A stretch of DNA of 64,000 bases. It comes from a virus. The position numbers and the translations under genes are program-made. Location of the stretch: positions 1 to 64,000 of the IMG/VR virus record IMGVR_UViG_3300025082_002887; one strand, given 5' to 3'. The notes under the pieces are model-generated. The model was not told the origin of the DNA, ran no database searches, and saw only the letters and a program-made list of their open reading frames with translations. Of the stretch, positions 1-64,000 are shown piece after piece (the stretch's first letter is position 1; the number at the start of each line of letters is the position of its first letter).

Positions 1-2
1 GA

Positions 3-1259
3 GCGCGCTCACAGAAAGAAATGGCAGCAGCTGCGGCGGAGTCTTCGCGGCGCGCCGAAGAAAAAGCGAGCAAAGCTGCAGAAGCGCGCATCAAGGCTCG
101 CGAACGTTTTTGTAAGAGAAAACCTCAAGTATGCGCTGATCAAGAAAAATTGGCGAATTTGCAAAAGATGCACACCCCAGAGAAACTTCCCGGAGTCATG
201 CTACCAGCAATGGCATATGGGATCCAGACGGACGAGGCACAGGATCAAGCTCTCATGATGCTGAGTATGGTCGAACCAACTGGTATCATGTCCTACGTCG
301 ACGTCCAAGATGCTTATATAAACATGGTAAATGACCGCACAGCCGCTAGCGCAGGATGGCTCATTGTTGCAATATTGTCCGCCATCCCAGGCCTGGGTAA
401 AACAATGGCCCCCATAAAAGCAGCGAAACTAGCTAGGATAAAAAAAGCAATTGCTAGGGCCGAAAAAATTGCAAGAAGATCAAAAAAAACCAAAGCCTTT
501 CCAAGTGTTCAAATTGAAAGAGCCATACCTGCGGCACGTGCGGAAATAGCAGAATTACAGGAATATACGGACATTTTCCAGCAACACATGGTTGATAATA
601 TACCAATCGATAAAGTAACGGCCCTAAGAATAATTGAAAAGTTTCCAAGCCTAAAAGTGACAAATAAAGCAGTATACAGGGGGATGAGAGTTGACGCTAA
701 TTTTATTAAGAAAAACTTTGGAGATGATGTTTTTCGCACGTGCTGTAGTGGGGATCCGGGTACGTATGTGTTAGAAGTTAACACTACACTCAAGCCAAGA
801 TCAAAGTCTGGTACCTCTTCGTGGAGTCTTGATCCCGGTGAGGGGGACCTCTGGGCGAAGGGGTACGTCAGGGACCCCAAAGACAAGCCGTATGAAATTC
901 TTTATATGGGCGGCGGGAAAAACAGCAAAGGTCTTAACATTACCAAAGCCGCGAAAGACATGGGACATCCCATGGCATCTCAAGATTTCGCAGAAGTCTC
1001 AATGATTGGCCCGGTTGGTGTTAAAAAAGTAGTAATAGTTAACAATGCCCCAAAGGGCGGCACGCGGCCGCGCTCTATTTATGCGGTGGAAAAGCAGGCT
1101 AAGCAGAAGCACAGAGTTCCGGGAGCGAAAGCAATCGACCTCCCAGCCGGCTTTTATCCTGCGGGCAGTAGAAAAGAGATATTAAAATTAATCGGAGTAC
1201 CTACCTCGCTAAAAGAAAGTATTGTAAAAAAACAACTAATTAGAGTGAGGATAGCATGA
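3..1259 (+). CDS. Probable ADP-ribosyltransferase, packaged-protein candidate (5' partial)
   Basis: The reading frame is open to the left edge of the window with no stop, so the gene probably begins upstream; the first ATG is at 21 with only a weak Shine-Dalgarno. Numbering from that ATG, residues 1-60 are Ala/Glu/Lys-rich and helical. Residues about 85-150 hold a hydrophobic domain (TGIMSYVDVQDAY, then GWLIVAILSAIPGLGKT) shared with the next gene. The C-terminal part resembles the R-S-E class of ADP-ribosyltransferases: VYRGMRV with Arg220, a Ser-rich GTSSWSLDPG near 264, and DFAEVSMIGPVGVKKVVIV near 325 as the catalytic Glu strand. T4 Alt, a capsid-packaged enzyme, is the family precedent. 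The stop overlaps the next start (ATGA). The ART call is motif-based and moderate; substrate and packaging are inferences. Confidence 0.6.
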   Translation, partial: ARSQKEMAAAAAESSRRAEEKASKAAEARIKARERFCKRKPQVCADQEKLANLQKMHTPEKLPGVMLPAMAYGIQTDEAQDQALMMLSMVEPTGIMSYVDVQDAYINMVNDRTAASAGWLIVAILSAIPGLGKTMAPIKAAKLARIKKAIARAEKIARRSKKTKAFPSVQIERAIPAARAEIAELQEYTDIFQQHMVDNIPIDKVTALRIIEKFPSLKVTNKAVYRGMRVDANFIKKNFGDDVFRTCCSGDPGTYVLEVNTTLKPRSKSGTSSWSLDPGEGDLWAKGYVRDPKDKPYEILYMGGGKNSKGLNITKAAKDMGHPMASQDFAEVSMIGPVGVKKVVIVNNAPKGGTRPRSIYAVEKQAKQKHRVPGAKAIDLPAGFYPAGSRKEILKLIGVPTSLKESIVKKQLIRVRIA

Positions 1260-2524
1260 AAATGAAACTCCTACTTGAAAATTGGCGAAAATTCTTGGAC
1301 GAAGAAAGAAAAGCACAAGAATTATTAAAAGAAGAGACCAGTTGTCCGCCCAACCAAATAGCCCTCCCAGACGGAACGTGTTTCCGTGACCCCTTGCACG
1401 TGGCGTCGCCTGACAGCATGCGGTCCGGGCCCGAAATTAAGGCCGTACGCGGCAGGGAGATGTCATCGAAGAAGGCGGCAGACAAGACAAAAGCAGCGCT
1501 AACTAGAGACAAAATGAAACGAGCGCACCATCGAATGTCTGGAGGGCCCTCCACGCCCGAAGCAAAAGAAGTCGCGCGAGTTGTAGCCAGTATGGGCGAT
1601 CCAACTGGTGTTTTGTCATACCCTGATGTAAAAGATGCCTACATGGACTATCAAAACAACCCATCAAAAGCTTCCATGGGCTGGCTCTTTGTTGCAATAG
1701 TAGCTGCGATTCCAATTGTTGGGTACACAGTGAAACCCCTTAAGGTTGCAAGATTAGCAAAGCTAACCAAAACGGTTAATAAGGCAGACGCCGCCTTTAC
1801 CGCCGCCGTCAAAGCCAAAAAACCGGGTGCGCTACAGGCGCAGAAGATGATGGCCGCACGCACCGGAAAGAGCGCCGAAGGAGCCCAAGTTGCGAGTAAA
1901 ACCGCCCGGATCAGCGGAGATCTCATGAAAGTTGAAAGAATCGAAGCAATGGTCATGGGCCACGGCCAATCATATGTAATCGTGAAAACAAAAGACGGGC
2001 CCATGGCGTTCTATAAATCTTCAGCGACTGCGTACTCGGATATGGGCAGCCCATGGATACCTATGTTTGGAGTGAATGGAGGCAATGATTTTATGAAACT
2101 AAGTGGCGCACATAAAGACGCTCTCGAATTCGTTGCGAAAGGTAAAAAGCTGAAAGGCAAATATGCCGTAGAAGGCTCTGAAATCAATAATATTGGGAAA
2201 GCGCTGGAGAAGCAAGGCGCGTTCAAGGGCGCGCCTCGGGGTTACAACAGCGTTTCACATTTTTTATCTGATAATATAAACTCCTTGCGGTCGGGAATGT
2301 CCATGGAACAAATAGTCGCACAATTAAACAGAGGTTTGAGAAAAATGGGCCGAGGGGAACTTAACCTACAAACCGTGGAGAATGTGGGGATAAATCTGCA
2401 TCTAAAACTCCATGGCGTCAACACAAAATTAACAGGTATGGCTGGATCTGGAATTCCGGGTGTCAATTCGGTGATTAATCAAAGCGACTTCATTGAAGCG
2501 CTAAATCTGGGAAGGGGAAGATGA
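1256..2524 (+). CDS. Leader-bearing hypothetical protein, partial paralogue of the preceding gene
   Basis: The function is not recognised. The start at 1256 overlaps the upstream stop; an alternative ATG at 1262 gives the exact MKLLLENWRKF leader also seen at 2521 and 3948. Leader position 14-16 reads L-D-E, matching the [LI]-x-E cleavage rule of the T4 prohead protease. Residues about 115-165 (DPTGVLSYPDVKDAY, GWLFVAIVAAIPIVG, KPLKVARLAKL) align with the upstream protein's hydrophobic domain, so the two share a domain. The C-terminal 200 residues differ from the first gene and have no motif I know. The DNA is notably GC-rich; I counted 38 of 60 G+C in 1381-1440. A packaged or ejected virion protein is an inference from the leader. 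Confidence 0.6.
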   Translation: MKMKLLLENWRKFLDEERKAQELLKEETSCPPNQIALPDGTCFRDPLHVASPDSMRSGPEIKAVRGREMSSKKAADKTKAALTRDKMKRAHHRMSGGPSTPEAKEVARVVASMGDPTGVLSYPDVKDAYMDYQNNPSKASMGWLFVAIVAAIPIVGYTVKPLKVARLAKLTKTVNKADAAFTAAVKAKKPGALQAQKMMAARTGKSAEGAQVASKTARISGDLMKVERIEAMVMGHGQSYVIVKTKDGPMAFYKSSATAYSDMGSPWIPMFGVNGGNDFMKLSGAHKDALEFVAKGKKLKGKYAVEGSEINNIGKALEKQGAFKGAPRGYNSVSHFLSDNINSLRSGMSMEQIVAQLNRGLRKMGRGELNLQTVENVGINLHLKLHGVNTKLTGMAGSGIPGVNSVINQSDFIEALNLGRGR

Positions 2525-3951
2525 AACTTTTATTTGAAAATTGGCGGAAATATCTATTAATCGAGCGCTATTCAATTGAAGATGGAATGGAAGCGATTAA
2601 GCCCACCAACAAAAAAATGCGCAAGGTCTATAAAAGATACAACAATCAAACTTGGCATTGGGAAGTTGAGCGTGGCTGGATTGATCCTAAAGAAGAGCCA
2701 CCGCCTGCCGTACCAGAAGAAAAAATAAACAAGGCGGCATACGGATACAGAACGTATATATTTGAAGTAATACCGCAAGATATTGGGAGACGATACTCAG
2801 ATGGACGCACCGTGCCAGAAAATAAAAGAAAAGAAGTAGCCGATCAAAATCAAGGCCTTGCTGTCATGTGGATTCGTAAGCTTTCTATAAAGGATCCAAA
2901 GTTAGCTAGAGACATTATAGACGGTGAAATAACATATTCTGGCCGCGGACATGGCGACACCCCATATTCAGACATCATGCCCGACCTTGAAATTTACTTC
3001 CAAAACCTCGATTTAATGCCCAAAAGAAATTTAATAGAGCTTGAGTCATTTGATGAGTTACATCAAATGGTAGAAGAAGCAAAAGAAGAAATTTATGCTC
3101 GGCAAGAAAAGAAACAATATCTCGACGCAGAAGAAGGTACAAAAATTTTAAGCGGCAAAATGGTACCCAACGAAGAGACTGGAAAGTTAGAAAGGAGCCC
3201 GGGTAAAAATGGGTGGTTTATCGCAGAGATCCATAACAAGGGCGCCGCCTGTGAGCTAGGAAAAGGAACAGATTGGTGCACTGCAACAGACTTAGACTTT
3301 TTTGATGAATATTATGAACCTGATGATCCGCTGTTTTTCTTTGAAGGCTTCTGGACAGACCCCAGTACAAGATTTCAATTTCATTATGGGTCAGAATCAT
3401 TTATGGATGCGGGAGATAGGCCTGTAAATAAAGAAACATTCAAGACCCTTCACAGCTTGCTTATGCAAACAGAAGCACCAGAGAAATATCAAGTTGTACA
3501 AGACAAACAATATGAGATAATAGCCGGAGATTCAGACACGCCGGCAGAAGAGCTAAATAAAATAATTGAGCTATATTTGCAACGAAGGTCATCAGGATGG
3601 GGCTCAAATATAATCGAAAAAGTTGCAAAAAACGCTAAAACGCCATTAGAATCCCTTAAAAAACTATATCACTCAACTGACAATAAATATATTACTAGAA
3701 GTATTCAAGTTAACCCTGTTATTGATTTCGCGCTAGCAAAAGAGATTCTTATGTCAAACCCTAAAGACGAACTTATATATGCACGAGGGATAAAGCAAAT
3801 GACAGGTTATAAGCGTTGGGGTATATCGTTCGAAGAAGTTAATAAAATAATTAACGCCGTCGAAGCGGCCAGAAATTACGAGCCACGCCAAATCCCGCAA
3901 GAAGTTGCAAACCTATATGAACACAAACTCAAAATAAGGATAAAAAGATGA
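2521..3951 (+). CDS. Leader-bearing protein with WCTAT motif and LRV/HEAT-like C-terminus
   Basis: The protein has 476 residues and starts MKLLFENWRKYLLIE, with an L-I-E site right after the leader. A central segment near residues 245-300 carries GKGTDWCTATDLDFFDEYY followed by aromatic-rich strands, a pattern I associate with phage proteins of unknown function. The C-terminal third has repeats such as KNAKTPLESLKKLYHS and NPVIDFALAKEILMSNPKD that resemble leucine-rich-variant or HEAT-type helical repeats and suggest a protein-binding solenoid. The start overlaps the upstream stop by four bases (ATGA), so translation is likely coupled. Composition is more AT-rich than in the two upstream genes. 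Function is unknown; virion packaging is inferred from the leader only. Confidence 0.55.
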   Translation: MKLLFENWRKYLLIERYSIEDGMEAIKPTNKKMRKVYKRYNNQTWHWEVERGWIDPKEEPPPAVPEEKINKAAYGYRTYIFEVIPQDIGRRYSDGRTVPENKRKEVADQNQGLAVMWIRKLSIKDPKLARDIIDGEITYSGRGHGDTPYSDIMPDLEIYFQNLDLMPKRNLIELESFDELHQMVEEAKEEIYARQEKKQYLDAEEGTKILSGKMVPNEETGKLERSPGKNGWFIAEIHNKGAACELGKGTDWCTATDLDFFDEYYEPDDPLFFFEGFWTDPSTRFQFHYGSESFMDAGDRPVNKETFKTLHSLLMQTEAPEKYQVVQDKQYEIIAGDSDTPAEELNKIIELYLQRRSSGWGSNIIEKVAKNAKTPLESLKKLYHSTDNKYITRSIQVNPVIDFALAKEILMSNPKDELIYARGIKQMTGYKRWGISFEEVNKIINAVEAARNYEPRQIPQEVANLYEHKLKIRIKR

Positions 3952-5645
3952 AACTACTATTTGAAAATTGGCGAAAATTTATAAAAGAAGATATAACTGA
4001 TTTAGCTTCTCGCCGGCGCGGTAGTGAAAAAGAATTCGTACGCGTTTTTAATGAAGACCAACTTGGCCAACTTAATAATTCAATTGCTAAAATCGTAGAA
4101 ACAGCAAAACAAAAGCTTGGTGCTGAAGGTGATATTCCATATTTTGATCCAAACTCTTTAGAAAAAGTTGAATTAGCAGAGCCACTAAAAATGGTTGCAG
4201 AACAAACTGATGAAGAACTTGGCATCACACCTTTTCAATCCTCTCAGGCTTCTCCTGAGCGAATGGCCTTGAGAAAACAATACCATGGACCAGAAGGCGA
4301 ATTAGCCAAACATGGTCCGAGAGCAGTTAAAAATCTAGAAAAAGGCATTGGTCAAATGTCGCCAGAAGAATTCGAAGAAGCGGGATATGTTATTAAAGTT
4401 CCTCAAAGCGTTCTAGATGATTTTGCTCAATTAGTTGAAAGCACAAAAGAAACAGATGGACTATATGAAGAGGCAAAAGATTGGTATCACAATATTCGTG
4501 GACTCCTCGACAAAGAAACAGAAGACGACAGAGATTCCGCTTTGTTGGGATTATTAATTGCAACTTACTCTCCACGAGCTAAATTTGCTTTAAACTTGGC
4601 CGAAGCTGTTTTTATGTACAAGGCGGTTCAAAAGGATGCCTCTGAAAACCCAGAAGCGCTTAAAAATTATCTTGAAACATTCCCTGGTGCAGAAAAAAGA
4701 GAGCCCGGAGAATTTCGAGGATTTACTGGGGCTCACAAAGTTCCAAATTTTGCTCTCAATCTCGTAGCTCCTGATTTGGCTGGAAAAAGAGAGGAATTGG
4801 GAGACGTCGTTTATAACGATCTTTATGAATGGAATTCAACAATTGACACATGGATGATTGATGCGTTTTATCCTTCTCTCCGCAAAGCTTCTACAGCAAA
4901 AGAATGGGAAGCAATTAAAGGCAAACTAATGTCAAATGTTGTTTCTTATCGACATATGGCTGGATTAGTTGCCAAAGAAGCAAAAAAATTAAATTTAATT
5001 CCTCACCAATTGCAAGCACTTATTTGGGTAGCCTCACAAATACGACAAACTGGCGAAGCTGGTCTTGGCGTAACAACACAATTCGCTTTTGATCAGATTA
5101 GAGAGTCAATTAGAAATATTGCCGAGATCAACAATGACCTAGAGGCACTTAAAAATTTAGAAGAAGAAGATTGGCTAGGAACAATTATCGACACCATTGA
5201 TAGAAGCGGATTTGAAGAGGCTTCAAAATATACTCTGGGGATGAAAGATGAAAAAGGCAAAATAACAACTCCAGGAATCCGAAGCATCACCGCAAGTGGC
5301 AAAAAAGGCTCAGCGTTTGAATATTTTCCTGCACCAGAAAAAGTAGAAAAACCAAAAGGACCAGCAAAGCCAAAAGGGCCGCCAAAAGAAAAAGTAATGA
5401 AGCCGCATCAAGATCCTCAATACGAAGGCTTAAATACACACTATGTGATGAACAATGTTATTCAAATGCCAACTGGTAAATTTAATAATTTATACGATTC
5501 AGTTACCCTATATTTAGATCCTGAATTTTCTACCGACAAAGCAGTTGAACATATTTTAGGAAGGTTCGACCCAGAAGCAAAAGCTAGCAAAGATTACTTT
5601 ACTGAAAATTTAAAACACTTTAAAGTTACAATAGGAAAAAAATAA
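3948..5645 (+). CDS. Leader-bearing helical protein of unknown function
   Basis: The protein has 565 residues, mostly predicted helix. It begins MKLLFENWRKFIKED, so the leader is followed by an I-K-E site. The middle, about residues 175-370, has the signature LLGLLIATYSPRAKFALNLA and IPHQLQALIWVASQIRQ. This recalls a helical domain found in phage polyvalent-type proteins, with conserved SP, N and PxQxQA positions, but I cannot name the family with confidence. A Pro/Lys-rich linker follows near residue 465-485, then an 80-residue C-terminal domain. The start overlaps the previous stop (ATGA). No catalytic residues are evident. It belongs to the same leader-bearing block, so I infer a shared destination with its neighbours. 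Confidence 0.55.
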   Translation: MKLLFENWRKFIKEDITDLASRRRGSEKEFVRVFNEDQLGQLNNSIAKIVETAKQKLGAEGDIPYFDPNSLEKVELAEPLKMVAEQTDEELGITPFQSSQASPERMALRKQYHGPEGELAKHGPRAVKNLEKGIGQMSPEEFEEAGYVIKVPQSVLDDFAQLVESTKETDGLYEEAKDWYHNIRGLLDKETEDDRDSALLGLLIATYSPRAKFALNLAEAVFMYKAVQKDASENPEALKNYLETFPGAEKREPGEFRGFTGAHKVPNFALNLVAPDLAGKREELGDVVYNDLYEWNSTIDTWMIDAFYPSLRKASTAKEWEAIKGKLMSNVVSYRHMAGLVAKEAKKLNLIPHQLQALIWVASQIRQTGEAGLGVTTQFAFDQIRESIRNIAEINNDLEALKNLEEEDWLGTIIDTIDRSGFEEASKYTLGMKDEKGKITTPGIRSITASGKKGSAFEYFPAPEKVEKPKGPAKPKGPPKEKVMKPHQDPQYEGLNTHYVMNNVIQMPTGKFNNLYDSVTLYLDPEFSTDKAVEHILGRFDPEAKASKDYFTENLKHFKVTIGKK

Positions 5646-5659
5646 CTATTTAATATATA

Positions 5660-7588
5660 ATGCCTTGTACTATTAACAATAATACTTCCAATGACCTTTC
5701 TCAATTGGAAGATCTAACTCAAAAATTAGTTCCTTTTGCACAAAAGCAGATAGGCTTTAATCGACCACCCACAATTAATTTTGATGATGATGAGAAAAAT
5801 GCAGCCAATCCTCTCGGAAGGACTGCTCAATACGATCCTTCAAATATGGAAATTATTGTCTTTGTTACAGGGCGCCACACAAAAGATATTCTGCGCTCAA
5901 TTGCACACGAGCTAGTTCACCATGGCCAAAATCTAAGAGGAGAATTTAGCAAGCCCATATCCACTAAATTAGGCTATGCACAAAACGACGAGCATTTACG
6001 AGGAATGGAGCGCGAAGCGTACGAAACTGGTAATCTTTGTTTTCGAGATTGGGAAGACGGAATAAAACAGCAATTACCACTATATGAAACTATTTATAAA
6101 GAATCTCTTATAGGAGGAGACAATATGTCGATTAAAGACTGGAAAGATAAAGAGCTTAATAATCTTTTAATGGATAAATGGGGATATAAGCCACAACCTG
6201 AAAAGAAGATTGAGGAAGGAATTCCAACAACCGTAGTCAATGATTACGAAACTGGAGAAATTCATTTTGGCGAAGACGAGGATGATGAGGACGGCGATGA
6301 TGAGGACGAAGAGTCTAGTAGTCAATTACATTTAAACCCTCAAGACCCAGAATTTCGAGAAAAAGCCTCTTTATCAGAAAGTGTACAAAAATCATCTATG
6401 ATACATGAAGATCTCCCACCCAGCCTGAGAGGCCGCGGCGCCGGAGATGACGAAGCAACGAAACTTCGCGATAGCATTGCTGATATTAAGAGCGGTGGAG
6501 GAGACCAAGCAACGAAACTTCGCGATAGCATTGCTGATATTAAGAGCGGTGGAGGAGACCAAGCAACGAAACTTCGCGATAGCATTGCTGATATTAAGAG
6601 CGGGAACCAGGGTTCCCGGTCCGGGTCAGGGTGCCAATCATCAAGGTGTATGAAAGAAAGACTCGGACAGCTGCCCTCCGATCGGCCAGCCGCTGAACCT
6701 GAAGATGTTGCAGAAGAAAGAGACGTTGTGGATACAATAAAAGACATTGGCGGAGTTGCCCTTGACATTCTCGGCCTCGGCGGTCTTTTTGGCGAAGATG
6801 ATACGGCCGCCGAAGTCAAAGAAAAAGTATCAAAATTTGACCCAGAAACGGCACAAAGATTGAAAGATAAAATAGCTTCTATCAAAGTGGGACAGTCCTT
6901 GCCGGGGAAAGTCGGCAGACTACCCGACGCAGAATGGACAGAAGTCTCGGGACCCGGAGCAGATCCCGGAACGGGCACTGGTGCTGTTTCTTCCGGCGGG
7001 GCTGCACTTCATGTTGATTCTGGTGCCGGCTATTTAAATTTATGGAAAAAATTAACAGGCGTTGAACAAGGGGCTTTCCAAAATAATTGGAGAACTTTCC
7101 GTCAATATATGAGAATGGTTGTTGGCGCCGGTCAACAGGCTCGCCCAATGTTGAGAACTAGCGTAGATTACAGACCAATGCTAAGCCAAGCAATCAGTAT
7201 GAGTCAACGAGGAGCCCATGTGCCTTCTAAATTCAAAGGAGCATGGAAAAAGAAAAAGACTCCCAAACGAGTAGATATACGCGCACAGCCAGGACCTAAA
7301 TCTTATATTAGCCCATCCCCGTGGGATGCCACGCCCGAAAAAGAAATGGGAGAATTTAAAGGGATGGACTATGAAAATGCTGCAAGTGCCTACGAACAAG
7401 CTTTAGAACGAGCCAATCTCGCGGCTAAAACAGGAACAACAGTCCAAGGCCAAACTGCTGAATGGTGGCGAGAATTCGCCTCAAAAATTGCACAAGGCAC
7501 AGACCTTGAAGAAGAACAGCCTATTTCACAATTTGGAGAAGTGCCCGGCACCAAATCACAATGGCAAGCATGGCTAGGCCAGCCATAA
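5660..7588 (+). CDS. Zn metallopeptidase domain joined to a repeat-containing virion-type protein
   Basis: Residues 1-150 form a zinc-metallopeptidase-like domain with AHELVHHGQ (His83, Glu84, His87) and downstream acidic residues around REAYETGN. At residue 156 a strong Shine-Dalgarno (AGGAGGAG, 6112-6119) sits five bases before an in-frame ATG at 6125, so a second product starting MSIKDWKDKELNNLLMDKWGY may be made; that sequence looks like a natural N-terminus. Next come an Asp/Glu-rich stretch, three copies of an 18-residue repeat (ATKLRDSIADIKSGGGDQ), a linker, and a C-terminal region with a Gly/Ala segment. The start at 5660 has no visible Shine-Dalgarno. It may be a natural fusion of two ancestral genes. 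The peptidase target is unknown. Confidence 0.6.
   Translation: MPCTINNNTSNDLSQLEDLTQKLVPFAQKQIGFNRPPTINFDDDEKNAANPLGRTAQYDPSNMEIIVFVTGRHTKDILRSIAHELVHHGQNLRGEFSKPISTKLGYAQNDEHLRGMEREAYETGNLCFRDWEDGIKQQLPLYETIYKESLIGGDNMSIKDWKDKELNNLLMDKWGYKPQPEKKIEEGIPTTVVNDYETGEIHFGEDEDDEDGDDEDEESSSQLHLNPQDPEFREKASLSESVQKSSMIHEDLPPSLRGRGAGDDEATKLRDSIADIKSGGGDQATKLRDSIADIKSGGGDQATKLRDSIADIKSGNQGSRSGSGCQSSRCMKERLGQLPSDRPAAEPEDVAEERDVVDTIKDIGGVALDILGLGGLFGEDDTAAEVKEKVSKFDPETAQRLKDKIASIKVGQSLPGKVGRLPDAEWTEVSGPGADPGTGTGAVSSGGAALHVDSGAGYLNLWKKLTGVEQGAFQNNWRTFRQYMRMVVGAGQQARPMLRTSVDYRPMLSQAISMSQRGAHVPSKFKGAWKKKKTPKRVDIRAQPGPKSYISPSPWDATPEKEMGEFKGMDYENAASAYEQALERANLAAKTGTTVQGQTAEWWREFASKIAQGTDLEEEQPISQFGEVPGTKSQWQAWLGQP
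6455..6603 (+). repeat. 54-bp in-frame tandem repeat, 2.8 copies
   Basis: Copies start at 6455, 6509 and 6563. The first two are complete and identical, and the third lacks the Gly-rich linker. Each unit encodes 18 residues, ATKLRDSIADIKSGGGDQ. Identity at the DNA level, including silent positions, points to recent duplication by slippage or recombination. A degenerate cousin, RLKDKIASIK, occurs later in the same protein near 6860-6890. Copy number may vary between related phages. Confidence 0.9.
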
Positions 7589-7602
7589 CAAAGAAGGACT
7601 TT

Positions 7603-9411
7603 ATGATGAAAATCTTATTCAAAAAGTCTTCTGCGCTTCTTAAGGAAGCTGTCGCTTCTGCAAAAATTGCATCTCCCGAAAATATTAGTTATGGATATGT
7701 ATACGGAACAATAGACGGCACAGTTTTAAGCAGCCACAATGCTACAAATGTATATTATGGCGCATCTATGAATAAGTTTATGTTAGCTTTTATTAACTTA
7801 GCGCTATATTGGAGCGGCCGCGGCCAGCGCGCCGGCGGGTATGCCACTCTAACAAAAGATGAGCTGAAACAATATATTCATTATTCAAAAGGAAGTAAAG
7901 GTTCTAGTGAAATGAATCGCGCGCTATCGGGCCAAAGACGTAGGACCGATGGCAGACATGTTTCACGAAAAAGGGCTGCTGCTCTAGCCACCACAAAACA
8001 AGAAATCGATATCACTTTAAGAGACATGGGTATAAGTAGAAAACTATTGCCAGGAATACGGTACAGTGGCGCCACGAACAAACAAACTCCCATGGGCGTT
8101 TTTAAATTTTTGTCTTATTTAATAAAGTCTGGTGCTGATCCTGAAACTGATTACCACGAAGAGGCTAAGAAAATTCTAAATCTTATGAAAACCCCTTTTA
8201 CGGGCCATGATTCAAGATGGTTTCGAGAAAAATTAGCGCCTTGGTTGAGCGAAAATGGCGTACAAATTAATAATATTTATGGAAAAGGAGGCTGGAATCC
8301 GAAGGCCCCCGCGGGCATGGCTTTGGGCGTCGTCCTTAATGACGATAAAATTTTAGTTTTATATAGTAACGACTCCCGAGTAGAAAATAAAGCATGGGGG
8401 CGAAAACAAATCCACAATATTATATTAAATATTCTATCTGGAAAACCGCCAAAGGTTGACGCCATGGGCGCGCCCGCACAAAAGCCTGCGCCCGCGCCGG
8501 CGACAACTCAAGAACAACCACAGCTAAGTAGCGCGGGGCTTGTACAAATCCAAGGAAATGTTAGAGATCCAAATAAAGCATGGGGGACACAAACCACAGC
8601 AAATTGTATACAACAACTTGGATCATGGCCAATAGGTGATATTTCATTACCGGAAGGGGGAAAAATGCGGGGTCATGTGTCACATCGAAAGGGCGCTGAT
8701 TTTGACGCGGCACTCCCAACAAAAGGAGGCTATTCAATTGTTGGCGGCGCGGGAGGCGTTTGGGGAACCGACGCCAGAGGCAATATTTTTAGAGACATCA
8801 GCCCAGAAGAACTCGATGTGGCCAGCGCGCTCAATTTTTTGACTACAGTTCGTAATTGCGGTGCTGGAGTTTTTATAGATATAGGGCATATCAATAAAAT
8901 CAAAGAATATGCGAGACAAGTTCTATCTCCTGCGGATTTTTCTAAGGTATTTAGAAGAGTAGGTCTTGCTCGGCAAGGAGACACCCACCATCGCAGCCAT
9001 TTTCATGTAAGAGTAGGCGGCGGCGGAAAAATAGGAAGAGTGGCCATAAGAAAAAGACCACCTTCGGCTGCGGGAATGAAACCAACACAACAACCCTCAA
9101 CAGGAGGCAGATATTTACCCGGCTACGAATATTATCGCACACCCGACTTTGATTTCGAAACCTTCTATTCAGAACTAGATAAATATTTCCCAAATATATG
9201 CGGTCCAAAAGGTTGTGGAGCAAATGGTATACTATTTACTAGAGGACGAGATTTTAAATTTGGCCCTGAACATGCTGATGCACTCCGCATGTTAAAACAA
9301 GTACAAACTGGTAAACGCTTGACACAAGCAGAAATTGATAAATTACAAAGCGACGCCAGGGGAAGGAAATCAACGGGTACTAAATCACGAGTTTGGGTAG
9401 AGCCCTTGTGA
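7603..9411 (+). CDS. Beta-lactamase-like serine hydrolase fused to M74-type murein endopeptidase
   Basis: I chose the ATG at 7603 because AAGAAGGA lies just upstream and the N-terminus becomes MMKILFKKSSALLKEA, a leader ending in L-K-E; an ATG at 7561 would overlap the upstream gene. Residues 20-285 resemble the class A beta-lactamase/PBP fold: SMNK (Ser55, Lys58) fits the SxxK motif, SSEMN could be the SxN-like element, and GKGGW (Lys228) fits the KTG strand. After an Ala/Pro linker, residues 310-470 hold a LAS-type peptidase: GHVSHRKGADFD (His358, His361, Asp366) and HHRSHFHV (His466, His468), as in penicillin-insensitive murein endopeptidase. A C-terminal domain of about 100 residues is unknown. 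It likely acts on peptidoglycan, perhaps from the virion during entry. Confidence 0.7.
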   Translation: MMKILFKKSSALLKEAVASAKIASPENISYGYVYGTIDGTVLSSHNATNVYYGASMNKFMLAFINLALYWSGRGQRAGGYATLTKDELKQYIHYSKGSKGSSEMNRALSGQRRRTDGRHVSRKRAAALATTKQEIDITLRDMGISRKLLPGIRYSGATNKQTPMGVFKFLSYLIKSGADPETDYHEEAKKILNLMKTPFTGHDSRWFREKLAPWLSENGVQINNIYGKGGWNPKAPAGMALGVVLNDDKILVLYSNDSRVENKAWGRKQIHNIILNILSGKPPKVDAMGAPAQKPAPAPATTQEQPQLSSAGLVQIQGNVRDPNKAWGTQTTANCIQQLGSWPIGDISLPEGGKMRGHVSHRKGADFDAALPTKGGYSIVGGAGGVWGTDARGNIFRDISPEELDVASALNFLTTVRNCGAGVFIDIGHINKIKEYARQVLSPADFSKVFRRVGLARQGDTHHRSHFHVRVGGGGKIGRVAIRKRPPSAAGMKPTQQPSTGGRYLPGYEYYRTPDFDFETFYSELDKYFPNICGPKGCGANGILFTRGRDFKFGPEHADALRMLKQVQTGKRLTQAEIDKLQSDARGRKSTGTKSRVWVEPL

Positions 9412-9445
9412 GATAATTAAAGTATTTTGTATTAAGGAGATAAAC

Positions 9446-10294
9446 ATGTCAGAAAAAACAGAGAAAGCATTAAAAGAGGTCTTTAAAGAATATTTGCTTA
9501 ACGAGGCGCCAGAATTATTGACCGAGATGCCGAAACCCAAAGACGCCACCAAAATGAGAAAGGTGTGGGATTGGATCAGACGTGTATTTGGCTCACAAAC
9601 GCACGCAAAAGCGGGGATCCCGAAGGGGAGTCGGCGAATCTTGCCTCCATGGGCGCGCACCCGGAAATGGAGGTTGATACTCGGCGCCGCTGAAGCGATT
9701 CAACAGTATCAGAGACACTGGAACACATATAATTACGAAGATTGGAAGAAATTCGATCCTATCGCATATGGGGAATGGATAATGTTGGAAATATTGGTGT
9801 ATTTCGAAATGGAAGGAGGCATCGCCAAATATGCCGCGTCACATCTAGATGAAAACGGCGAACCATTTAGTCCATTTACCAGAAATCCGGAGCGGGTGTC
9901 TTGGGGTATTCAAGACATCGCTGAAACGGCCAAGGAAATAAAAGATTGCAAAATGAATATTGGCCACTCCGTGGGGAAACAGGGAGATGTACAAAGATGC
10001 GAGAAACTGTTCCTCGAACTTGTCGCGAAAAAAAGGAAGCACGAACGTGCGGTCAAGCAGGCTTGGGACGACGCGGTCTCCGGCGGCACAGGACCAATAT
10101 ATAATGAGGACAACCCGGCCTATAAAATTCTAGACCCTTCGGATCCTGACTATAAAGAAGCGGAAGAATTAATTCGAAGAGACCACGAATGCGCCGCTAG
10201 CGCAAATAAAAACCCCGGATGCCCGCTAACCAAAAAAGAGGTCCAGCTAATGTGTACTTATATTTACGGTTCCGACGCGGACGAGTGCGGTTAA
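9446..10294 (+). CDS. Leader-bearing hypothetical protein
   Basis: The protein has 282 residues and a strong Shine-Dalgarno (AAGGAG) seven bases upstream of the ATG. The N-terminus, MSEKTEKALKEVFKEYLLNE, is an amphipathic helix followed by L-N-E and L-T-E, consistent with the leader-plus-cleavage-site pattern of its neighbours. The rest is mainly helical, with Trp- and Tyr-rich segments near residues 85-115 and four to six Cys in the C-terminal half, including a pair close to the end. I recognise no domain. The gene looks more GC-rich than the genes around it. Function is unknown. Confidence 0.55.
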   Translation: MSEKTEKALKEVFKEYLLNEAPELLTEMPKPKDATKMRKVWDWIRRVFGSQTHAKAGIPKGSRRILPPWARTRKWRLILGAAEAIQQYQRHWNTYNYEDWKKFDPIAYGEWIMLEILVYFEMEGGIAKYAASHLDENGEPFSPFTRNPERVSWGIQDIAETAKEIKDCKMNIGHSVGKQGDVQRCEKLFLELVAKKRKHERAVKQAWDDAVSGGTGPIYNEDNPAYKILDPSDPDYKEAEELIRRDHECAASANKNPGCPLTKKEVQLMCTYIYGSDADECG

Positions 10295-10323
10295 TAATAC
10301 TAGCTTAAACAAAGAGGGACACA

Positions 10324-13300
10324 ATGGGCACCGCAGGACACATGCAACATCCTTTTAACGTTCCACGCGTTAAAACGGGCCAAGACTTAATTAATTATTT
10401 TGAAAGAATCGTTGGCCACCTTTCTGAAAAAAACCCTGAAACTGGAGAAGCTACTAATATAGGTAGTGTTAAATTTGATGGTATCAATGTAAGCTTTAAG
10501 CTTGTAAACGATGAGACTACTCCTACCGGAAAAGACTTTAGAATGGATCGAGGAACTTCATACACCAAATCTGTTCTTGGTATGACAACAAAAGATGCGT
10601 ATGAGTTCTGGCCAGATGAATTACAAGATGATGGCACATACAAAAAACATGGCATGCCCCACGCGATCGAAGAACTTTTAAAAATATTCAACGAAGCCCT
10701 CCCGCAAATAAAACCAGAATTAGAAATTTTAGGAATGTGGGACGACCCCACTAAATATTTTAATACTGAATATATGAAAAAGGGCAAAACGAATGTTATT
10801 GAATATGCCGAAAAAATATTAGCTATACATAGTGTTAATCAGTTTTATGAAAAGAAAGCTCGCAAGTCATGGGTAGAATCGGGAAAATCTATGGACCGCC
10901 CGGGCACTCCAAGGCCAACCGATCCGGACACAGGAGAGCTAACAAAAGACGACAGCTTTGAAATCAATTATGATAAAGGCGCCCTGGCCCGAATTATAGA
11001 AAAAGTTAAGCCAATTGCAGAAAAATATAATATTAGTTTAGTTGGTGATGTACCGACAGAATTAATAACTGATATTGATTTTACCGAAACTTTGACTAGT
11101 CCATTTTCTATAAGAACAACAGAAAGTGAAACACAGACACGCACTCTTGAAGATTGGCTTTTAGATGCAATTAATCCATGGGACGCAAAAGTAACTAAAA
11201 AAGTAGTTCAACCAAATCCAGAGACTGGGGAAGAAGAAATAACTGGTAGAGAAATTCCAGCAATTGGTAAAGAAGTTTACGTAGCTATCGAAGTAGATAA
11301 GATACCATTAGATCAATATTTGTTACATCCCGAAAAAGACGTTATAATAGCCATTAACGGCGCCCTTTTCAACCACGCGACGCTCACCTTGGGAATGGAC
11401 GTTAAACGCGCTCTAGGTAGCTCTAAAGGCTCTCTAGAAGGGCATGAAGGAGTTGTACTCAGAGGACTAGAGGATCGGCCCTTAAAAGTGACAGGAGATT
11501 TCATTTTAAAGGGGAGAAGTGGAGAAATAAAGAAAAAAATAAGTGGCGATAAAAAAACGATCAAAGAAGAAATAAATTTAGAAAACGACGATACAGAAAA
11601 AACAAGAATTGCAATATATCCGGGACGATTTCAGCCAATGGGGCAACATCATGCCGAAGTATTTAAAGAACTTGAACTGGATGAGAGCTTTGATAAAGTT
11701 TATATAGCTACTACTGATAAAGTAGATTTCACTGAAATTGAGGGGGTGCCTAAATCTCCTTTTAATTTTGAAGAAAAGAAACAAATAATGATGATGCACG
11801 AGATTCCGGAAGAAAAGATTATTGAAGTTGTAAATCCTTATAACGCCGTTGAAATCTTACGCGATTATGACCCCGAAACAACATCTATTACATATTTTGT
11901 GGGCGCAAAAGATATGAGAGAAAATCCTCGATTTCAAAGAACGGAAGGTGTTACTGAGGGTGGTTATGAATGGAAAATCAAAGTTAAGGATCATGTTTCA
12001 ATTGATATTCCGGACATCGGAGAAATGTCTGGTACAAATATTAAAAAAGCGTTAAAAGACTCTGAACCAGAAACTTTCGAAACTATAATGGGGTGGTATG
12101 ACCCGATATTATATGATCTCATTAAAAATAGATTAAAACATTTGGAGGAATCCCAGCAGCCGCTGGGAATCTTTCTGCGGTTAATCGAAGAAGCGACAAA
12201 TAAAAAAGAAAACTTGTTGTTAGAGCAACAGACCAGCAGACAATTAATTGAGCCATCTCAAGTAGAACAATGGTATAGAAATAAAGGCCTTTTAGACGAG
12301 ACTCGGGCCAAGTCAATAACCGCATATAATAATTATTATAAAGAATATCTTTCTGAACACACAGGGAAAATTGATCTGGAAAGCTTACTAAGGATTTCCA
12401 ATGATTTAGCAACAAAAGTTAGAGATGCAATAGTTGCAAGTTATCAATCTCCAAAAAATACTTCTATAGATGAATTAATTTTGATTCAGCAAAAAAGGGC
12501 GCGCCTTGATACAAATAAGAAACGATTTCTAAATCTTCGTATAAATATGGTAAAGAAAAGACAAAACAATCAAACATTGTCCTCTCAACAACTTTTAGAA
12601 ATAGAACAACAATATAATAATTATTATCTTAGGATTATTGTGGGCGCCCTTTCCAGGCCAGTACATGTTATAATAGGATATGATTTATCTCTTTCTGCTA
12701 ATGTTGCATTGAGTATATATTCTTTTGAGCGACGCGGCGAGTACCATCCGGATTCAAAAATAGTATATTTAACTCCAATGAGAATAATAAAAACGGGCCT
12801 TTTAGATCAACGCCAAAGTACTCTCCCATCCGCCATCAGGCACGAATTAGATCATGCAGTTGAATATGCACTCCGAGACCTACCGAAAGAAAAGGGAGCA
12901 ATTGACATTGTAGAGATACAATCTTCATTGCTTGAACTGTGTTTATTATCAAAAGAAGAGATTTCTAAAAAAGGAAAAGAATATGCCGACTGGTATGACA
13001 AGCTTACGAGTCTAGATGAAGTAAGAGCCCGAATAAGAGAAATACAAGGTTTAACTGCCGCTATAAGTCGCGATCAAGCACAATCATTATGTCAAAAAAA
13101 ACAAGCAGATAGCTTTATTAATATATGGGATTTTTTAGATTGCAATTGTCGCCACCTTGCAGATGTTATTAATCAAGTTGCTGTATTAGAGCCTCCTCAA
13201 AAATCTATAAGTATGGTTTCTGAAAATATAATGAATATGATTGAAGAGGCAATTAATGAAGCAACCATCGAACGCATGTATGGCCGCGCCGCTCCCGGGA

Positions 13301-13644
13301 ATATGGTGAGCATAATTCAGCCCGGATCTGGTAAGAGAGATGAAAAAAGCGTTAAAGATGTTGCCGAAGCAATGATAGACGCAATTATTTCAGCGATGGA
13401 TGAAAAAGAACTTGATGAGAATTCAACAGCAGGCGGCGCCGGCGTGGGCCAAGCTGGAAATGTTGAAGGGGCCGCAGGCGCTTTTACTTTTGAAGTACCA
13501 GCTGAAACTACGCTATACACAACCGCGCCAGGGAAAAGAGATAAGAAGAAAAAAAAGAAAAAGAAGAAAAAGAAGAAAGAAAAACAAACGTTAATTCGTG
13601 AAGTTGAAGACTATTTATTTAGCATACTGGGAGTTGATCCATGA
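10324..13644 (+). CDS. RNA-ligase-like / NMNAT-like / metallopeptidase fusion protein
   Basis: Three domains are visible in 1106 residues. Residues 1-410 look like a nucleotidyltransferase (ATP-dependent RNA/DNA ligase) domain: SVKFDGINVSF with Lys50 as motif I, EGVVLRG near 376 as motif IV, and LKVTGDFILKG near 386 as motif V. Residues 425-600 form a cytidylyl/adenylyltransferase domain: IAIYPGRFQPMGQHH (HxGH-like, 434-443) and SGTNIKKAL (near 568, the SxTxxR-like element), closest in style to nicotinamide-mononucleotide adenylyltransferases. Residues 780-970 contain a zinc-peptidase motif, IRHELDHAVEYAL (His840, Glu841, His844), with VRARIRE further on. A Gly/Ala linker, a run of 12 Lys and a short tail close it. 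The mix of activities suggests NAD or RNA-end chemistry, but substrates are inference. Confidence 0.65.
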   Translation: MGTAGHMQHPFNVPRVKTGQDLINYFERIVGHLSEKNPETGEATNIGSVKFDGINVSFKLVNDETTPTGKDFRMDRGTSYTKSVLGMTTKDAYEFWPDELQDDGTYKKHGMPHAIEELLKIFNEALPQIKPELEILGMWDDPTKYFNTEYMKKGKTNVIEYAEKILAIHSVNQFYEKKARKSWVESGKSMDRPGTPRPTDPDTGELTKDDSFEINYDKGALARIIEKVKPIAEKYNISLVGDVPTELITDIDFTETLTSPFSIRTTESETQTRTLEDWLLDAINPWDAKVTKKVVQPNPETGEEEITGREIPAIGKEVYVAIEVDKIPLDQYLLHPEKDVIIAINGALFNHATLTLGMDVKRALGSSKGSLEGHEGVVLRGLEDRPLKVTGDFILKGRSGEIKKKISGDKKTIKEEINLENDDTEKTRIAIYPGRFQPMGQHHAEVFKELELDESFDKVYIATTDKVDFTEIEGVPKSPFNFEEKKQIMMMHEIPEEKIIEVVNPYNAVEILRDYDPETTSITYFVGAKDMRENPRFQRTEGVTEGGYEWKIKVKDHVSIDIPDIGEMSGTNIKKALKDSEPETFETIMGWYDPILYDLIKNRLKHLEESQQPLGIFLRLIEEATNKKENLLLEQQTSRQLIEPSQVEQWYRNKGLLDETRAKSITAYNNYYKEYLSEHTGKIDLESLLRISNDLATKVRDAIVASYQSPKNTSIDELILIQQKRARLDTNKKRFLNLRINMVKKRQNNQTLSSQQLLEIEQQYNNYYLRIIVGALSRPVHVIIGYDLSLSANVALSIYSFERRGEYHPDSKIVYLTPMRIIKTGLLDQRQSTLPSAIRHELDHAVEYALRDLPKEKGAIDIVEIQSSLLELCLLSKEEISKKGKEYADWYDKLTSLDEVRARIREIQGLTAAISRDQAQSLCQKKQADSFINIWDFLDCNCRHLADVINQVAVLEPPQKSISMVSENIMNMIEEAINEATIERMYGRAAPGNMVSIIQPGSGKRDEKSVKDVAEAMIDAIISAMDEKELDENSTAGGAGVGQAGNVEGAAGAFTFEVPAETTLYTTAPGKRDKKKKKKKKKKKKEKQTLIREVEDYLFSILGVDP
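13543..13578 (+). repeat. Poly-lysine codon run (12 AAA/AAG)
   Basis: A purine-only tract encodes twelve consecutive lysines, followed by Glu-Lys-Gln. It contains a run of eight A residues and lies between the metallopeptidase region and the final 20 residues of the fusion protein. Such a tract could bind nucleic acid as a basic tail, or act as a slippery site for ribosome or polymerase. Neither can be shown here. Confidence 0.85.
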
Positions 13645-14435
13645 ATCAAGAAGAAAAAAGATTAAGATCATTAATTAGAAAAGGCATCGGTGTTGTAATG
13701 GAGCGCAAAAAAACACAAGAACATGAAGGCCAAAGACTGCGCAATATTATTAGTTATTTAGTCAAAGAAGTCAAAGGAACTGCCAAAGTTGCTAATAGAG
13801 TAATCCACAAAAATAGTGGGATCAACGCATTAGACGACCTTTTAAGAGATATTATTACACAAATTGAAGGCACTTATAAAACTCTTGCCACGGACGAGCT
13901 ACAGCGCAAATCATTTAGATATCATATGTTAATTAATTTTAAAAATATTCTTGCTCCTGTTAATGCAAATCGGTTTGCACCAGAAACAGGGCCAGCTTTG
14001 ACTGAACAAGAAGAAAAGGAACCAGAAATTAAAGTATCAATAGATGATGAACTAGAAGACGATGATATAAATGCCCCCCCAGACCCTGATAAATTTATTC
14101 CTTTAAGACCACAAGACGAAGAAAAAGCTAAGGAAGAAAAAGAAAAAGAAGAAGGTTTTGTTAAGCTTGATTCTTCTGATCCGGATGTACAACAGGGTGC
14201 GGCGTTTGCTGAAAAAGCTTTTAACAAAGTTTCGAAACAAATTATATCTACATATGAAGACTTAATTTCTTCGAAAGACGCGGCCGCATTCGAAGACTGG
14301 GGTCTTACTAACTTAAAACTTTATTTTGATATGTTTGAAGATGAAATGGCAGACGAAATTGGTAAAGAACCAGAAAGCCCTGATTACCCACCAAAAGAAG
14401 CACCAGTAGCACTAGAAGAAGTGTATGAAATATGA
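13641..14435 (+). CDS. Hypothetical phage protein, acidic linker
   Basis: The protein has 264 residues. Its start overlaps the upstream stop (ATGA). The N-terminal basic helix (MNQEEKRLRSLIRKGIG) is leader-like but lacks a clean [LI]-x-E site. Residues 50-115 contain INALDDLLRDII, ELQRKSFRYHMLINF and a nearby Ala-Pro, which I remember as conserved in uncharacterised structural-type proteins of marine phages. An Asp/Glu-rich linker (130-175) and a helical C-terminal domain follow. High charge and helix content would suit a head-core or scaffold-like role, but that is a guess. Confidence 0.5.
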   Translation: MNQEEKRLRSLIRKGIGVVMERKKTQEHEGQRLRNIISYLVKEVKGTAKVANRVIHKNSGINALDDLLRDIITQIEGTYKTLATDELQRKSFRYHMLINFKNILAPVNANRFAPETGPALTEQEEKEPEIKVSIDDELEDDDINAPPDPDKFIPLRPQDEEKAKEEKEKEEGFVKLDSSDPDVQQGAAFAEKAFNKVSKQIISTYEDLISSKDAAAFEDWGLTNLKLYFDMFEDEMADEIGKEPESPDYPPKEAPVALEEVYEI

Positions 14436-14728
14436 AACTAACTAAATCAAAATTAAAGAAAATTATTAAGGAGGAGCTGAAAAACATTCTTTTGAATGAA
14501 GATGATGAAAAACGAACTCAATATCTTTGTATTGAATGGTTTGACGATGATCTGGATGACAAAGAAAAAGCTAGAATTAAAAGAGCATTTCGGTCTTCAA
14601 ATCCAGGAAAACCTCATGGAAGCGGCGATCTTTGGAATAACTATCTTAGCAAATGGGCCGGCTGTCCCCATAAACCGCCAAACCATAAAGTAACTGTAAA
14701 CACAGTTAAAACACCTCTTAAAGAATAA
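14432..14728 (+). CDS. Small leader-bearing hypothetical protein
   Basis: The protein has 98 residues and begins MKLTKSKLKKIIKEELKNIL, a strongly amphipathic basic helix with I-K-E and, a few residues later, L-N-E. I associate this leader type with many uncultured marine phage proteins. After it comes an acidic patch and a short domain with YLCIEWFDDDL, SGDLWNNYLSKWAGC and CPHKPP. The start overlaps the upstream stop by four bases. About 70 bases of AT-only-leaning noncoding sequence follow (14729-14800), which end the leader-bearing block. Confidence 0.5.
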   Translation: MKLTKSKLKKIIKEELKNILLNEDDEKRTQYLCIEWFDDDLDDKEKARIKRAFRSSNPGKPHGSGDLWNNYLSKWAGCPHKPPNHKVTVNTVKTPLKE

Positions 14729-14800
14729 TTTTAAAATTAAAACAATTAATTAATAACTAATTACTTAAATATTCTATCATATTTCAGAATTTAAATTAAG

Positions 14801-15160
14801 ATGGCTTGGAACAAAAAAAGAAAACTCTTTGGAAAAAATGCTTATTACAGCATATCCAAAAAATTACGAAAAGAAAGCAAATCTAGCGAAGAATTTGAGC
14901 TAATGCTCAATGGACTTTCTTTGGAAGATGTTATTGCCCTTAAACTAGAATTAGCTACGAGACCATTTGGTGGTAAATCTTTCGGAATTCCCATATGGCA
15001 CTCCATGAGAGAAATTGTGCAAGACGCTGTACTTAAAATGGCTTTATCCACTACTAGATCAAAAAAAGAAGCTGCGAGATTTTTAGGACTCATCCCTCAA
15101 GACTTCAGAAAACTAATGAAGAAATACAAGACTGAAAGCTTTTTTGAAGAAAAAGATTAA
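14801..15160 (+). CDS. Small DNA-binding protein with Fis-type helix-turn-helix
   Basis: The protein has 119 residues. The C-terminal 45 (AVLKMALSTTRSKKEAARFL, then GLIPQDFRKLMKKY) match the shape of the Fis/NtrC C-terminal helix-turn-helix: helix, 'xxSKKEAARFLGL' turn and recognition helix ending in a KKY-type tail. The N-terminal half is basic and helical. No clear Shine-Dalgarno precedes the ATG; the upstream 70 bases are AT-rich noncoding. It sits directly before the tmRNA promoter. A transcription factor or nucleoid-type role is likely by family; its targets are unknown. Confidence 0.6.
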   Translation: MAWNKKRKLFGKNAYYSISKKLRKESKSSEEFELMLNGLSLEDVIALKLELATRPFGGKSFGIPIWHSMREIVQDAVLKMALSTTRSKKEAARFLGLIPQDFRKLMKKYKTESFFEEKD

Positions 15161-15166
15161 AAAAAC

Positions 15167-15195
15167 TTGACATATAATATATCATTATATATACT
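15167..15195 (+). promoter_or_regulatory. Sigma70-type promoter for tmRNA
   Basis: TTGACA at 15167-15172 and TATACT at 15190-15195 are separated by exactly 17 bases. Transcription would start near 15202, about 13 bases before the mature 5' end of the tmRNA, leaving a short leader for RNase P to remove. The perfect -35 and ideal spacing mean the host's housekeeping RNA polymerase can express this gene. Confidence 0.8.
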
Positions 15196-15214
15196 TATTA
15201 CAGATCTTTAACAT

Positions 15215-15587
15215 GGGGACGAAACGGTTTCGACGAAGAGCGAAGAAAATAGCACGCAAGACTGTGTGAGTAACACAGTAAAAATGCTCAAACTTTATAA
15301 ATGCCAACGATAACGTTGAATTTGATTACGCCTTAGCTGCATAATCGGAAGTTGTTAGTGACTTTCTTAAAGAACACTAGACATTTTCAATTTTAGGAAA
15401 AATTGATAGGAACTTAGTCATTTTGGTGACTATGTATATCTCGGTAGCCAACACCTTAAGTTGGTAAATGGATTCCCTGGTTTGACCAAGGTGGCTGGTA
15501 CTTCGGCGGTGAATGTACCAATTTCTTGTATATCGCGTTATTTTTGATTCTTTTCGGACTCGGGTTCGACTCCCGACGTCTCCACCA
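15215..15587 (+). ncRNA. ssrA: Transfer-messenger RNA (tmRNA), one-piece
   Basis: tmRNA rescues stalled ribosomes and tags the nascent protein for proteolysis. The 5' end GGGGACG pairs with CGTCTCC before an encoded ACCA 3' end, giving a 7-bp acceptor stem with the G-U third pair that marks alanyl-tRNA synthetase substrates. The 5' segment GGGGACGAAACGGTTTCGAC is a classic tmRNA start, and the T-arm has the GTTCGAC loop flanked by CGGG/CCCG. The tag frame is at 15303-15344. The length of 373 nt and the unpermuted order fit ordinary one-piece bacterial tmRNA. It lies among phage genes with no integrase or flanking host gene in the window, so it appears phage-encoded. No smpB-like gene is present here. 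Confidence 0.93.
15303..15344 (+). other. tmRNA proteolysis-tag reading frame
   Basis: The resume codon is GCC at 15303, giving the encoded tag ANDNVEFDYALAA followed by TAA. The AND start and YALAA end match gammaproteobacterial-type tags (E. coli ANDENYALAA); the middle NVEFD is an expansion. The ALAA end is what ClpXP and related proteases recognise, so the tag should work in a host with standard ssrA degradation. Confidence 0.9.
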
Positions 15588-15607
15588 AAGACATAAAAGG
15601 AGAAATT

Positions 15608-15691
15608 ATGAGTGGACTAGTAGGTTATTTAGTTACGCTTGCTGCCGGCGCCGTTTTGGGCGTTGTGTTGGCTAAGAAAGGCGTAGTATAA
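15608..15691 (+). CDS. 27-aa single-span membrane peptide
   Basis: This short frame encodes a 27-residue peptide, starting MSGLVGYLVTLAAGAVLGVV and ending in Lys-Lys-Gly-Val-Val. It has a strong Shine-Dalgarno (AAAAGGAG) six bases before the ATG, and its stop overlaps the next start (TAATG), so it fits the operon spacing. About 20 residues form a Gly/Ala/Val/Leu helix, with two Lys near the C-terminus as a cytoplasmic anchor. It lies 20 bases after the tmRNA 3' end. Roles such as a small holin-like or regulatory membrane peptide are possible, but none can be shown. Confidence 0.6.
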   Translation: MSGLVGYLVTLAAGAVLGVVLAKKGVV

Positions 15692-15996
15692 TGGAAGAAA
15701 CTCTAAAAACAAAAGATTGGAAAACTGTTGGTACTTTTTCTACCTACAAAGAAGCAGATAGGCTTCGAAATGAATTGGTAGAAAAACACACATTAGTTAA
15801 AGTTAAGATGGGGGCCCCAGCGAGCAAACAGAATGTTTTTAGAGTTAAATGCTGGGACCCTCCTCCAATCAAAAAAGAAATAAAAAAAGAACGAAAACAG
15901 ATTAAAAAAGGTAAAAACAACAAAAGGCAGCTAAAGAATGAAAGCAGGAAGATACGCGCTGGACGAGACGAATCGCAAGATTTTTATCGGAAGTAA
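15691..15996 (+). CDS. Small basic hypothetical protein
   Basis: The protein has 101 residues. The first 60 form a compact domain (KDWKTVGTFSTYKEADRLRN, VKVKMGAPASKQNVFRVKCW) that resembles a small alpha/beta fold. The last 40 are almost all Lys, Arg, Glu and Asn, so a nucleic-acid-binding tail is plausible. It starts within the stop of the 27-aa peptide and overlaps the next frame by 59 bases, so its 3' end or the next start might be shorter than written. Function is unknown. Confidence 0.5.
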   Translation: MEETLKTKDWKTVGTFSTYKEADRLRNELVEKHTLVKVKMGAPASKQNVFRVKCWDPPPIKKEIKKERKQIKKGKNNKRQLKNESRKIRAGRDESQDFYRK

Positions 15997-16144
15997 AGTA
16001 AAATACAAAAATCGTATTTTTCTCGTTGAAGACATTGAATATTTAGACTGGACCATTAAGCAATTTTTAACCCTTGTTGATAACAAAAACAAAAACAAAA
16101 AATTAAAGTTTATCTCACCTAAAGATGTAAAGGCAATACATTGA
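15938..16144 (+). CDS. Small hypothetical protein
   Basis: The protein has 68 residues, with motifs GSKVKYKNRIFLVEDIEYLD and KFISPKDVKAIH; these suggest an SH3- or KOW-like small beta barrel. It overlaps the upstream gene by 59 bases in another frame and its stop overlaps the TTG start of the next gene. Both the overlap and the clean protein-like sequence suggest it is translated. Function is unknown. Confidence 0.5.
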   Translation: MKAGRYALDETNRKIFIGSKVKYKNRIFLVEDIEYLDWTIKQFLTLVDNKNKNKKLKFISPKDVKAIH

Positions 16145-17193
16145 AGAAAAATATATTAATTGTTGGTACTGGCACAATTGGCGAGCCCCTGATTGGCCTC
16201 CTGGCAGACTTCAGAAAAAAATTAAATATCGGGCAAGTAATTTTTCATAAAAGAACGCCCTTGATAGATGAAGTGGCGAAAGTCAACAGTCTAATAAAGA
16301 GAGGTGCCAAATTGGCTGTGAATGAAGATCTAATCTCTTCCTTCAAGGAGCTACGTCATAAAGTTTCATACAATTTCCAGGAAGCTCTAGAGAAAGCAGA
16401 TGTTGTAATCGATTGCACCCCCGCTGGTAACGAGCATAAAAAGAAGCATTACGTAAAATACCCAGGCAAAACTTTTATAGCGCAAGGTAGCGAAAAGGGC
16501 TTTGGAGTACCATATGCATATGGTATCAATGACGAGGTACTCGATAAGAAGCCCTCTTTCATTCAAGTTGTTAGTTGCAACACGCATAATATTGCCTCCA
16601 TTATAAACTCAATCGACCCGAGCATTGGTAGCATAGAGCGTGGAGATTTTGTTTGTATTCGGAGAGCTAATGACATAAGCCAAGAAGGAGGCTTTATACC
16701 CTCCCCACAGGTTGGAGTCCACAATTCTGAAAAGTTTGGTACCCACCACGCTAAGGATGCATACGATCTGTTTCGTACAAAGAATAAGTTTGTCAATATT
16801 TTTTCAAGTGCCCTCAAAGTTAATTCTCAATATATGCACATTATTCGCTTTAATTTGGTAGCCTATGGGCACATATCAAAAGAAAATTTAATTAATCGCT
16901 TTAGAGAGAACAAGTTTGTAGCGCTCACTCACAAAGAAGCGACAAACAGAGTGTTTTCTTTTGGTAGAGATCATGGATATTATGGACGAATATTTAATCA
17001 AACAGTAGTATCGATTCCATCTTTAACAGCAACTAGTCTCCCTGGAAAAACACAAGTCAGCGGATTTTGTTTTACACCTCAAGATGGGAATTCGCTACTT
17101 AGCAGCGTTGCAGCTGCTTTATATGGAATTTATGGAGAAGATTATCTTTCAAAGATGGCGATATTTGATGATTTTCTTTTTTCGGAGATTTAA
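16141..17193 (+). CDS. Type II (archaeal-type) glyceraldehyde-3-phosphate dehydrogenase homologue
   Basis: It starts at TTG (TTGA overlap with the upstream stop) and gives 350 residues, close to the family's usual length of about 340. The N-terminus KKNILIVGTGTIGEPLIGLL is a Rossmann nucleotide-binding site. VIDCTPAGNEHKKKHYVKYP near residues 89-108 parallels the 'DATPGG...K..Y' segment of archaeal GAPDH, followed by FIAQGSEKG where the family has FQGGEK. VVSCNTHN places Cys146 at the catalytic-cysteine position, where archaeal enzymes have SCNTTG. The usual T-G after CNT is H-N here, so substrate or activity may differ. The neighbours offer no glycolytic context. A related NAD(P)-dependent aldehyde dehydrogenase with another substrate is possible. 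Confidence 0.72.
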   Translation: MKKNILIVGTGTIGEPLIGLLADFRKKLNIGQVIFHKRTPLIDEVAKVNSLIKRGAKLAVNEDLISSFKELRHKVSYNFQEALEKADVVIDCTPAGNEHKKKHYVKYPGKTFIAQGSEKGFGVPYAYGINDEVLDKKPSFIQVVSCNTHNIASIINSIDPSIGSIERGDFVCIRRANDISQEGGFIPSPQVGVHNSEKFGTHHAKDAYDLFRTKNKFVNIFSSALKVNSQYMHIIRFNLVAYGHISKENLINRFRENKFVALTHKEATNRVFSFGRDHGYYGRIFNQTVVSIPSLTATSLPGKTQVSGFCFTPQDGNSLLSSVAAALYGIYGEDYLSKMAIFDDFLFSEI

Positions 17194-17520
17194 ATGCAAT
17201 TTAATTACGGCTATGTTTGCGAACCAAACAATATATCAATAACAGTAGAAAACACCCCCACTTATAGTAAAGGAATAAAGATTATTTTTTATCTTGGCAA
17301 CAAAGAAGCATTTTCTACAATTCAATCACTTCCAACTTTTACTCCTGATAAAGATGATATTGATGATGTTGTCAGATCATATTGCAATTTAATAAAAGGC
17401 TGTACTAAAAAATATATACAAGGTCGCTTCCCAATAAATAAAGTTATGACGGTAATGTTAGTTAATCAATCTTTAAAAAAAGTGCGCACAAAAATTGGAA
17501 AAACAATTTGGACAAGCTAG
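17194..17520 (+). CDS. Hypothetical protein
   Basis: The protein has 108 residues and starts directly after the GAPDH-like stop. It contains strands and helices (KGIKIIFYLGNKEAFSTIQS, DDIDDVVRSYCNLIKGC) but no family I recognise. It ends at TAG 17518-17520, and the convergent minus-strand gene's stop begins at the very next base, so there is no room for a conventional terminator between them. Confidence 0.5.
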   Translation: MQFNYGYVCEPNNISITVENTPTYSKGIKIIFYLGNKEAFSTIQSLPTFTPDKDDIDDVVRSYCNLIKGCTKKYIQGRFPINKVMTVMLVNQSLKKVRTKIGKTIWTS

Positions 17521-18264
17521 CTAGAGGTGGGAGTATCTACCATTATTATCTTCAATAAAATCCATTAATGATTCATAAGTTGGCCCTAAAGAAATTACGG
17601 GAAACCTTATAAGCAAAGAGTGAATCAACCCTACTAATTCAAATTTATCGTTTAAGACCATCGAACCAGAAGATCCCGGCGCAGCCGGTAACGTATACAC
17701 AGAAACACGATTGAGACCCCATTTATTTGTTGCTTCTCCGTTATGAAAGCCATCAATTATTGGTACCATCTGATAATCAAATATTCCAACCGGCGCGCCA
17801 ATATTATATATACGAGATCCGGGCAACGGCTTATAAGCTGCAATTTTAACTGGTGGCCTTCGAAGGTTTTTGGCAAACAACATGCATATGTCATTAGCAT
17901 TATCTCTTTCTAACGCCACAGCCTTATACTTTTTACCATCAATGTCAACTAATTTAAAGGTGGTGTAAAGGGCGGTAGGTTCAGAAGCGCAAACATGAGC
18001 GGCAGTTATAACTAAACTTCCATTATTGGTGTTTTTTATTACAAAGCCAGACCCGATATAACGAGCGGTTTCGCCAATTTTAATGCACCTTTTAAAGAGA
18101 CATATTTTACTTTCTTCCTTCACTGTTACGAACATAAAAGAATCGCGAGGTAAATTGTGTGCCGTTTCTTCGGCTGTATAGTGATAGGTGTTTTTATTGT
18201 GGTGGTGGGTATAGGTGCATGTTACTAAAAAAAGAACTAATAGAGACATTAGAATTTTTTTCAT
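17521..18264 (-). CDS. Trypsin-like serine protease, predicted lipoprotein
   Basis: I chose the start at 18264 because its ATGA overlaps the upstream stop and gives a proper signal sequence, MKKILMSLLVLFLVTC; LVTC (Cys16) is a lipobox, so lipid anchoring in the envelope is likely. The 247-residue protein has the chymotrypsin-fold triad: VITAAHVC (His90), NANDICML (Asp125) and APGSSGS (Ser199 in GSSG). The pattern resembles Trypsin_2/DegP-like proteases without a PDZ domain. It is co-oriented and translationally coupled with the secreted protein upstream. Being on the opposite strand to nearly everything else, it looks like an accessory 'moron' cassette acting on the infected cell's envelope. 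Confidence 0.78.
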   Translation of the reverse strand: MKKILMSLLVLFLVTCTYTHHHNKNTYHYTAEETAHNLPRDSFMFVTVKEESKICLFKRCIKIGETARYIGSGFVIKNTNNGSLVITAAHVCASEPTALYTTFKLVDIDGKKYKAVALERDNANDICMLFAKNLRRPPVKIAAYKPLPGSRIYNIGAPVGIFDYQMVPIIDGFHNGEATNKWGLNRVSVYTLPAAPGSSGSMVLNDKFELVGLIHSLLIRFPVISLGPTYESLMDFIEDNNGRYSHL

Positions 18265-18731
18265 TTGGAAGCCAACTCCAGTTTCCATCGTATTTCAACC
18301 TTTTTTTTGCCATTCTTGTCTTTGGTTGTTTTTTCTTTGTATTCTGCTATTATATTTGATCCGTTGGTTGTCCATCTTGCAATTGTTTCTTGAGGGTTTA
18401 TTTCTTTATAGCGCCCCATTGCTACGTCAATTATGAACTGGATGCTGGCCTTTACCAAAGAAGCATCTTCTGTTTTATATCGCGTAATAACATGTGTTTT
18501 CTTTTCTTTATGAATTTTGTCCAACCACACAAGACATCTTGCGAATTTTGGTAAAATTTGTTTTTTGACCGAGGCCTCTTGTGAACTTACAACTTCATAT
18601 AGAAATCCCTTAATGGCATATATCTGATCGTTGTCCATGGGTGTACACCCCTTTTTGCATAGCACCACCTTAGCTTGCGCTAAAGCTGGAACGAGCAAAA
18701 GCATGAGTGTGGTCATCAATGCTTTTTTCAT
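18261..18731 (-). CDS. Secreted hypothetical protein with signal peptide
   Basis: The protein has 156 residues and a standard type I signal peptide, MKKALMTTLMLLLVPALAQA, with AQA before the cleavage site. AGGAGG lies about 11 bases before the ATG. The mature part is mainly helical, with two Cys near the N-terminus (LCKKGC) and a basic C-terminus. Its stop overlaps the start of the protease gene, so the two are likely made together and may work together in the periplasm. No family is recognised; a substrate, inhibitor or chaperone of the protease are all possible. Confidence 0.65.
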   Translation of the reverse strand: MKKALMTTLMLLLVPALAQAKVVLCKKGCTPMDNDQIYAIKGFLYEVVSSQEASVKKQILPKFARCLVWLDKIHKEKKTHVITRYKTEDASLVKASIQFIIDVAMGRYKEINPQETIARWTTNGSNIIAEYKEKTTKDKNGKKKVEIRWKLELASK

Positions 18732-18808
18732 TTTTAAAGAACCTCCTAATAATAACTATGAGCGAAATAAAACAACAGTTCTTTTTCTTAATAAAATAAT
18801 CAAAACTA

Positions 18809-18816
18809 TTTATAAT
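18809..18816 (-). promoter_or_regulatory. Candidate T4-late-type promoter (TATAAATA), minus strand
   Basis: Read on the minus strand, this is an exact match to the T4 late-promoter -10 element. It lies about 78 bases upstream of the secreted-protein start in the divergent intergenic region. A gp55-like sigma factor is encoded at 41527, so the element has a plausible reader. A plus-strand TATAAT (18813-18818) overlaps it and could serve phoH. Eight bases in an AT-rich region can occur by chance, so confidence is limited. Confidence 0.4.
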
Positions 18817-18840
18817 GTGCATTAAATACAAATCATTTAT

Positions 18841-20151
18841 ATGGCGAAAAAAACTTATATTCTAGATACAAGCGTCTACCTAACAGACGCAAACGCGCTA
18901 ACTGCTTACCAAAACAATGATATAATCATTCCATTTAAAGTTTTAGAGGAAGTAGATAAGCACAAGAAGCGACAAGATAGTGTCGGCTCTAACGCTCGAA
19001 AAACAATTCGAACGCTTGATTCCATAAGAGAGCGCGGTTCGCTCTATAAGGGGGTCCGGATCGCCAAAGGAAAGGGTATTGTGACGGTTAAGGGCGCCGA
19101 AAGTAATCTTTTGGACACATCTATAGCAGATAATGAAATAATTACAGTTGCACTAGAAGAAAAACAAAGAAATGAACAAAGAAAGGTGATCCTGGTTTCG
19201 CGCGACATTAATATGCGCGTAAAATGCGATGCGCTGAATCTTTTAACCGAAGACTACATTATTAATCAAGTAGTCAAAGATACCGATCATTTGTATACAG
19301 GCTTTAAGATGCACCTTGTTGATGATCAAATTATTGACCAGTTTTATAATGGAGAAAAAATTTATTTAGACAAAGAGGACGTGGCACTGCAACCGAATCA
19401 CTTTTTAATGCTAGTTTCCAACTCCAATGAAAAGAAAACTGCACTTGCAAGATTTTATAATTATTCAAAGCCCCTTAAAAGAATTAATGGGGAACATAAA
19501 CATGGCGTATGGAACGTACGAGCCCGCAACAAAGAACAAAGTTTCGCTCTTGATTTATTGATGGATCCTGATGTCCAAGTCGTCACTTTGGTCGGAAAAG
19601 CTGGTAGCGGCAAAACACTTTTATCTATAGCCGCCGGCTTAGCTCAGGCGGTGGAAGAAATCAAAGATACTACGTATAAGAGATTGATCGTGTCTCGCCC
19701 AATTCAGCCGTTAGGAAAAGATATTGGATATCTACCCGGAACAATGGAAGAAAAAATGGCGCCTTGGCTTAGTCCCATCCAAGACAACTTGAGATATTTA
19801 ATGGGGAATGATAAAGAAACCTTAAGAATGTATACGTCACAAGGTATAATAGAGATTGAAGCTTTGACTTATATAAGAGGGCGCTCAATTGCAGATGCTT
19901 TTATTATAATCGACGAAGCACAGAACTTGACAGCACATGAATTAAAGACTATAATTACAAGAGTGGGCGAGAACACAAAAGTTGTGCTAACTGGAGATAT
20001 CGATCAAATTGATAATGCGTATGTTGATGAAACATCAAATGGATTAGCATACGCAGTAGAAAAATTTAAGAGTCATGATCTATCGGGTCACATTACTTTA
20101 GTAAAGGGCGAAAGATCTAAAGTTGCCACATTAGCAGCAAAAATTCTTTAA
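18841..20151 (+). CDS. phoH: PIN-PhoH family ATPase
   Basis: Residues 1-140 form a PIN nuclease-like domain (ILDTSVYLTD, VLEEVDKHK, LVSRDINMRVK with acidic metal-binding residues). Residues 230-436 form the PhoH P-loop ATPase: VGKAGSGKT (251-259, Walker A), VSRPIQPLGKDIGYLPG, and FIIIDEAQNLT near 356 (Walker B), then TGDIDQID. This two-domain form (PhoH2/YlaK-like) is an RNA-processing or helicase-type protein and is frequent in marine phages. The start has no clear Shine-Dalgarno; an overlapping TATAAT lies 23 bases upstream. It follows the divergent minus-strand cassette, so it begins a new transcription unit. Confidence 0.88.
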   Translation: MAKKTYILDTSVYLTDANALTAYQNNDIIIPFKVLEEVDKHKKRQDSVGSNARKTIRTLDSIRERGSLYKGVRIAKGKGIVTVKGAESNLLDTSIADNEIITVALEEKQRNEQRKVILVSRDINMRVKCDALNLLTEDYIINQVVKDTDHLYTGFKMHLVDDQIIDQFYNGEKIYLDKEDVALQPNHFLMLVSNSNEKKTALARFYNYSKPLKRINGEHKHGVWNVRARNKEQSFALDLLMDPDVQVVTLVGKAGSGKTLLSIAAGLAQAVEEIKDTTYKRLIVSRPIQPLGKDIGYLPGTMEEKMAPWLSPIQDNLRYLMGNDKETLRMYTSQGIIEIEALTYIRGRSIADAFIIIDEAQNLTAHELKTIITRVGENTKVVLTGDIDQIDNAYVDETSNGLAYAVEKFKSHDLSGHITLVKGERSKVATLAAKIL

Positions 20152-20156
20152 AAAGC

Positions 20157-20185
20157 TTGACAAAATAAAATATTATATATATAAT
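20157..20185 (+). promoter_or_regulatory. Consensus sigma70-type promoter overlapping a gene start
   Basis: TTGACA (20157-20162), exactly 17 bases, then TATAAT (20180-20185) is a perfect consensus promoter. Transcription would start near 20192, only about four bases before the ATG at 20196 and downstream of the GGAG that would serve it. Either the first gene is read as a nearly leaderless message from this promoter, or the promoter mainly serves genes further down such as the metallopeptidase at 20465. Confidence 0.6.
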
Positions 20186-20195
20186 GGAGATAAAT

Positions 20196-20462
20196 ATGAG
20201 TACTGAAAATGAAAATCCGGAATTGCTGCAGTCAGTAGAAAAATCAAACGAGTTGAAAGAATGGCTTGTAAACTATGTAGGAAATAAATATAATCCAGAT
20301 TCCGATGAAGTGACTGTAGAAATGATTATTAAAACAATGGCTGAAGAATTTCCTGAATTTCTTTTAGTTTTAGCTGAAGAAAATTTTATACGAGGATATC
20401 AACAAGCATTAGCTGATATCGATGAAGGAGAAAATTTAATGCAAAAAGATGGAGTGGTTTAA
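20196..20462 (+). CDS. Small acidic hypothetical protein
   Basis: I prefer the ATG at 20196 over 20184, because GGAG (20186-20189) lies six bases before it and the resulting MSTENENPELL start is natural. The 88-residue protein is acidic and helical (NELKEWLVNYVGNKYNPDSD, VTVEMIIKTMAEEFPEFLLV), and resembles small phage proteins of unknown role that sit near replication or nucleotide genes. No domain is recognised. Confidence 0.55.
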   Translation: MSTENENPELLQSVEKSNELKEWLVNYVGNKYNPDSDEVTVEMIIKTMAEEFPEFLLVLAEENFIRGYQQALADIDEGENLMQKDGVV

Positions 20463-20464
20463 TA

Positions 20465-21157
20465 GTGAATTATATTTCTGAAAGTGCTGAGAGAGCAAAA
20501 AAGAATAGTAGAGAAAAACATATATATGGAGACAAATTGGTTTATATAAAGGACCAACTGCCATATGGTTTTGATTTAAATTATGTGCTAGAAACAATAG
20601 AGAAATTAATCCCTCGAACGTTTTTTAGTAACATTGATTCAATTTATGTAGGAAAGTTTAAAATTTTAGATAATGGCGACCTTCCTTTCAATGCAAAATA
20701 TAAAGACAATGCTTTATATATCACGAATGATCAAGATAACGAAAATGATATGATGGATGACATTGTGCACGAAATTGCGCATGCCGTTGAAGAACAATTT
20801 GAAGAACAGCTTTATTCTGATGTCTCAATTGAAAACGAGTTTAGAGGAAAAAGAGAAACTTTATATCACCTTTTAGACCAAGAAGGATATGAGCCCCCCG
20901 GGAAACAATTTAATAATATCGAATACAACAAGTATTTTGACCATTATCTTTATAATATTGTAGGATATCCTACGCTAAACGCTTTAATCGCGGGCCTGTT
21001 TTATTCTCCATATGCTGTGACGTCTTATCGAGAATATTTTGCAAACGGTTTCGAGAACTATTTTTTAAGAGATCAAAACTATTTAAAGAAAGTAAGTCCG
21101 ATATTATATAATAAGATTGTCGACTTATTAGTTGACCAAACAGAAGAGGAATTATAG
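20465..21157 (+). CDS. Zinc metallopeptidase
   Basis: GTG start; 230 residues. DIVHEIAHAVEEQF gives the HExxH zinc site (about residues 99-108), and SYREYFANGFENYF near 180-195 offers the downstream Glu expected of gluzincin-like peptidases. The N-terminal third has a beta-rich stretch (IDSIYVGKFKIL, ALYITNDQD) typical of phage-encoded minimal metallopeptidases. The gene lies three bases after the preceding stop and in a plus-strand run towards the nuclease gene. Its target is unknown; a host or virion protein is possible. Confidence 0.7.
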   Translation: MNYISESAERAKKNSREKHIYGDKLVYIKDQLPYGFDLNYVLETIEKLIPRTFFSNIDSIYVGKFKILDNGDLPFNAKYKDNALYITNDQDNENDMMDDIVHEIAHAVEEQFEEQLYSDVSIENEFRGKRETLYHLLDQEGYEPPGKQFNNIEYNKYFDHYLYNIVGYPTLNALIAGLFYSPYAVTSYREYFANGFENYFLRDQNYLKKVSPILYNKIVDLLVDQTEEEL

Positions 21158-21160
21158 AAA

Positions 21161-21484
21161 ATGAATATTAAGTTTATCGATAAGAACACTGTAGAAATTA
21201 CAGCATCTTTAAAGTGGATCGCCACGCGCCCACCAGCGTCACAAAGGAAAATTATAAAAAAAGAAGAGTTTATTGCTAAGTTCAAAAAGAAACACCCTTC
21301 TTATACTGTAGAAAAAGTCGAAGGCCCCGATAAGATTTCCAACTTTAGAGAAGAAAGACAGTCTAAAGGGGCATGGGTGCTCACGGTATCGAAAATTGAA
21401 AAAAGCAAGCTTGCACCAAAAAAAGTAAAAAAAGTGATCACTAAACCGCAACAGCCACAAAAAGAAAAGAAACAAGGTGTTTAA
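21161..21484 (+). CDS. Small basic hypothetical protein
   Basis: The protein has 107 residues, mostly basic. The first 80 form an alpha/beta-type domain (IKFIDKNTVEITASLKWIAT, HPSYTVEKVEGPDKI), and the tail is Lys/Pro/Gln-rich. Its stop overlaps the start of the nuclease gene (TAATG), so translation is coupled. A nucleic-acid-binding helper for the nuclease would fit, but nothing proves it. Confidence 0.5.
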   Translation: MNIKFIDKNTVEITASLKWIATRPPASQRKIIKKEEFIAKFKKKHPSYTVEKVEGPDKISNFREERQSKGAWVLTVSKIEKSKLAPKKVKKVITKPQQPQKEKKQGV

Positions 21485-22260
21485 TGCCCCACATATCTTT
21501 CTCAGAATTAAAATTATGGAATGAGTGCCCCTGGAAACACAAGCTCGTTTATTTAGATGGCATCAAGGCCTTTGAGGGCAATGAGCACACAGCTTTTGGT
21601 ACAGCAATTCATTCTGTTTGTGAACAACTGGTCGAGAATAATATTAAAAATGCAGCTGAATATTTTCAGGAACAATTTTTAAAAGAACTACAAGAATTAC
21701 CAAAAGATTATGAATTGAAAAAAGATCTTGTTACTAGTATGCGTATGCAGGGATGTATGTTGATTGGCCATATATTGCCATCATTAAAAGATTATTTTGG
21801 AAGTTATGAGTTGGTTTCTGTTGAAGAAAAACTATATGTGCCCATTGAAGGATATGACGATTATAATTTTAAAGGGTATATTGATTTGGTTTTGAAAACT
21901 TCTGATGAAAAATATCATATTATTGATTGGAAGACGTGTTCTTGGGGTTGGGATCCACGACGCAAAAGTGATAGAATGACAACATATCAATTAACACTAT
22001 ATAAGCACTTCTTTTGTATTGAACATGGTATAGACACGTCAATGGTAGACACACACTTCGCGCTGCTTAAAAGAACAGCCAAAAAAAATAATATAGAGTT
22101 ATTTAAAGTTACTAGTGGTAATAAAAAAACTGAAAATGCCCTTAAATTATTGAATAAATCTCTTTATAATTTAACTAATAAAAATTATATTAAAAATCGC
22201 GCGGCGTGCCAAGGAAGATTTGGCCCCTGCGAATTTTTAAAATCACAACATTGCAATTAA
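21484..22260 (+). CDS. PD-(D/E)XK nuclease, RecB/Cas4-like
   Basis: The protein has 258 residues. SFSELKLWNECPWKHKLVYL at the N-terminus is the typical entry helix of this family. AFGTAIHSVCE gives the conserved His region, FKGYIDLV (near residue 130) the metal-binding Asp, and YHIIDWKT (near 150) the D-x-K catalytic pair. The C-terminus has Cys residues (CQGRFGPCEFLKSQHC) that, with the upstream WNECPW Cys, could form an iron-sulfur cluster as in Cas4/AddB-type nucleases. It probably acts on phage or host DNA ends. It precedes the glycan island by nine bases. Confidence 0.8.
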   Translation: MPHISFSELKLWNECPWKHKLVYLDGIKAFEGNEHTAFGTAIHSVCEQLVENNIKNAAEYFQEQFLKELQELPKDYELKKDLVTSMRMQGCMLIGHILPSLKDYFGSYELVSVEEKLYVPIEGYDDYNFKGYIDLVLKTSDEKYHIIDWKTCSWGWDPRRKSDRMTTYQLTLYKHFFCIEHGIDTSMVDTHFALLKRTAKKNNIELFKVTSGNKKTENALKLLNKSLYNLTNKNYIKNRAACQGRFGPCEFLKSQHCN

Positions 22261-22269
22261 GAGGCCCGC

Positions 22270-23538
22270 ATGAGCGAAAAAATTAAGATCATGACTATTA
22301 GTGATATGCCTTTTGCACCTTCTGGTGTGGGCACACAAACAAGATATATTATTGAGAATATGTTAAAAACTGGCAAATACAAATTTGTTAGCTTAGGGGG
22401 CGCTATGAAACACGCCTCGCACAAACCGATTACAACTGAAGAATGGGGCGAAGACTGGATTACTTTTCCAGTAGATGGATACGGCACACAAGAAATTGTA
22501 AGATCAATTCTTCGACAAGAAAAACCTGATATACTTTGGTTTATGACGGACCCAAGATTTTGGGGTTGGCTGTGGGAAATTGAAAACGAAATCCGCCCAC
22601 TGGTTCCAATGGTCTATTATCATGTTTGGGACAACTACCCCTACCCAGACTATAATAAAAAGTTTTATGAATCAAATGATTTGATCGCGACAATATCTAA
22701 AGTCACTGATGACGTTGTAAGAACTGTGGCGCCCTCAGTAAAATCAATTTACTTACCGCACGCTGTCAACACAGAAGCATTCAAAAAACACGATTCAGAA
22801 AAAGTTAAATCATTCGTTATGAACAGTTTTGGCGATAAATATGATCCGGATAAATTCATTTTCTTTTGGAACAATAGAAATGCACGCCGAAAACAAAGCG
22901 GCTCATTAATTTTTTGGTTTAAAAAGTTTTTAGATAAAGTGGGACACGACAAAGCTTCTTTAATAATGCATACCGATGTTAAAGATGCTCATGGGCAAAA
23001 CCTTGAAGAGATTGTTAACCATTTAGGAATAAACAATGGAGAAGTGATGTTCTCGCAGAAAAAAATAAATCCAGAAGTATTAGCATTATTATATAATATG
23101 GCTGATTGTACAATTAATATAGCAGATGCAGAAGGGTTTGGTTTATCTACTTTAGAATCATTGGCTTGCGAAACCCCCATTATTGTCAACATGACAGGAG
23201 GCCTACAGGAACAAGTAACAGATGGCGAAGAGTGGTTTGGAATTGGGGTAGAGCCTACATCCAAAGGAATAATCGGCTCACAGGAAATATCTTGGATTTA
23301 TGAGGACCGGCTTTCTGAAAAGGTGGTTGTTGATGCGATGTTAGAAATGTATAACAAGTCTAAAGAGGAAAGATCTGAATTGGGCAGGAAAGGGCGCAAT
23401 CACGTAATGACTAACTATAATTTTGATAATTTTATTAAAAAATGGGATGAAGTGTTTACAATGGTCCACGAAGAATATGGTTCGTGGGGCACGCGAAAAC
23501 CATATGATAATCGCTGGGTTTTAAAGGAGATCGCATGA
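22270..23538 (+). CDS. Glycosyltransferase, GT4-like
   Basis: The protein has 422 residues with a GT-B layout. The N-terminal domain starts KIMTISDMPFAPSGVGTQTR with the Gly-rich loop common in GT4 enzymes. The C-terminal domain has ADCTINIADAEGFGLSTLES followed by ACETPIIVNMTGG, the E-x7-E-type nucleotide-sugar motif. No signal peptide is present, so it is cytoplasmic. It is the first gene of the glycan island and its stop overlaps the next start (ATGA). The donor sugar cannot be read from sequence. Confidence 0.8.
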   Translation: MSEKIKIMTISDMPFAPSGVGTQTRYIIENMLKTGKYKFVSLGGAMKHASHKPITTEEWGEDWITFPVDGYGTQEIVRSILRQEKPDILWFMTDPRFWGWLWEIENEIRPLVPMVYYHVWDNYPYPDYNKKFYESNDLIATISKVTDDVVRTVAPSVKSIYLPHAVNTEAFKKHDSEKVKSFVMNSFGDKYDPDKFIFFWNNRNARRKQSGSLIFWFKKFLDKVGHDKASLIMHTDVKDAHGQNLEEIVNHLGINNGEVMFSQKKINPEVLALLYNMADCTINIADAEGFGLSTLESLACETPIIVNMTGGLQEQVTDGEEWFGIGVEPTSKGIIGSQEISWIYEDRLSEKVVVDAMLEMYNKSKEERSELGRKGRNHVMTNYNFDNFIKKWDEVFTMVHEEYGSWGTRKPYDNRWVLKEIA

Positions 23539-24824
23539 AAAAGAAAATATTGGTTAGAGCACCTGTTTTAACGCGGTCAGGCTATGGGGAACATTCTCGA
23601 TTTGTCTTGCGTTCTCTTCGCACACAAGAAGACAAATTTGATATTTATGTGTTTCCTGTGAATTGGGGCAAGTGCGGCTGGATATACGACGATAATGAAG
23701 AGAGAAGGTGGCTGGACAAGCTTATTACCAAGACCGCTCATTATAACCAGGATAAAAATGCATTTTATGATATTAGTATTCAAGTCTCTATCCCAAATGA
23801 GTGGGAGCGCATAGCGCCCATTAATATTGGTGTTACCGCCGGAATTGAAACGAATCGTGTCGCCCCAGTGTGGCTCGAAAGAGCAAACATGATGGACAAA
23901 ATTATTACAATCTCTAGTCATTCAAAAAATGTATTTTTAAACACAGAATACGATGCAGTACACAAAGAAACAGGGCAAAAGCTTCAGCTACGCTGCAATA
24001 AGCCTGTAGAGGTTGTCCACTATCCCACAAAAGAATTTGAAGATCTTAATCTTAATTTAAAATTGGAAACTGATTTTAATTTCCTTGCAGTTGCCCAGTG
24101 GGGCCCCAGAAAAAATTTAGAAAACACAGTAAGATGGTTTGTTGAAGAGTTCATTGACCAGCCGGTGGGCCTTGTTGTTAAAACTTTTATGAAAGGTAAT
24201 TCCGTCATTGATCGCACACACATCGATGCGAAACTTACAAATATATTAGAAAAATATAAAAATAGAAAATGCAAAGTTTATTTATTGCACGGAGACATGA
24301 CAGATCAGGAGTTGCACTCCTTGTATAAACACCCGAAAATTAAAGCATTTGTTTCGCTTGCCCACGGAGAAGGTTTTGGACTTCCTCATTTTGAAGCCGC
24401 ATATTCAGGCCTCCCGGTGGTGGCGCCAGAATGGAGTGGGTATCTTGATTTTCTTTGTGCCCCGAGAAAGGATAAAAAAACTGGAAAAGAAAAAATTAAA
24501 CCATATTTTGCATGCGTAGACTGTGATTTACAGCCTGTACAAAAAGAGGCGCAATGGGATGGGGTTATACAAGCGGATTCAATGTGGTGTTTTCCGCAGC
24601 AAGGCTCATATAAAATGAAACTTCGCGAAGTACATAAAGATTATGGGCGATTTAAGAAACAGGCGGATTCGCTTAAAAAATGGATATTAGACAACTTTTC
24701 TGAAAAAAAACAATATGAAACATTTGCTAGCCACTTAAAAGAATATGCCCCCGTTCCGGGCGAGTTCGTATCTAACAATGAAATAGATGATTTATTTAAT
24801 AAATTAGCTAAACAGAGTGTATGA
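23535..24824 (+). CDS. Glycosyltransferase, GT4-like
   Basis: The protein has 429 residues and AAGGAG precedes the overlapping start. The N-terminus KKKILVRAPVLTRSGYGEHS resembles the donor/acceptor loop of GT4 enzymes. The C-terminal domain carries AFVSLAHGEGFGLPHFEAAY followed by SGLPVVAPEWSGYLDFL, the EGFGLP-x-E core for nucleotide-sugar binding. A Lys-rich insertion lies near residues 315-325. It is coupled on both sides by ATGA overlaps, so it is likely made together with its neighbours. Confidence 0.82.
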   Translation: MKKKILVRAPVLTRSGYGEHSRFVLRSLRTQEDKFDIYVFPVNWGKCGWIYDDNEERRWLDKLITKTAHYNQDKNAFYDISIQVSIPNEWERIAPINIGVTAGIETNRVAPVWLERANMMDKIITISSHSKNVFLNTEYDAVHKETGQKLQLRCNKPVEVVHYPTKEFEDLNLNLKLETDFNFLAVAQWGPRKNLENTVRWFVEEFIDQPVGLVVKTFMKGNSVIDRTHIDAKLTNILEKYKNRKCKVYLLHGDMTDQELHSLYKHPKIKAFVSLAHGEGFGLPHFEAAYSGLPVVAPEWSGYLDFLCAPRKDKKTGKEKIKPYFACVDCDLQPVQKEAQWDGVIQADSMWCFPQQGSYKMKLREVHKDYGRFKKQADSLKKWILDNFSEKKQYETFASHLKEYAPVPGEFVSNNEIDDLFNKLAKQSV

Positions 24825-26437
24825 TCTTTTTTGTTTGCGACATGTTTGCCGAACAGTATGAGGGCGGCGCTGAATTAACTACAGAAGCTATAATTAAAAA
24901 GGGATTATTTCCAGTAAATAAAGTTATTTGCAGCGAAGCCAATCCCGCCATTATGGAAAAGTATAAAGATGCATTTTGGATATTCGGAAATTATAGAGAC
25001 CTATCAGAAGAGTGTCTTATGTATGCTGCGAAAAATCTTCACTATAGCGTTTTGGAATATGATTATAAATTTTGTTTCTATCGCTCTATTAAGAAACACG
25101 AATTTGCGGAAGGAGCTTGTACGTGTGTAACTTCAAGAAAAGGAAAGTTAGTATCCATTTTTTTGCACAATGCAAAAGCCACCTGGTGGATGTCTCAAAA
25201 ACAGATGGAAAAATATCAGAGTCTTTATCCATTTTTGAAAAAGAGCAATAATATAGTATTAAACTCTGTGTTCTCTGATGAAACTTTAGAGTACGTTGAA
25301 ACACTAGATACAGAAAATAAAAATGATACATGGTTGATATTGGATTCTCCTTCTTGGATAAAGGGGGCAAAGGAATCCATCAATTATGCTGAAAAAAATA
25401 ATTTAAAGTATGAACTAATCTGGGATATCCCGCACTCGAAACTTTTAGATAAGCTAGCGCAATCTAAAGGGATTATTTTTTTCCCCCAAGACTCTGATAC
25501 ATGTCCGAGGATGACAGTAGAAGCCCGACTACTTGGTTGCGAAATTATATCAAATGACAATATGCAGCATAAAGACGAGCCGTGGTTTAAAAACAAAAAT
25601 TCTACCATAAAACACTTAAGGCAGAGAACAAATATTTTTTGGAAAGAGATAGAAAATATCGCTGCCAAAAATCTAAATATTCCGCAAACAATTAGCGTTA
25701 TTAGTGATCTTAAGTTTAAAATTGTAGTTCCGTTTTTCAACTGCGAAAGGTGGATCAAAAAATGTATCAACAGCATGCAAAGTCAAAAATATAAAAATTT
25801 TGAATGTTTTTTGATAGATGATGCGTCAACGGACAATTCAGCAGGCATCGTAAAAAAAGAGATTGCAAATGATTCTAGATTTAATTTAATACAGAATAGA
25901 GAGAAGAAATATGCCCTCTCCAACATTGCCGGCGCAATAGAAGAATTCAATTGCAATGATGATGATGTAATTATTTTACTTGACGGAGATGACTGGTTCG
26001 CTTCTTCGCTAACTTTGAATAAACTTTGTGAGAGCTACGGTGACAAATTAATGACTTATGGAAGTTACGTTTTTAATCCTAGCGGTATAAGAGGTCCTGA
26101 ACCATCAGAATATTCAAATGAAGTGATTAAAACAAGTTCTTTTAGAAAAGATCAATGGAGAGCCTCTCATCTAAGAACTTTTAAATATGAACTATGGAAA
26201 CGTATTGATCATAATGATTTAAAAGATGAGAATGGTGATTATTATAAAATGACTTATGATCAAGCCATAATGTTTCCCTTGTTGGAAATGGCAGGAGATC
26301 GCTCCGCCTTTATACCAGAAATTTTACACGTCTACAACAAAGACAACCCATTAAGTGTCGACAAAAATAAAGCACAAGAACAATGCGCCCTGGCTCAAAA
26401 AATTCGTTCTAAAAAGACCTATAGCAAATTAGTATGA
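24821..26437 (+). CDS. Two-domain glycosyltransferase (GT-B-like plus GT2)
   Basis: The protein has 538 residues. The first about 290 resemble the second half of a GT-B enzyme (IIFFPQDSDTCPRMTVEARL, then LGCEIISND), with an unusual N-terminal part. From residue 299 a GT2 (GT-A) domain begins: FKIVVPFFNCERWIKKCINS, FLIDDASTDNS and ILLDGDDWF (near 388), where DGDD is the metal-binding DxD. The C-terminus has DQAIMFPLLEMAG. Two catalytic modules in one chain suggest two successive sugar additions. Start and stop overlap the neighbours by four bases. Confidence 0.8.
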   Translation: MIFFVCDMFAEQYEGGAELTTEAIIKKGLFPVNKVICSEANPAIMEKYKDAFWIFGNYRDLSEECLMYAAKNLHYSVLEYDYKFCFYRSIKKHEFAEGACTCVTSRKGKLVSIFLHNAKATWWMSQKQMEKYQSLYPFLKKSNNIVLNSVFSDETLEYVETLDTENKNDTWLILDSPSWIKGAKESINYAEKNNLKYELIWDIPHSKLLDKLAQSKGIIFFPQDSDTCPRMTVEARLLGCEIISNDNMQHKDEPWFKNKNSTIKHLRQRTNIFWKEIENIAAKNLNIPQTISVISDLKFKIVVPFFNCERWIKKCINSMQSQKYKNFECFLIDDASTDNSAGIVKKEIANDSRFNLIQNREKKYALSNIAGAIEEFNCNDDDVIILLDGDDWFASSLTLNKLCESYGDKLMTYGSYVFNPSGIRGPEPSEYSNEVIKTSSFRKDQWRASHLRTFKYELWKRIDHNDLKDENGDYYKMTYDQAIMFPLLEMAGDRSAFIPEILHVYNKDNPLSVDKNKAQEQCALAQKIRSKKTYSKLV

Positions 26438-27345
26438 ATATACATTTAGAAAATGTTAATTTACAAAGCACATCCGGTCCAAATCACTTTGCTTCAAAGT
26501 TGATTAAATATTTAGACGCCACTTTTGATTACAATGAGAAACCAGGCGCGAGATTATGTTTTATAGAGTCTCATAGAAGCACGTTCGACGACATACCCTT
26601 ATTTCAAAGGCTGGATGGCATATATTTCAACACAGCACAAGATTACAAATCGCAGAATACAAACATAAAAAGAACTTATGACAATGCAGATGGTGTTATT
26701 TTCCAATCAAACTTCAATAAAGAGCTTATAACAAAGCATTTCGGAGAACATAAAAACTCCACTGTTATACATAATGGTGCTGATGTTGAGTATATTGATA
26801 AAGTTCCACCACTGGAAAATTCAAAATTAGATCAACATGAAAATGTTTGGTGTTGCGCTTCTTCCTGGAGGCCACATAAAAGATTGTCTGAGAATATAAA
26901 ATATTTTTTAGAACACTCTTCTGAAAAGGATTGCTTAGTAATTGCAGGCCCTAAAGATCAAGATATAATTAAAAATGATAGAATTTTTTATGTTGGAAAT
27001 GTAAGTATCCTTCCACTTATTTCTTTATATAAAAGATCTAAATATTTCATACATTTAGCATGGCTCGATCATTGTCCAAACGTTGTTGTAGATGCTCGCG
27101 CAGCAGATTGTCAAATTATTTGCACTTCTGCTGGAGGCACAAAAGAAATTGCTGGGCCGAATGCAATTGTGATTGAAGAAGATAAATGGGATTTTGAGCC
27201 AGTTGAATTATATAGCCCCCCCCCATTAGACTTTAGTAAAAAGATTAAAAATGATTGGGAAATAGATTATAATATGAGAGCAGTCGCAAAAAAATATAAG
27301 AATTTTCTAGAAGGTGTGATAAATGAGAAAAACAAGACATTATAA
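26434..27345 (+). CDS. Glycosyltransferase, GT4-like (short)
   Basis: The protein has 303 residues, shorter than typical GT4. It contains SNFNKELITKHF, VIHNGADVEYI (a hallmark hinge of GT4 enzymes), WCCASSWRPHKRLSENIKYF at the start of the nucleotide-binding domain, and YFIHLAWLDHCPNVVVDARA with the acidic site, followed by GGTKEIAG. The N-terminal domain is abbreviated. The stop lies inside the next gene, which overlaps by 23 bases. Confidence 0.78.
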   Translation: MNIHLENVNLQSTSGPNHFASKLIKYLDATFDYNEKPGARLCFIESHRSTFDDIPLFQRLDGIYFNTAQDYKSQNTNIKRTYDNADGVIFQSNFNKELITKHFGEHKNSTVIHNGADVEYIDKVPPLENSKLDQHENVWCCASSWRPHKRLSENIKYFLEHSSEKDCLVIAGPKDQDIIKNDRIFYVGNVSILPLISLYKRSKYFIHLAWLDHCPNVVVDARAADCQIICTSAGGTKEIAGPNAIVIEEDKWDFEPVELYSPPPLDFSKKIKNDWEIDYNMRAVAKKYKNFLEGVINEKNKTL

Positions 27346-28570
27346 CAATTATAAAGAATACCTAGATCATCAAAAAACCAAGACTCTTGACCCAGCGCGC
27401 CGAAAAAAATGGCTTAATGAAGAGTGGGAATTAAAATTAGATGGTTTTGGGCGGATGTTTGATCGACATATGGGTACTGTTTTACGGCCGGAAATGAAAG
27501 TTTTATGTGTTGGCGCCCGTACAGGTCAAGAAGTAGTCGCCCTTAGAGATAGAAATATTGATGCAGTTGGAATTGATATTGTTCCACACCCACCACACGT
27601 AATCCAAGGAGACATGCACAATCTAGATTTTCCAGATAATAGTTTTGATTTTGTCTTTTCTAATATATTTGATCATTCGTTGTATCCCGACAAGAAGATT
27701 TCAGAGATAGAAAGAGTATTGAAAACCAATGGACATGTTTTATTACAATTCCAAATTGATATTAGCCAAGATGAATATACAGAAGTTATCGTTAATCGTG
27801 TTGATCATGATGTATTGCCCTTGTTTGAAAAGTCATTTTGTATTGTTAAAGAAAATATTCCAAGAAACTTTGCAGGGATGAATTATGAAGTATTAATGAA
27901 AAAAGATGCGCTTATGTCTTCCTTGTATGATAAGGTTGGCAATGTGACAGAAATCACGTTACCAGAAGAATATAAAAAAATTTGGAATGATATAAATTTG
28001 CCAATTCAAACCAACAAAGGGCATGTACATAATATACAAGGACCCGAGCTTGATGAGTGTTTGAATAAATTATCCAAAAGGGCATATTATCTTGTCTCTA
28101 TAGCAGAACACTTCGGTGTTAAAAACATTGCTGAAGTCGGCACAGCACAAGGATGGCAATTTTACTCTTTCGCTCATTATGCACAAAAAGTTGGTGGCAA
28201 GGTTTATAGCTGCGATATTAAAGATGTTAGAAATGAACAATATAAAAATAAATATTTGAATTCATCTGTATTCTGTTTAGGGGATAGTAAACAACTAGCT
28301 AATAGATTAAAAGAAGATAATACAAAAATTGATTTATTCTATATTGATGGCGATCACATAGCAAAAGCTGTCTTAACGGACGTGATTAACCTCAGAGATT
28401 ATCAATCGGATCAATGCATATGGGTTTTTGATGATTATGATGCAAGATTTGGGTGCTTTAAAGAGATAGGAATGTTACAACAAATTAATAATAATTTTAA
28501 AGTTTATCGTGTTGGAGATGCAGCCAGCGGAAATCCAAACCATCAAGTTGTTATATTGGGGAAACTTTAA
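27323..28570 (+). CDS. Tandem SAM-methyltransferase protein
   Basis: The protein has 415 residues with two class I methyltransferase domains. The first has VLCVGARTGQEVVALRDR (near 59-76) with GIDIVPHPPHVI and DNSFDFVFSNIFDH. The second begins near residue 270 with IAEVGTAQGWQFYSFAHYAQ, then FYIDGDH and CIWVFDDYD, as in MT_24-type sugar O-methyltransferases. Both probably use S-adenosylmethionine; the second type is known from glycan and macrolide methylation. It overlaps the upstream glycosyltransferase, so methylation of the island's glycan is the natural inference. Confidence 0.75.
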   Translation: MRKTRHYNNYKEYLDHQKTKTLDPARRKKWLNEEWELKLDGFGRMFDRHMGTVLRPEMKVLCVGARTGQEVVALRDRNIDAVGIDIVPHPPHVIQGDMHNLDFPDNSFDFVFSNIFDHSLYPDKKISEIERVLKTNGHVLLQFQIDISQDEYTEVIVNRVDHDVLPLFEKSFCIVKENIPRNFAGMNYEVLMKKDALMSSLYDKVGNVTEITLPEEYKKIWNDINLPIQTNKGHVHNIQGPELDECLNKLSKRAYYLVSIAEHFGVKNIAEVGTAQGWQFYSFAHYAQKVGGKVYSCDIKDVRNEQYKNKYLNSSVFCLGDSKQLANRLKEDNTKIDLFYIDGDHIAKAVLTDVINLRDYQSDQCIWVFDDYDARFGCFKEIGMLQQINNNFKVYRVGDAASGNPNHQVVILGKL

Positions 28571-28578
28571 GGAAAAAA

Positions 28579-29820
28579 ATGTTAAAAAGTTTAGAATTTA
28601 AATCATTTGAGTTTAACTCGCGCAAAGAAACATTAATCGGCATCGACGCAACTAGAAAGTACGTAATCAAGATACAGATTATAAAAAATAAAAACAAAGC
28701 CAACAGTATAGAACAAGAATACGAAGTGATGAAACATTTAAATAAGAATGGTTGCGTAACGTGCCCAGAAGCATATGAGTTGGGGACAGTACAAAAATCA
28801 GAAATTTATCCTAAAACAAGAGAAAACAATATTTTAGATTCTATTGATAAAACAAAATTTGAATATATTATTCAAGAGTATATCCCAGACAGCGGAACAC
28901 ACAAATTAGCAGATATAGTGTTAGCCCTTATTGAACAAAAAAAATTAGGAGTTTATCAAGGGGACGTAAAGCCAGATAATGTTAGATTTGATCCGAGTAA
29001 AAATATTTGTTATTTTATTGACTACGATCAGTCTATTTTTCTCAGTGATGAACAATCTAATCTAGATAATATTAGTTTTTTAAATTTTTGTTCTGAGTAT
29101 GATAAAGCCAAGTATGGCTTCGGCAATTGGCTTCGACATTTTTCTCGGTATACAGAGCGTAATGTAACATCTTTGTTTAGTAATAAGGCTTTCAATCTTG
29201 AAGCTACTACTGTTTTTAAAACTCAAAAGACTACTAATTCTGCAAGTGGCATATACCACTCTATTGATGAAAGAGACATTTTTATTAATGGCTCAAGGGC
29301 GCTGGATGTTCGTGCAAAACTATTGGATGAATGTACTTTTGATGCAAATGAAAGAGTTTTAGATATTGGTTGTAATGCGGGGCTGCTTAGCATGTATCTT
29401 CACGATAGGGGATGCCGAACAGTTGGAGTTGATAACGATCCTCATATTGTTGTTGCATCTAAAATTATTTCAAACATTCTTGGGAAAAACATTGAGTATT
29501 TTCATCTAGATTTAGATCGCACAGAACAGGTAGAAGACTTTGATACAATAATGTTGTTTTCAGTAATTCACCACACCAGAGACCTTGTTAAGAATGCTAG
29601 AAAAATAGCAAATTCATGTTCTAGGTTTTTTTTGGAAACCAGATTAATTGAGAGCGGTAAACAACCATATGGAGATATATGGGTAGACACGACAAGATGG
29701 TCTTTTGATACTGTTGATGAATTGGTTTCTTTTTGTGAAAGTATTTTTGAAGGCTTTAAGTTGAAAACTAACTTAGGAATGGCAGATAAAGATCGTTATA
29801 TATTAGAGTTTGTTAAGTGA
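28579..29820 (+). CDS. Kinase-methyltransferase fusion (WbdD-like in concept)
   Basis: The protein has 413 residues. Residues 1-200 have a protein-kinase-like fold: RKYVIKIQII (Lys strand), EQEYEVMKHLNKNGCVTCPE, YIIQEYIPDS (hinge), YQGDVKPDNVRF (catalytic Asp near 131 and Asn) and CYFIDYDQS (DFG-equivalent Asp near 150). From about 230 a class I methyltransferase follows: VLDIGCNAGLLSMYLHDRGC (260-279), TVGVDNDPH and SVIHHTRD. E. coli O9a WbdD joins a methyltransferase and a kinase to cap O-antigen chains; here the order is reversed. The same role, a phosphate/methyl end cap on the island's glycan, is an inference. Confidence 0.75.
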   Translation: MLKSLEFKSFEFNSRKETLIGIDATRKYVIKIQIIKNKNKANSIEQEYEVMKHLNKNGCVTCPEAYELGTVQKSEIYPKTRENNILDSIDKTKFEYIIQEYIPDSGTHKLADIVLALIEQKKLGVYQGDVKPDNVRFDPSKNICYFIDYDQSIFLSDEQSNLDNISFLNFCSEYDKAKYGFGNWLRHFSRYTERNVTSLFSNKAFNLEATTVFKTQKTTNSASGIYHSIDERDIFINGSRALDVRAKLLDECTFDANERVLDIGCNAGLLSMYLHDRGCRTVGVDNDPHIVVASKIISNILGKNIEYFHLDLDRTEQVEDFDTIMLFSVIHHTRDLVKNARKIANSCSRFFLETRLIESGKQPYGDIWVDTTRWSFDTVDELVSFCESIFEGFKLKTNLGMADKDRYILEFVK

Positions 29821-30440
29821 GAGATATAGCGATTAAGAAAATATGTAGTAAACTAATTGATAGATATCATATAAATTTAGATGATAAAACTGCACTAGAT
29901 TTTTTTGCCAGAGAAGGAGATTGGCAGACGTCTTATTATGCCAATAAAATAAAGAAAATTTATGCATGGGAAATCAACCCTAGGCACGAACAAAATTTAA
30001 AACAAAATTTACCTGAAAATGCTGATGTAACCATAGGAGATTCATTTGTATTGGCAAAACAAAACAATATCTTTTTTGATATGGTTGTTTTAGATAACCC
30101 ACAGGGATGTTATGGCAAAAATAAAATGTATTGCGAGCACTTTGAAGCATTAGAGCTTTCTCTTGATTTATTAAAAAACTCCGGCGCCCTACTGATTTTT
30201 AATGTTAAGGCACAACCATTTAATTATGCGGATAACAAACAATGGCAAAAAAGACGTAATGATTTTTATTCATTAGGGGATTGTTCTTGTCTTTCTAAAG
30301 AATTTATATTTAGTTTTTATGAAAATTATTTTAACATACGAGGATATGTAACTAAGTTTGCTTTTATAGAAACCCGACCACAAGAGCCTGGATTATATGC
30401 TTTTGTAACACAAATAGTAAGGATTGCTGATGATAATTGA
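29817..30440 (+). CDS. Small SAM-methyltransferase-like protein
   Basis: The GTG start overlaps the upstream stop (GTGA). The 207 residues form a Rossmann-type domain: ALDFFAREGDWQTSYYANKI in place of the motif I Gly loop, YAWEINPRHEQNLKQNLPEN for motif II, DVTIGDSFV, FFDMVVLDNPQG and LLKNSGALLIFNVKA. The Gly-rich loop is degenerate (FFAREGD), so SAM binding is likely but not certain. It lies between the kinase-methyltransferase and a glycosyltransferase and is coupled to both. Confidence 0.6.
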   Translation: MRDIAIKKICSKLIDRYHINLDDKTALDFFAREGDWQTSYYANKIKKIYAWEINPRHEQNLKQNLPENADVTIGDSFVLAKQNNIFFDMVVLDNPQGCYGKNKMYCEHFEALELSLDLLKNSGALLIFNVKAQPFNYADNKQWQKRRNDFYSLGDCSCLSKEFIFSFYENYFNIRGYVTKFAFIETRPQEPGLYAFVTQIVRIADDN

Positions 30441-31557
30441 GAACATAACTAATGGTTTAAATACAACAAAAAAAGCTGCTTTATATTATAAGACAGAACC
30501 CTACTATACCAATGTGGATTCTTATGTACATACAAATAACTGGGAAATATTACAATCAATAAACATCTTAAACCGGCGAGGGTATTCCGTTGATTTGTTA
30601 GATCGGGGGATTCATAATTGGGCTCCTAAATTATCTTATGATATATTTCTTGGCCTAGGCGTAGGAAATACAGGAAGAAATTTTGTAAGGTGGGCCACCG
30701 CTTCCAGGGCCAAGCAAAAAGTTTTGTTATCGATGGGCCCTCAACCAGATGTTTCTAACAAACTGGTGCATATGCGATATGAGATGTTCAATAAAAGAAC
30801 TGGACAGCATGCCCCTCCGATGAGAACCGTTGAGGCAGTAACGGGCGATCAATTTATTGAAATTATAAACACCGCAGATTTTGTGTTTAACATTGGCGAA
30901 AAAAACACTCCAAGTTATAATAGTTTTGCCAAGTATGGAAAGCCCGTTTTGAATTTTTATCCGTCTGTAAGCCCTGCTGTACAGTTCCGCCCGGATTGGA
31001 TTGAAACAAGAGACCTTAATTCATTTTTGTGTTTTGCTGGAAATGGATTTATTTGTAAGGGCGTGGACCTTGTAGTGGAATCATTTTTGAACAATCCCAC
31101 AAAACAATTACATATATGTGGACCAAATACAGAAAAAGCCTTTTTTAATTATTATGGAGATCTTATCAACAAAGCACCCAACATTAAATATCATGGTTTT
31201 ATTACGCCCGGAGGAAAAGTATTTAATGAATTAGCCGCCAAGTGCTCGTTTGTCATTTTTCACTCCGCGGCCGAAGGTTGTTGCACCTCTGTTGCCACCG
31301 CAATTAAAGCCGGCCTGGTGCCAATCATTAATCCATGGACCGGCATTTGTATTAATAATCAAGATGGCATTGTATTAAGTGAAGATGGGATCTTGATTGA
31401 AAATATATCTGATGGGGTAAAAAAAGCTTCATCGATGAGCGACGCGGCCTATGAACAGATGTTGAGCCATACTTTAAAAAAATCTGAATTGTTTTCACAA
31501 CAATCCTTTATAAAAAGCTATGCAGCTGCGCTAGATACAGTGATAGGGGAGGAATAA
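30430..31557 (+). CDS. Glycosyltransferase, GT4-like
   Basis: I prefer the ATG at 30430 over an upstream TTG. The protein of about 375 residues has a GT-B layout: NNWEILQSINILNRRGYSVD in the N-domain; FLCFAGNGFICKGVDLVVES, LHICGPNT and CSFVIFHSAAEGCCTSVATA in the C-domain. The acidic site near AAEGCCTSV and the following GLVPIINPW fit nucleotide-sugar binding. It overlaps the upstream stop and its own stop overlaps the next start (TAATG). Confidence 0.75.
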   Translation: MIIENITNGLNTTKKAALYYKTEPYYTNVDSYVHTNNWEILQSINILNRRGYSVDLLDRGIHNWAPKLSYDIFLGLGVGNTGRNFVRWATASRAKQKVLLSMGPQPDVSNKLVHMRYEMFNKRTGQHAPPMRTVEAVTGDQFIEIINTADFVFNIGEKNTPSYNSFAKYGKPVLNFYPSVSPAVQFRPDWIETRDLNSFLCFAGNGFICKGVDLVVESFLNNPTKQLHICGPNTEKAFFNYYGDLINKAPNIKYHGFITPGGKVFNELAAKCSFVIFHSAAEGCCTSVATAIKAGLVPIINPWTGICINNQDGIVLSEDGILIENISDGVKKASSMSDAAYEQMLSHTLKKSELFSQQSFIKSYAAALDTVIGEE

Positions 31558-32525
31558 TGAAAATTGTTTTTAACACACAACAGCCGTATGCGCCATGTTC
31601 CATGTTTTACACGGCAGCGTTTCAGGGAATAGACGATTTAGTTTTTTATGATAATGATTTTGCTTCATATGATGTGGCATTATTTATGACATATGATCAT
31701 GAACAAATAAAACATGTTAAACGGAGGTTTCCTCAATTAAAAGTAGGCATAATTGATCCACGCAGCAGCAAAGTATATGATAGCACACAATATTGTGATT
31801 TTATTGTCATTGACAGCATTGAAATGGAAGATTTTTGGAGGATGTCTGGGAAGCCTATTTTTAGATACATTGAATACCCCAACATACCATATGTGAAGAA
31901 AGTGCATGAACAAAAAGATAAGATAATTATTGGCTACCATGGCAACCAAATTCATTTAGCATGCATGGCAGAAAATGTTACGCCCGCTTTATCGGCGCTC
32001 GGTAAAAAATACAACATAGAGCTTTTAGTTATGCACAATGGCTCTCCACCGCGCGGCAACGAAAATTGGATTCCAGATAACGTGTCAGTTCGCCACATTC
32101 CATGGAGTATGGAAAACTATATTCATGAATTAGGACATTCAGATATAGGCATTGTGCCCAACAATAAAATACATGATGTTTCAACAAAGTTATTAACTAA
32201 AACAAATAATAATTTTAACTATACTGATGATGATTATTCCTTAAGGTTTAAAATGCCGTCAAACCCGGGGAGGTACGTTATTTTTGGCAAATTAGGTATC
32301 CCCGTGGTTGCTGATTTCTACCCATCAGCGTTACAGTATTTAAAAAACGATGTCGGATTTGTAGCCCATAGTAAAGCCGGTTGGCACCATTGTTTGGAAC
32401 AGCTAATCATTTCTTATAATTTGCGACAAAAGATGGGCGACAAACTTCAAAGTTTAGTGCGAGAAGAGTTTGATTTTGAGTTGCAAAATAAGAAACTAAT
32501 TTCTTTTTTAAAAGCTAATGTATGA
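31557..32525 (+). CDS. Probable glycosyltransferase, GT-B fold
   Basis: The protein has 322 residues. KIVFNTQQPYAPCSMFYTAA starts an N-domain; IIIGYHGNQIHLACMAENVT opens the C-domain like a typical GT-B hinge; then VSVRHIPWSMENYIHELGHS, IGIVPNNK and MPSNPGRYVIFGKLGIPVVA, the last resembling the donor-binding 'KxxEYxAxGxPVV' segment. The usual Glu pair is not obvious, so the family is less sure than for the other glycosyltransferases. Coupled to both neighbours by overlap. Confidence 0.65.
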   Translation: MKIVFNTQQPYAPCSMFYTAAFQGIDDLVFYDNDFASYDVALFMTYDHEQIKHVKRRFPQLKVGIIDPRSSKVYDSTQYCDFIVIDSIEMEDFWRMSGKPIFRYIEYPNIPYVKKVHEQKDKIIIGYHGNQIHLACMAENVTPALSALGKKYNIELLVMHNGSPPRGNENWIPDNVSVRHIPWSMENYIHELGHSDIGIVPNNKIHDVSTKLLTKTNNNFNYTDDDYSLRFKMPSNPGRYVIFGKLGIPVVADFYPSALQYLKNDVGFVAHSKAGWHHCLEQLIISYNLRQKMGDKLQSLVREEFDFELQNKKLISFLKANV

Positions 32526-33160
32526 TGATGAAAGATTTATATTTTTTTATTGCCCATTTAGATGATTTTGAAATATCGTGTTTGGGATACCTTTTTAAAA
32601 ATAAACACCAATACAATAATATTAATATTATTATATCTACGAATTGGGCACCCAAAAAAGAGATATGGAAAGAAAATCTTGAGCTGATAAAATCTAAATT
32701 AGACATTAATGTTGATTATATTAATTTGGATTACAATCAAAGAACACTGATGAGCAATTTTGACAATTTAAAAGACGACTTCTATAAACAAATAAATTTT
32801 AATAATAGATTTGATATTGTCACGCACGATAGTGAAGATTGCCACACGGATCATATAGCCTGCAACATAATCGCCACGGGCCTTTTTAAATACACGAATA
32901 AGTTTGTAACTATATATTCACCCAGCTCTAAAAATTTTAAGGCAAATTATTGGATTGGGTTGACTAAAAAAACATATCAATTCAAAAAAGAATGTATTGA
33001 TAAATATAATATTAATAATGAACAATCTTATACAAAATTGGGCTATTATATACAAAACGAAGATCATTATAATATTGGTAAATCCTATTATCTTGAAAAT
33101 TTTGTACATCAAGACTGCGATTATTATGAAACCTATAGAATACTTAAGTCTTTAGAGTGA
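32522..33160 (+). CDS. PIG-L/LmbE-family deacetylase
   Basis: The protein has 212 residues. FFIAHLDDFEISCLG (near 8-22) matches the AHPDDE zinc motif with Leu for Pro and Phe between Asp and Glu, and HDSEDCHTDHIACN (His108, Asp110, His111) matches the second zinc motif HxDH. Members remove N-acetyl groups from sugars such as GlcNAc in glycan or antibiotic pathways. The start is an ATG cluster overlapping the upstream stop. A free amine would allow later N-formylation, methylation or amide formation on the island's sugar. Confidence 0.78.
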   Translation: MMMKDLYFFIAHLDDFEISCLGYLFKNKHQYNNINIIISTNWAPKKEIWKENLELIKSKLDINVDYINLDYNQRTLMSNFDNLKDDFYKQINFNNRFDIVTHDSEDCHTDHIACNIIATGLFKYTNKFVTIYSPSSKNFKANYWIGLTKKTYQFKKECIDKYNINNEQSYTKLGYYIQNEDHYNIGKSYYLENFVHQDCDYYETYRILKSLE

Positions 33161-33861
33161 GAATAAGCATACATCAGCCGGAACATATGCCATGGCTTGG
33201 TTTTTTTAACAAAGCTATTAATTGTGATATTTTTGTGCTTTTAGATACCGTTCAGTTTGAGAAGGATTATTTTCAAAATCGAAATCAAATTATATCAAAT
33301 AATGCTAATGGTCGAGAGTGGCTCACCATCCCTGTAAAAAAAGGCAGACACACAGATTTAATTTGTGAAAAACAAACAGCATTTAATCGAAAGACCAAAA
33401 ATAAATATTTACAACAAATATATAGAGCCTATAGTTCTTATCCTTTTTATCGCGATATAATGTGCGACATTACAAGCATTATTAATTATGATGATGTATA
33501 TTTATCAAAGTTGAACATCAAGCTAATAAAATATTTTATTAATCTATTAAACATAAAATGTAAATTACAAGTATCATCTGATCTTCAGTTGAGGCCATGC
33601 GAACCAGGCGGCGTAATAAATTATAATATTTGCAAGAAGCTGGGTGCAACAACGTATTTGTCGGGAAAATCAGGTAAAAATTATTTAGACGAAACCCCGT
33701 ATTTAAAAGATAATATTTCTGTTAAATACCAAAATTTTAAACATCCAGAATATCTTCAACCTAGAGACAGTTTTATTTCTAACTTGAGTATTCTAGACTT
33801 GGTTTTTTCTTTAAGTGTTGACCAGTGTTGTGATATAATAAACGAAGCATACCAGATATAA
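33157..33861 (+). CDS. WbqC-like family protein
   Basis: GTG start overlapping the upstream stop; 234 residues. ISIHQPEHMPWLGFFNKAIN at the N-terminus is the family hallmark, with FVLLDTVQFEKDYFQNRNQI and REWLTIPVKKGRH close behind. WbqC-like proteins occur in O-antigen clusters of bacteria, next to sugar N-modifying enzymes, and are thought to act in modification of amino sugars; the exact chemistry is not established to my knowledge. The placement next to a deacetylase fits such a role. Confidence 0.8.
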   Translation: MRISIHQPEHMPWLGFFNKAINCDIFVLLDTVQFEKDYFQNRNQIISNNANGREWLTIPVKKGRHTDLICEKQTAFNRKTKNKYLQQIYRAYSSYPFYRDIMCDITSIINYDDVYLSKLNIKLIKYFINLLNIKCKLQVSSDLQLRPCEPGGVINYNICKKLGATTYLSGKSGKNYLDETPYLKDNISVKYQNFKHPEYLQPRDSFISNLSILDLVFSLSVDQCCDIINEAYQI

Positions 33862-33877
33862 ATTAACAGGAGTAAAC

Positions 33878-34537
33878 GTGTTAGATAAGAAGAAAGTGAG
33901 AGGATTAATATGTGGCCGCGGCAAATCATTAAAACACTATAATAAGCTTTTATCGACAAAATTTGATTTTACTTACCTGGTTAATGAATTTAATCGATTT
34001 ATTAGAGAAGATGAAAATTTATTGTTGTTTTTAAAAAGCAAGTCAGAAGAAGGTCACTTAACCCAACAAGTCAATATCGAAGCTGGGGGAGTTGACTCTT
34101 TTTTGTTAGAAAACATAGAAATAAAAGAAATAATAATGGCTAGGTTGGCATACAATGGTGAAAACTCAAAATGGCGCCCTCGTATAAATACAAACATTTT
34201 TAATCACTTTGGAAAAACCCTACAATTACAGCCGGATACAGTCGCTCCTTATATGAAATATATTGAAAACTCTTTAGGTATTGCAATATTGAATTTAATA
34301 GTTGACAAGGGTTGCGATGAAATATGTATTATAGGCTCGGACTTTTATGAGGCTGACTATTATCTTTCCCACCGCGGCCCTGATTGGTTTGAGGTTTCTA
34401 AGAAGAAAATACAGGATAAATTAAAAAAAGGGATTGATCAGTTGGTGGAAATATTCCCAGAGGTGAAGTTTAATATTTACACCTGTTCAACTTATAAAAA
34501 TAATTTTGCTAACTGTGATATCACAAAAATTGAGTAA
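33878..34537 (+). CDS. GT42/DUF115-like protein, possible sialyltransferase-fold enzyme
   Basis: GTG start with AACAGGAGT seven bases upstream; 219 residues. GLICGRGKSLKHYNKL and TYLVNEFNRFI at the N-terminus, and ENSLGIAILNLIVDKGCDEI with CIIGSDFYEADYYLS near the C-terminus, resemble the CMP-binding fold of family 42 sialyltransferases and related DUF115 proteins. If correct, it could transfer the nonulosonic-acid-like sugar made by the downstream NeuB-type and cytidylyltransferase genes. The match is by motif shape, so confidence is moderate. Confidence 0.5.
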   Translation: MLDKKKVRGLICGRGKSLKHYNKLLSTKFDFTYLVNEFNRFIREDENLLLFLKSKSEEGHLTQQVNIEAGGVDSFLLENIEIKEIIMARLAYNGENSKWRPRINTNIFNHFGKTLQLQPDTVAPYMKYIENSLGIAILNLIVDKGCDEICIIGSDFYEADYYLSHRGPDWFEVSKKKIQDKLKKGIDQLVEIFPEVKFNIYTCSTYKNNFANCDITKIE

Positions 34538-34545
34538 ATTTTAAT

Positions 34546-36165
34546 ATGAGCACCAAAACAGATATCGGTATGAAAATAACTTTTATTAACATGCCTCTTC
34601 GCGAATCAGCTTCGCCCAATACTCCACCCGAAGGTCCAGGTATATTAGCAGCAATTGCACGCCGGCACGGAGCAGAGTCGTATATACTTGATTTAAATGC
34701 TTATCGGATTAAAGATATCATAGCTGAAAAAAGAGGGCTCCCGAATGGAAGACACTTAACATATGATGAGGCTGAGAATTTAATAGTTCAACATATTAAA
34801 AACGTGGGCGATCAAGACATAATTGCTTTTTCTGGCAAAATAACGACTTTAAGATGGCAAGAACAAATAGCAAAAATCATTAGAAACCATCAGCCAGATG
34901 CCTTTTTAGTAAGCGGGAATGGCCTAGCTACAGAAATCAAGACAGGCCTATTCAATTGGATTCCAGAATTAGATGCAATTGGAAGATCAGAAGGGGATGA
35001 TATTATTCTTTTAATTTTGCAAGATGCAAAAACTATAAAAGAAATGGGGATTAATAAGGCTTTACGATCCGGTAGACTAAGCACATCTTACATAGGGGAA
35101 CTTAATGGAAAACATAGGTTTTGCTATGAAGGTGATAGGCCTCGTAATCTAGATGTGATCCCATATGCAGCGTGGGATTTATTAGAGTCTGATCCATATG
35201 GTCATAATGTTTTAGAAGACTACATTAAAATACCGGTGTGGGGAATTGCTGCAAATAATAGCTCTGCCACCCCTTTTACTATGGAGAGAAGCTTAACTAC
35301 AGTTAGTAGTCGTGGCTGTCCGTATGCATGCGCATTTTGCTACCGCGGCTCTCAAGGCGAGCGAAATTATGGGATGAGATCTCCAGAGCACATTGCAAAA
35401 CAAATTAAAGAGTATGTTGATAATTACAATCTAGATTTTATAGGCTTTCCAGATGATAATTTTGCAGTAGATAAAAGAAGAATGGAAAGAATCCCAGAAG
35501 TTTTTAAGGAATACGGAATTAATCATATTAGGTGGGGCACACACACTCGTATGGATGAAGCAGATGAACGAATATTCGACATGGCACGAGGTGGGTGTGT
35601 ATATATTGGCTTTGGAGCAGAATCTGCTTCTCCTCACACTTTGAAGCTCATGAAAAAGGGCGGTTTTATATTAAAAAATGGCCTAACGCCAACAAAAATT
35701 AATGGAAAAATTTATGAGTTTCCAACAACCATGGTTAACGCCGTTAAAAACAGTAAAAAAGCTGGTGTACACGCAAACTGTACTTGGATCATGGCATACC
35801 CAGGAGAAGAGCTAAAACATTTAAAAACAAGCGTAGCATTTATTTTATGGCAACAGGAATTTTGGTCGAATAGAGAATCAGTGAATAGAAAAATGTTTAC
35901 AGCAACTGCATATCCCGGGACAGAAATGTGGAAAGTGGTTCGCCCACAATTAGAAAAGCATTTTAATATCAATTTTAATGTTATGGGAGAGCCCATTTGT
36001 GATGAAAATTTTCATCAATATGTTTTAGAATTAGATGATGCTACGAAAGTTTTAAATAATAAACATGGAAATCCTGTAAATTTTGGCAGGATGCCAATGG
36101 AAACTTTCCTACAGGCTAGAGACTATGTTAATTCTGATCAAATAGAAAAGATCTTAGACATGTAG
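34546..36165 (+). CDS. B12-binding-domain radical SAM enzyme
   Basis: The protein has 539 residues. Residues 9-170 look like a cobalamin-binding Rossmann domain (ITFINMPLRESASPNTPPEG, AFSGKITTLRWQ) without the full DxHxxG motif. The radical SAM core carries CPYACAFC with Cys258, Cys262 and Cys265 for the 4Fe-4S cluster, followed by FIGFPDDNFAVD and GCVYIGFGAESAS. This class does methyl transfers or rearrangements at unreactive carbons and is found in antibiotic and polysaccharide clusters. Here it may methylate or rearrange a sugar in the glycan pathway. An internal ATG at 34570 is an alternative start. Confidence 0.85.
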   Translation: MSTKTDIGMKITFINMPLRESASPNTPPEGPGILAAIARRHGAESYILDLNAYRIKDIIAEKRGLPNGRHLTYDEAENLIVQHIKNVGDQDIIAFSGKITTLRWQEQIAKIIRNHQPDAFLVSGNGLATEIKTGLFNWIPELDAIGRSEGDDIILLILQDAKTIKEMGINKALRSGRLSTSYIGELNGKHRFCYEGDRPRNLDVIPYAAWDLLESDPYGHNVLEDYIKIPVWGIAANNSSATPFTMERSLTTVSSRGCPYACAFCYRGSQGERNYGMRSPEHIAKQIKEYVDNYNLDFIGFPDDNFAVDKRRMERIPEVFKEYGINHIRWGTHTRMDEADERIFDMARGGCVYIGFGAESASPHTLKLMKKGGFILKNGLTPTKINGKIYEFPTTMVNAVKNSKKAGVHANCTWIMAYPGEELKHLKTSVAFILWQQEFWSNRESVNRKMFTATAYPGTEMWKVVRPQLEKHFNINFNVMGEPICDENFHQYVLELDDATKVLNNKHGNPVNFGRMPMETFLQARDYVNSDQIEKILDM

Positions 36166-36172
36166 GGAATAT

Positions 36173-36940
36173 ATGTCAAAAGCTATATTTATAACAGTTC
36201 GATCCGGATCATCCCGATTACCAAAAAAAGCGTTATTAAAAATTAATGATGCTGCAACAATAGAACATTTAATAAATCATGTAAGAAAATCACAAAAAGC
36301 TGATAAAATTGTTGTTTGTACTACTGTCTCTAAAAATGACGACGAAATTTGTGCTTTGGCAGAGAAGAGCGGAGTTAATTTTTTTAGAGGGAGCATTAAA
36401 GATAAATTAGATAGATGTTTAAAAGCTGCGTTGCATTATAATATAGAATATTTTGTTAATGTTGATGGAGATGATATCTTTTGCGAGCCGGAATTAATTG
36501 ATTTGGCTTTTGATCAGTATGAAGCTGACAATCATGATTTCATAAAGTCAAATGAAAAAGACCTTGTTTGCGGAGCTTTCACTTTTGGTATTAAAACAGA
36601 GGCGCTAAAAGAAATCTGTCGTATTAAAGATACTGATGATACTGAAGCTGCGTGGCTTTTATTTTCTGAAATTTCTTCTATTAAGACGTCAATGCTGGAC
36701 AATATACCCGAGATATATTGCCGTCCAGAAATAAGAGCAACCCTGGATTACTCAGAAGATCTAGAATTTTTTAAAGCTATAATTGATCATTTTCACGACC
36801 GAAACAAAAAACAATTTAGCTTGAGAGATATTATATCTTTTATAGATTCGAATCCTGACGTTCTGTTAATCAACAGACACAGGCATAAAGATTATTTAGA
36901 AAATCAAAAAAAATTATTAAAAAATATAGGAGTCCAATAG
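36173..36940 (+). CDS. SpsF/NeuA-type cytidylyltransferase
   Basis: The protein has 255 residues. IFITVRSGSSRLPKKALLKI is the nucleotide-binding signature of the CMP-sugar (CTP_transf_3/SpsF) family; NVDGDDIFCEPELID supplies the metal-binding Asp pair. These enzymes activate nonulosonic acids or similar sugars with CTP. Two genes downstream lies a NeuB/SpsE-type synthase, the usual partner. The gene ends one base before the aminotransferase start. Confidence 0.8.
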   Translation: MSKAIFITVRSGSSRLPKKALLKINDAATIEHLINHVRKSQKADKIVVCTTVSKNDDEICALAEKSGVNFFRGSIKDKLDRCLKAALHYNIEYFVNVDGDDIFCEPELIDLAFDQYEADNHDFIKSNEKDLVCGAFTFGIKTEALKEICRIKDTDDTEAAWLLFSEISSIKTSMLDNIPEIYCRPEIRATLDYSEDLEFFKAIIDHFHDRNKKQFSLRDIISFIDSNPDVLLINRHRHKDYLENQKKLLKNIGVQ

Positions 36941-37957
36941 ATGTCCGAATTAAAAGAAAGAGTTACATATCATTCCGGTGAATGGGTACCGGAATCTAAA
37001 GCTGCGATTCATATATATGATTCTCAGTTTATGTATGGAGATGGTGTTTTTGAGATGGTTAGAACTTTTAAACATAAGTTCTTTTTGTTGGAAGAGCATA
37101 TCGACAGGCTTTATAGAAGCATGAAGTACATGCATATACCATTTAATAAAACAAAACAAGAAGCAATTGATTTATGTTTAGAATCATTTGATAGAAACAA
37201 GGCCCACTTTCCGGAAGGAGAAGAGTGTCGTGTGATGATTAATGTTTCTAGGGGTCCACTAGGCATATATAAAGAAGTATTTGAGCTATCCAAAAGTCAA
37301 GCTTGGAATGAACCAACTTGGATTGTGAATGTTTGGCCTCTTAGTAAAACTGCTGGAATATTAGGGCATTTTTATGAGACAGGCGCTAATGCGGTGATTC
37401 CATCACAAAGACAAATCCCCTCGCGCCTGTTGGAAAACAAAGTTAAAAATAGGAGTAGATTTCATTACCAAATGGCAAATATACAGGTTTCTTCTTTTGG
37501 CAAGGATGCTATGCCGTTGTTATTAGATGAGGATGGCTTTATAACTGAGAGCACAGGCGCAAACTTTTTAATGATAAAAGATGGAAAGTTGATTGCTCCG
37601 GAGCTAAGAAACATGCTCAGAGGCTCTAGTATGATGTATATTTTGGAAGTTTTAGCTCCTCAAATTGGTTTAGAAGTGGTTCATAAAAACTTTGAACCTT
37701 ATGATGTTATGAATTGTGATGAGGCTATGTTCACTGGAACTTTTGTTAATTTGCTCCCTTGTAATAGATTAAACGGAATATATCTTAATGCGGACATAAA
37801 AGAAAATCCAATTGGGCCGGTCACACAAAGAATTTGTGACGCATGGTCAAAAAATGTTGGGATTAATTTTATAGGACAAATAAAAGATTGGTCTAAAAAT
37901 GTTTCTTCAGTGGGCATATCAAGTGCAATGTTGGGGTCTGGAGGTGAAAATGAGTAA
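36941..37957 (+). CDS. PLP-dependent class IV aminotransferase
   Basis: The protein has 338 residues; GGAG lies upstream of the ATG. HIYDSQFMYGDGVFEMVRTF is the family entry motif of branched-chain aminotransferase/aminodeoxychorismate lyase enzymes. LENKVKNRSRFHYQMANIQV gives the PLP-binding Lys (near residue 166), and FITESTGANFLMIKDGKL supplies the Glu and substrate-binding segment. It might aminate a keto-sugar, or supply an amino acid or lyase reaction for decorating the glycan; class IV is unusual where DegT-type enzymes are the norm. Confidence 0.83.
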   Translation: MSELKERVTYHSGEWVPESKAAIHIYDSQFMYGDGVFEMVRTFKHKFFLLEEHIDRLYRSMKYMHIPFNKTKQEAIDLCLESFDRNKAHFPEGEECRVMINVSRGPLGIYKEVFELSKSQAWNEPTWIVNVWPLSKTAGILGHFYETGANAVIPSQRQIPSRLLENKVKNRSRFHYQMANIQVSSFGKDAMPLLLDEDGFITESTGANFLMIKDGKLIAPELRNMLRGSSMMYILEVLAPQIGLEVVHKNFEPYDVMNCDEAMFTGTFVNLLPCNRLNGIYLNADIKENPIGPVTQRICDAWSKNVGINFIGQIKDWSKNVSSVGISSAMLGSGGENE

Positions 37958-38645
37958 GAGGATAATTATAACCGGCTCAGAGGGGCTTTTAGGAAAAGAG
38001 ATAAGTAGATATTTAGAATCTACTGGCCACTCTGTGATCGGGTGTGATTTACAGCTTGGTCACGATTTAACAGATGAAGAATTTGTAAAAGATTTTTTTA
38101 AGAAAAATAAAGCAGATTGTTTAGCAAATTTGTATGCTATTAATCCACATGTGAATTCAGAGGATTACTCTACAAACATGTTTGATATAACTTTAGATTC
38201 TTTAAATTCGTATTTACAGGTTAACCTTTTGAGTCTTTTTTCTGTTTGTAGAGAATATGCAAGAAATAATAAAAATGGCTCTATAATTAATTTTTCTTCG
38301 ACATATGGAATTGTATCGCCCAATCCTGCGCTTTATGAAGAGGGAAAAGAAAAACATATTGGCTATTGCGTTTCTAAATCTGGTGTGATACAATTAACTA
38401 GATATTTGGCTGTACACTTAGCACCAAATATCAGGGTAAACTGCGTAGCACCAGGAGGCGTTACTTTTGAACCCACTAACGAACATAGTAAAAAGTTTAT
38501 TGAACAATACAGAGAGAAAACACCTATGAAAAGAATGATGAATGTTGATGAATTAAATGGAATTATCGAATATTTATGTTCTGACAAATCCTCATATGCT
38601 ACTGGGACTACCTTTCATATTGACGGGGGCTGGACCATATGGTAG
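37950..38645 (+). CDS. Short-chain dehydrogenase/reductase
   Basis: I chose the ATG at 37950, with GGAGGTG just upstream, over a longer frame starting at 37899. The protein of 231 residues starts MSKRIIITGSEGLLGKEISR (Gly-rich NAD(P) site), has NFSSTYGIVSPN (catalytic Ser) and YCVSKSGVIQLTRYLAVHLA (Tyr-x3-Lys), then RVNCVAPGGV. It probably reduces or oxidises a sugar intermediate. It overlaps its neighbours by a few bases on both sides. Confidence 0.85.
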   Translation: MSKRIIITGSEGLLGKEISRYLESTGHSVIGCDLQLGHDLTDEEFVKDFFKKNKADCLANLYAINPHVNSEDYSTNMFDITLDSLNSYLQVNLLSLFSVCREYARNNKNGSIINFSSTYGIVSPNPALYEEGKEKHIGYCVSKSGVIQLTRYLAVHLAPNIRVNCVAPGGVTFEPTNEHSKKFIEQYREKTPMKRMMNVDELNGIIEYLCSDKSSYATGTTFHIDGGWTIW

Positions 38646-39490
38646 ATTTTAGAAATTTAAATAAACATTATTTTATTGGTGAGATCGGCATTAATCATAA
38701 CGGCGATTTGCAAATAGCAAAAAAATTAATTGATGCGGTGCATGCATGTAACTGGGATTGCGCCAAATTCCAAAAAAGAAATCCCGATGTCTGCGTGCCA
38801 GAACATCAAAAAAACGTCTTAAGGGAAACACCATGGGGCACTTTAAAATATATTGACTATAAATACAGAGTTGAATTTGGTAAAGAAAAATATGATTATA
38901 TAAATTCTTATTGTGGCGAAAAACCAGTCGATTGGTCAGCTTCTGTTTGGGATTTAAATAGTTTAGATTTTCTGTTACAATATAATCTGCCTTTTATTAA
39001 AATCCCTTCTGCCATGGTGGCTAATGAGGTTTTAGTGGCAGAAACTGCAAAGTCTGGTAAACCTATTATAATGTCAACTGGTATGTGCAACATAGAAGAA
39101 GTGGACAGTGCTGTAAATAATGTATTGAAATATAACGATAATCTAGTTTTAATGCACACAAACTCTAGTTACCCGACACCCAAAGAGGAACTAAACTTAA
39201 GTTTAATACCTTTCTTAAAGGAACGTTACAATTGCACAGTAGGATACTCGGGGCATGAAGAGGATCTAGAACCAACAGTGATCGCTGCAGTACTGGGTGC
39301 TAAAGTTATTGAAAGGCATATAACATTGTCGCACGATATGTGGGGCACAGATCAAAAATCAAGTTTAGAAGTATTGGCAATGGATATATTACAAAAGAGA
39401 ATAAAAGATATCGACAAGATTGTGGGAAAACCAATCAAGGAAGTTACAAATAGTGAAGTCAATATTAGAAAGAAGTTGAGGGGATATTAA
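38639..39490 (+). CDS. neuB: NeuB/SpsE-type nonulosonic acid synthase
   Basis: The protein has 283 residues. YFIGEIGINHNGDLQIAKKL is the family signature, followed by CAKFQKRNPDVCVPEHQK, FIKIPSAMVAN, PIIMSTGMCN and TVGYSGHEEDLEPTVIAAVL, GAKVIERHITL (Mn-binding His positions). These enzymes condense phosphoenolpyruvate with a hexosamine-type sugar to make a nine-carbon acid. The usual C-terminal antifreeze-like SAF domain of about 60 residues is absent, so the protein ends soon after the barrel. It strongly suggests that the island makes a sialic-acid-like sugar. Confidence 0.85.
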   Translation: MVDFRNLNKHYFIGEIGINHNGDLQIAKKLIDAVHACNWDCAKFQKRNPDVCVPEHQKNVLRETPWGTLKYIDYKYRVEFGKEKYDYINSYCGEKPVDWSASVWDLNSLDFLLQYNLPFIKIPSAMVANEVLVAETAKSGKPIIMSTGMCNIEEVDSAVNNVLKYNDNLVLMHTNSSYPTPKEELNLSLIPFLKERYNCTVGYSGHEEDLEPTVIAAVLGAKVIERHITLSHDMWGTDQKSSLEVLAMDILQKRIKDIDKIVGKPIKEVTNSEVNIRKKLRGY

Positions 39491-39515
39491 TGAAAAGTAG
39501 TTATGATGTGATTAA

Positions 39516-39827
39516 ATGGTAATTTATGTAGATATTGATGAAACAATTTGTATAACACCAGGAGATGCGCATACGGCAAGAAATTATGAAAATGCAAAAC
39601 CTCTATTAAAAAACATTGAAAAATGTAATAAACTATATGAAGATGGTAATACAATTGTATATTGGACCGCCAGAGGGTGTACAACTGGTATAGATTGGTT
39701 TGACGTTACAGAAAAGCAATTAAATGAATGGGATGTTAAATATCACGATCTAAAATTGGGAAAGCCATTTTATGATTTATTTATTGATGATAAAGCAATA
39801 AATTCAAAAGATTTTTTTAAAAATTAG
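39516..39827 (+). CDS. HAD-superfamily phosphatase (small)
   Basis: The protein has 103 residues. VIYVDIDETIC gives the DxDxT nucleophile motif, IVYWTARGC motif II, and PFYDLFIDDKAINS the final Asp pair. The size and motif pattern resemble capsule-biosynthesis HAD phosphatases. It could remove the 9-phosphate from a nonulosonic acid or another sugar phosphate. A 25-base gap separates it from the synthase. Confidence 0.78.
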   Translation: MVIYVDIDETICITPGDAHTARNYENAKPLLKNIEKCNKLYEDGNTIVYWTARGCTTGIDWFDVTEKQLNEWDVKYHDLKLGKPFYDLFIDDKAINSKDFFKN

Positions 39828-39838
39828 GAGGAAAATAG

Positions 39839-40723
39839 ATGGCTAAATGCTTAGTTACGGGTCATAAAGGATATATTGGCTCAAAAGTATATGCAAGATT
39901 AAAGGAATTAGGACACGAGGTACAAGGAATAGATCTTTTTGATGGTTATGATATATTAAAAGATTTAAAAGAATATAATGAACCAATGCGTGGTCGTTTC
40001 CATCCACATTATCATGAGTTCAAGCCAGAATATATTTTTCATTTAGCCTGCATCCCGCGTGTTGCTTATAGTGTTGAAAACCCTGCGCGTACAATGAAAA
40101 ACAATGTTCTAGCTACGACATATATCCTTAATTTTGCTAGAAAAAGAAATGTAAAGCGCGTTATTTATTCTGGATCGTCTTCAGTCGTTGGTAATGGATC
40201 CGGCCCGAGCAGCCCATATGGATTACAAAAATTAATTTCAGAGATGGAATGTAAATTGTATTCTGATTTATATGGATTAGATACTGTTTCTTTACGTTAC
40301 TTTAACGTATATTCTCCAGATCAAGAGGCAAGCGGCCCGTATGCAACGGCAATCGCAAATTGGATGCAATATATTAGAGATGGCAAAACTCCATATATAA
40401 CTGGTAACGGGGAACAAAAACGCGATATGGCACATTTAAATGATATAGTGTCGGCAAATATTTTTGCAATGGAACATAAAAAGGATTTCAATGGACAACA
40501 TTTTGATGTTGGGACAGGTAGCAATATTTCTTTAAATGAAATTAAGAATATTGTTTTAGATTATTTTCCAAATATAAAATTTGATTACACTGAAGAAAGA
40601 AAGGGCGATGTACTACACACACAAGCAAATATATTGCCTTTAAAAGAGTTAGGATGGCACGCTAAAGTGAACATCGTTGATGGCATTAACGAATGCTTTA
40701 AAATATTAAAAGAAAGGAGTTAG
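39839..40723 (+). CDS. NAD-dependent epimerase/dehydratase (extended SDR)
   Basis: AGGAGG lies upstream of the ATG; 294 residues. CLVTGHKGYIGSKVYARLKE is the NAD-binding site; IYSGSSSVVGNG, SPYGLQKLISE (Tyr-x3-Lys) and LRYFNVYSPDQEAS are typical of UDP-glucose 4-epimerase-like enzymes; GNGEQKRDMAHLNDIVSANI closes the substrate site. It probably interconverts or dehydrates a nucleotide sugar feeding the glycan, and is the last gene of the island. Confidence 0.85.
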   Translation: MAKCLVTGHKGYIGSKVYARLKELGHEVQGIDLFDGYDILKDLKEYNEPMRGRFHPHYHEFKPEYIFHLACIPRVAYSVENPARTMKNNVLATTYILNFARKRNVKRVIYSGSSSVVGNGSGPSSPYGLQKLISEMECKLYSDLYGLDTVSLRYFNVYSPDQEASGPYATAIANWMQYIRDGKTPYITGNGEQKRDMAHLNDIVSANIFAMEHKKDFNGQHFDVGTGSNISLNEIKNIVLDYFPNIKFDYTEERKGDVLHTQANILPLKELGWHAKVNIVDGINECFKILKERS

Positions 40724-40725
40724 AA

Positions 40726-40974
40726 ATGACACAAGATAAAAATATGTCAATGTCAGACCAAGCAGTGGGGGCCGTTATGATGGCTCTCCAAAAAAGTTTA
40801 ATGGAACAAAGCGATATTGTTCCGGTGCTAAAAGGGTTTAAATTTAGATTATCCAAACAAGGTCTTGCCGTTTTGAACCCACCTATTGTTAAGTTCAATG
40901 AGGAAACCCAAAATAATTTTCAAGAAAGTTTAGATTTTGGAGACCAAGACCATTCTGAAGATTCAACTTCATAA
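40726..40974 (+). CDS. Small hypothetical protein
   Basis: The protein has 82 residues and AAAGGAG precedes the ATG. It is helical at the start (QAVGAVMMALQKSLMEQSDI) and acidic at the end. One central segment (LKGFKFRLSKQGLAVLNPP) resembles a short beta unit. Its stop overlaps the next start. It belongs to the small-gene run that leads to the late sigma factor. Function is unknown. Confidence 0.5.
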   Translation: MTQDKNMSMSDQAVGAVMMALQKSLMEQSDIVPVLKGFKFRLSKQGLAVLNPPIVKFNEETQNNFQESLDFGDQDHSEDSTS

Positions 40975-41228
40975 TGCCCATCTATATTTATGGTTGTGAT
41001 AATTGTGGAAGTGAAACAACAGTCAGCCATTCAATGACTGAAATAATAGAAGACTGCGAAGTATGCGAAATTTCTAGTTCTTTAACTAGAAGGCCTTCTA
41101 TGTTTTCCAATATCAAAAAGAAACCAGAACAAAAACAAAAAGTTGGTGACTATGTTGAAGGCTTTATAAAAGAGGCTGAACAAGATTTAAAACAACAAAA
41201 AAACAATTTGAGGAAAAAGAATGATTGA
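40974..41228 (+). CDS. FmdB-type zinc-ribbon protein
   Basis: The protein has 84 residues. PIYIYGCDNCG and DCEVC place two Cys pairs (8/11 and 28/31) as in FmdB-family zinc ribbons, which often start MPIY. The rest is a charged helix. Such proteins bind zinc and are thought to act as small regulators or chaperones in bacteria. The start overlaps the upstream stop. Confidence 0.6.
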   Translation: MPIYIYGCDNCGSETTVSHSMTEIIEDCEVCEISSSLTRRPSMFSNIKKKPEQKQKVGDYVEGFIKEAEQDLKQQKNNLRKKND

Positions 41229-41523
41229 AATATTATTAGGAGTATCCATTTTAATTAATGGATTTTTGATATGGTATGTTGTTAAGTTAATAAAGAAATT
41301 TCTTAATATTTCTGAAGAGTTAGAAGGGCTTTTTATTCTCTTAGAAGAATATGCGGAGCATGTAGACTCTGTATACAATTTAGAAAGATTTTATGGCGAC
41401 ACGACATTGGAACATTTAATGAGACATTCTAAATCTATAGCTGAAATAGCCAAGAATTTTCGAGTTATTTATGATGTAAATTATGAGTTAGAAGAAGAGG
41501 AAGATGAGGAAGAGGAAGAATAA
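41221..41523 (+). CDS. Small membrane-anchored protein
   Basis: The protein has 100 residues. Residues 2-24 (IEILLGVSILINGFLIWYVV) form a transmembrane helix; the rest is helical, with a Glu-rich tail of about 15 residues. It overlaps the upstream gene by eight bases. A spanin- or holin-type role cannot be excluded, but there is no specific sign of it. Confidence 0.5.
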   Translation: MIEILLGVSILINGFLIWYVVKLIKKFLNISEELEGLFILLEEYAEHVDSVYNLERFYGDTTLEHLMRHSKSIAEIAKNFRVIYDVNYELEEEEDEEEEE

Positions 41524-41526
41524 TGT

Positions 41527-42222
41527 ATGGCCGGCAAAAGAAAAAAAAACCACTACTTTACTAAAGTTCATGAGCAAGCGATTATAGACTATTGCTCGTC
41601 CCATGACCAGAAAGAAAGAAACGAATTATATAATGAATTTATCGGCCCTGCCTTTAGTGAATTAGTAGACAAAATTGTTTATACATATAAATTTACTAAT
41701 CTCCCAAACTGTGATTATTTGAGAGAAGATTGCAAAAATTGGCTAATAACTGTATTAAATAAATATGATCCAAATCGCGGCTCTAAAGCCTTTTCTTATT
41801 TTAGTGTCATAACAAAGAATTGGTTCATTCACAAAGTAAAGAAAAATGTACAAAGAGCTAAAAGAGAAGTATTAATCGAGAGTTATTGCGCGCCATTAAG
41901 CCAACAACAAGATGCACGCCATCCACTAGTAGTTTATAATACATTTATTGAAGATAATATAAAAAATGAATTTTGGACTGCGTTTAAAGAACAAATACAT
42001 GATTGGGAAAAATTACCTGTTCGAAATAACGAAAAAAAAGTTATTCAAGCTGTTAAAATTCTTTTCGAAGAATCTGAAAATATAGAAATTTTTAATAAAA
42101 AAGCTATTTATTTATACATAAGAGAAATCACGGGCTTGAATACTAAACAAGTTGTTAGTAGCTTAAATAGAATTAGAGTTCGATACAGGGAGTTTAAAAC
42201 CAAATGGGACAAGGAAGATTAA
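41527..42222 (+). CDS. gp55: Late-transcription sigma factor, T4 gp55-like
   Basis: The protein has 231 residues. YDPNRGSKAFSYFSVITKNW followed by FIHKVKKNVQRAKRE is the sigma region 2 core as seen in T4-type gp55 proteins; the preceding LREDCKNWLITVLNK supports it. The C-terminal part has a helix-turn-helix-like RVRYREFKTKW end. gp55 directs host RNA polymerase to TATAAATA late promoters in T4. It lies directly before the tail genes, and its 3' end overlaps the next start by 19 bases. Confidence 0.75.
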   Translation: MAGKRKKNHYFTKVHEQAIIDYCSSHDQKERNELYNEFIGPAFSELVDKIVYTYKFTNLPNCDYLREDCKNWLITVLNKYDPNRGSKAFSYFSVITKNWFIHKVKKNVQRAKREVLIESYCAPLSQQQDARHPLVVYNTFIEDNIKNEFWTAFKEQIHDWEKLPVRNNEKKVIQAVKILFEESENIEIFNKKAIYLYIREITGLNTKQVVSSLNRIRVRYREFKTKWDKED

Positions 42223-42509
42223 AAAACATCGATGAATATATTAATGAATCGCTTTCTAATATAAGAGATGATAGAGCCGTTACCTCCACTCTTTTGACAG
42301 AGTTATTAATAGAAATGAAGAAAGCCGGCGACCTTGAGACCCACAAACAGCTTGGTTTAATCGCGTCCAAATATGTTGAAACCCTCCAGCGATCCAACGA
42401 ACAGTTAGTTAAAATCACTGCCATATTAAACAAAAGACAGCAAGGTACACTTGAGCTAGATGAAGAAGACAAACAAGAACTTTTTGATTTGATTCAGGGA
42501 GAAAAATAA
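42204..42509 (+). CDS. Small helical protein next to the sigma factor
   Basis: The protein has 101 residues, nearly all helix (DEYINESLSNIRDDRAVTST, LEDEEDKQELFDLIQ-like acidic end). It overlaps the sigma gene. T4 pairs gp55 with the co-activator gp33 of similar size; a hydrophobic-acidic C-terminus (ELFDLI) resembles sliding-clamp-binding tails. I note this only as a possibility. Confidence 0.45.
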   Translation: MGQGRLKNIDEYINESLSNIRDDRAVTSTLLTELLIEMKKAGDLETHKQLGLIASKYVETLQRSNEQLVKITAILNKRQQGTLELDEEDKQELFDLIQGEK

Positions 42510-42512
42510 TAT

Positions 42513-45500
42513 ATGGCAGAATGTGATTATCAAGGCGATGAGGGGTGCGAAGCGCCAGCTATATTTAAGTTGCCGGCCGGGACGCTTAATCCTCAAATTA
42601 ATGAGGTCGACCTCAATCAAAGAAGTATAAATTTTCAAGAAGAAGGTGTTTATTCTGTCCTAGGCCAAACAGTAGATGAAGCTTTTACCCCAAATAAATT
42701 TAAAGGTCTCGGCCCTTTAAATGCTATATTATTGCGGATAGAAAATCCATATGGCGAAGGCGCTTCATGCACAGCCGAAGAGGTTGCTGCGAATGCCACC
42801 CATACTGGTGAAAAAGATCCATTAACAAAATATCGCGTACGCATACCGGAGATGTGTGTTGCTACTTTGCCGCCACCGAACAACTTAGAAGATCCTTGTG
42901 ATCAAGACAACCTTCGCATCGATGCCCACATACTTTGCGAAGCAAAAGACAGAGAAGTGATGAGCATACCAGTTAAACTTGGCCAAGTAGTCAGAGTTCA
43001 GTTCGCTTCTGGCGCCGGATTAACTAATCTTAAATACTTGGGCCCCGTCGATTCGAAGGGCACAGCGTGGGAAAAACTTGATGGACCACACAGCCCCCCC
43101 GCCGATTATGGGAAACGCTTAGAAGAATGTAAAAAAATATATCCCAACAGAGGGGCAACTGGTGACATAATTGGTATGGATACAAATTTGTGGAAAAAAA
43201 ATAGTGGGCGTACACCGCTTGTTTCGGGCATTGGTATACCCGATGGTCCTGTCATCCCCGGAGAAATACACAAAGAATGGGTTGTAAACCTGTTTAAAGA
43301 ACTAAAAAAAGAAGGTAAGTATAAAGGATTAATTTGGACTGGGGTATGCAAAAATAACGGACCAGAAGATAATCTAAATATGTTAACAAGCGCCGGAAAA
43401 AAATCTTCTATAGGCGATCCCGGGCGCTCAACTGTTATTTATATGCCAATTGGCACCGACCCCACAATCCCTCTAGAAATAATATATTGGTTCCATGATG
43501 AAGCCGGCTTTAAAAACGATAAAGAAGAATGGGATGTGCTTTGGCAATCATTGTCGGGGATGATTAAAAAAAAGAGATCTTTAAATAATGCGAGGCGCAA
43601 TTTTATTTTAGTTATACCAGAGATGTTATGGTCTAAACAAAACACTACAGTAGCCGGTATGCGAAGAAATGAAACCACGCCAGTTTCAATAAAGTTTGGC
43701 CAATTAGATGTCGCCTCTTCATCGGGCTTCGTTGGTGAAACTCGCCTGCGCCATGCGGGATACACAGACCGTCAATGGGCCGCCTGGGGCTTCTCCGCAG
43801 GCTCGCATGATACCATCAACGCCTCGTCATTCGATCGGCCGTATCCGCCGCTAGCTTTCGTGTCATTAGAAGCCGGAGAAGCAAACCCTGCTTTGGCTGC
43901 TCCCACTGCCGGCAATATGAAACTTCTTCATGAGGAAGTATTGGGCCTATTACAAAAATATTTCAACGTCACCAAGGACAACGCCACACAAATAACATTG
44001 GTAGCCGATCACAAAGGAGGCATTGCTATATCTAATTTAGCACGTCTTAACCAATTAGAAGAGTTAAATCCATCAAAAATAGTTTTAATACACGCAGATT
44101 ATAGCAGCATCGGGCAATTACCAACCCAAGGGCTAGCGTTCGCGAAGAACTCCCAGATTCCAGACGGTATAGTTTTTAATTATTTTCATGACAATGATGC
44201 ATTTGAGATTTTAAAACACATTAATGCAAACACTCGATTAGAAATACATGTATCGCGCACCTCCGGGAAAAATCCCCTGCCGCGCCAAGCGGCCCGGGCC
44301 TTTATAGGGGCACTTTCCACAATGCTGCCCACTCCACCCGGGTGGTGGGCGCCCGACCCGCTCCCGGTCCACACCTTCGACGACCGCGTGCAAAAATTAA
44401 AAGAGCTTTATCATTACGCTGGTTTGGACCATTGGAGAGGAAAAACCACTGACGGGAATTATAATCCAAACCCCGCCCTGTTTAATGCTTATAAAGCTGG
44501 CTATTCCTTAATAAATCGCACCGGGCCCGCCGCCAATATAATTCGATTGGAGCCTCCCTTTAATAATATTGTATATAAAAGCTGGGGCGCATCTGCAAAG
44601 GGAGCTTTGGCGTGGCTCCCAGCAGATAACAACGTATCGCAACCTGAAGCACTGGTACAAGAATCCAAAAAACTTGCAGGCACTTTTGATATCGAGTCCG
44701 ATGTACCCAACAGCGTAAAAGAGGCCTTTAGAAAGTTTAGCGGAAGAGCGATATTATACAGATCAGAACTGGTCGGCACTACAAAAAATGTTGCAATACT
44801 AGAACCCAGCGGTGCTAGCATTTATAATAATTACGAACTTATCTATTATTTACATGGGGATATAGGCCAGAATGGCGCCGCAAAAACATATACAGACGCA
44901 TTAGGGAATCAATTTGCAACAATGGTTGGCGACGACCGAAATGTAATTATTGTGTTAATGGATCTTGATAATCCATCATCTAACACGGGCCTTTGGCAAA
45001 ATGGCGGCTTTAATCGGTTTCATGAGGAAATTTTATCCAAAATTAAAGAAAAGTGGTCTGGCCAAAAAAAGGGAGTTAATGATGATGGAAGTATATCATA
45101 TGACACTCCAGTCCACCCCCAACCCGGATTCTTTACAATCAAAGCCAATCACGGCGGATCTCGGATTCTTAACAGTATTGTTAAAAGCTTGGATAGTTCT
45201 CTTAGAGCGCCATCACCAGGCGCCCTCCGGAGGATAGATTTATTTGATGCAAATTACGGCCCAGAAATAGGAATAATCAAACAACTAAAAAGTTGGGGTG
45301 CTTCGACGCTAGGTACTAATTTTGAAATTCAAATGGTAGTAACGCCCACTACGATTGGGAAGCCCGGCCAGCAAGGCCAGCCGGCCAACAAACAAGCTGA
45401 AAAATATCAATCAGAACCAGGAGTATGGATTATTCCGGCTTCGGTTGATCACGGTGTGCTGCCCTATGTGTATTTTTCTGCCCCAAGTAAATTAGACACT

Positions 45501-46529
45501 GGTATACCAAAGATCCCTGTTCCAAACACACCAGATGCTTTACCTTTAACTCCTCCTGGTATGAAACCCAAGGCCCCCATACCACTTGTGTATAACAAAG
45601 ATGGTCATGCATATGCTGAACAAGGCGCCCCGTATTATGGAAAAAGATTACCAGAATATGATATGCAATTAACAGCATTTTTTAAAGGCAGATTAGAATA
45701 CCACACACCATCGACAGAAGAAGTTGGAAAAATAGAAGTGTGTTTAGCGGATTCGCGCCGAACGAACAACACTACAAAAACTTCTACATCATCTACTTCT
45801 GCTGATACTCAAGATTGTAAAACAAACCCGCTTGGATTAATAGATTATAAAACATCTGATTTTACTAGTATTGCTATAGAACCAACAAAAAGAAATTTTT
45901 CTTGGGGGGCCAAAGAATTTGGTAAATATTTAAAAGATCTTGATGCTTCTATGTGGGCAAGAACTAGCCCCGCCACTAAGTGGATTATTAAAGACTTATC
46001 TCCTAAAAATGCTAATGGCGTTGATAAAGTAGGGGGCCACGCTTCGCACAGAGAGGGAATAGACGCAGATTTTAATTTACCAAAAATAGATACTACTGGC
46101 GAAGCACCAATTCCAGTAGGACTAACAACATCAGAAATTTTAAAGGCACAAGAATTAGATGTAGATAAAATGTTGGCTTTTATAATGCTTTCAAAGATGC
46201 ATGGCGCAAAAGTTTTTTTCTTAGATAAAAAGTTTTTTAAACCTTTAAGAGAAAGGGCAAATTTTATTGCAACGGATGGTATCACGGCAACAACTAAAGG
46301 TAAAACTTTAGTTATAGATAATGCACTCAGAAGCTTTTTTAGAGAACATCTATATGAAAAACCAAAAATGGTTAAAGAAATAATGAATTCACTTATACAC
46401 AAGCCGGGGCATCAAAACCGAGTACACGTAAGGATCCAGCGCAAATGGGGGTCTCACGAAACAAGAGATTATCCTGGCTGGGCAATTAGGCGCCTTAAAA
46501 AAATGGGCTGTAATTATAAAGAATTATAA
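42513..46529 (+). CDS. Tail/baseplate hub-like protein with M74-type peptidase domain
   Basis: The protein has 1338 residues. The N-terminal 200 (KYRVRIPEMCVATLPPP, IPVKLGQVVRVQF) resemble the OB-fold of baseplate-hub/spike proteins such as T4 gp5. Two alpha/beta-hydrolase-like domains follow, near 320-560 (LEIIYWFHDEAG, ILVIPEML, WGFSAGSHDT, VADHKGGIAISNL) and 770-950 (YELIYYLHGDIG, NVIIVLMDLDN, IKANHGGSRI). The second, and probably the first, lacks Ser at the aligned nucleophile elbow. The C-terminus has a LAS peptidase: GGHASHREGIDADF (near 1174) and HQNRVHVRI (near 1301), as at 8671-9000. It probably opens peptidoglycan during tail penetration, like a tail lysozyme. Confidence 0.7.
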   Translation: MAECDYQGDEGCEAPAIFKLPAGTLNPQINEVDLNQRSINFQEEGVYSVLGQTVDEAFTPNKFKGLGPLNAILLRIENPYGEGASCTAEEVAANATHTGEKDPLTKYRVRIPEMCVATLPPPNNLEDPCDQDNLRIDAHILCEAKDREVMSIPVKLGQVVRVQFASGAGLTNLKYLGPVDSKGTAWEKLDGPHSPPADYGKRLEECKKIYPNRGATGDIIGMDTNLWKKNSGRTPLVSGIGIPDGPVIPGEIHKEWVVNLFKELKKEGKYKGLIWTGVCKNNGPEDNLNMLTSAGKKSSIGDPGRSTVIYMPIGTDPTIPLEIIYWFHDEAGFKNDKEEWDVLWQSLSGMIKKKRSLNNARRNFILVIPEMLWSKQNTTVAGMRRNETTPVSIKFGQLDVASSSGFVGETRLRHAGYTDRQWAAWGFSAGSHDTINASSFDRPYPPLAFVSLEAGEANPALAAPTAGNMKLLHEEVLGLLQKYFNVTKDNATQITLVADHKGGIAISNLARLNQLEELNPSKIVLIHADYSSIGQLPTQGLAFAKNSQIPDGIVFNYFHDNDAFEILKHINANTRLEIHVSRTSGKNPLPRQAARAFIGALSTMLPTPPGWWAPDPLPVHTFDDRVQKLKELYHYAGLDHWRGKTTDGNYNPNPALFNAYKAGYSLINRTGPAANIIRLEPPFNNIVYKSWGASAKGALAWLPADNNVSQPEALVQESKKLAGTFDIESDVPNSVKEAFRKFSGRAILYRSELVGTTKNVAILEPSGASIYNNYELIYYLHGDIGQNGAAKTYTDALGNQFATMVGDDRNVIIVLMDLDNPSSNTGLWQNGGFNRFHEEILSKIKEKWSGQKKGVNDDGSISYDTPVHPQPGFFTIKANHGGSRILNSIVKSLDSSLRAPSPGALRRIDLFDANYGPEIGIIKQLKSWGASTLGTNFEIQMVVTPTTIGKPGQQGQPANKQAEKYQSEPGVWIIPASVDHGVLPYVYFSAPSKLDTGIPKIPVPNTPDALPLTPPGMKPKAPIPLVYNKDGHAYAEQGAPYYGKRLPEYDMQLTAFFKGRLEYHTPSTEEVGKIEVCLADSRRTNNTTKTSTSSTSADTQDCKTNPLGLIDYKTSDFTSIAIEPTKRNFSWGAKEFGKYLKDLDASMWARTSPATKWIIKDLSPKNANGVDKVGGHASHREGIDADFNLPKIDTTGEAPIPVGLTTSEILKAQELDVDKMLAFIMLSKMHGAKVFFLDKKFFKPLRERANFIATDGITATTKGKTLVIDNALRSFFREHLYEKPKMVKEIMNSLIHKPGHQNRVHVRIQRKWGSHETRDYPGWAIRRLKKMGCNYKEL

Positions 46530-46557
46530 AGAATTAATAGTTATATAGAGGGAAATA

Positions 46558-47541
46558 ATGTCAGCAAATACTGTAAAACCGAGCGATCCAAAAAGAAAGG
46601 CTCCCGGGGGCAACTTACCAAAAGAAAGGATGCTCCGACAATCTGGGATTGATGGAGATCCAAATCCACAAAAAGTACCTAAATTAAATGTGCCTCCCTC
46701 CGGAGAGGTAGTATATTTTGGCCCTTATGGATCGCACATCGCGCTGGGCGGGGATCGTTTAAACCCGCGCAAAGGCTTCAAATATGGCGGAGGGAAAGCC
46801 ATGGCCGGCGTTACTGCCTGTGCCCATGTTGATATTGTCGCCGGCCTTGATTCTTTTGACACGTATAAGAATAGAATACCCACAGTACCAGTTAACCCGG
46901 ATGCATTTCGTGATGCTGCACGAGTTTATATTTCTCAAAATTGTGATGTAGACGATCAATTCACTTGCGCAGATGGCAGTATAGGAAATATAAAAAATAA
47001 ATCGGCTGCAGTCATCAAAGCTGATGGAGTTAGGATAATTGGACGAGAAGGGATTAAAATTATAACTGGAACCGACTCAGCTAATTCACGCGGCAAAACT
47101 ATAAATAGTGTTCCTCCTATCGATTTAATTGCTGGAAACGCCCCTCCTGAAATGATGCAACCCATTCCAAGGGGCATGAATTTAAGAGACGCGCTACAAA
47201 CAATAGTTGATAGAATCAATCAATTGAGTGGAATTGTTGATAATTTTTTCACCGAACAGCAAGCCTTTAATAGCGTGTTGGCATGGCACGACCACCCAGA
47301 TTTCATATCAATGGCAATTTCTGGGATTGCCACAAGCGGCACAAGTACAAAAGCTTTTTTTAATGGCAATACTTATTTTAATATGGATGTAGCGATCCAG
47401 GGATTGAAAAACCAGGCTGCCGGCATCAGAATTAAAAAAGATTTTCTACTTCACAAATGTGCGATGAGTGGTTTAGTTGTAGAATATTTAAGACCAAGCG
47501 GCCTCAAATGGATTAATAGTCGCCAAGTTAATACCAGCTAA
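46558..47541 (+). CDS. Baseplate spike-like structural protein
   Basis: The protein has 327 residues. AAVIKADGVRIIGREGIKII (near residue 150) looks like one turn of a beta-helix spike motif as in T4 gp5-type needle proteins. The N-terminal part is Pro/Gly-rich, with IALGGDRLNPRKGFKYGGGK. The C-terminal half is helical (DALQTIVDRINQLSGIVDNF) and then beta-rich. It lies between the hub-like and the giant protein, 28 bases after the former. A role in the central baseplate is likely but not proven. Confidence 0.55.
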   Translation: MSANTVKPSDPKRKAPGGNLPKERMLRQSGIDGDPNPQKVPKLNVPPSGEVVYFGPYGSHIALGGDRLNPRKGFKYGGGKAMAGVTACAHVDIVAGLDSFDTYKNRIPTVPVNPDAFRDAARVYISQNCDVDDQFTCADGSIGNIKNKSAAVIKADGVRIIGREGIKIITGTDSANSRGKTINSVPPIDLIAGNAPPEMMQPIPRGMNLRDALQTIVDRINQLSGIVDNFFTEQQAFNSVLAWHDHPDFISMAISGIATSGTSTKAFFNGNTYFNMDVAIQGLKNQAAGIRIKKDFLLHKCAMSGLVVEYLRPSGLKWINSRQVNTS

Positions 47542-47558
47542 ACAAATGAGAAACTAAT

Positions 47559-50500
47559 ATGCCTAATAATATACCTTTAACAGAAGAACAAAAAACACAA
47601 CTGTACCGCTCACTTTATACACTGTATCAAAACTTAAAAGATTCACCCGAGAAAGGTACGAATAATATTTCATTTGTTGCTTGGACCGCCCCTAAAGGAG
47701 TCCCCGGATCCGCCGGCTATATAGCCGGTTTCTATTCTCCCACACAAACTGAGTTTGTAGACACGCTAACCGCACAATACAAAGAATCCTCACAAACAAT
47801 ACAACAATTTATTGTTGATACATACAAATATTATGGCTACGGACCAAAAATCAAGATTAAAGAAGAAGGAGCCGACACAACTGCAGAAAAATGGCATTTA
47901 CAAACAAAAACTTTTTTGTCAAAAGATAAAAAATATTATATTGTTCCAGTAGTATATAAGAAAATAGTTGACAACCCAGCGATAAAACAATTTTTTACAA
48001 ACCCTTCTGATACTCTTTCTAAAGACAGTAAACTACAGATTTATGGCAATAAGGAAGAGCCCGGTCATGGAATTCTTGGTGATGCTCCTGCTTCTAAAAT
48101 ATTTCGAAATTCTGCAAAAGTATGGGCTCTGGAAAAGCTAGCCAGCGATTTAGCAAAAAGTATTAATCAAGACCATAGAAAAGAAGCGGAAACTATGGGC
48201 TTTCTACCTGTTGATTCTAAAAACGTTGATAATAATAATGCTGAAATGGCAGAAGCATGGTATATTGATGCGCGCCCACCTGAATACCAAAATCTATTTT
48301 TAAAAATAATGTTTGATAAAGGCTGGGTCGATGCAATCCCTCCACAACTTAGTCCTTGTGTGGACTTGCCATCATCTCGCACTGTTATGATATTTATAAA
48401 ATCATTTCAACAAGATCTAAATAATTTAGAACAAATATTATGGAAATTTAATGATCGTATTATATCTTCTAAAGTTCAAATGCCTTTTGATGCGGCGTGT
48501 ACCGCTGGAAAAGTACCAAAGATTCCTGAACTTATAAACTATCTCCTAAGATTAAATGGAAAGCCTGAAATTGATGACAAGTCCAACGCCGCCCTTCAAT
48601 TTGGTTTTACCGAGGAATTAGAATTACAATATATTGCTTACAGCGAAGAACCTGAATGTTTGTGTGACGACACAAACATTAATGCATACATTTTACAAAA
48701 AGGCATCGAAGATCTTAAGAAAACTCCTCCTTTCGACTCTCCAACTAACAATGGTTTTTTATTTTATTTGCCTGAAATTATGAGAAAATATGTTCCATAC
48801 CTGAACGGGCCAAAAAGTAAGTTTCTTTTTTCAGCTCAAGAGTCGTGGATACGTTTTGCTAATTCTTTTGTCTATCCAAAGCCTGAAATAGTACATGACA
48901 CATCAGAATCTGCGGCGGATCATTTTGCAAAACAAATGGCAGCAATCGAAAAAGTAACAAAATCAGGCTTTAACGTCTTAAAAGACGCTGCGTATCTTCA
49001 AGACCCCACAATGATCATGAATTCAGATATAAGAAATTTAATTCAAGGGGCAACGAGTTCTCAAGTTGTATTTGCTGGTGATGATGTAATGATGAAGGCC
49101 ATTAAATCAGATATACTTAATTTAACATCATTATATGGGCGCCTTCTTCACAAAGTACCAATAACAGAATTAGTTAAACTTGCTGTAGCAGCTATTGTTA
49201 AATGCACCAGCGATAGCGCGCTTAAGAAAAAATTATGTAGAACTCTTATAAAAACGATGCCAAGGATTGAGATTGAAACAAAAATATATCCATGTTTGCG
49301 CGATGGCGGCCATGAAGGTGCCATCGCTTCATTACAAAGTGCTATTGGAGGAAGAGAAAGTAAAGTTTATGAACAGGCAAGGGCACGCCATCCAGAAAAA
49401 TTTCCCGCTTCTGAAGGAATGAAAACAGAAGCCGAGATGGCAGCCGTAAATGATTTTTATTGTAATGACCCGGCACTTCAAAATGCGCTCGGTCGTTCTC
49501 CCGATGACATGTCTGAAGAATTGCTTGCTTGGCTAGAGGGCGAATATGCATCGGCCGTTTGCGATTGTATATTAACAGTTTACGGACCCGTACAAAAAAT
49601 AATTCAATTTGTAGAAGAAGCAAAAGACGAAGTTAGCGATGTTGTAGACATCCTTGGTAAAAATAAAGCTCAATCTGCAGAAGGCCAATCAACTTTTTCA
49701 TTTGACAGATATATAGCTCCTTGCAAAAAAACCGAAGACAGGATCCAGTCCTTCGGGGACGAACTTCAAAAAGGTCTAGAAAAGATGGTTCTTGATATAA
49801 TGTTAGCGGCCGTTTTAGTAGTATTAAACCAAGTTAAAAGTTCAATAATGGGAGGGCTCCTAAGAGATGTATGTAATGCAGCAAAAAGTCCCTGGAAATT
49901 ATTAGATATCACCGATGAAATAATGAATTCTCCTCTTCATGTAGATACGACTTTTCTTGATCTTAAGAAAAAGATTGGAAATATTGGAAAACTGGCCGGC
50001 CTTAGTGCCGATATAAACGATTTAATAGACGGAATTAATGCTCTTTCTAGTGAGTTCAGCCCAAGCGAAATGAAACGTCTTTTTTTCACCGAGTGTGGTG
50101 ATAACTCTTTTGATGCCGGGTTTCAATCAGTTGCCGATTCGATGGCCAAGAACCACAATGTTACCATTGAGGGACAGAACCCCGAGGTGGCCACCAATAA
50201 TATATTTAACGACCATACTCCCACAGGCGCCGCGCTTACAGCACAAGAATCAATGACGTTAACAAACCTAGAAGACCCAGAAGCGGCACCATTAAATATT
50301 CCTCCGGCATGCCCGGCCGCCCCCGTAAATAGCCCGGGCCCCTATCACGATTTATTATCGGGCATAGGCGGACTAATGAGTCCTGATGTGTTTGATGAAG
50401 CAATAGATGCTTGGGAAAGAGCTAAATCAGAGTTTGTTGACTTATGTGATCCGGACACGCCAAATGTTCTGGGGGACAATGTTTCCGAAGGTGATATTAG

Positions 50501-53500
50501 AAAATTAGCAGAATATGATCAAAACAAGATGCTTGATGAAATTACAACAATGTTGCCATTGTTGGATCCTAGTAAACTAGAAGATATGATGCCTCCATTA
50601 TTTTGCGGCCCATGTGATCCTGGAAAAGTTGGCCAAGAGCCTTTAATGCCAAGCCAAACACATCCATCACAATTATTCTTGCTTGATCGCATGAACAAAA
50701 ATCTTTTTAAAATGGTTAATAAGATGTTTAATAACAATATAAGCGCTTATAAGCCAATTATAATGGACGTTAGAGAAGATGCTAAACAATACCCAGAAAT
50801 ATACAAAGAGTTGGCAGAAAAACATATGCCCACTAAAAAAGAACTAAAAAAAATGACAGATGTTGAAAAGTCAGAGGCTTTTTCAGATGCTCACAAACTT
50901 ATACAAACAGAAATGATGTCGCGCTTCGCCGCTGAAGATGGCGATGGGACGAGCCAAAAAGATAAATTTGTTGCAAAAGCACTTTTGGATGCTCTTGAAT
51001 CGGCCGCGGCCCAGTCTGAGGTTAACCCAAACCAAAATATAATTATCAATCCTGAATCCCGCGTATTCTCATACGATATCCCTGATAGTGCGAATCAAAT
51101 ATTAATGATAATAAATTTTTCAAACAGCGCATCGACATATGGTTCTATAACAACAGAATCACGACAAATAAAGATTGCTGTTCAAAATAAATTTAGTAAA
51201 ACCATTGAATACGAATGGCCTAATCCTAAAAGTACCGAACTCCACCAAATAAAAGATTTTAACGAATTAGATTTAACTATGGAATTTTTTAGGCACCTCG
51301 GTGAAAAAATACCCGCGATGAATTCTTTACTAGGATTGGAGGTTGTAACCCAGACAATAACGGGGGGAAAACAAGCATCGGTTCTTACACAACACTATCC
51401 TTTGATTGTAAATCTAATATTTGAAACTGTTTTTACTCAAGCAGCACAACATGATTTGTTTAGAAGTAATATATTTTATCAAGTGCCATTGACGGATGAA
51501 GAAGTAAAAAAGAGATGCAAAGAGGGCCCCGGCAAAAAGCCTCTTTTAGATACGGCAAAGCTTGCTGATGATGTTTCCAAAGCACGCGAAGCGCTAGAAT
51601 GTGTTATAGGAATGTTTGAAACTCCAGACGCAACCCAGGTTGCACAAATGTTTGGTCTTTATAAGTTAATAATCAAAGTTTGTATAATAGAAGAATTCTT
51701 AAAAAATATATTTATCTTTGGTTTCGTTAGAATAGCTGATATTTTAGAATCAGACATATACATGCCAATATTATTAAAAAATATTGTTGGTGTTATACAA
51801 TCATCAGTTAACGGAGACAACTATGATAACTTATTAGATTACTCAGCAAAAATTATAAATGGGCGAGAAATTTTAGGAGAAGAATTTAAAAGCGTAGGCC
51901 CCGCCGACGAATGGGCAACAGGGCCTTTCGGTCCAATGAAAAAAATGAAAACACCAGAAGAGTGTTTAATGATAATAATTAGAGAAACCGCGCGAGAAGT
52001 TAACGACATTTTAGATGATCGTATACAAGGCCTTTTAGATCCAGGCTGGACTAAAAAGTTTTTTGCATATGATAGTGTAGACGACCCCGAAACTCAATCT
52101 GTATTAGAAAGTAGACTTTTAGAGTATGCAATTTTATCGCCAGATTATTGGTCTCCAAACGTATATCCCCGCCCCCATCACGGCCTCTCACCTACTTTAG
52201 GAAAGTTAGATGCAATGAACCCTATATTGGAGACCGAACCCGACCGCGGGCTGACCGTGTACAGCGACGCCAACGGTGCCACAATCTTCAAAGGTGGGTG
52301 GCCCACCGCCCCCACAAACGTAACCCAGTTTGAAACGGACCGCGCATTCAACGCAGTATCTTATTGGCCGACTATTGGGAATCAACCATGGGGCGGCGGA
52401 CTATTTCTGCAACCTTATATGAAAATTACATCTAAACTATCTGGCCCGTCAGGACCCGGCTCCTTTTGGACAAAATTCAAAAAGGCCTATGAGTTAAAAA
52501 AAGAATTCGAAACAAATCCAACCTCGGCCGCATTCGCCGCACAGTATACAAAATCTTCTGATCCAAACAATGTAGGAGAAAATGCAGTTGCGTTGTTGAT
52601 AAGCAAAATGGATGACAATAGTCTGACACAGGATGCGCGCGCTCTATTATTCAATTCGTTCTTTAAAACATTTTTCGACCCAACTTACCTCCCAGATGCG
52701 AAAGCTAAAATGCCGTTTACACGATTAGTTTCTTCGCAAGTAACCTCGGCTGAAACCGCCGACACTAGCTATGAACCATATTATTATTGGGACGACAACC
52801 TAGATAACGCCATTCAGGGCGCCCAAGAAAGATATCATTGGCTTAATAGAGGTATAATATCGACGGACTTTGCTCTTGACGTAGCTCAGCGAGCCGAGCA
52901 AAAAGCACAGAACCTCGCCCTCGCGGAAGAAATAGCACTTCAGGCAGCATATGCAAATATGATATCAGGAATCGTACTCGCCCCCGGGGAATCCTTGTCC
53001 TCCCGTAAAAAAGAGATTCATAGTTACATCTATTCTAACAGGAAGCATTTTTATCCTCCCCACATTAACCCTTCCAACAGCTTTGGAAACTTAAACGCTG
53101 TTCCTGCAAAGGCGTTCCCAGAAGGCATGATGTTGTCTACCATTAATTTACTTGGGCTGGCCAAAGATATGTCCCCAATTACTAATCTAAAACCATCGAC
53201 GACAACCAGTGCCTTCTTCGACAGTGTTCGCAATTTTTTAGGCACAAACGGCGCCGGCTCTTTACAAACAACTGATCAATATCCCATCGACAAGGACGGC
53301 GCCGGCGGGTTCGAGTCCCCTGTACATGATTATACTGAAGCTGTAGCGTTCTGGTCTAGAGTAAGAGATATAATTTTTGATAGTCCTTATGATCTCTGGT
53401 TTGATTTCACATTAGGGATGAGATTAAATTTGGTGTTTCCTATAGATAGCGAAGAGGCTCAACAAGGTATTTTTGAAGCGGCGCAATTTCAAATGGACAA

Positions 53501-55529
53501 GGAAGACTTTGCTAAATACAAAAAAGAAAAAATGTTTATTTGGGAGAAAAGCGTGGACGAGAGGTTTCTTTGCCTTCCCTTGGAAAGTGTAGAGCATGAC
53601 TTAACTTACATTGAAAACGAAATATGGAATGGCTGGGGCCCCGTTTATACAGCTTTAAATGATATTAATACATGGACGTCTCCGCTCTTCGGCACACAAA
53701 GTACTCTGGGCATAGTCACCACTCCCGGCGATTCTGGCGCGCCGTCTTTGTGGTCTATCACAAGAGCCATGTCTGCTGGCCTATACCAAGACAAAGATAA
53801 AGTTTTAGGATTGTTAAAAAAAGAATTAATGCAAAAAATGTTAGCTCCCGGGCCCGAACAAGAGCCTAATAAATTTTTGAATGAAATTCTGCCGGTTAAA
53901 GAATTAGTAGTAACAACTGCTTTGATGTTTCGATATTATATGGAAGGCGCCTACCCTTCTTTGAACCAATTATTTGATCCAACTAAAAAAACTCTTAATA
54001 GATATATAAAACAATTAGCAGCAACCATTGATGGAGACTATCAATACGTAGATGACCTTACCGAAGAATCCGACCCGAACGCAGATTTAGGCACATCCCC
54101 GACCGCAGAAGAGATAGTAAAGAAATTTTTCATGCTGGTGGTCCAGATGGCAGCTAATATGACAGATCCAACATGGAAAACGCCATGGTTTTTACCAGGC
54201 CCAATAACACCATGGGGAATTATCGCAAAATTATTAAATACTAAGTGGTCAGAGGACGAAACCGCTGGGGATTCAGACCTTCTTAAGCTTCTAGAAGAGT
54301 GCCCCGCCATACCGGTATCGTACGGCGAATCAGAGGAAGAGGCTGTAGAAGAAATATTATTACCGACTGCGCCAATGATTGACCCAGTAATACAAGAGCA
54401 GCTTAACAAATGGGCTCAAGATAAAGCAGACGGCTTTCCACCTCCAACATACGATGGGTTTGTCTTCTCGCCGTTCCCTTATTCGGAAGGCATACAGTTC
54501 CGCTATCGCGACGGCGTAGTTAAAAATAATAAAACGCTCCTTAAACTCCCCTTCTGGGAAAATAAGTGGCGCCACCCAATATACGTACCATATGTTTATT
54601 TGACAGACGAAGCGAAAAAGCGCCAATGGGAATTTTTTCAAGCGCGCCATTTTGGATTCCCAGCGCCCCCACCGTTTTATAATAAATTCAATGTTTTGAG
54701 TTGGGCCGTGGCCACGGACGACATTACAATCGATCAAAGCAACAACGCTACATACCCAAACCTCGCATCGACGACCCACCCGCGCTATAAAAAAAGCTGG
54801 GACGGGATCCTCCGCGGCGTTAAAAACGCTGATTTTGCAGAGATGGCCGCCGGAACGATTCAACCAGCCTCTTGGGCACAAGTTTGTTCTTGGTATAATC
54901 CATGCGTTTCCGACACCCCGCGGAGCGGGCTAGCATACACTGATGAATGCAGTTGGCCCAACGTACAACACCCTCCGCGAAGAAATTTCCCTGCATGGGG
55001 CGGCTCTGTGACCTCTCTCGGAGTCTCCAACCCCGAGCTTGTTCCATTTGTACATGGAAAGAACCTCACATGGAACCCAGCCCCCGGCGCCGTTGTGTGG
55101 GTGAGCCCCACGGATCCGGATAAGGTCATGTTCGCACCCCCGGCCCAGCCTTTAACAAACACCCAGACACACCCAGAGACAGGCGGAGTCGTGCCTTACA
55201 CTGAAACCGGCTATAATCAAGCCTGGTATTATTATTTGTATGGCTATGCCGGCGGTACATATGATACATTCGGACACAAAGGAGAAAACTATAAATACAC
55301 GGACAACTGGTGGCAATGGCCCAACTTGTTCGGGCCCCCAAATTGGTCGCCCACATGGAAAGGCCCCGACATTCATACACAGATATATGTTAGCTGGTAT
55401 CAAAGTCAGATAGTTGAGTATCAAATAGTGAAAGAAGGCGCTGTTGAACATCTTAAAGGATTAGCACAAGAAGTGATCGATACAGGGTACATCACTGCGG
55501 GCATGGCGGCTACTTGGAAAAACTTCTAA
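47559..55529 (+). CDS. Giant virion/baseplate protein, 2656 aa
   Basis: This is the largest gene in the window. I recognise no standard domain. The first about 1500 residues are largely helical, with Cys motifs such as CGPCDPGK near 1024-1031 and hydrophobic segments near 765. Residues about 1530-1600 lie in a locally GC-rich stretch (52170-52340). The last about 400 residues (from 54400) are very rich in Trp, Pro, Tyr and Gly (YIWV-type strands, NWSPTWKGPD) and GC-rich, as seen in tail-tip or receptor-contact regions. Its position, between a spike-like protein and gp25/gp6, makes it a baseplate or tail-fibre-network component. Role is inferred from position only. Confidence 0.6.
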   Translation: MPNNIPLTEEQKTQLYRSLYTLYQNLKDSPEKGTNNISFVAWTAPKGVPGSAGYIAGFYSPTQTEFVDTLTAQYKESSQTIQQFIVDTYKYYGYGPKIKIKEEGADTTAEKWHLQTKTFLSKDKKYYIVPVVYKKIVDNPAIKQFFTNPSDTLSKDSKLQIYGNKEEPGHGILGDAPASKIFRNSAKVWALEKLASDLAKSINQDHRKEAETMGFLPVDSKNVDNNNAEMAEAWYIDARPPEYQNLFLKIMFDKGWVDAIPPQLSPCVDLPSSRTVMIFIKSFQQDLNNLEQILWKFNDRIISSKVQMPFDAACTAGKVPKIPELINYLLRLNGKPEIDDKSNAALQFGFTEELELQYIAYSEEPECLCDDTNINAYILQKGIEDLKKTPPFDSPTNNGFLFYLPEIMRKYVPYLNGPKSKFLFSAQESWIRFANSFVYPKPEIVHDTSESAADHFAKQMAAIEKVTKSGFNVLKDAAYLQDPTMIMNSDIRNLIQGATSSQVVFAGDDVMMKAIKSDILNLTSLYGRLLHKVPITELVKLAVAAIVKCTSDSALKKKLCRTLIKTMPRIEIETKIYPCLRDGGHEGAIASLQSAIGGRESKVYEQARARHPEKFPASEGMKTEAEMAAVNDFYCNDPALQNALGRSPDDMSEELLAWLEGEYASAVCDCILTVYGPVQKIIQFVEEAKDEVSDVVDILGKNKAQSAEGQSTFSFDRYIAPCKKTEDRIQSFGDELQKGLEKMVLDIMLAAVLVVLNQVKSSIMGGLLRDVCNAAKSPWKLLDITDEIMNSPLHVDTTFLDLKKKIGNIGKLAGLSADINDLIDGINALSSEFSPSEMKRLFFTECGDNSFDAGFQSVADSMAKNHNVTIEGQNPEVATNNIFNDHTPTGAALTAQESMTLTNLEDPEAAPLNIPPACPAAPVNSPGPYHDLLSGIGGLMSPDVFDEAIDAWERAKSEFVDLCDPDTPNVLGDNVSEGDIRKLAEYDQNKMLDEITTMLPLLDPSKLEDMMPPLFCGPCDPGKVGQEPLMPSQTHPSQLFLLDRMNKNLFKMVNKMFNNNISAYKPIIMDVREDAKQYPEIYKELAEKHMPTKKELKKMTDVEKSEAFSDAHKLIQTEMMSRFAAEDGDGTSQKDKFVAKALLDALESAAAQSEVNPNQNIIINPESRVFSYDIPDSANQILMIINFSNSASTYGSITTESRQIKIAVQNKFSKTIEYEWPNPKSTELHQIKDFNELDLTMEFFRHLGEKIPAMNSLLGLEVVTQTITGGKQASVLTQHYPLIVNLIFETVFTQAAQHDLFRSNIFYQVPLTDEEVKKRCKEGPGKKPLLDTAKLADDVSKAREALECVIGMFETPDATQVAQMFGLYKLIIKVCIIEEFLKNIFIFGFVRIADILESDIYMPILLKNIVGVIQSSVNGDNYDNLLDYSAKIINGREILGEEFKSVGPADEWATGPFGPMKKMKTPEECLMIIIRETAREVNDILDDRIQGLLDPGWTKKFFAYDSVDDPETQSVLESRLLEYAILSPDYWSPNVYPRPHHGLSPTLGKLDAMNPILETEPDRGLTVYSDANGATIFKGGWPTAPTNVTQFETDRAFNAVSYWPTIGNQPWGGGLFLQPYMKITSKLSGPSGPGSFWTKFKKAYELKKEFETNPTSAAFAAQYTKSSDPNNVGENAVALLISKMDDNSLTQDARALLFNSFFKTFFDPTYLPDAKAKMPFTRLVSSQVTSAETADTSYEPYYYWDDNLDNAIQGAQERYHWLNRGIISTDFALDVAQRAEQKAQNLALAEEIALQAAYANMISGIVLAPGESLSSRKKEIHSYIYSNRKHFYPPHINPSNSFGNLNAVPAKAFPEGMMLSTINLLGLAKDMSPITNLKPSTTTSAFFDSVRNFLGTNGAGSLQTTDQYPIDKDGAGGFESPVHDYTEAVAFWSRVRDIIFDSPYDLWFDFTLGMRLNLVFPIDSEEAQQGIFEAAQFQMDKEDFAKYKKEKMFIWEKSVDERFLCLPLESVEHDLTYIENEIWNGWGPVYTALNDINTWTSPLFGTQSTLGIVTTPGDSGAPSLWSITRAMSAGLYQDKDKVLGLLKKELMQKMLAPGPEQEPNKFLNEILPVKELVVTTALMFRYYMEGAYPSLNQLFDPTKKTLNRYIKQLAATIDGDYQYVDDLTEESDPNADLGTSPTAEEIVKKFFMLVVQMAANMTDPTWKTPWFLPGPITPWGIIAKLLNTKWSEDETAGDSDLLKLLEECPAIPVSYGESEEEAVEEILLPTAPMIDPVIQEQLNKWAQDKADGFPPPTYDGFVFSPFPYSEGIQFRYRDGVVKNNKTLLKLPFWENKWRHPIYVPYVYLTDEAKKRQWEFFQARHFGFPAPPPFYNKFNVLSWAVATDDITIDQSNNATYPNLASTTHPRYKKSWDGILRGVKNADFAEMAAGTIQPASWAQVCSWYNPCVSDTPRSGLAYTDECSWPNVQHPPRRNFPAWGGSVTSLGVSNPELVPFVHGKNLTWNPAPGAVVWVSPTDPDKVMFAPPAQPLTNTQTHPETGGVVPYTETGYNQAWYYYLYGYAGGTYDTFGHKGENYKYTDNWWQWPNLFGPPNWSPTWKGPDIHTQIYVSWYQSQIVEYQIVKEGAVEHLKGLAQEVIDTGYITAGMAATWKNF

Positions 55530-55597
55530 GCAGAATAAAAAGAAGAAGAGAAATAATTGATGTAATTGCTATTTATTATAAAAAGGGGTAAAAAAAA

Positions 55598-56008
55598 ATG
55601 GCAGTTGGATTTTCTCCAAAATTACCTTTGCAACCTGATTCTGTAGACGGGTTTTACAAATTAAATAAAACTTTAGGAGAAGTTGTTAAGCAAAATTTAA
55701 AAATGATTATATTGACAACGCCTGGCGAACGCATGATGCACCCAGAGTTTGGCGTCGGTGCCAGAAATTTTTTATTTGAGACAACAGACTCAACCTTCCA
55801 GGGTCTTACTGCTAAAATAAATGAACAAGTACGAAAATATTTACCCTTTATTGATATTGTAGATATTGGTTTAACAGACGAGAATCTAGAAAAAACAGAT
55901 AATTTTAATTATAAATCAACACACTATATGAGATTACAGCTAGTATATTATATTCCAAATTTAAACTTAAGTGATACTTTAAGAATCGTTGTTTCTACGA
56001 GCCCTTAA
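55598..56008 (+). CDS. gp25: Baseplate wedge protein, gp25-like
   Basis: AAGGGG precedes the ATG; 136 residues. LGEVVKQNLKMIILTTPGER and MMHPEFGVGARNFLFE are the GPW/gp25 family core, including the Gly-x-G and Phe-rich segment. In T4, gp25 joins the baseplate wedge to the sheath initiator; the same family starts sheaths in type VI secretion and other contractile systems. It directly precedes a gp6-like gene, the usual order. Confidence 0.88.
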   Translation: MAVGFSPKLPLQPDSVDGFYKLNKTLGEVVKQNLKMIILTTPGERMMHPEFGVGARNFLFETTDSTFQGLTAKINEQVRKYLPFIDIVDIGLTDENLEKTDNFNYKSTHYMRLQLVYYIPNLNLSDTLRIVVSTSP

Positions 56009-56028
56009 ATAACAAGGAAAGATAAAAG

Positions 56029-57816
56029 ATGCCAAAAATAAAACCTTCTATAAATTATACAAGCCGTGATTTTGAATCAATTAGAACGGACTTAGAAACT
56101 TATGTAAAAAGATATTATCCTGATAATTTTAAAGATTTTACCGAGGCGTCTTTCGGCGCCCTGATGCTAGATACAGTTTCATATGTTGGAGACATGCTAT
56201 CTTTTTATGTAGATTACCAAGCGAACGAATCATATTTAGCGACCGCTAATGAATTTCAAAATATATTAAAATTAGGTTCAGAACTTGGATATAAATATAA
56301 ACCTTTCCCATCATCTTTTGGAGTGTGCAATTTTTATATAACAGTCCCCGCCGAAACGAATTCGCCCGCACCAGATGATAGTTACAAACCAATTTTGAAA
56401 AAAGGCTCAACCTTTTATTCTAGTGCAAATGTTATTTATACCTTACTGGAAGATGTAAATTTTGCAAAGAGCGCTAATCCAATCGTAGTCGCGAGCCAAT
56501 CAGAAACAGGGGCCCCCACTACATATGCCGTACGTTCGGCCGGCCAAGTAGTTTCTGGCGAACTAGCAGTCCAAGAGCAACCAATTGGTGAATTTCAAAG
56601 ATTTTTGAGAATTGCAGTAAAAGGACAAAATATTAGCGAGATAGTTCAAGTTTTTGACGACAATGGAAATCAATATTATGAAGTTGACTATCTTACACAA
56701 AATGTAATATATGTCCCCGTTTTGAACAAAGGCGACGACTCAAGCACGGTGCCTTATATAATAAAACCAGTAGCAGTATCGCGTCGATTTATGGTTGACA
56801 GTACTCCAAATGGCGTCTACCTACAGTTTGGGTATGGAAGCGAAGAGGCGCCAGTTTCGCTTAAAGACCCTTCTGAGGTAATTTTGCAGCTTCATGGCAA
56901 AGATTATACCTCTGATACTTCGTTTGATCCATCCATTTTGAATGAGACAGACAAACTAGGCGTCGTCCCGGCGGATACTATTTTAACAATAATCTATAGG
57001 ATCAACACTAATGAAAATACTAATTCAGCAGCCAACACGATAAGAAGGGTCGGAACCGCCGATTTCCAATTCACCGCGCCAGAAACTTTAGATAGCAACA
57101 AAAGAAGCTCCGTAATTAATAGTTTAGCAGTTTTAAATGAAGAACCAGTAATTGGCGATATAAGCGTAGTGACTGGCGAAGAGATTAAACAACGAGCAGT
57201 TGGAAATTTCGCAGCACAATATAGGGCCGTAACAAAACAAGATTATATTAGTATGGCTTACAACATGCCTTCTAAATACGGAAAATTTAAAAGATGCGCT
57301 ATAGAGCTAGATTCTGATTCTTATAACCAACGAAATCTTAATTTGTATGTTATTTCTGAAGATACAGACGGCACTTTAATAACGAGCAATGGTGCTCTTA
57401 AAGGTAATTTGAAGACCTGGGTCAACCAATATAAAATGATTAACGATACTGTTGATATATTAGATGCCAAAATCGCCAACATAGGCATTGAATTTAAGGC
57501 GCTTGCATTCTCTGGCGTAAATAAATATGACCTTTTGAACGAAGCAGCAACGGTCTTACGAAGCGCTTTTGATAAAGCGTTTTATATTGGTGAACCTCTT
57601 TTGATAACGGATGTATACCAGACTTTAAAATCAGTACCTGATTTAATGGATGTTATCGATGTCGATATTGTGATAAAAACAGGAGCCACATATGCAGATT
57701 CACCGATAAGTATCGAAAATGTAATATCTGCAGATGGAAGATATGTCGTGCCTCCATCGGATACAATTTTTGAGATTAAGTTTCCAAAATCAGACATATT
57801 AGGAACAATATTATAA
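56029..57816 (+). CDS. gp6: Baseplate wedge protein, gp6-like (J family)
   Basis: The protein has 595 residues. INYTSRDFESIRTDLETYVK at the N-terminus, FKDFTEASFGALMLDTVSYV and ESYLATANEFQNILKLGSEL are family hallmarks of T4 gp6. The C-terminal half holds alternating beta domains and DVYQTLKSVPDLMDVIDVDI near the end. gp6 dimers form the inner ring of the wedge and trigger sheath contraction. It follows gp25 by 20 bases and its stop overlaps the next start. Confidence 0.88.
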   Translation: MPKIKPSINYTSRDFESIRTDLETYVKRYYPDNFKDFTEASFGALMLDTVSYVGDMLSFYVDYQANESYLATANEFQNILKLGSELGYKYKPFPSSFGVCNFYITVPAETNSPAPDDSYKPILKKGSTFYSSANVIYTLLEDVNFAKSANPIVVASQSETGAPTTYAVRSAGQVVSGELAVQEQPIGEFQRFLRIAVKGQNISEIVQVFDDNGNQYYEVDYLTQNVIYVPVLNKGDDSSTVPYIIKPVAVSRRFMVDSTPNGVYLQFGYGSEEAPVSLKDPSEVILQLHGKDYTSDTSFDPSILNETDKLGVVPADTILTIIYRINTNENTNSAANTIRRVGTADFQFTAPETLDSNKRSSVINSLAVLNEEPVIGDISVVTGEEIKQRAVGNFAAQYRAVTKQDYISMAYNMPSKYGKFKRCAIELDSDSYNQRNLNLYVISEDTDGTLITSNGALKGNLKTWVNQYKMINDTVDILDAKIANIGIEFKALAFSGVNKYDLLNEAATVLRSAFDKAFYIGEPLLITDVYQTLKSVPDLMDVIDVDIVIKTGATYADSPISIENVISADGRYVVPPSDTIFEIKFPKSDILGTIL

Positions 57817-59345
57817 TGGCTATTAAAAGATATAAAGCAGATGCAGACACAACAATAACAAACGCTTTTAAAGCAAACTTAACAACTCGCGGCGTGAGCG
57901 GCAATATGGGGCAATCAGATATACTTGAAGTGTTTTCAATTTATGCCCAAGAATCTTCTGCATCATCGGAATTGGAAAGAATTTTAATTAAATTTCCTGC
58001 TACCGGCACTGCGGCTGGGTACATTTCTTATGATAGAACACAAGGAAATATACCAGCCTCCGGGAGTGTTTCATTCTATTTAAGAATGTTTAACGCAGAG
58101 CACTCACAAACCACCCCTAAAAATTTTAATTTAATTGTTTCTGCGATTTCTCGTTCCTGGGCGGAGGGGCTCGGGTTGGATATGGAAGAATATACTGATG
58201 AAGGCGCCGCCAATTGGATGTCAGGAAATATTTCAGCTAGTGTCGATGACGATGGATCTTGGACGACGCCAGGTGGTGATTATTTAACAGACGTTTCTTC
58301 TTCTTTTACTGCATCTTTTGACACAGGATTCGAAGATGTAGAATTAGATATTACTCCATTGGTTGAACAGTGGATTAATAGTGCAGGTAATGAAGCAGTC
58401 TTAGGTTCTAAATCAAATTATGGCGTCGGAGTCAGACTGTCACCGACAGAAGATAGCGCGACTGATTCTTATTACACTAAAAAATTCTTTGCAAGAGGAT
58501 CACAATTTTTCTTTAAGCGCCCCTATATCGAAGCGCGTTGGGATTCTTCCACCAAGGATAATCGAGGAAGTTTTTATTATAGTAGCTCATTAGCGCCAGC
58601 GGCCGATAATTTGAATACAATTTATCTCTATAATTATGTGCGTGGGCAATTAAAAAACATTCCAAGCATTGGATCCGGCTCCATTTATGTTAGTGTTTAT
58701 TCTGGCTCCTCTGACAATTCTACACCGTCTGGTTCGAAATTACAATTAAGCGTCGGAGGAGACGTCGCCTCAACGAACCTTTTTAACATTACCGGAGGGA
58801 ATGTATCTACGGGCCTTTATTCAGCATCGTTTGCTTTTACGGGTTCGACCTCTTTGTCAGGCGTATTTGATGTTTGGCATAGCGGCAGTACAGAATATTT
58901 TACAGGAACAATTACTCCAGCAAGCTTAACGCAAAACTGGCCCGGGCAGTCTCACAACCCAAATCAACAGTATGTATCTAAAATTACAAATTTAAAATCT
59001 TTTTATTCGAGTCAAAATACAACTGCCAGATTACGTTTATATACTAGAAAGAAAGATTGGAATCCAAATATTTATAGTGTGGCTTCTTCAGAAGCTCCTA
59101 TTGACTTGGTAGAAGATGCCTATTATCGAGTATATCGCGTAAATGATAATTTGAGCGCGATATCTTATGGAACTGGAAGCGACAACAGCACGCGGTTATC
59201 ATACGATAATAATGGAAGCTACTTTGATATAAATATGTCTCTTTTAGAGCCAGACTATACGTATGCAGTCAAATTTGTTTACTATCTTAATAATCAATAT
59301 GTAGAACAGCCAGAAGAATTTAAGTTTAGAGTAGAGAAGGTATGA
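57816..59345 (+). CDS. Virion structural protein (baseplate-associated, DNRLRE-like)
   Basis: The protein has 509 residues. The first 230 have a beta-sandwich pattern: DADTTITNAFKANLTTRG, SDILEVFSIYAQESSASSEL and ERILIKFPA, resembling DNRLRE-type domains seen in structural proteins of marine phages. Ser/Thr/Gly-rich middle strands and a C-terminal fibronectin-like end follow. It probably decorates the wedge in the place of T4 gp7/gp8, but sequence similarity to those is not evident. Start overlaps the gp6-like stop, and its own stop overlaps the next start. Confidence 0.6.
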   Translation: MAIKRYKADADTTITNAFKANLTTRGVSGNMGQSDILEVFSIYAQESSASSELERILIKFPATGTAAGYISYDRTQGNIPASGSVSFYLRMFNAEHSQTTPKNFNLIVSAISRSWAEGLGLDMEEYTDEGAANWMSGNISASVDDDGSWTTPGGDYLTDVSSSFTASFDTGFEDVELDITPLVEQWINSAGNEAVLGSKSNYGVGVRLSPTEDSATDSYYTKKFFARGSQFFFKRPYIEARWDSSTKDNRGSFYYSSSLAPAADNLNTIYLYNYVRGQLKNIPSIGSGSIYVSVYSGSSDNSTPSGSKLQLSVGGDVASTNLFNITGGNVSTGLYSASFAFTGSTSLSGVFDVWHSGSTEYFTGTITPASLTQNWPGQSHNPNQQYVSKITNLKSFYSSQNTTARLRLYTRKKDWNPNIYSVASSEAPIDLVEDAYYRVYRVNDNLSAISYGTGSDNSTRLSYDNNGSYFDINMSLLEPDYTYAVKFVYYLNNQYVEQPEEFKFRVEKV

Positions 59346-62300
59346 GCAAAGATTATAAAGAACTTTTTGGCCAAAAAGATGTTATTCTAACAAATGCGGA
59401 CAGAGAAGTTTTAGGGTCAGAACTAGAATCTGTCGAGTACATGACAGAATATTTCAACAAGAAACAAAGATTTGTCCCTCCTGTCGACTTCACCAAGCCT
59501 AAAAATTTCGCCCGGTTTGGCTCAGCAGAAAAATACTATATTGATGCAATTGATAGAATTTATAAAACTTATCCGTATGATGGCTCACTAAAAGAACGAG
59601 TTCAGTGGGAGTTAAGTTCATCTTATTTTGACCTCCACGTTTTTGAAAACGGATACCCCCGTACAAATGGTTACGTACTTTTTTCTCCGGAAGGCTGGGG
59701 AACGAGAGTTGGCTCACAAGTCAATAACTTTGGTCTCTCGGATGCAGTTGAATATGTTCAAATTAAAGGCGGCCCCAATACTTCTCAGCGGAGTCAAGGC
59801 AAAGATATTCAGGACACAACAGGAGATTATAAAGATGGCTATGCTAATGTATGGGACCCCGTAAAAAATCGAACTTCTAACTTAGCTTTGGATCTTGACG
59901 AGGGCGTCACAGTTGAATTTTGGTTAAAAAAAGCAGCTGCGCTCGGCATCGGAGAATCAGTACTAGAAACAATATTTGATGCATGGAACGACGACGATTC
60001 CGCCGCCGCCTACGGTAGGCTCCAAATTCTCCACATTACGGCCGCCCCCAGCCTCATCGGAGTTTATTTCAGTTCGGGGTCTGTATACAATACTATGACA
60101 TCGCCTGCGTATTACTTGTCATTGGATGACCAGTGGCATCATTATGCAATTAGTTTGAAAAATGATGGTTCTAATTTAATCACTAAATTTTATAAAGATG
60201 GTGCATGCGTAAAGGAAGAAGCAGATACGACACTGAATGAAATTACTGGTTCTCTAATTGCGAATATTGGTGCTGCTCGACGCCCCTCGATAGTGCGCAT
60301 GGAAACCGCAACCTTATCACCCGCCCAAAAAATTGATGGGTACGGCAAACTTTCTGGTTCTATAGATGAATTTAGATTTTGGAAAACAGAAAGAACATCC
60401 CAACAGATCGGTCGCCAAATGATCGAACCGGTCGGTGGCGGCGCAAATACTGATGATGCGAATACTGATTTAGGTGTATATTATAAATTTAACGAAGGAA
60501 TCACTTCAGTTGCCTCAACTGATAATATTGTCTTAGATTATTCTGGTAGAATTAGTAATGGTAGCTTTGTAGGATATAGCACCTCTAGTAGAAACACCAA
60601 CTCAGCAATAGTTGAATCAGGAAAAGCATCAGAAGAGTTTAAAGATCCAATTCTTTATGATTTTCACCCAGATGTTATATCTTTTCGAGACACAAAAAAA
60701 TCTGAAGGACAAATTTATGATTATTCAAATAATTCATCCATTTATCATACACTTCCAACGTGGATATTAGAAGAAGACGAGCTTAAAGAATACTCTCCAT
60801 TAAGAAATTTAACTCAGATTATTGGCAGCTACTTTGATTCGTTAGCAAATCAAATTTGGACTCTTCCAAAATTAAAACATAAAAACTATTTAAGCTCAAG
60901 TTATAAAGCATATCCCTTTTCTGATAAGCTATTGGAATCAGTTGGGTTTTCATATTTTCCAGAATTATTTTCTGACGCGTCAGCCCTAGCTCAGTTCAGG
61001 AATAGAGACGATAACTTACTTTTTAAACAGAAATTATATGACGTAAAAAATCGCATATATCAAAATATCTACAATAATATTGTTTATATATATAAAACAA
61101 AGGGCACCGAAAAGTCTTTTAGAAACCTTATTCGTTGTTTTGGCTTCGATGATGAAATTTATAAAATAAATTTATATGGGAATAGAGTAACTTATCAATT
61201 AAAAGACAACTACTCATCCGTGGCAGAGTTTAAAAAGTATATTAATTTTGCGCTAACAGGCACACAAGAAGCAACCGTTTTTCCAGTTTCATCGAGCAGG
61301 AATCCAAACTCTACTTCATATATTTCTGGTACAGATAACAATGAATGTAGTTTTACATCATTCACAATGGAAACAGAAGTCGCCTTTCCTAGACGACACA
61401 GCCTCGCAGCTGCTAATACTGTAGTAGAATCCAGCAAAGGACCAAGCAAGTCTTTTAGAGCATATATACCTTTTAAAACCGCTTCTCTTTTTGGTACACA
61501 TCAAGTTAATGGCACAACAGAAAATGATTTAACATGGGCGTCAACTGATTATGCTAATTTTCAGGTGTCCGCTGTTAGAGATGAAGAATACTCGAAAAGA
61601 TGCCAATTCAAATTAACAGGCGTCGGCGCCTCTGTTATGCCAACCTTAACAAGCAGCTATTTCGATACAGTATTTGATGATACGCGCTGGACTTTTTCTG
61701 TAGCCTTAAGGCCGTCTTTGGAAGCAGATCTGCCATCCGGATCAATCCACTCTCCTTTTATAGTAGAATTTTATGGCGTAGAAAAAGTATTAGATATTAC
61801 TAACAACGAATTTTTCTTGACCTCTTCAATTGATTCAACTAGCGCTCAGCGGTTTATGAATAATCCAAAGAGTGTTTATATCGGCGCACACCTAGAGAAC
61901 TTTTCTGGAACACTGCAACAACGATCTGATGGAAATATTTCATCGACGCGAGTTTGGTTAACACATTTGCCAACCGGCACAATAAAACAGCACGCACAAG
62001 ACGTAAAGAACTACGGAACGTCAAGCCCATATAAAAGTGCGTATTTATATCAAACTTCAATGACCGGCACCCGCGTACCGGAAATTCATACGCTAGTATT
62101 AAATTGGACTTTTGACACAGTAACTGGATCTGATTCTGGCGGAGCATTTATTGGAGAAGATTTTTCTTCCGGCTCAGTTAGTTTACAAAACCGATATAAT
62201 TGGATTGGAAACATTGTAGGAAAACAATATTTACCAAAAGGTTACAATTTCCCAACTAATTTTTCTAGCTCTATTAATAAAAAGTATGTTTATTCTGCAA

Positions 62301-64000
62301 AAAAACAATTACCAGAGTTTGTAAACAGTTCAAACATGGTAAATATTTTGTCTGATGATGACATATTTTTTAATAAAGTTGATTTAGCGCGACCAACGAA
62401 TTATTATATGTATATTGAAAAAAGTATGTATCAAACCATATCGGAAGAAATGGTAAGAATGTTTTCTTCAATAAAAGATTTTAATAACCTGATTGGAGAG
62501 CCGGCAAATAAATATCGAAGCAGTTATAAGCATATGGAAAAGCTTCGACAACTCTTCTTTGAAAGGGTCGGCAATACACCAGATCTAGATAAATATATTG
62601 ATTTTTATAAATGGGTCGATCACACTTTAGATGTATTACTTGGCTATCTGGTACCGGCGTCAGCAGACATTAGCGATCAATATGGCAGCAATATTCGTAC
62701 GCTAGTAGAAAGTCACGTTTTAGAAAGAAACAAATATAAATGGCAATTCCCCACATTAGAAGATAAAGGATCAGACCCGGAAGGAAATATACTTGGCATT
62801 AATGAACTCCTTTATAATTGGGAATATGGCCATACACCCCTCGATCCTTTCAATTCGAAAAGTATCGCCTTTAATGGGATGACCGGTCATTCACTATTGG
62901 CCGCCCCAGCACCCGCTTCTGATTTGCTCTTCGGCGCCGATGGGGATCCCGCCAATGAACCCAAGTTTTCTTTATGTGCGTGGGTTAAGCCAGCCACGTC
63001 TCTCAGCACGAACTTTGGGGTTATAGGCCACGGCGCCTATTCCGCAACCAACGCCGGCTATGCTTTAGATATATCCACAGCACATAAAGTTCGAATGTCT
63101 ATCCGCGATGAAGACACCAATGCGAGCAACCTGTTGACTGCAATAGAAAATGCCGTTAGTTTGACACCTGGCGAATGGAACCACATTTGTGCAACTTATG
63201 ATGGTTCTTCCGCCGCCACTGGAATAACTATTTATGTTAATGGAGAGTCTAAGACAACGACAAAAACCACTGGCGGTTCCTATTCTGCGATGCACAATAT
63301 CAACTCCGATGTTACTATTGGGCGGAAATATTCAAATTTCACCTATGATAGCCAGGCCGAAGGTAATATTGATGAAGTTGCCGCCTTCGGCAAAGAGTTG
63401 TCAGCCACTGAAGTTACCGAGCTTTACCATTCGCGACATGCGTACGATCTAAACACCTTTTCTGCCCGGACCAGTTTAGTTTCATGGTGGAGAATGGGGG
63501 ATAAAGCCTCCGGAACATCCCCAAACTATACAATTCCTGATCTAGTTGGCTCTAACAACGCCACAATGACCAACTTTTCAGGCACCATAGACAGTGGGGT
63601 AGTCGACGATCATGCACCCTCTGTTCGGGACCAAATTCAAAAGTGCCTATGGTGGCGCCAGAGGGCAGAAAGAGATACTCCAGCCATCTCTTCATCCGCT
63701 AACGGCGTTAATTCTGATAAGCAGGCAATGCTTGATTCCATCAACAACGAGACAAACGCTAAGAACTATATGCTATATGATAGTGCAACTAGCACAACGT
63801 ATTCTGGTTCTACATTTGCAATTCGCCGATTAGCCAAACCATACAAATTTACAGTTGATGAGTCTCGTACGACCAAGGGCGGTACAAATTATTATCCCAA
63901 TAAAAAAGTTGATATTATTAAGTCTGAAATATTATTTGGGCAGCCAGCCTCTGACAATCCAGTCGCGCGGCTATCATTGCCACTTTCCGAACTCGAAGCT
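59342..64000 (+). CDS. LamG-containing virion protein (3' partial)
   Basis: This frame starts at ATG 59342 (ATGA overlap) and stays open to the window end, so at least 1553 residues are present. Residues 185-360 form a LamG/concanavalin-like domain: VTVEFWLKKA, DQWHHYAISL and GSIDEFRFW. Then come a helical part (YNNIVYIYKTKGTEKSFRNL, which recalls baseplate-wedge linkers) and further beta domains. Near residues 1203-1370 a second LamG domain occurs: FSLCAWVKPA, GEWNHICATYDG and GNIDEVAAFG. LamG folds bind glycans or act as spacers, so it may touch the host surface or the tail-fibre network. The position after gp25/gp6 fits a T4 gp7-like wedge protein with added lectin modules. Confidence 0.72.
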   Translation, partial: MSKDYKELFGQKDVILTNADREVLGSELESVEYMTEYFNKKQRFVPPVDFTKPKNFARFGSAEKYYIDAIDRIYKTYPYDGSLKERVQWELSSSYFDLHVFENGYPRTNGYVLFSPEGWGTRVGSQVNNFGLSDAVEYVQIKGGPNTSQRSQGKDIQDTTGDYKDGYANVWDPVKNRTSNLALDLDEGVTVEFWLKKAAALGIGESVLETIFDAWNDDDSAAAYGRLQILHITAAPSLIGVYFSSGSVYNTMTSPAYYLSLDDQWHHYAISLKNDGSNLITKFYKDGACVKEEADTTLNEITGSLIANIGAARRPSIVRMETATLSPAQKIDGYGKLSGSIDEFRFWKTERTSQQIGRQMIEPVGGGANTDDANTDLGVYYKFNEGITSVASTDNIVLDYSGRISNGSFVGYSTSSRNTNSAIVESGKASEEFKDPILYDFHPDVISFRDTKKSEGQIYDYSNNSSIYHTLPTWILEEDELKEYSPLRNLTQIIGSYFDSLANQIWTLPKLKHKNYLSSSYKAYPFSDKLLESVGFSYFPELFSDASALAQFRNRDDNLLFKQKLYDVKNRIYQNIYNNIVYIYKTKGTEKSFRNLIRCFGFDDEIYKINLYGNRVTYQLKDNYSSVAEFKKYINFALTGTQEATVFPVSSSRNPNSTSYISGTDNNECSFTSFTMETEVAFPRRHSLAAANTVVESSKGPSKSFRAYIPFKTASLFGTHQVNGTTENDLTWASTDYANFQVSAVRDEEYSKRCQFKLTGVGASVMPTLTSSYFDTVFDDTRWTFSVALRPSLEADLPSGSIHSPFIVEFYGVEKVLDITNNEFFLTSSIDSTSAQRFMNNPKSVYIGAHLENFSGTLQQRSDGNISSTRVWLTHLPTGTIKQHAQDVKNYGTSSPYKSAYLYQTSMTGTRVPEIHTLVLNWTFDTVTGSDSGGAFIGEDFSSGSVSLQNRYNWIGNIVGKQYLPKGYNFPTNFSSSINKKYVYSAKKQLPEFVNSSNMVNILSDDDIFFNKVDLARPTNYYMYIEKSMYQTISEEMVRMFSSIKDFNNLIGEPANKYRSSYKHMEKLRQLFFERVGNTPDLDKYIDFYKWVDHTLDVLLGYLVPASADISDQYGSNIRTLVESHVLERNKYKWQFPTLEDKGSDPEGNILGINELLYNWEYGHTPLDPFNSKSIAFNGMTGHSLLAAPAPASDLLFGADGDPANEPKFSLCAWVKPATSLSTNFGVIGHGAYSATNAGYALDISTAHKVRMSIRDEDTNASNLLTAIENAVSLTPGEWNHICATYDGSSAATGITIYVNGESKTTTKTTGGSYSAMHNINSDVTIGRKYSNFTYDSQAEGNIDEVAAFGKELSATEVTELYHSRHAYDLNTFSARTSLVSWWRMGDKASGTSPNYTIPDLVGSNNATMTNFSGTIDSGVVDDHAPSVRDQIQKCLWWRQRAERDTPAISSSANGVNSDKQAMLDSINNETNAKNYMLYDSATSTTYSGSTFAIRRLAKPYKFTVDESRTTKGGTNYYPNKKVDIIKSEILFGQPASDNPVARLSLPLSELEA

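Follow-up and report, generated by a model that had tools for sequence, protein, structure and literature searches.

We analyzed a 64-kb window of the virus record IMGVR_UViG_3300025082_002887 (G000), which is itself a fragment of 84.7 kb. Between positions 22,270 and 40,723, this window carries a glycan-gene island of 19 open reading frames (ORFs; g01 to g19), all present, open, and located, like the slot borders and the promoter match described below, on the plus strand. Eleven of the 19 gene junctions (including the one to the next gene) overlap, and the widest gap is 25 nucleotides. Searches of the island genes with Pfam, PHROGs, and NCBIfam models supported most of the family assignments made in a preliminary description of this DNA, leaving g07 and g12 without a family match, and the description of the locus as a nearly gapless run of 19 mostly overlapping glycan genes was confirmed.

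The genes on both sides of the island are those of a phage. PhoH ends 2.1 kb before g01, and the left border is formed by a PD-(D/E)XK (Cas4-like) nuclease (21,484 to 22,260; PF12705, 7.5e-18; exonuclease in PHROGs) that is found at the same position in relatives. On the right, three small conserved genes, gp55, and f101 (40,726 to 42,509) are syntenic in relatives, with the late σ factor gp55 at 41,527 to 42,222 (PHROG 234). Judging from the translations, gp25, gp6, RuvC, primase, and SbcD-like proteins flank the island as well. The possibility that phage and bacterial polysaccharide DNA had been joined during contig assembly, raised in the preliminary description, can be dismissed with near certainty: the same borders recur in many separate contigs, one of which (G001) carries the identical junction across 20,849 bases, the GC content of the island (34.5%) is close to that of the left flank (35.5%), and we found no point in favor of such a join.

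At least five of the island genes encode glycosyltransferases. The first two, g01 (GT4a; 22,270 to 23,538) and g02 (GT4b; 23,535 to 24,824), both match PF00534; relatives of GT4a are encoded at at least 523 IMG/VR stretches, and GT4b comes after GT4a in relatives. They are followed by g03 (24,821 to 26,437), with a C-terminal GT2 domain (PF00535, 1e-19), and the GT4-type g04 (26,434 to 27,345; PF00534, 1e-6). Further downstream lie g08 (30,424 to 31,557), of GT1/GT4 type with a PF00534 score of 24.3 bits, slightly below the cut-off of 26.4, and g09 (31,557 to 32,525), a probable glycosyltransferase with a weak match to PHROG 7162 (1.8e-5) and a structure model of too low confidence to use (pLDDT 38). 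Among the modifying enzymes are a double methyltransferase (g05; 27,323 to 28,570; PF08241 and PF13578), a methyltransferase whose N-terminal half is possibly kinase-like (g06; 28,579 to 29,820; PF08242, 1e-9; APH at 20.7 bits, below the cut-off of 23.2), a possible methyltransferase without a match in Pfam, PHROG, or NCBIfam (g07; 29,817 to 30,440), a PIG-L de-N-acetylase with the motifs HLDDFE and HTDH (g10; 32,522 to 33,160; PF02585), and a WbqC-like protein (g11; 33,157 to 33,861; PF08889, 3.9e-59). The radical SAM enzyme g13 (34,546 to 36,165; PF04055, 1e-18), whose CxxxCxxC motif reads CPYACAFC and whose homologue is 72 to 75% identical in four relatives, is probably B12 dependent, its B12 domain scoring 20.4 bits against a cut-off of 32.1. 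The last gene, g19 (39,839 to 40,723; PF01370, 2e-44), is an NAD-dependent nucleotide-sugar epimerase/dehydratase. The earlier list of enzymes thus stands for most families, while the kinase half of g06 and the B12 domain of g13 stay below their cut-offs and the GT42 assignment of g12 was not borne out. This α/β protein (33,878 to 34,537) resembles GT42 enzymes in motifs only (GRG-S, N-F, and GxDFY, kept in eight phage homologues); it matches no Pfam or PDB profile, and its AlphaFold model (pLDDT 82) gave no fold match at an E value of ≤0.001 in a Foldseek search of the PDB.

Four linked genes make up what we refer to as the core of the island, namely, a CMP-sugar cytidylyltransferase (g14; 36,173 to 36,940; PF02348, 9e-21; KdsB/PseF models of NCBIfam; 6oew), a class IV aminotransferase (g15; 36,941 to 37,957; PF01063, 3e-36), a short-chain dehydrogenase/reductase (SDR) with a YCVSK motif (g16; 37,950 to 38,645; PF13561, 2e-34), whose start codon is more likely the one at 37,950 than that at 37,899, and a short NeuB-family synthase (g17; 38,639 to 39,490; PF03102, 3e-63; NCBIfam NeuB, 2e-64). 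The position of g15 is taken by a DegT enzyme in relatives L006, L011, and L015. The 283-amino-acid synthase shows no SAF match in Pfam, and its PDB matches stop before the C-terminal domain, while other NeuBs in sister phages carry SAF; a quick tree with long branches served only to part the short from the canonical NeuBs. Residues E15, K43, H206, H227, and D238, which, judging by a phmmer match, are probably those of the Neisseria NeuB active site, are invariant in 22 sequences. Behind the core lies a HAD phosphatase (g18; 39,516 to 39,827) with a DIDET motif, matched by PHROG (1238, 3e-26) and NCBIfam (EcbF/BcbF, 1e-6) only.

A perfect σ70-type promoter match (TTGACA-17-TATAAT; 20,157 to 20,185) lies just 3′ of PhoH, upstream of the gene run that leads into the island. 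Two such matches occur in the window against 0.06 expected, the second being inside PhoH. Of the relatives compared, G012 keeps 11 of the 12 bases of the site after PhoH at the corresponding position, whereas G004, G005, G007, and G008 have no such match, so that its role as the operon promoter is only suggestive. For the late-promoter-like TATAAATA, we counted 16 copies across the window against 8.4 expected, with only three of them inside the island.

The island occupies a fixed slot, in the order PhoH, PD-(D/E)XK nuclease, two conserved GT4s, a variable payload, f82-f84-f100, and gp55, which recurs in many separate T4-like contigs. Membership in the T4-like phages is indicated by gp55 in the window and by the gp23 capsid gene (PF07068), which accompanies the slot in relatives G004 (203 kb) and G007 (186 kb). 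Relatives of the NeuB gene are encoded at at least 581 IMG/VR stretches. We observed that the payload moves apart from the backbone: the nearest phages (backbone identity, 86 to 87%) share zero or one of the 17 payload genes, whereas distant phages (51 to 63%) share three to seven, with seven at both 63% and 54%, and the genes in common include the cytidylyltransferase-aminotransferase-SDR-NeuB core. Backbone identity and shared payload correlate with a rho of −0.80, which is partly an artifact because some relatives were found by NeuB and some by GT4a, and we therefore used only the discordance from this comparison. Sister payloads bring epimerases, GDP-mannose dehydratase, UDP-glucose dehydrogenase, a dTDP-rhamnose-type epimerase, and sulfotransferases, and an MptE-like protein (PF01973) occurs in sister slots only.

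Such free variation among close phages is what would be expected if bacterial polysaccharide genes were passive, head-filling “stuffer DNA,” an alternative raised for the cyanophage lipopolysaccharide (LPS) clusters (PMC3037559). In the one close pair tested (G004/G005), however, most slot genes show dN/dS values of 0 to 0.06, i.e., they are under purifying selection, and one sulfotransferase has been swapped for a 40%-identical version. Together with 19 open, overlapping genes, the invariant catalytic residues, and a core order kept at 51 to 63% backbone identity, this makes passive cargo very improbable. Degradation of the genes, the other possibility named in the preliminary description, is contradicted by the open reading frames and the purifying selection, and the data support a phage-borne, complete-looking glycan pathway.

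Which sugar would such a pathway make? The preliminary description had read NeuB, cytidylyltransferase, and HAD as a route to a CMP-activated nine-carbon acid. The first two hold up: a cytidylyltransferase is linked to NeuB in most close relatives and, by Pfam, also in L091 and L099. The HAD phosphatase, usually found near the right end of the slot, is also present in sister phages that lack NeuB and is therefore a slot gene not specific to the NeuB sugar; accordingly, we dropped it as a KdsC-like partner of NeuB. Use of a CMP-sugar is further backed by sister phages with GT42 (CST-I) matches: PF06002 scores over its curated cut-off in 5 of 46 viral records and has no match in G000, and L091 combines a CST-I match over the cut-off with two NeuBs and a cytidylyltransferase. 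We infer a sugar of nonulosonic-acid type, which may or may not have nine carbons: the synthase is short and lacks SAF, and the g14 cytidylyltransferase scores best against KdsB models. Of the canonical nonulosonic steps, the 2-epimerase/hydrolase and the N-acetyltransferase are missing or were not found; the hydrolyzing UDP-GlcNAc 2-epimerase (NeuC/LegG, PF02350) is absent from eight fragmentary records including G000, with 11 of 14 controls positive. These missing steps, a HAD not tied to NeuB, and the lack of GT42 support for g12 as a transferase of the CMP-sugar count against the pathway proposed below.

As for the acceptor, T4-like phages can glycosylate their DNA, and phage-encoded, DNA-hypermodifying glycosyltransferases are cited in PMC12619734. 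The sugars might thus end up on the phage genome and protect it from restriction as hypermodified bases. We consider this very improbable as well. The thymidylate-synthase-type hydroxymethylase (dCMP/dUMP, PF00303) is found in none of six records (G000 being the 84.7-kb fragment) compared with 9 of 14 controls, and the Tet/JBP dioxygenase (PF12851), searched without a positive control, is absent from five of six, with a subthreshold match in the distant W02. Cyanomyoviruses are reported to be without DNA glycosylation (PMC2984593), and a payload of 17 genes far exceeds the needs of base modification. In a PADLOC scan, generic methyltransferase, radical SAM, and Cas4-like domains were the only matches, and no defense system was recognized.

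The preliminary description had left two roles side by side, virion glycosylation and remodeling of the host surface. In the latter, the enzymes would act on the O antigen, capsule, or flagellar glycan via the host's lipid carrier, flippase, and ligase and so block superinfection or grazers, as proposed earlier for the LPS genes of P-SSM2 (PMC2984593). The payload does resemble an O-antigen locus in its epimerases, dehydratase, dehydrogenase, and sulfotransferases. O units are built on the cytosolic face by soluble glycosyltransferases, and soluble enzymes alone would therefore be compatible with host remodeling. However, no membrane segment is predicted in the 19 island proteins, and the Wzx flippase (PF01943) is found in none of 46 viral records versus 13 of 14 control genomes. 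In the surroundings of 80 NeuB genes from viruses, only 3 of 1,214 ORFs of at least 150 amino acids contain at least four hydrophobic segments, all three being 150 to 166 amino acids long, compared with 11 of 123 around bacterial NeuB genes. An island free of membrane proteins is unlike the seroconversion modules of temperate phages, which normally bring membrane proteins (GtrA/GtrC). Moreover, the phage is T4-like with no sign of lysogeny, which would leave little time to replace a finished host surface. The missing flippase and multipass proteins thus favor virion glycosylation, and we regard host remodeling as the less favored role, with perhaps a minority chance of being correct. A flippase and a ligase could be supplied by the host, which counts against the virion reading.

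The best explanation, in our view about an even bet, is that the payload of this fixed, serotype-like slot encodes enzymes that act in the cytosol and attach a glycan of nonulosonic-acid type to virion proteins. With two GT4s at its left end, exchangeable sugar-making, -transferring, and -modifying enzymes in between, and a HAD usually near its right end, the slot would work as follows. From phosphoenolpyruvate and an aldose, free or phosphorylated, NeuB would form a 2-keto-3-deoxy sugar acid by condensation; this acid would gain an amino group through the SDR and the aminotransferase and be activated to a CMP-sugar by the cytidylyltransferase. Cytosolic glycosyltransferases could then build chains of this sugar and others on phage proteins. 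Trimming of the chains by the methyltransferases, PIG-L, and the radical SAM enzyme may leave every phage lineage with a glycan coat of its own. We infer the virion as acceptor, the chemistry, and the order of steps from gene content. More tentatively, and by analogy, the fast-exchanged slot of marine T4-like phages may be the phage counterpart of bacterial serotypes, a lineage's own nonulosonic-acid-type virion coat being made from scratch, and the short SAF-less NeuB may make an ulosonic acid, perhaps not of nine carbons, by a route like amino-Kdo synthesis (condense, oxidize, aminate, CMP-activate).

The question of whether the large polysaccharide clusters of marine phages are working genes or filler dates back to 2010 or earlier (PMC3037559). 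Our data speak for working genes in environmental phages numbering in the hundreds, and they define a slot with a content that is predictable, swappable, and testable in cultured phages. If virions do carry these glycans, particle surfaces would differ among near-identical phages, which would bear on adsorption, host defense, grazing on viruses, and classification. In addition, these loci offer sugar-synthesis enzymes of unusual kinds.

In the literature we searched, in which coverage of subscription journals is poor, no tailed phage has been described as carrying a nonulosonic pathway. The closest precedents are the “LPS gene clusters” of unknown function in the cyanophages P-SSM2, S-SM2, and S-SSM7 (PMC3037559, PMC2984593), which are also large polysaccharide clusters in marine T4-like phages. 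Such clusters are marked by their location close to phoH or hli03 (PMC3037559); our island likewise lies near phoH, as does the cluster of P-SSM2. The island appears to differ in its fixed slot (PD-(D/E)XK-GT4a-GT4b to gp55), its NeuB/cytidylyltransferase core, and the purifying selection seen in a close pair. A tblastn search for NeuB and cytidylyltransferase in 50,697 phage records returned no cyanophage isolate, the sole Kyanoviridae match being a single-cell sequence (Marine virus AG-345-L05). The cultured Flavobacterium phage immuto 2-6A and Microcystis phage Mel-JY01 have the nuclease, GT4a, and GT4b followed by glycosyltransferases and methyltransferases, and immuto 2-6A adds aminotransferases and an epimerase; in contrast to our island, their GT4a is only 32 to 34% identical, their payload is smaller, and no NeuB was found, the comparison covering the left part of the slot. 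The CMP-legionaminic acid sps pathway of Bacillus subtilis (PMC7439481) likewise combines a NeuB-family synthase (SpsE), a cytidylyltransferase (SpsF), and an aminotransferase (SpsC), but the window has no recognized SpsD-type acetyltransferase or SpsG-type hydrolase, its synthase lacks SAF, and its aminotransferase is of class IV. Cytosolic transfer of nonulosonic acids to a protein is known from Maf enzymes, which glycosylate clostridial flagellin (PMC11339370), and one locus in Clostridium places this short type of NeuB beside both a cytidylyltransferase-HAD fusion and a glycosyltransferase of Maf type. The Maf N-terminal domain (PF20157) was not detected in nine phage records, in a search run without a positive control. 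For virion glycosylation in mycobacteriophages, only a few glycosyltransferases have reportedly been described. There, as Freeman et al. 2023 is cited in PMC12619734, phage glycosyltransferases decorate the capsid and the tail tube, whereas the island described here brings a whole sugar-synthesis pathway.

The virus record is linear (84.7 kb), the window being its first 64 kb, and the polysaccharide island lies at 22,270-40,723 on the + strand as 19 genes, all open, with 11 of the 19 junctions overlapping and gaps of at most 25 nt. Family searches mostly bore out the enzyme assignments of the preliminary description, namely the glycosyltransferases g01, g02, g03 (at its GT2 end), g04 and g08, the methyltransferases g05 and g06, and the PIG-L, WbqC, radical SAM, cytidylyltransferase, class IV aminotransferase, SDR, NeuB, HAD and epimerase proteins; g09 is a probable glycosyltransferase. 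The methyltransferase of g06, described as a kinase-methyltransferase, and the radical SAM domain of g13, described as B12-radical SAM, were recovered, while the kinase half, the B12 domain and the "GT42-like" label of g12 were below threshold or unsupported.

This island is a phage island. Relatives of its NeuB (45-100% identity) were found in 15 IMG/VR contigs, and in most of those that include the borders they occupy the same slot, a fixed genome place with the order PhoH, 230-aa protein, PD-(D/E)XK nuclease, the conserved glycosyltransferases GT4a and GT4b (g01 and g02 here), payload of exchangeable sugar genes, three small genes and gp55 (late sigma). Two of the contigs (203 and 186 kb) contain the T4-type capsid protein gp23. 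A contig join was ruled out by the recurrence of the slot in separate contigs, including both gp23 carriers. The junction is also identical over 20.8 kb in the viral record G001, which may be from the same population, and the nuclease-GT4a-GT4b-payload order was found in two phages in culture, immuto 2-6A of Flavobacterium and Mel-JY01 of Microcystis. The slot is widespread: profile scans of IMG/VR gave at least 581 stretches with relatives of the NeuB query, some of which may represent other NeuB subfamilies, and 523 with relatives of GT4a. The nuclease-GT4a-GT4b block turns up repeatedly near the 80 best NeuB loci, many of whose contigs also encode a second NeuB. The sole clear reverse-strand gene pair near the slot (17521-18731, - strand), between an NAD-binding protein and PhoH, encodes two secreted proteins, one trypsin-like (AAHVC, GSSGS) and the other small.

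The payload is exchanged between phages. G016 and G017, whose backbones are closest to that of the window phage (identity averaged over five border proteins, 86-87%), have 1 and 0 of the 17 payload genes in common with it, whereas G004 and G007, with backbone identities of 54% and 63%, each have 7 of the 17, a contrast partly due to the different queries used to find each set. The seven (56-79%) are the radical SAM, cytidylyltransferase, aminotransferase, SDR, NeuB, HAD and epimerase genes. Between G004 and G005, which are nearly identical, a single sulfotransferase gene is swapped for a 40%-identical version, and dN/dS is 0-0.06 in most other slot genes. The core aminotransferase is class IV in the window phage and DegT in others, and other slots bring epimerases, GDP-mannose dehydratase-like proteins, UDP-sugar dehydrogenases, a dTDP-sugar isomerase family, sulfotransferases and more glycosyltransferases.

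The core (cytidylyltransferase-aminotransferase-SDR-NeuB) is linked in the same order in the bacterial contig L028, and the acidobacterial contig L021 keeps this order without the SDR. By family chemistry, NeuB would condense phosphoenolpyruvate with an aldose or aldose phosphate, the SDR and aminotransferase would install an amino group, and the cytidylyltransferase would activate the product. The canonical route to nonulosonic acids requires a dehydratase, aminotransferase, acetyltransferase, hydrolase, synthase and CMP-synthetase (PMC7439481). Eight records gave no member of the hydrolysing 2-epimerase family, so the route to a sugar acid, if real, differs from the canonical one. KdsB models are the best-scoring NCBIfam models for g14, so that the product may have eight carbons. 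Sister phages carry two NeuBs, a cytidylyltransferase and CST-I (GT42) matches above the curated cut-off, lending support to the notion that such CMP-sugars are indeed made and used by phages like this one.

A quick tree placed the short NeuBs (~283 amino acids, mostly with a TPWG motif) apart from both the canonical forms of 325-359 amino acids and the fused forms of ~487, one of which (in locus L091) combines NeuB, SAF and cupin domains. Such fusions (~487-503 amino acids), encoded at L091 (10465-11976) and some ten further viral loci, form their own viral clade. Seven bacterial short NeuBs, from Acidobacteria, Alphaproteobacteria and clostridia, fell among the viral ones, indicating that genes moved between phages and bacteria. 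The Clostridium locus L026 (8161-13284) encodes a Maf-type glycosyltransferase, a short NeuB, a cytidylyltransferase-HAD fusion and a glycerophosphotransferase, and offers a cultivable-type bacterial counterpart for learning the product of a short NeuB.

Regarding the destination of the sugar, a simple hydropathy scan predicted no membrane segments in any of the 19 island proteins. In the neighbourhoods of 80 viral NeuB genes, at least four hydrophobic segments were predicted in 3 of 1,214 open reading frames (all three 150-166 amino acids long), compared with 11 of 123 near bacterial NeuBs. Export to the host surface is less favoured given this scarcity and the lack of a Wzx-family flippase in all 46 viral records (13 of 14 control genomes were positive), yet this reading keeps some weight because the host's own flippase could still serve. 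Modification of the phage DNA is unlikely, as the T4-type hydroxymethylase was not found in six records. Together, the few membrane proteins and the missing flippase and hydroxymethylase favour an acceptor in the cytosol, the simplest candidates being structural proteins of the phage itself. Outside the slot, the large relatives G004 and G007 have one 892- and one 996-amino-acid protein, with 9-11 hydrophobic segments each and no Pfam match, taken for putative tape-measure-like proteins.

Elsewhere in the window, 15215-15587 holds a tmRNA gene, complete and of the single-piece type (Rfam 110.9 bits; tag ANDNVEFDYALAA). Near-identical N-termini occur on several unrelated proteins at 1256-5645, and also at L003 2093-3002 and window 14432-14728, with MKLLFENWRKFL/I in three neighbours and MKLTKSKLKxIIKEE in others; these are possibly a head- or virion-targeting leader. 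After gp55/f101, at 42513-46529 and at the same position in L005, L007, L010, L011 and L015, lies a gene whose size (378-1338 amino acids) and content differ wholly from one relative to the next. It often looks peptidoglycan-active (VanY-, lytic transglycosylase- or NlpC-like by eye; a weak Peptidase_M74 match in the window copy), and may be a baseplate hub whose lysin domains are exchangeable. The 1106-amino-acid protein at 10324-13644, with no Pfam match, has a nucleotidyltransferase-like stretch (YPGRFQPMGQHHAEV) and, near its C terminus, ~13 lysines in a row.

Large "LPS clusters" have been described in T4-like cyanophages, leaving open whether they are functional or filler (PMC3037559, PMC2984593), and virion glycosylation by phage glycosyltransferases is known in mycobacteriophages, as cited in PMC12619734. 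Against the literature searched, mostly outside subscription journals, the slot itself, the exchange of its payload, the core with NeuB and the evidence for selection all appear to be new.
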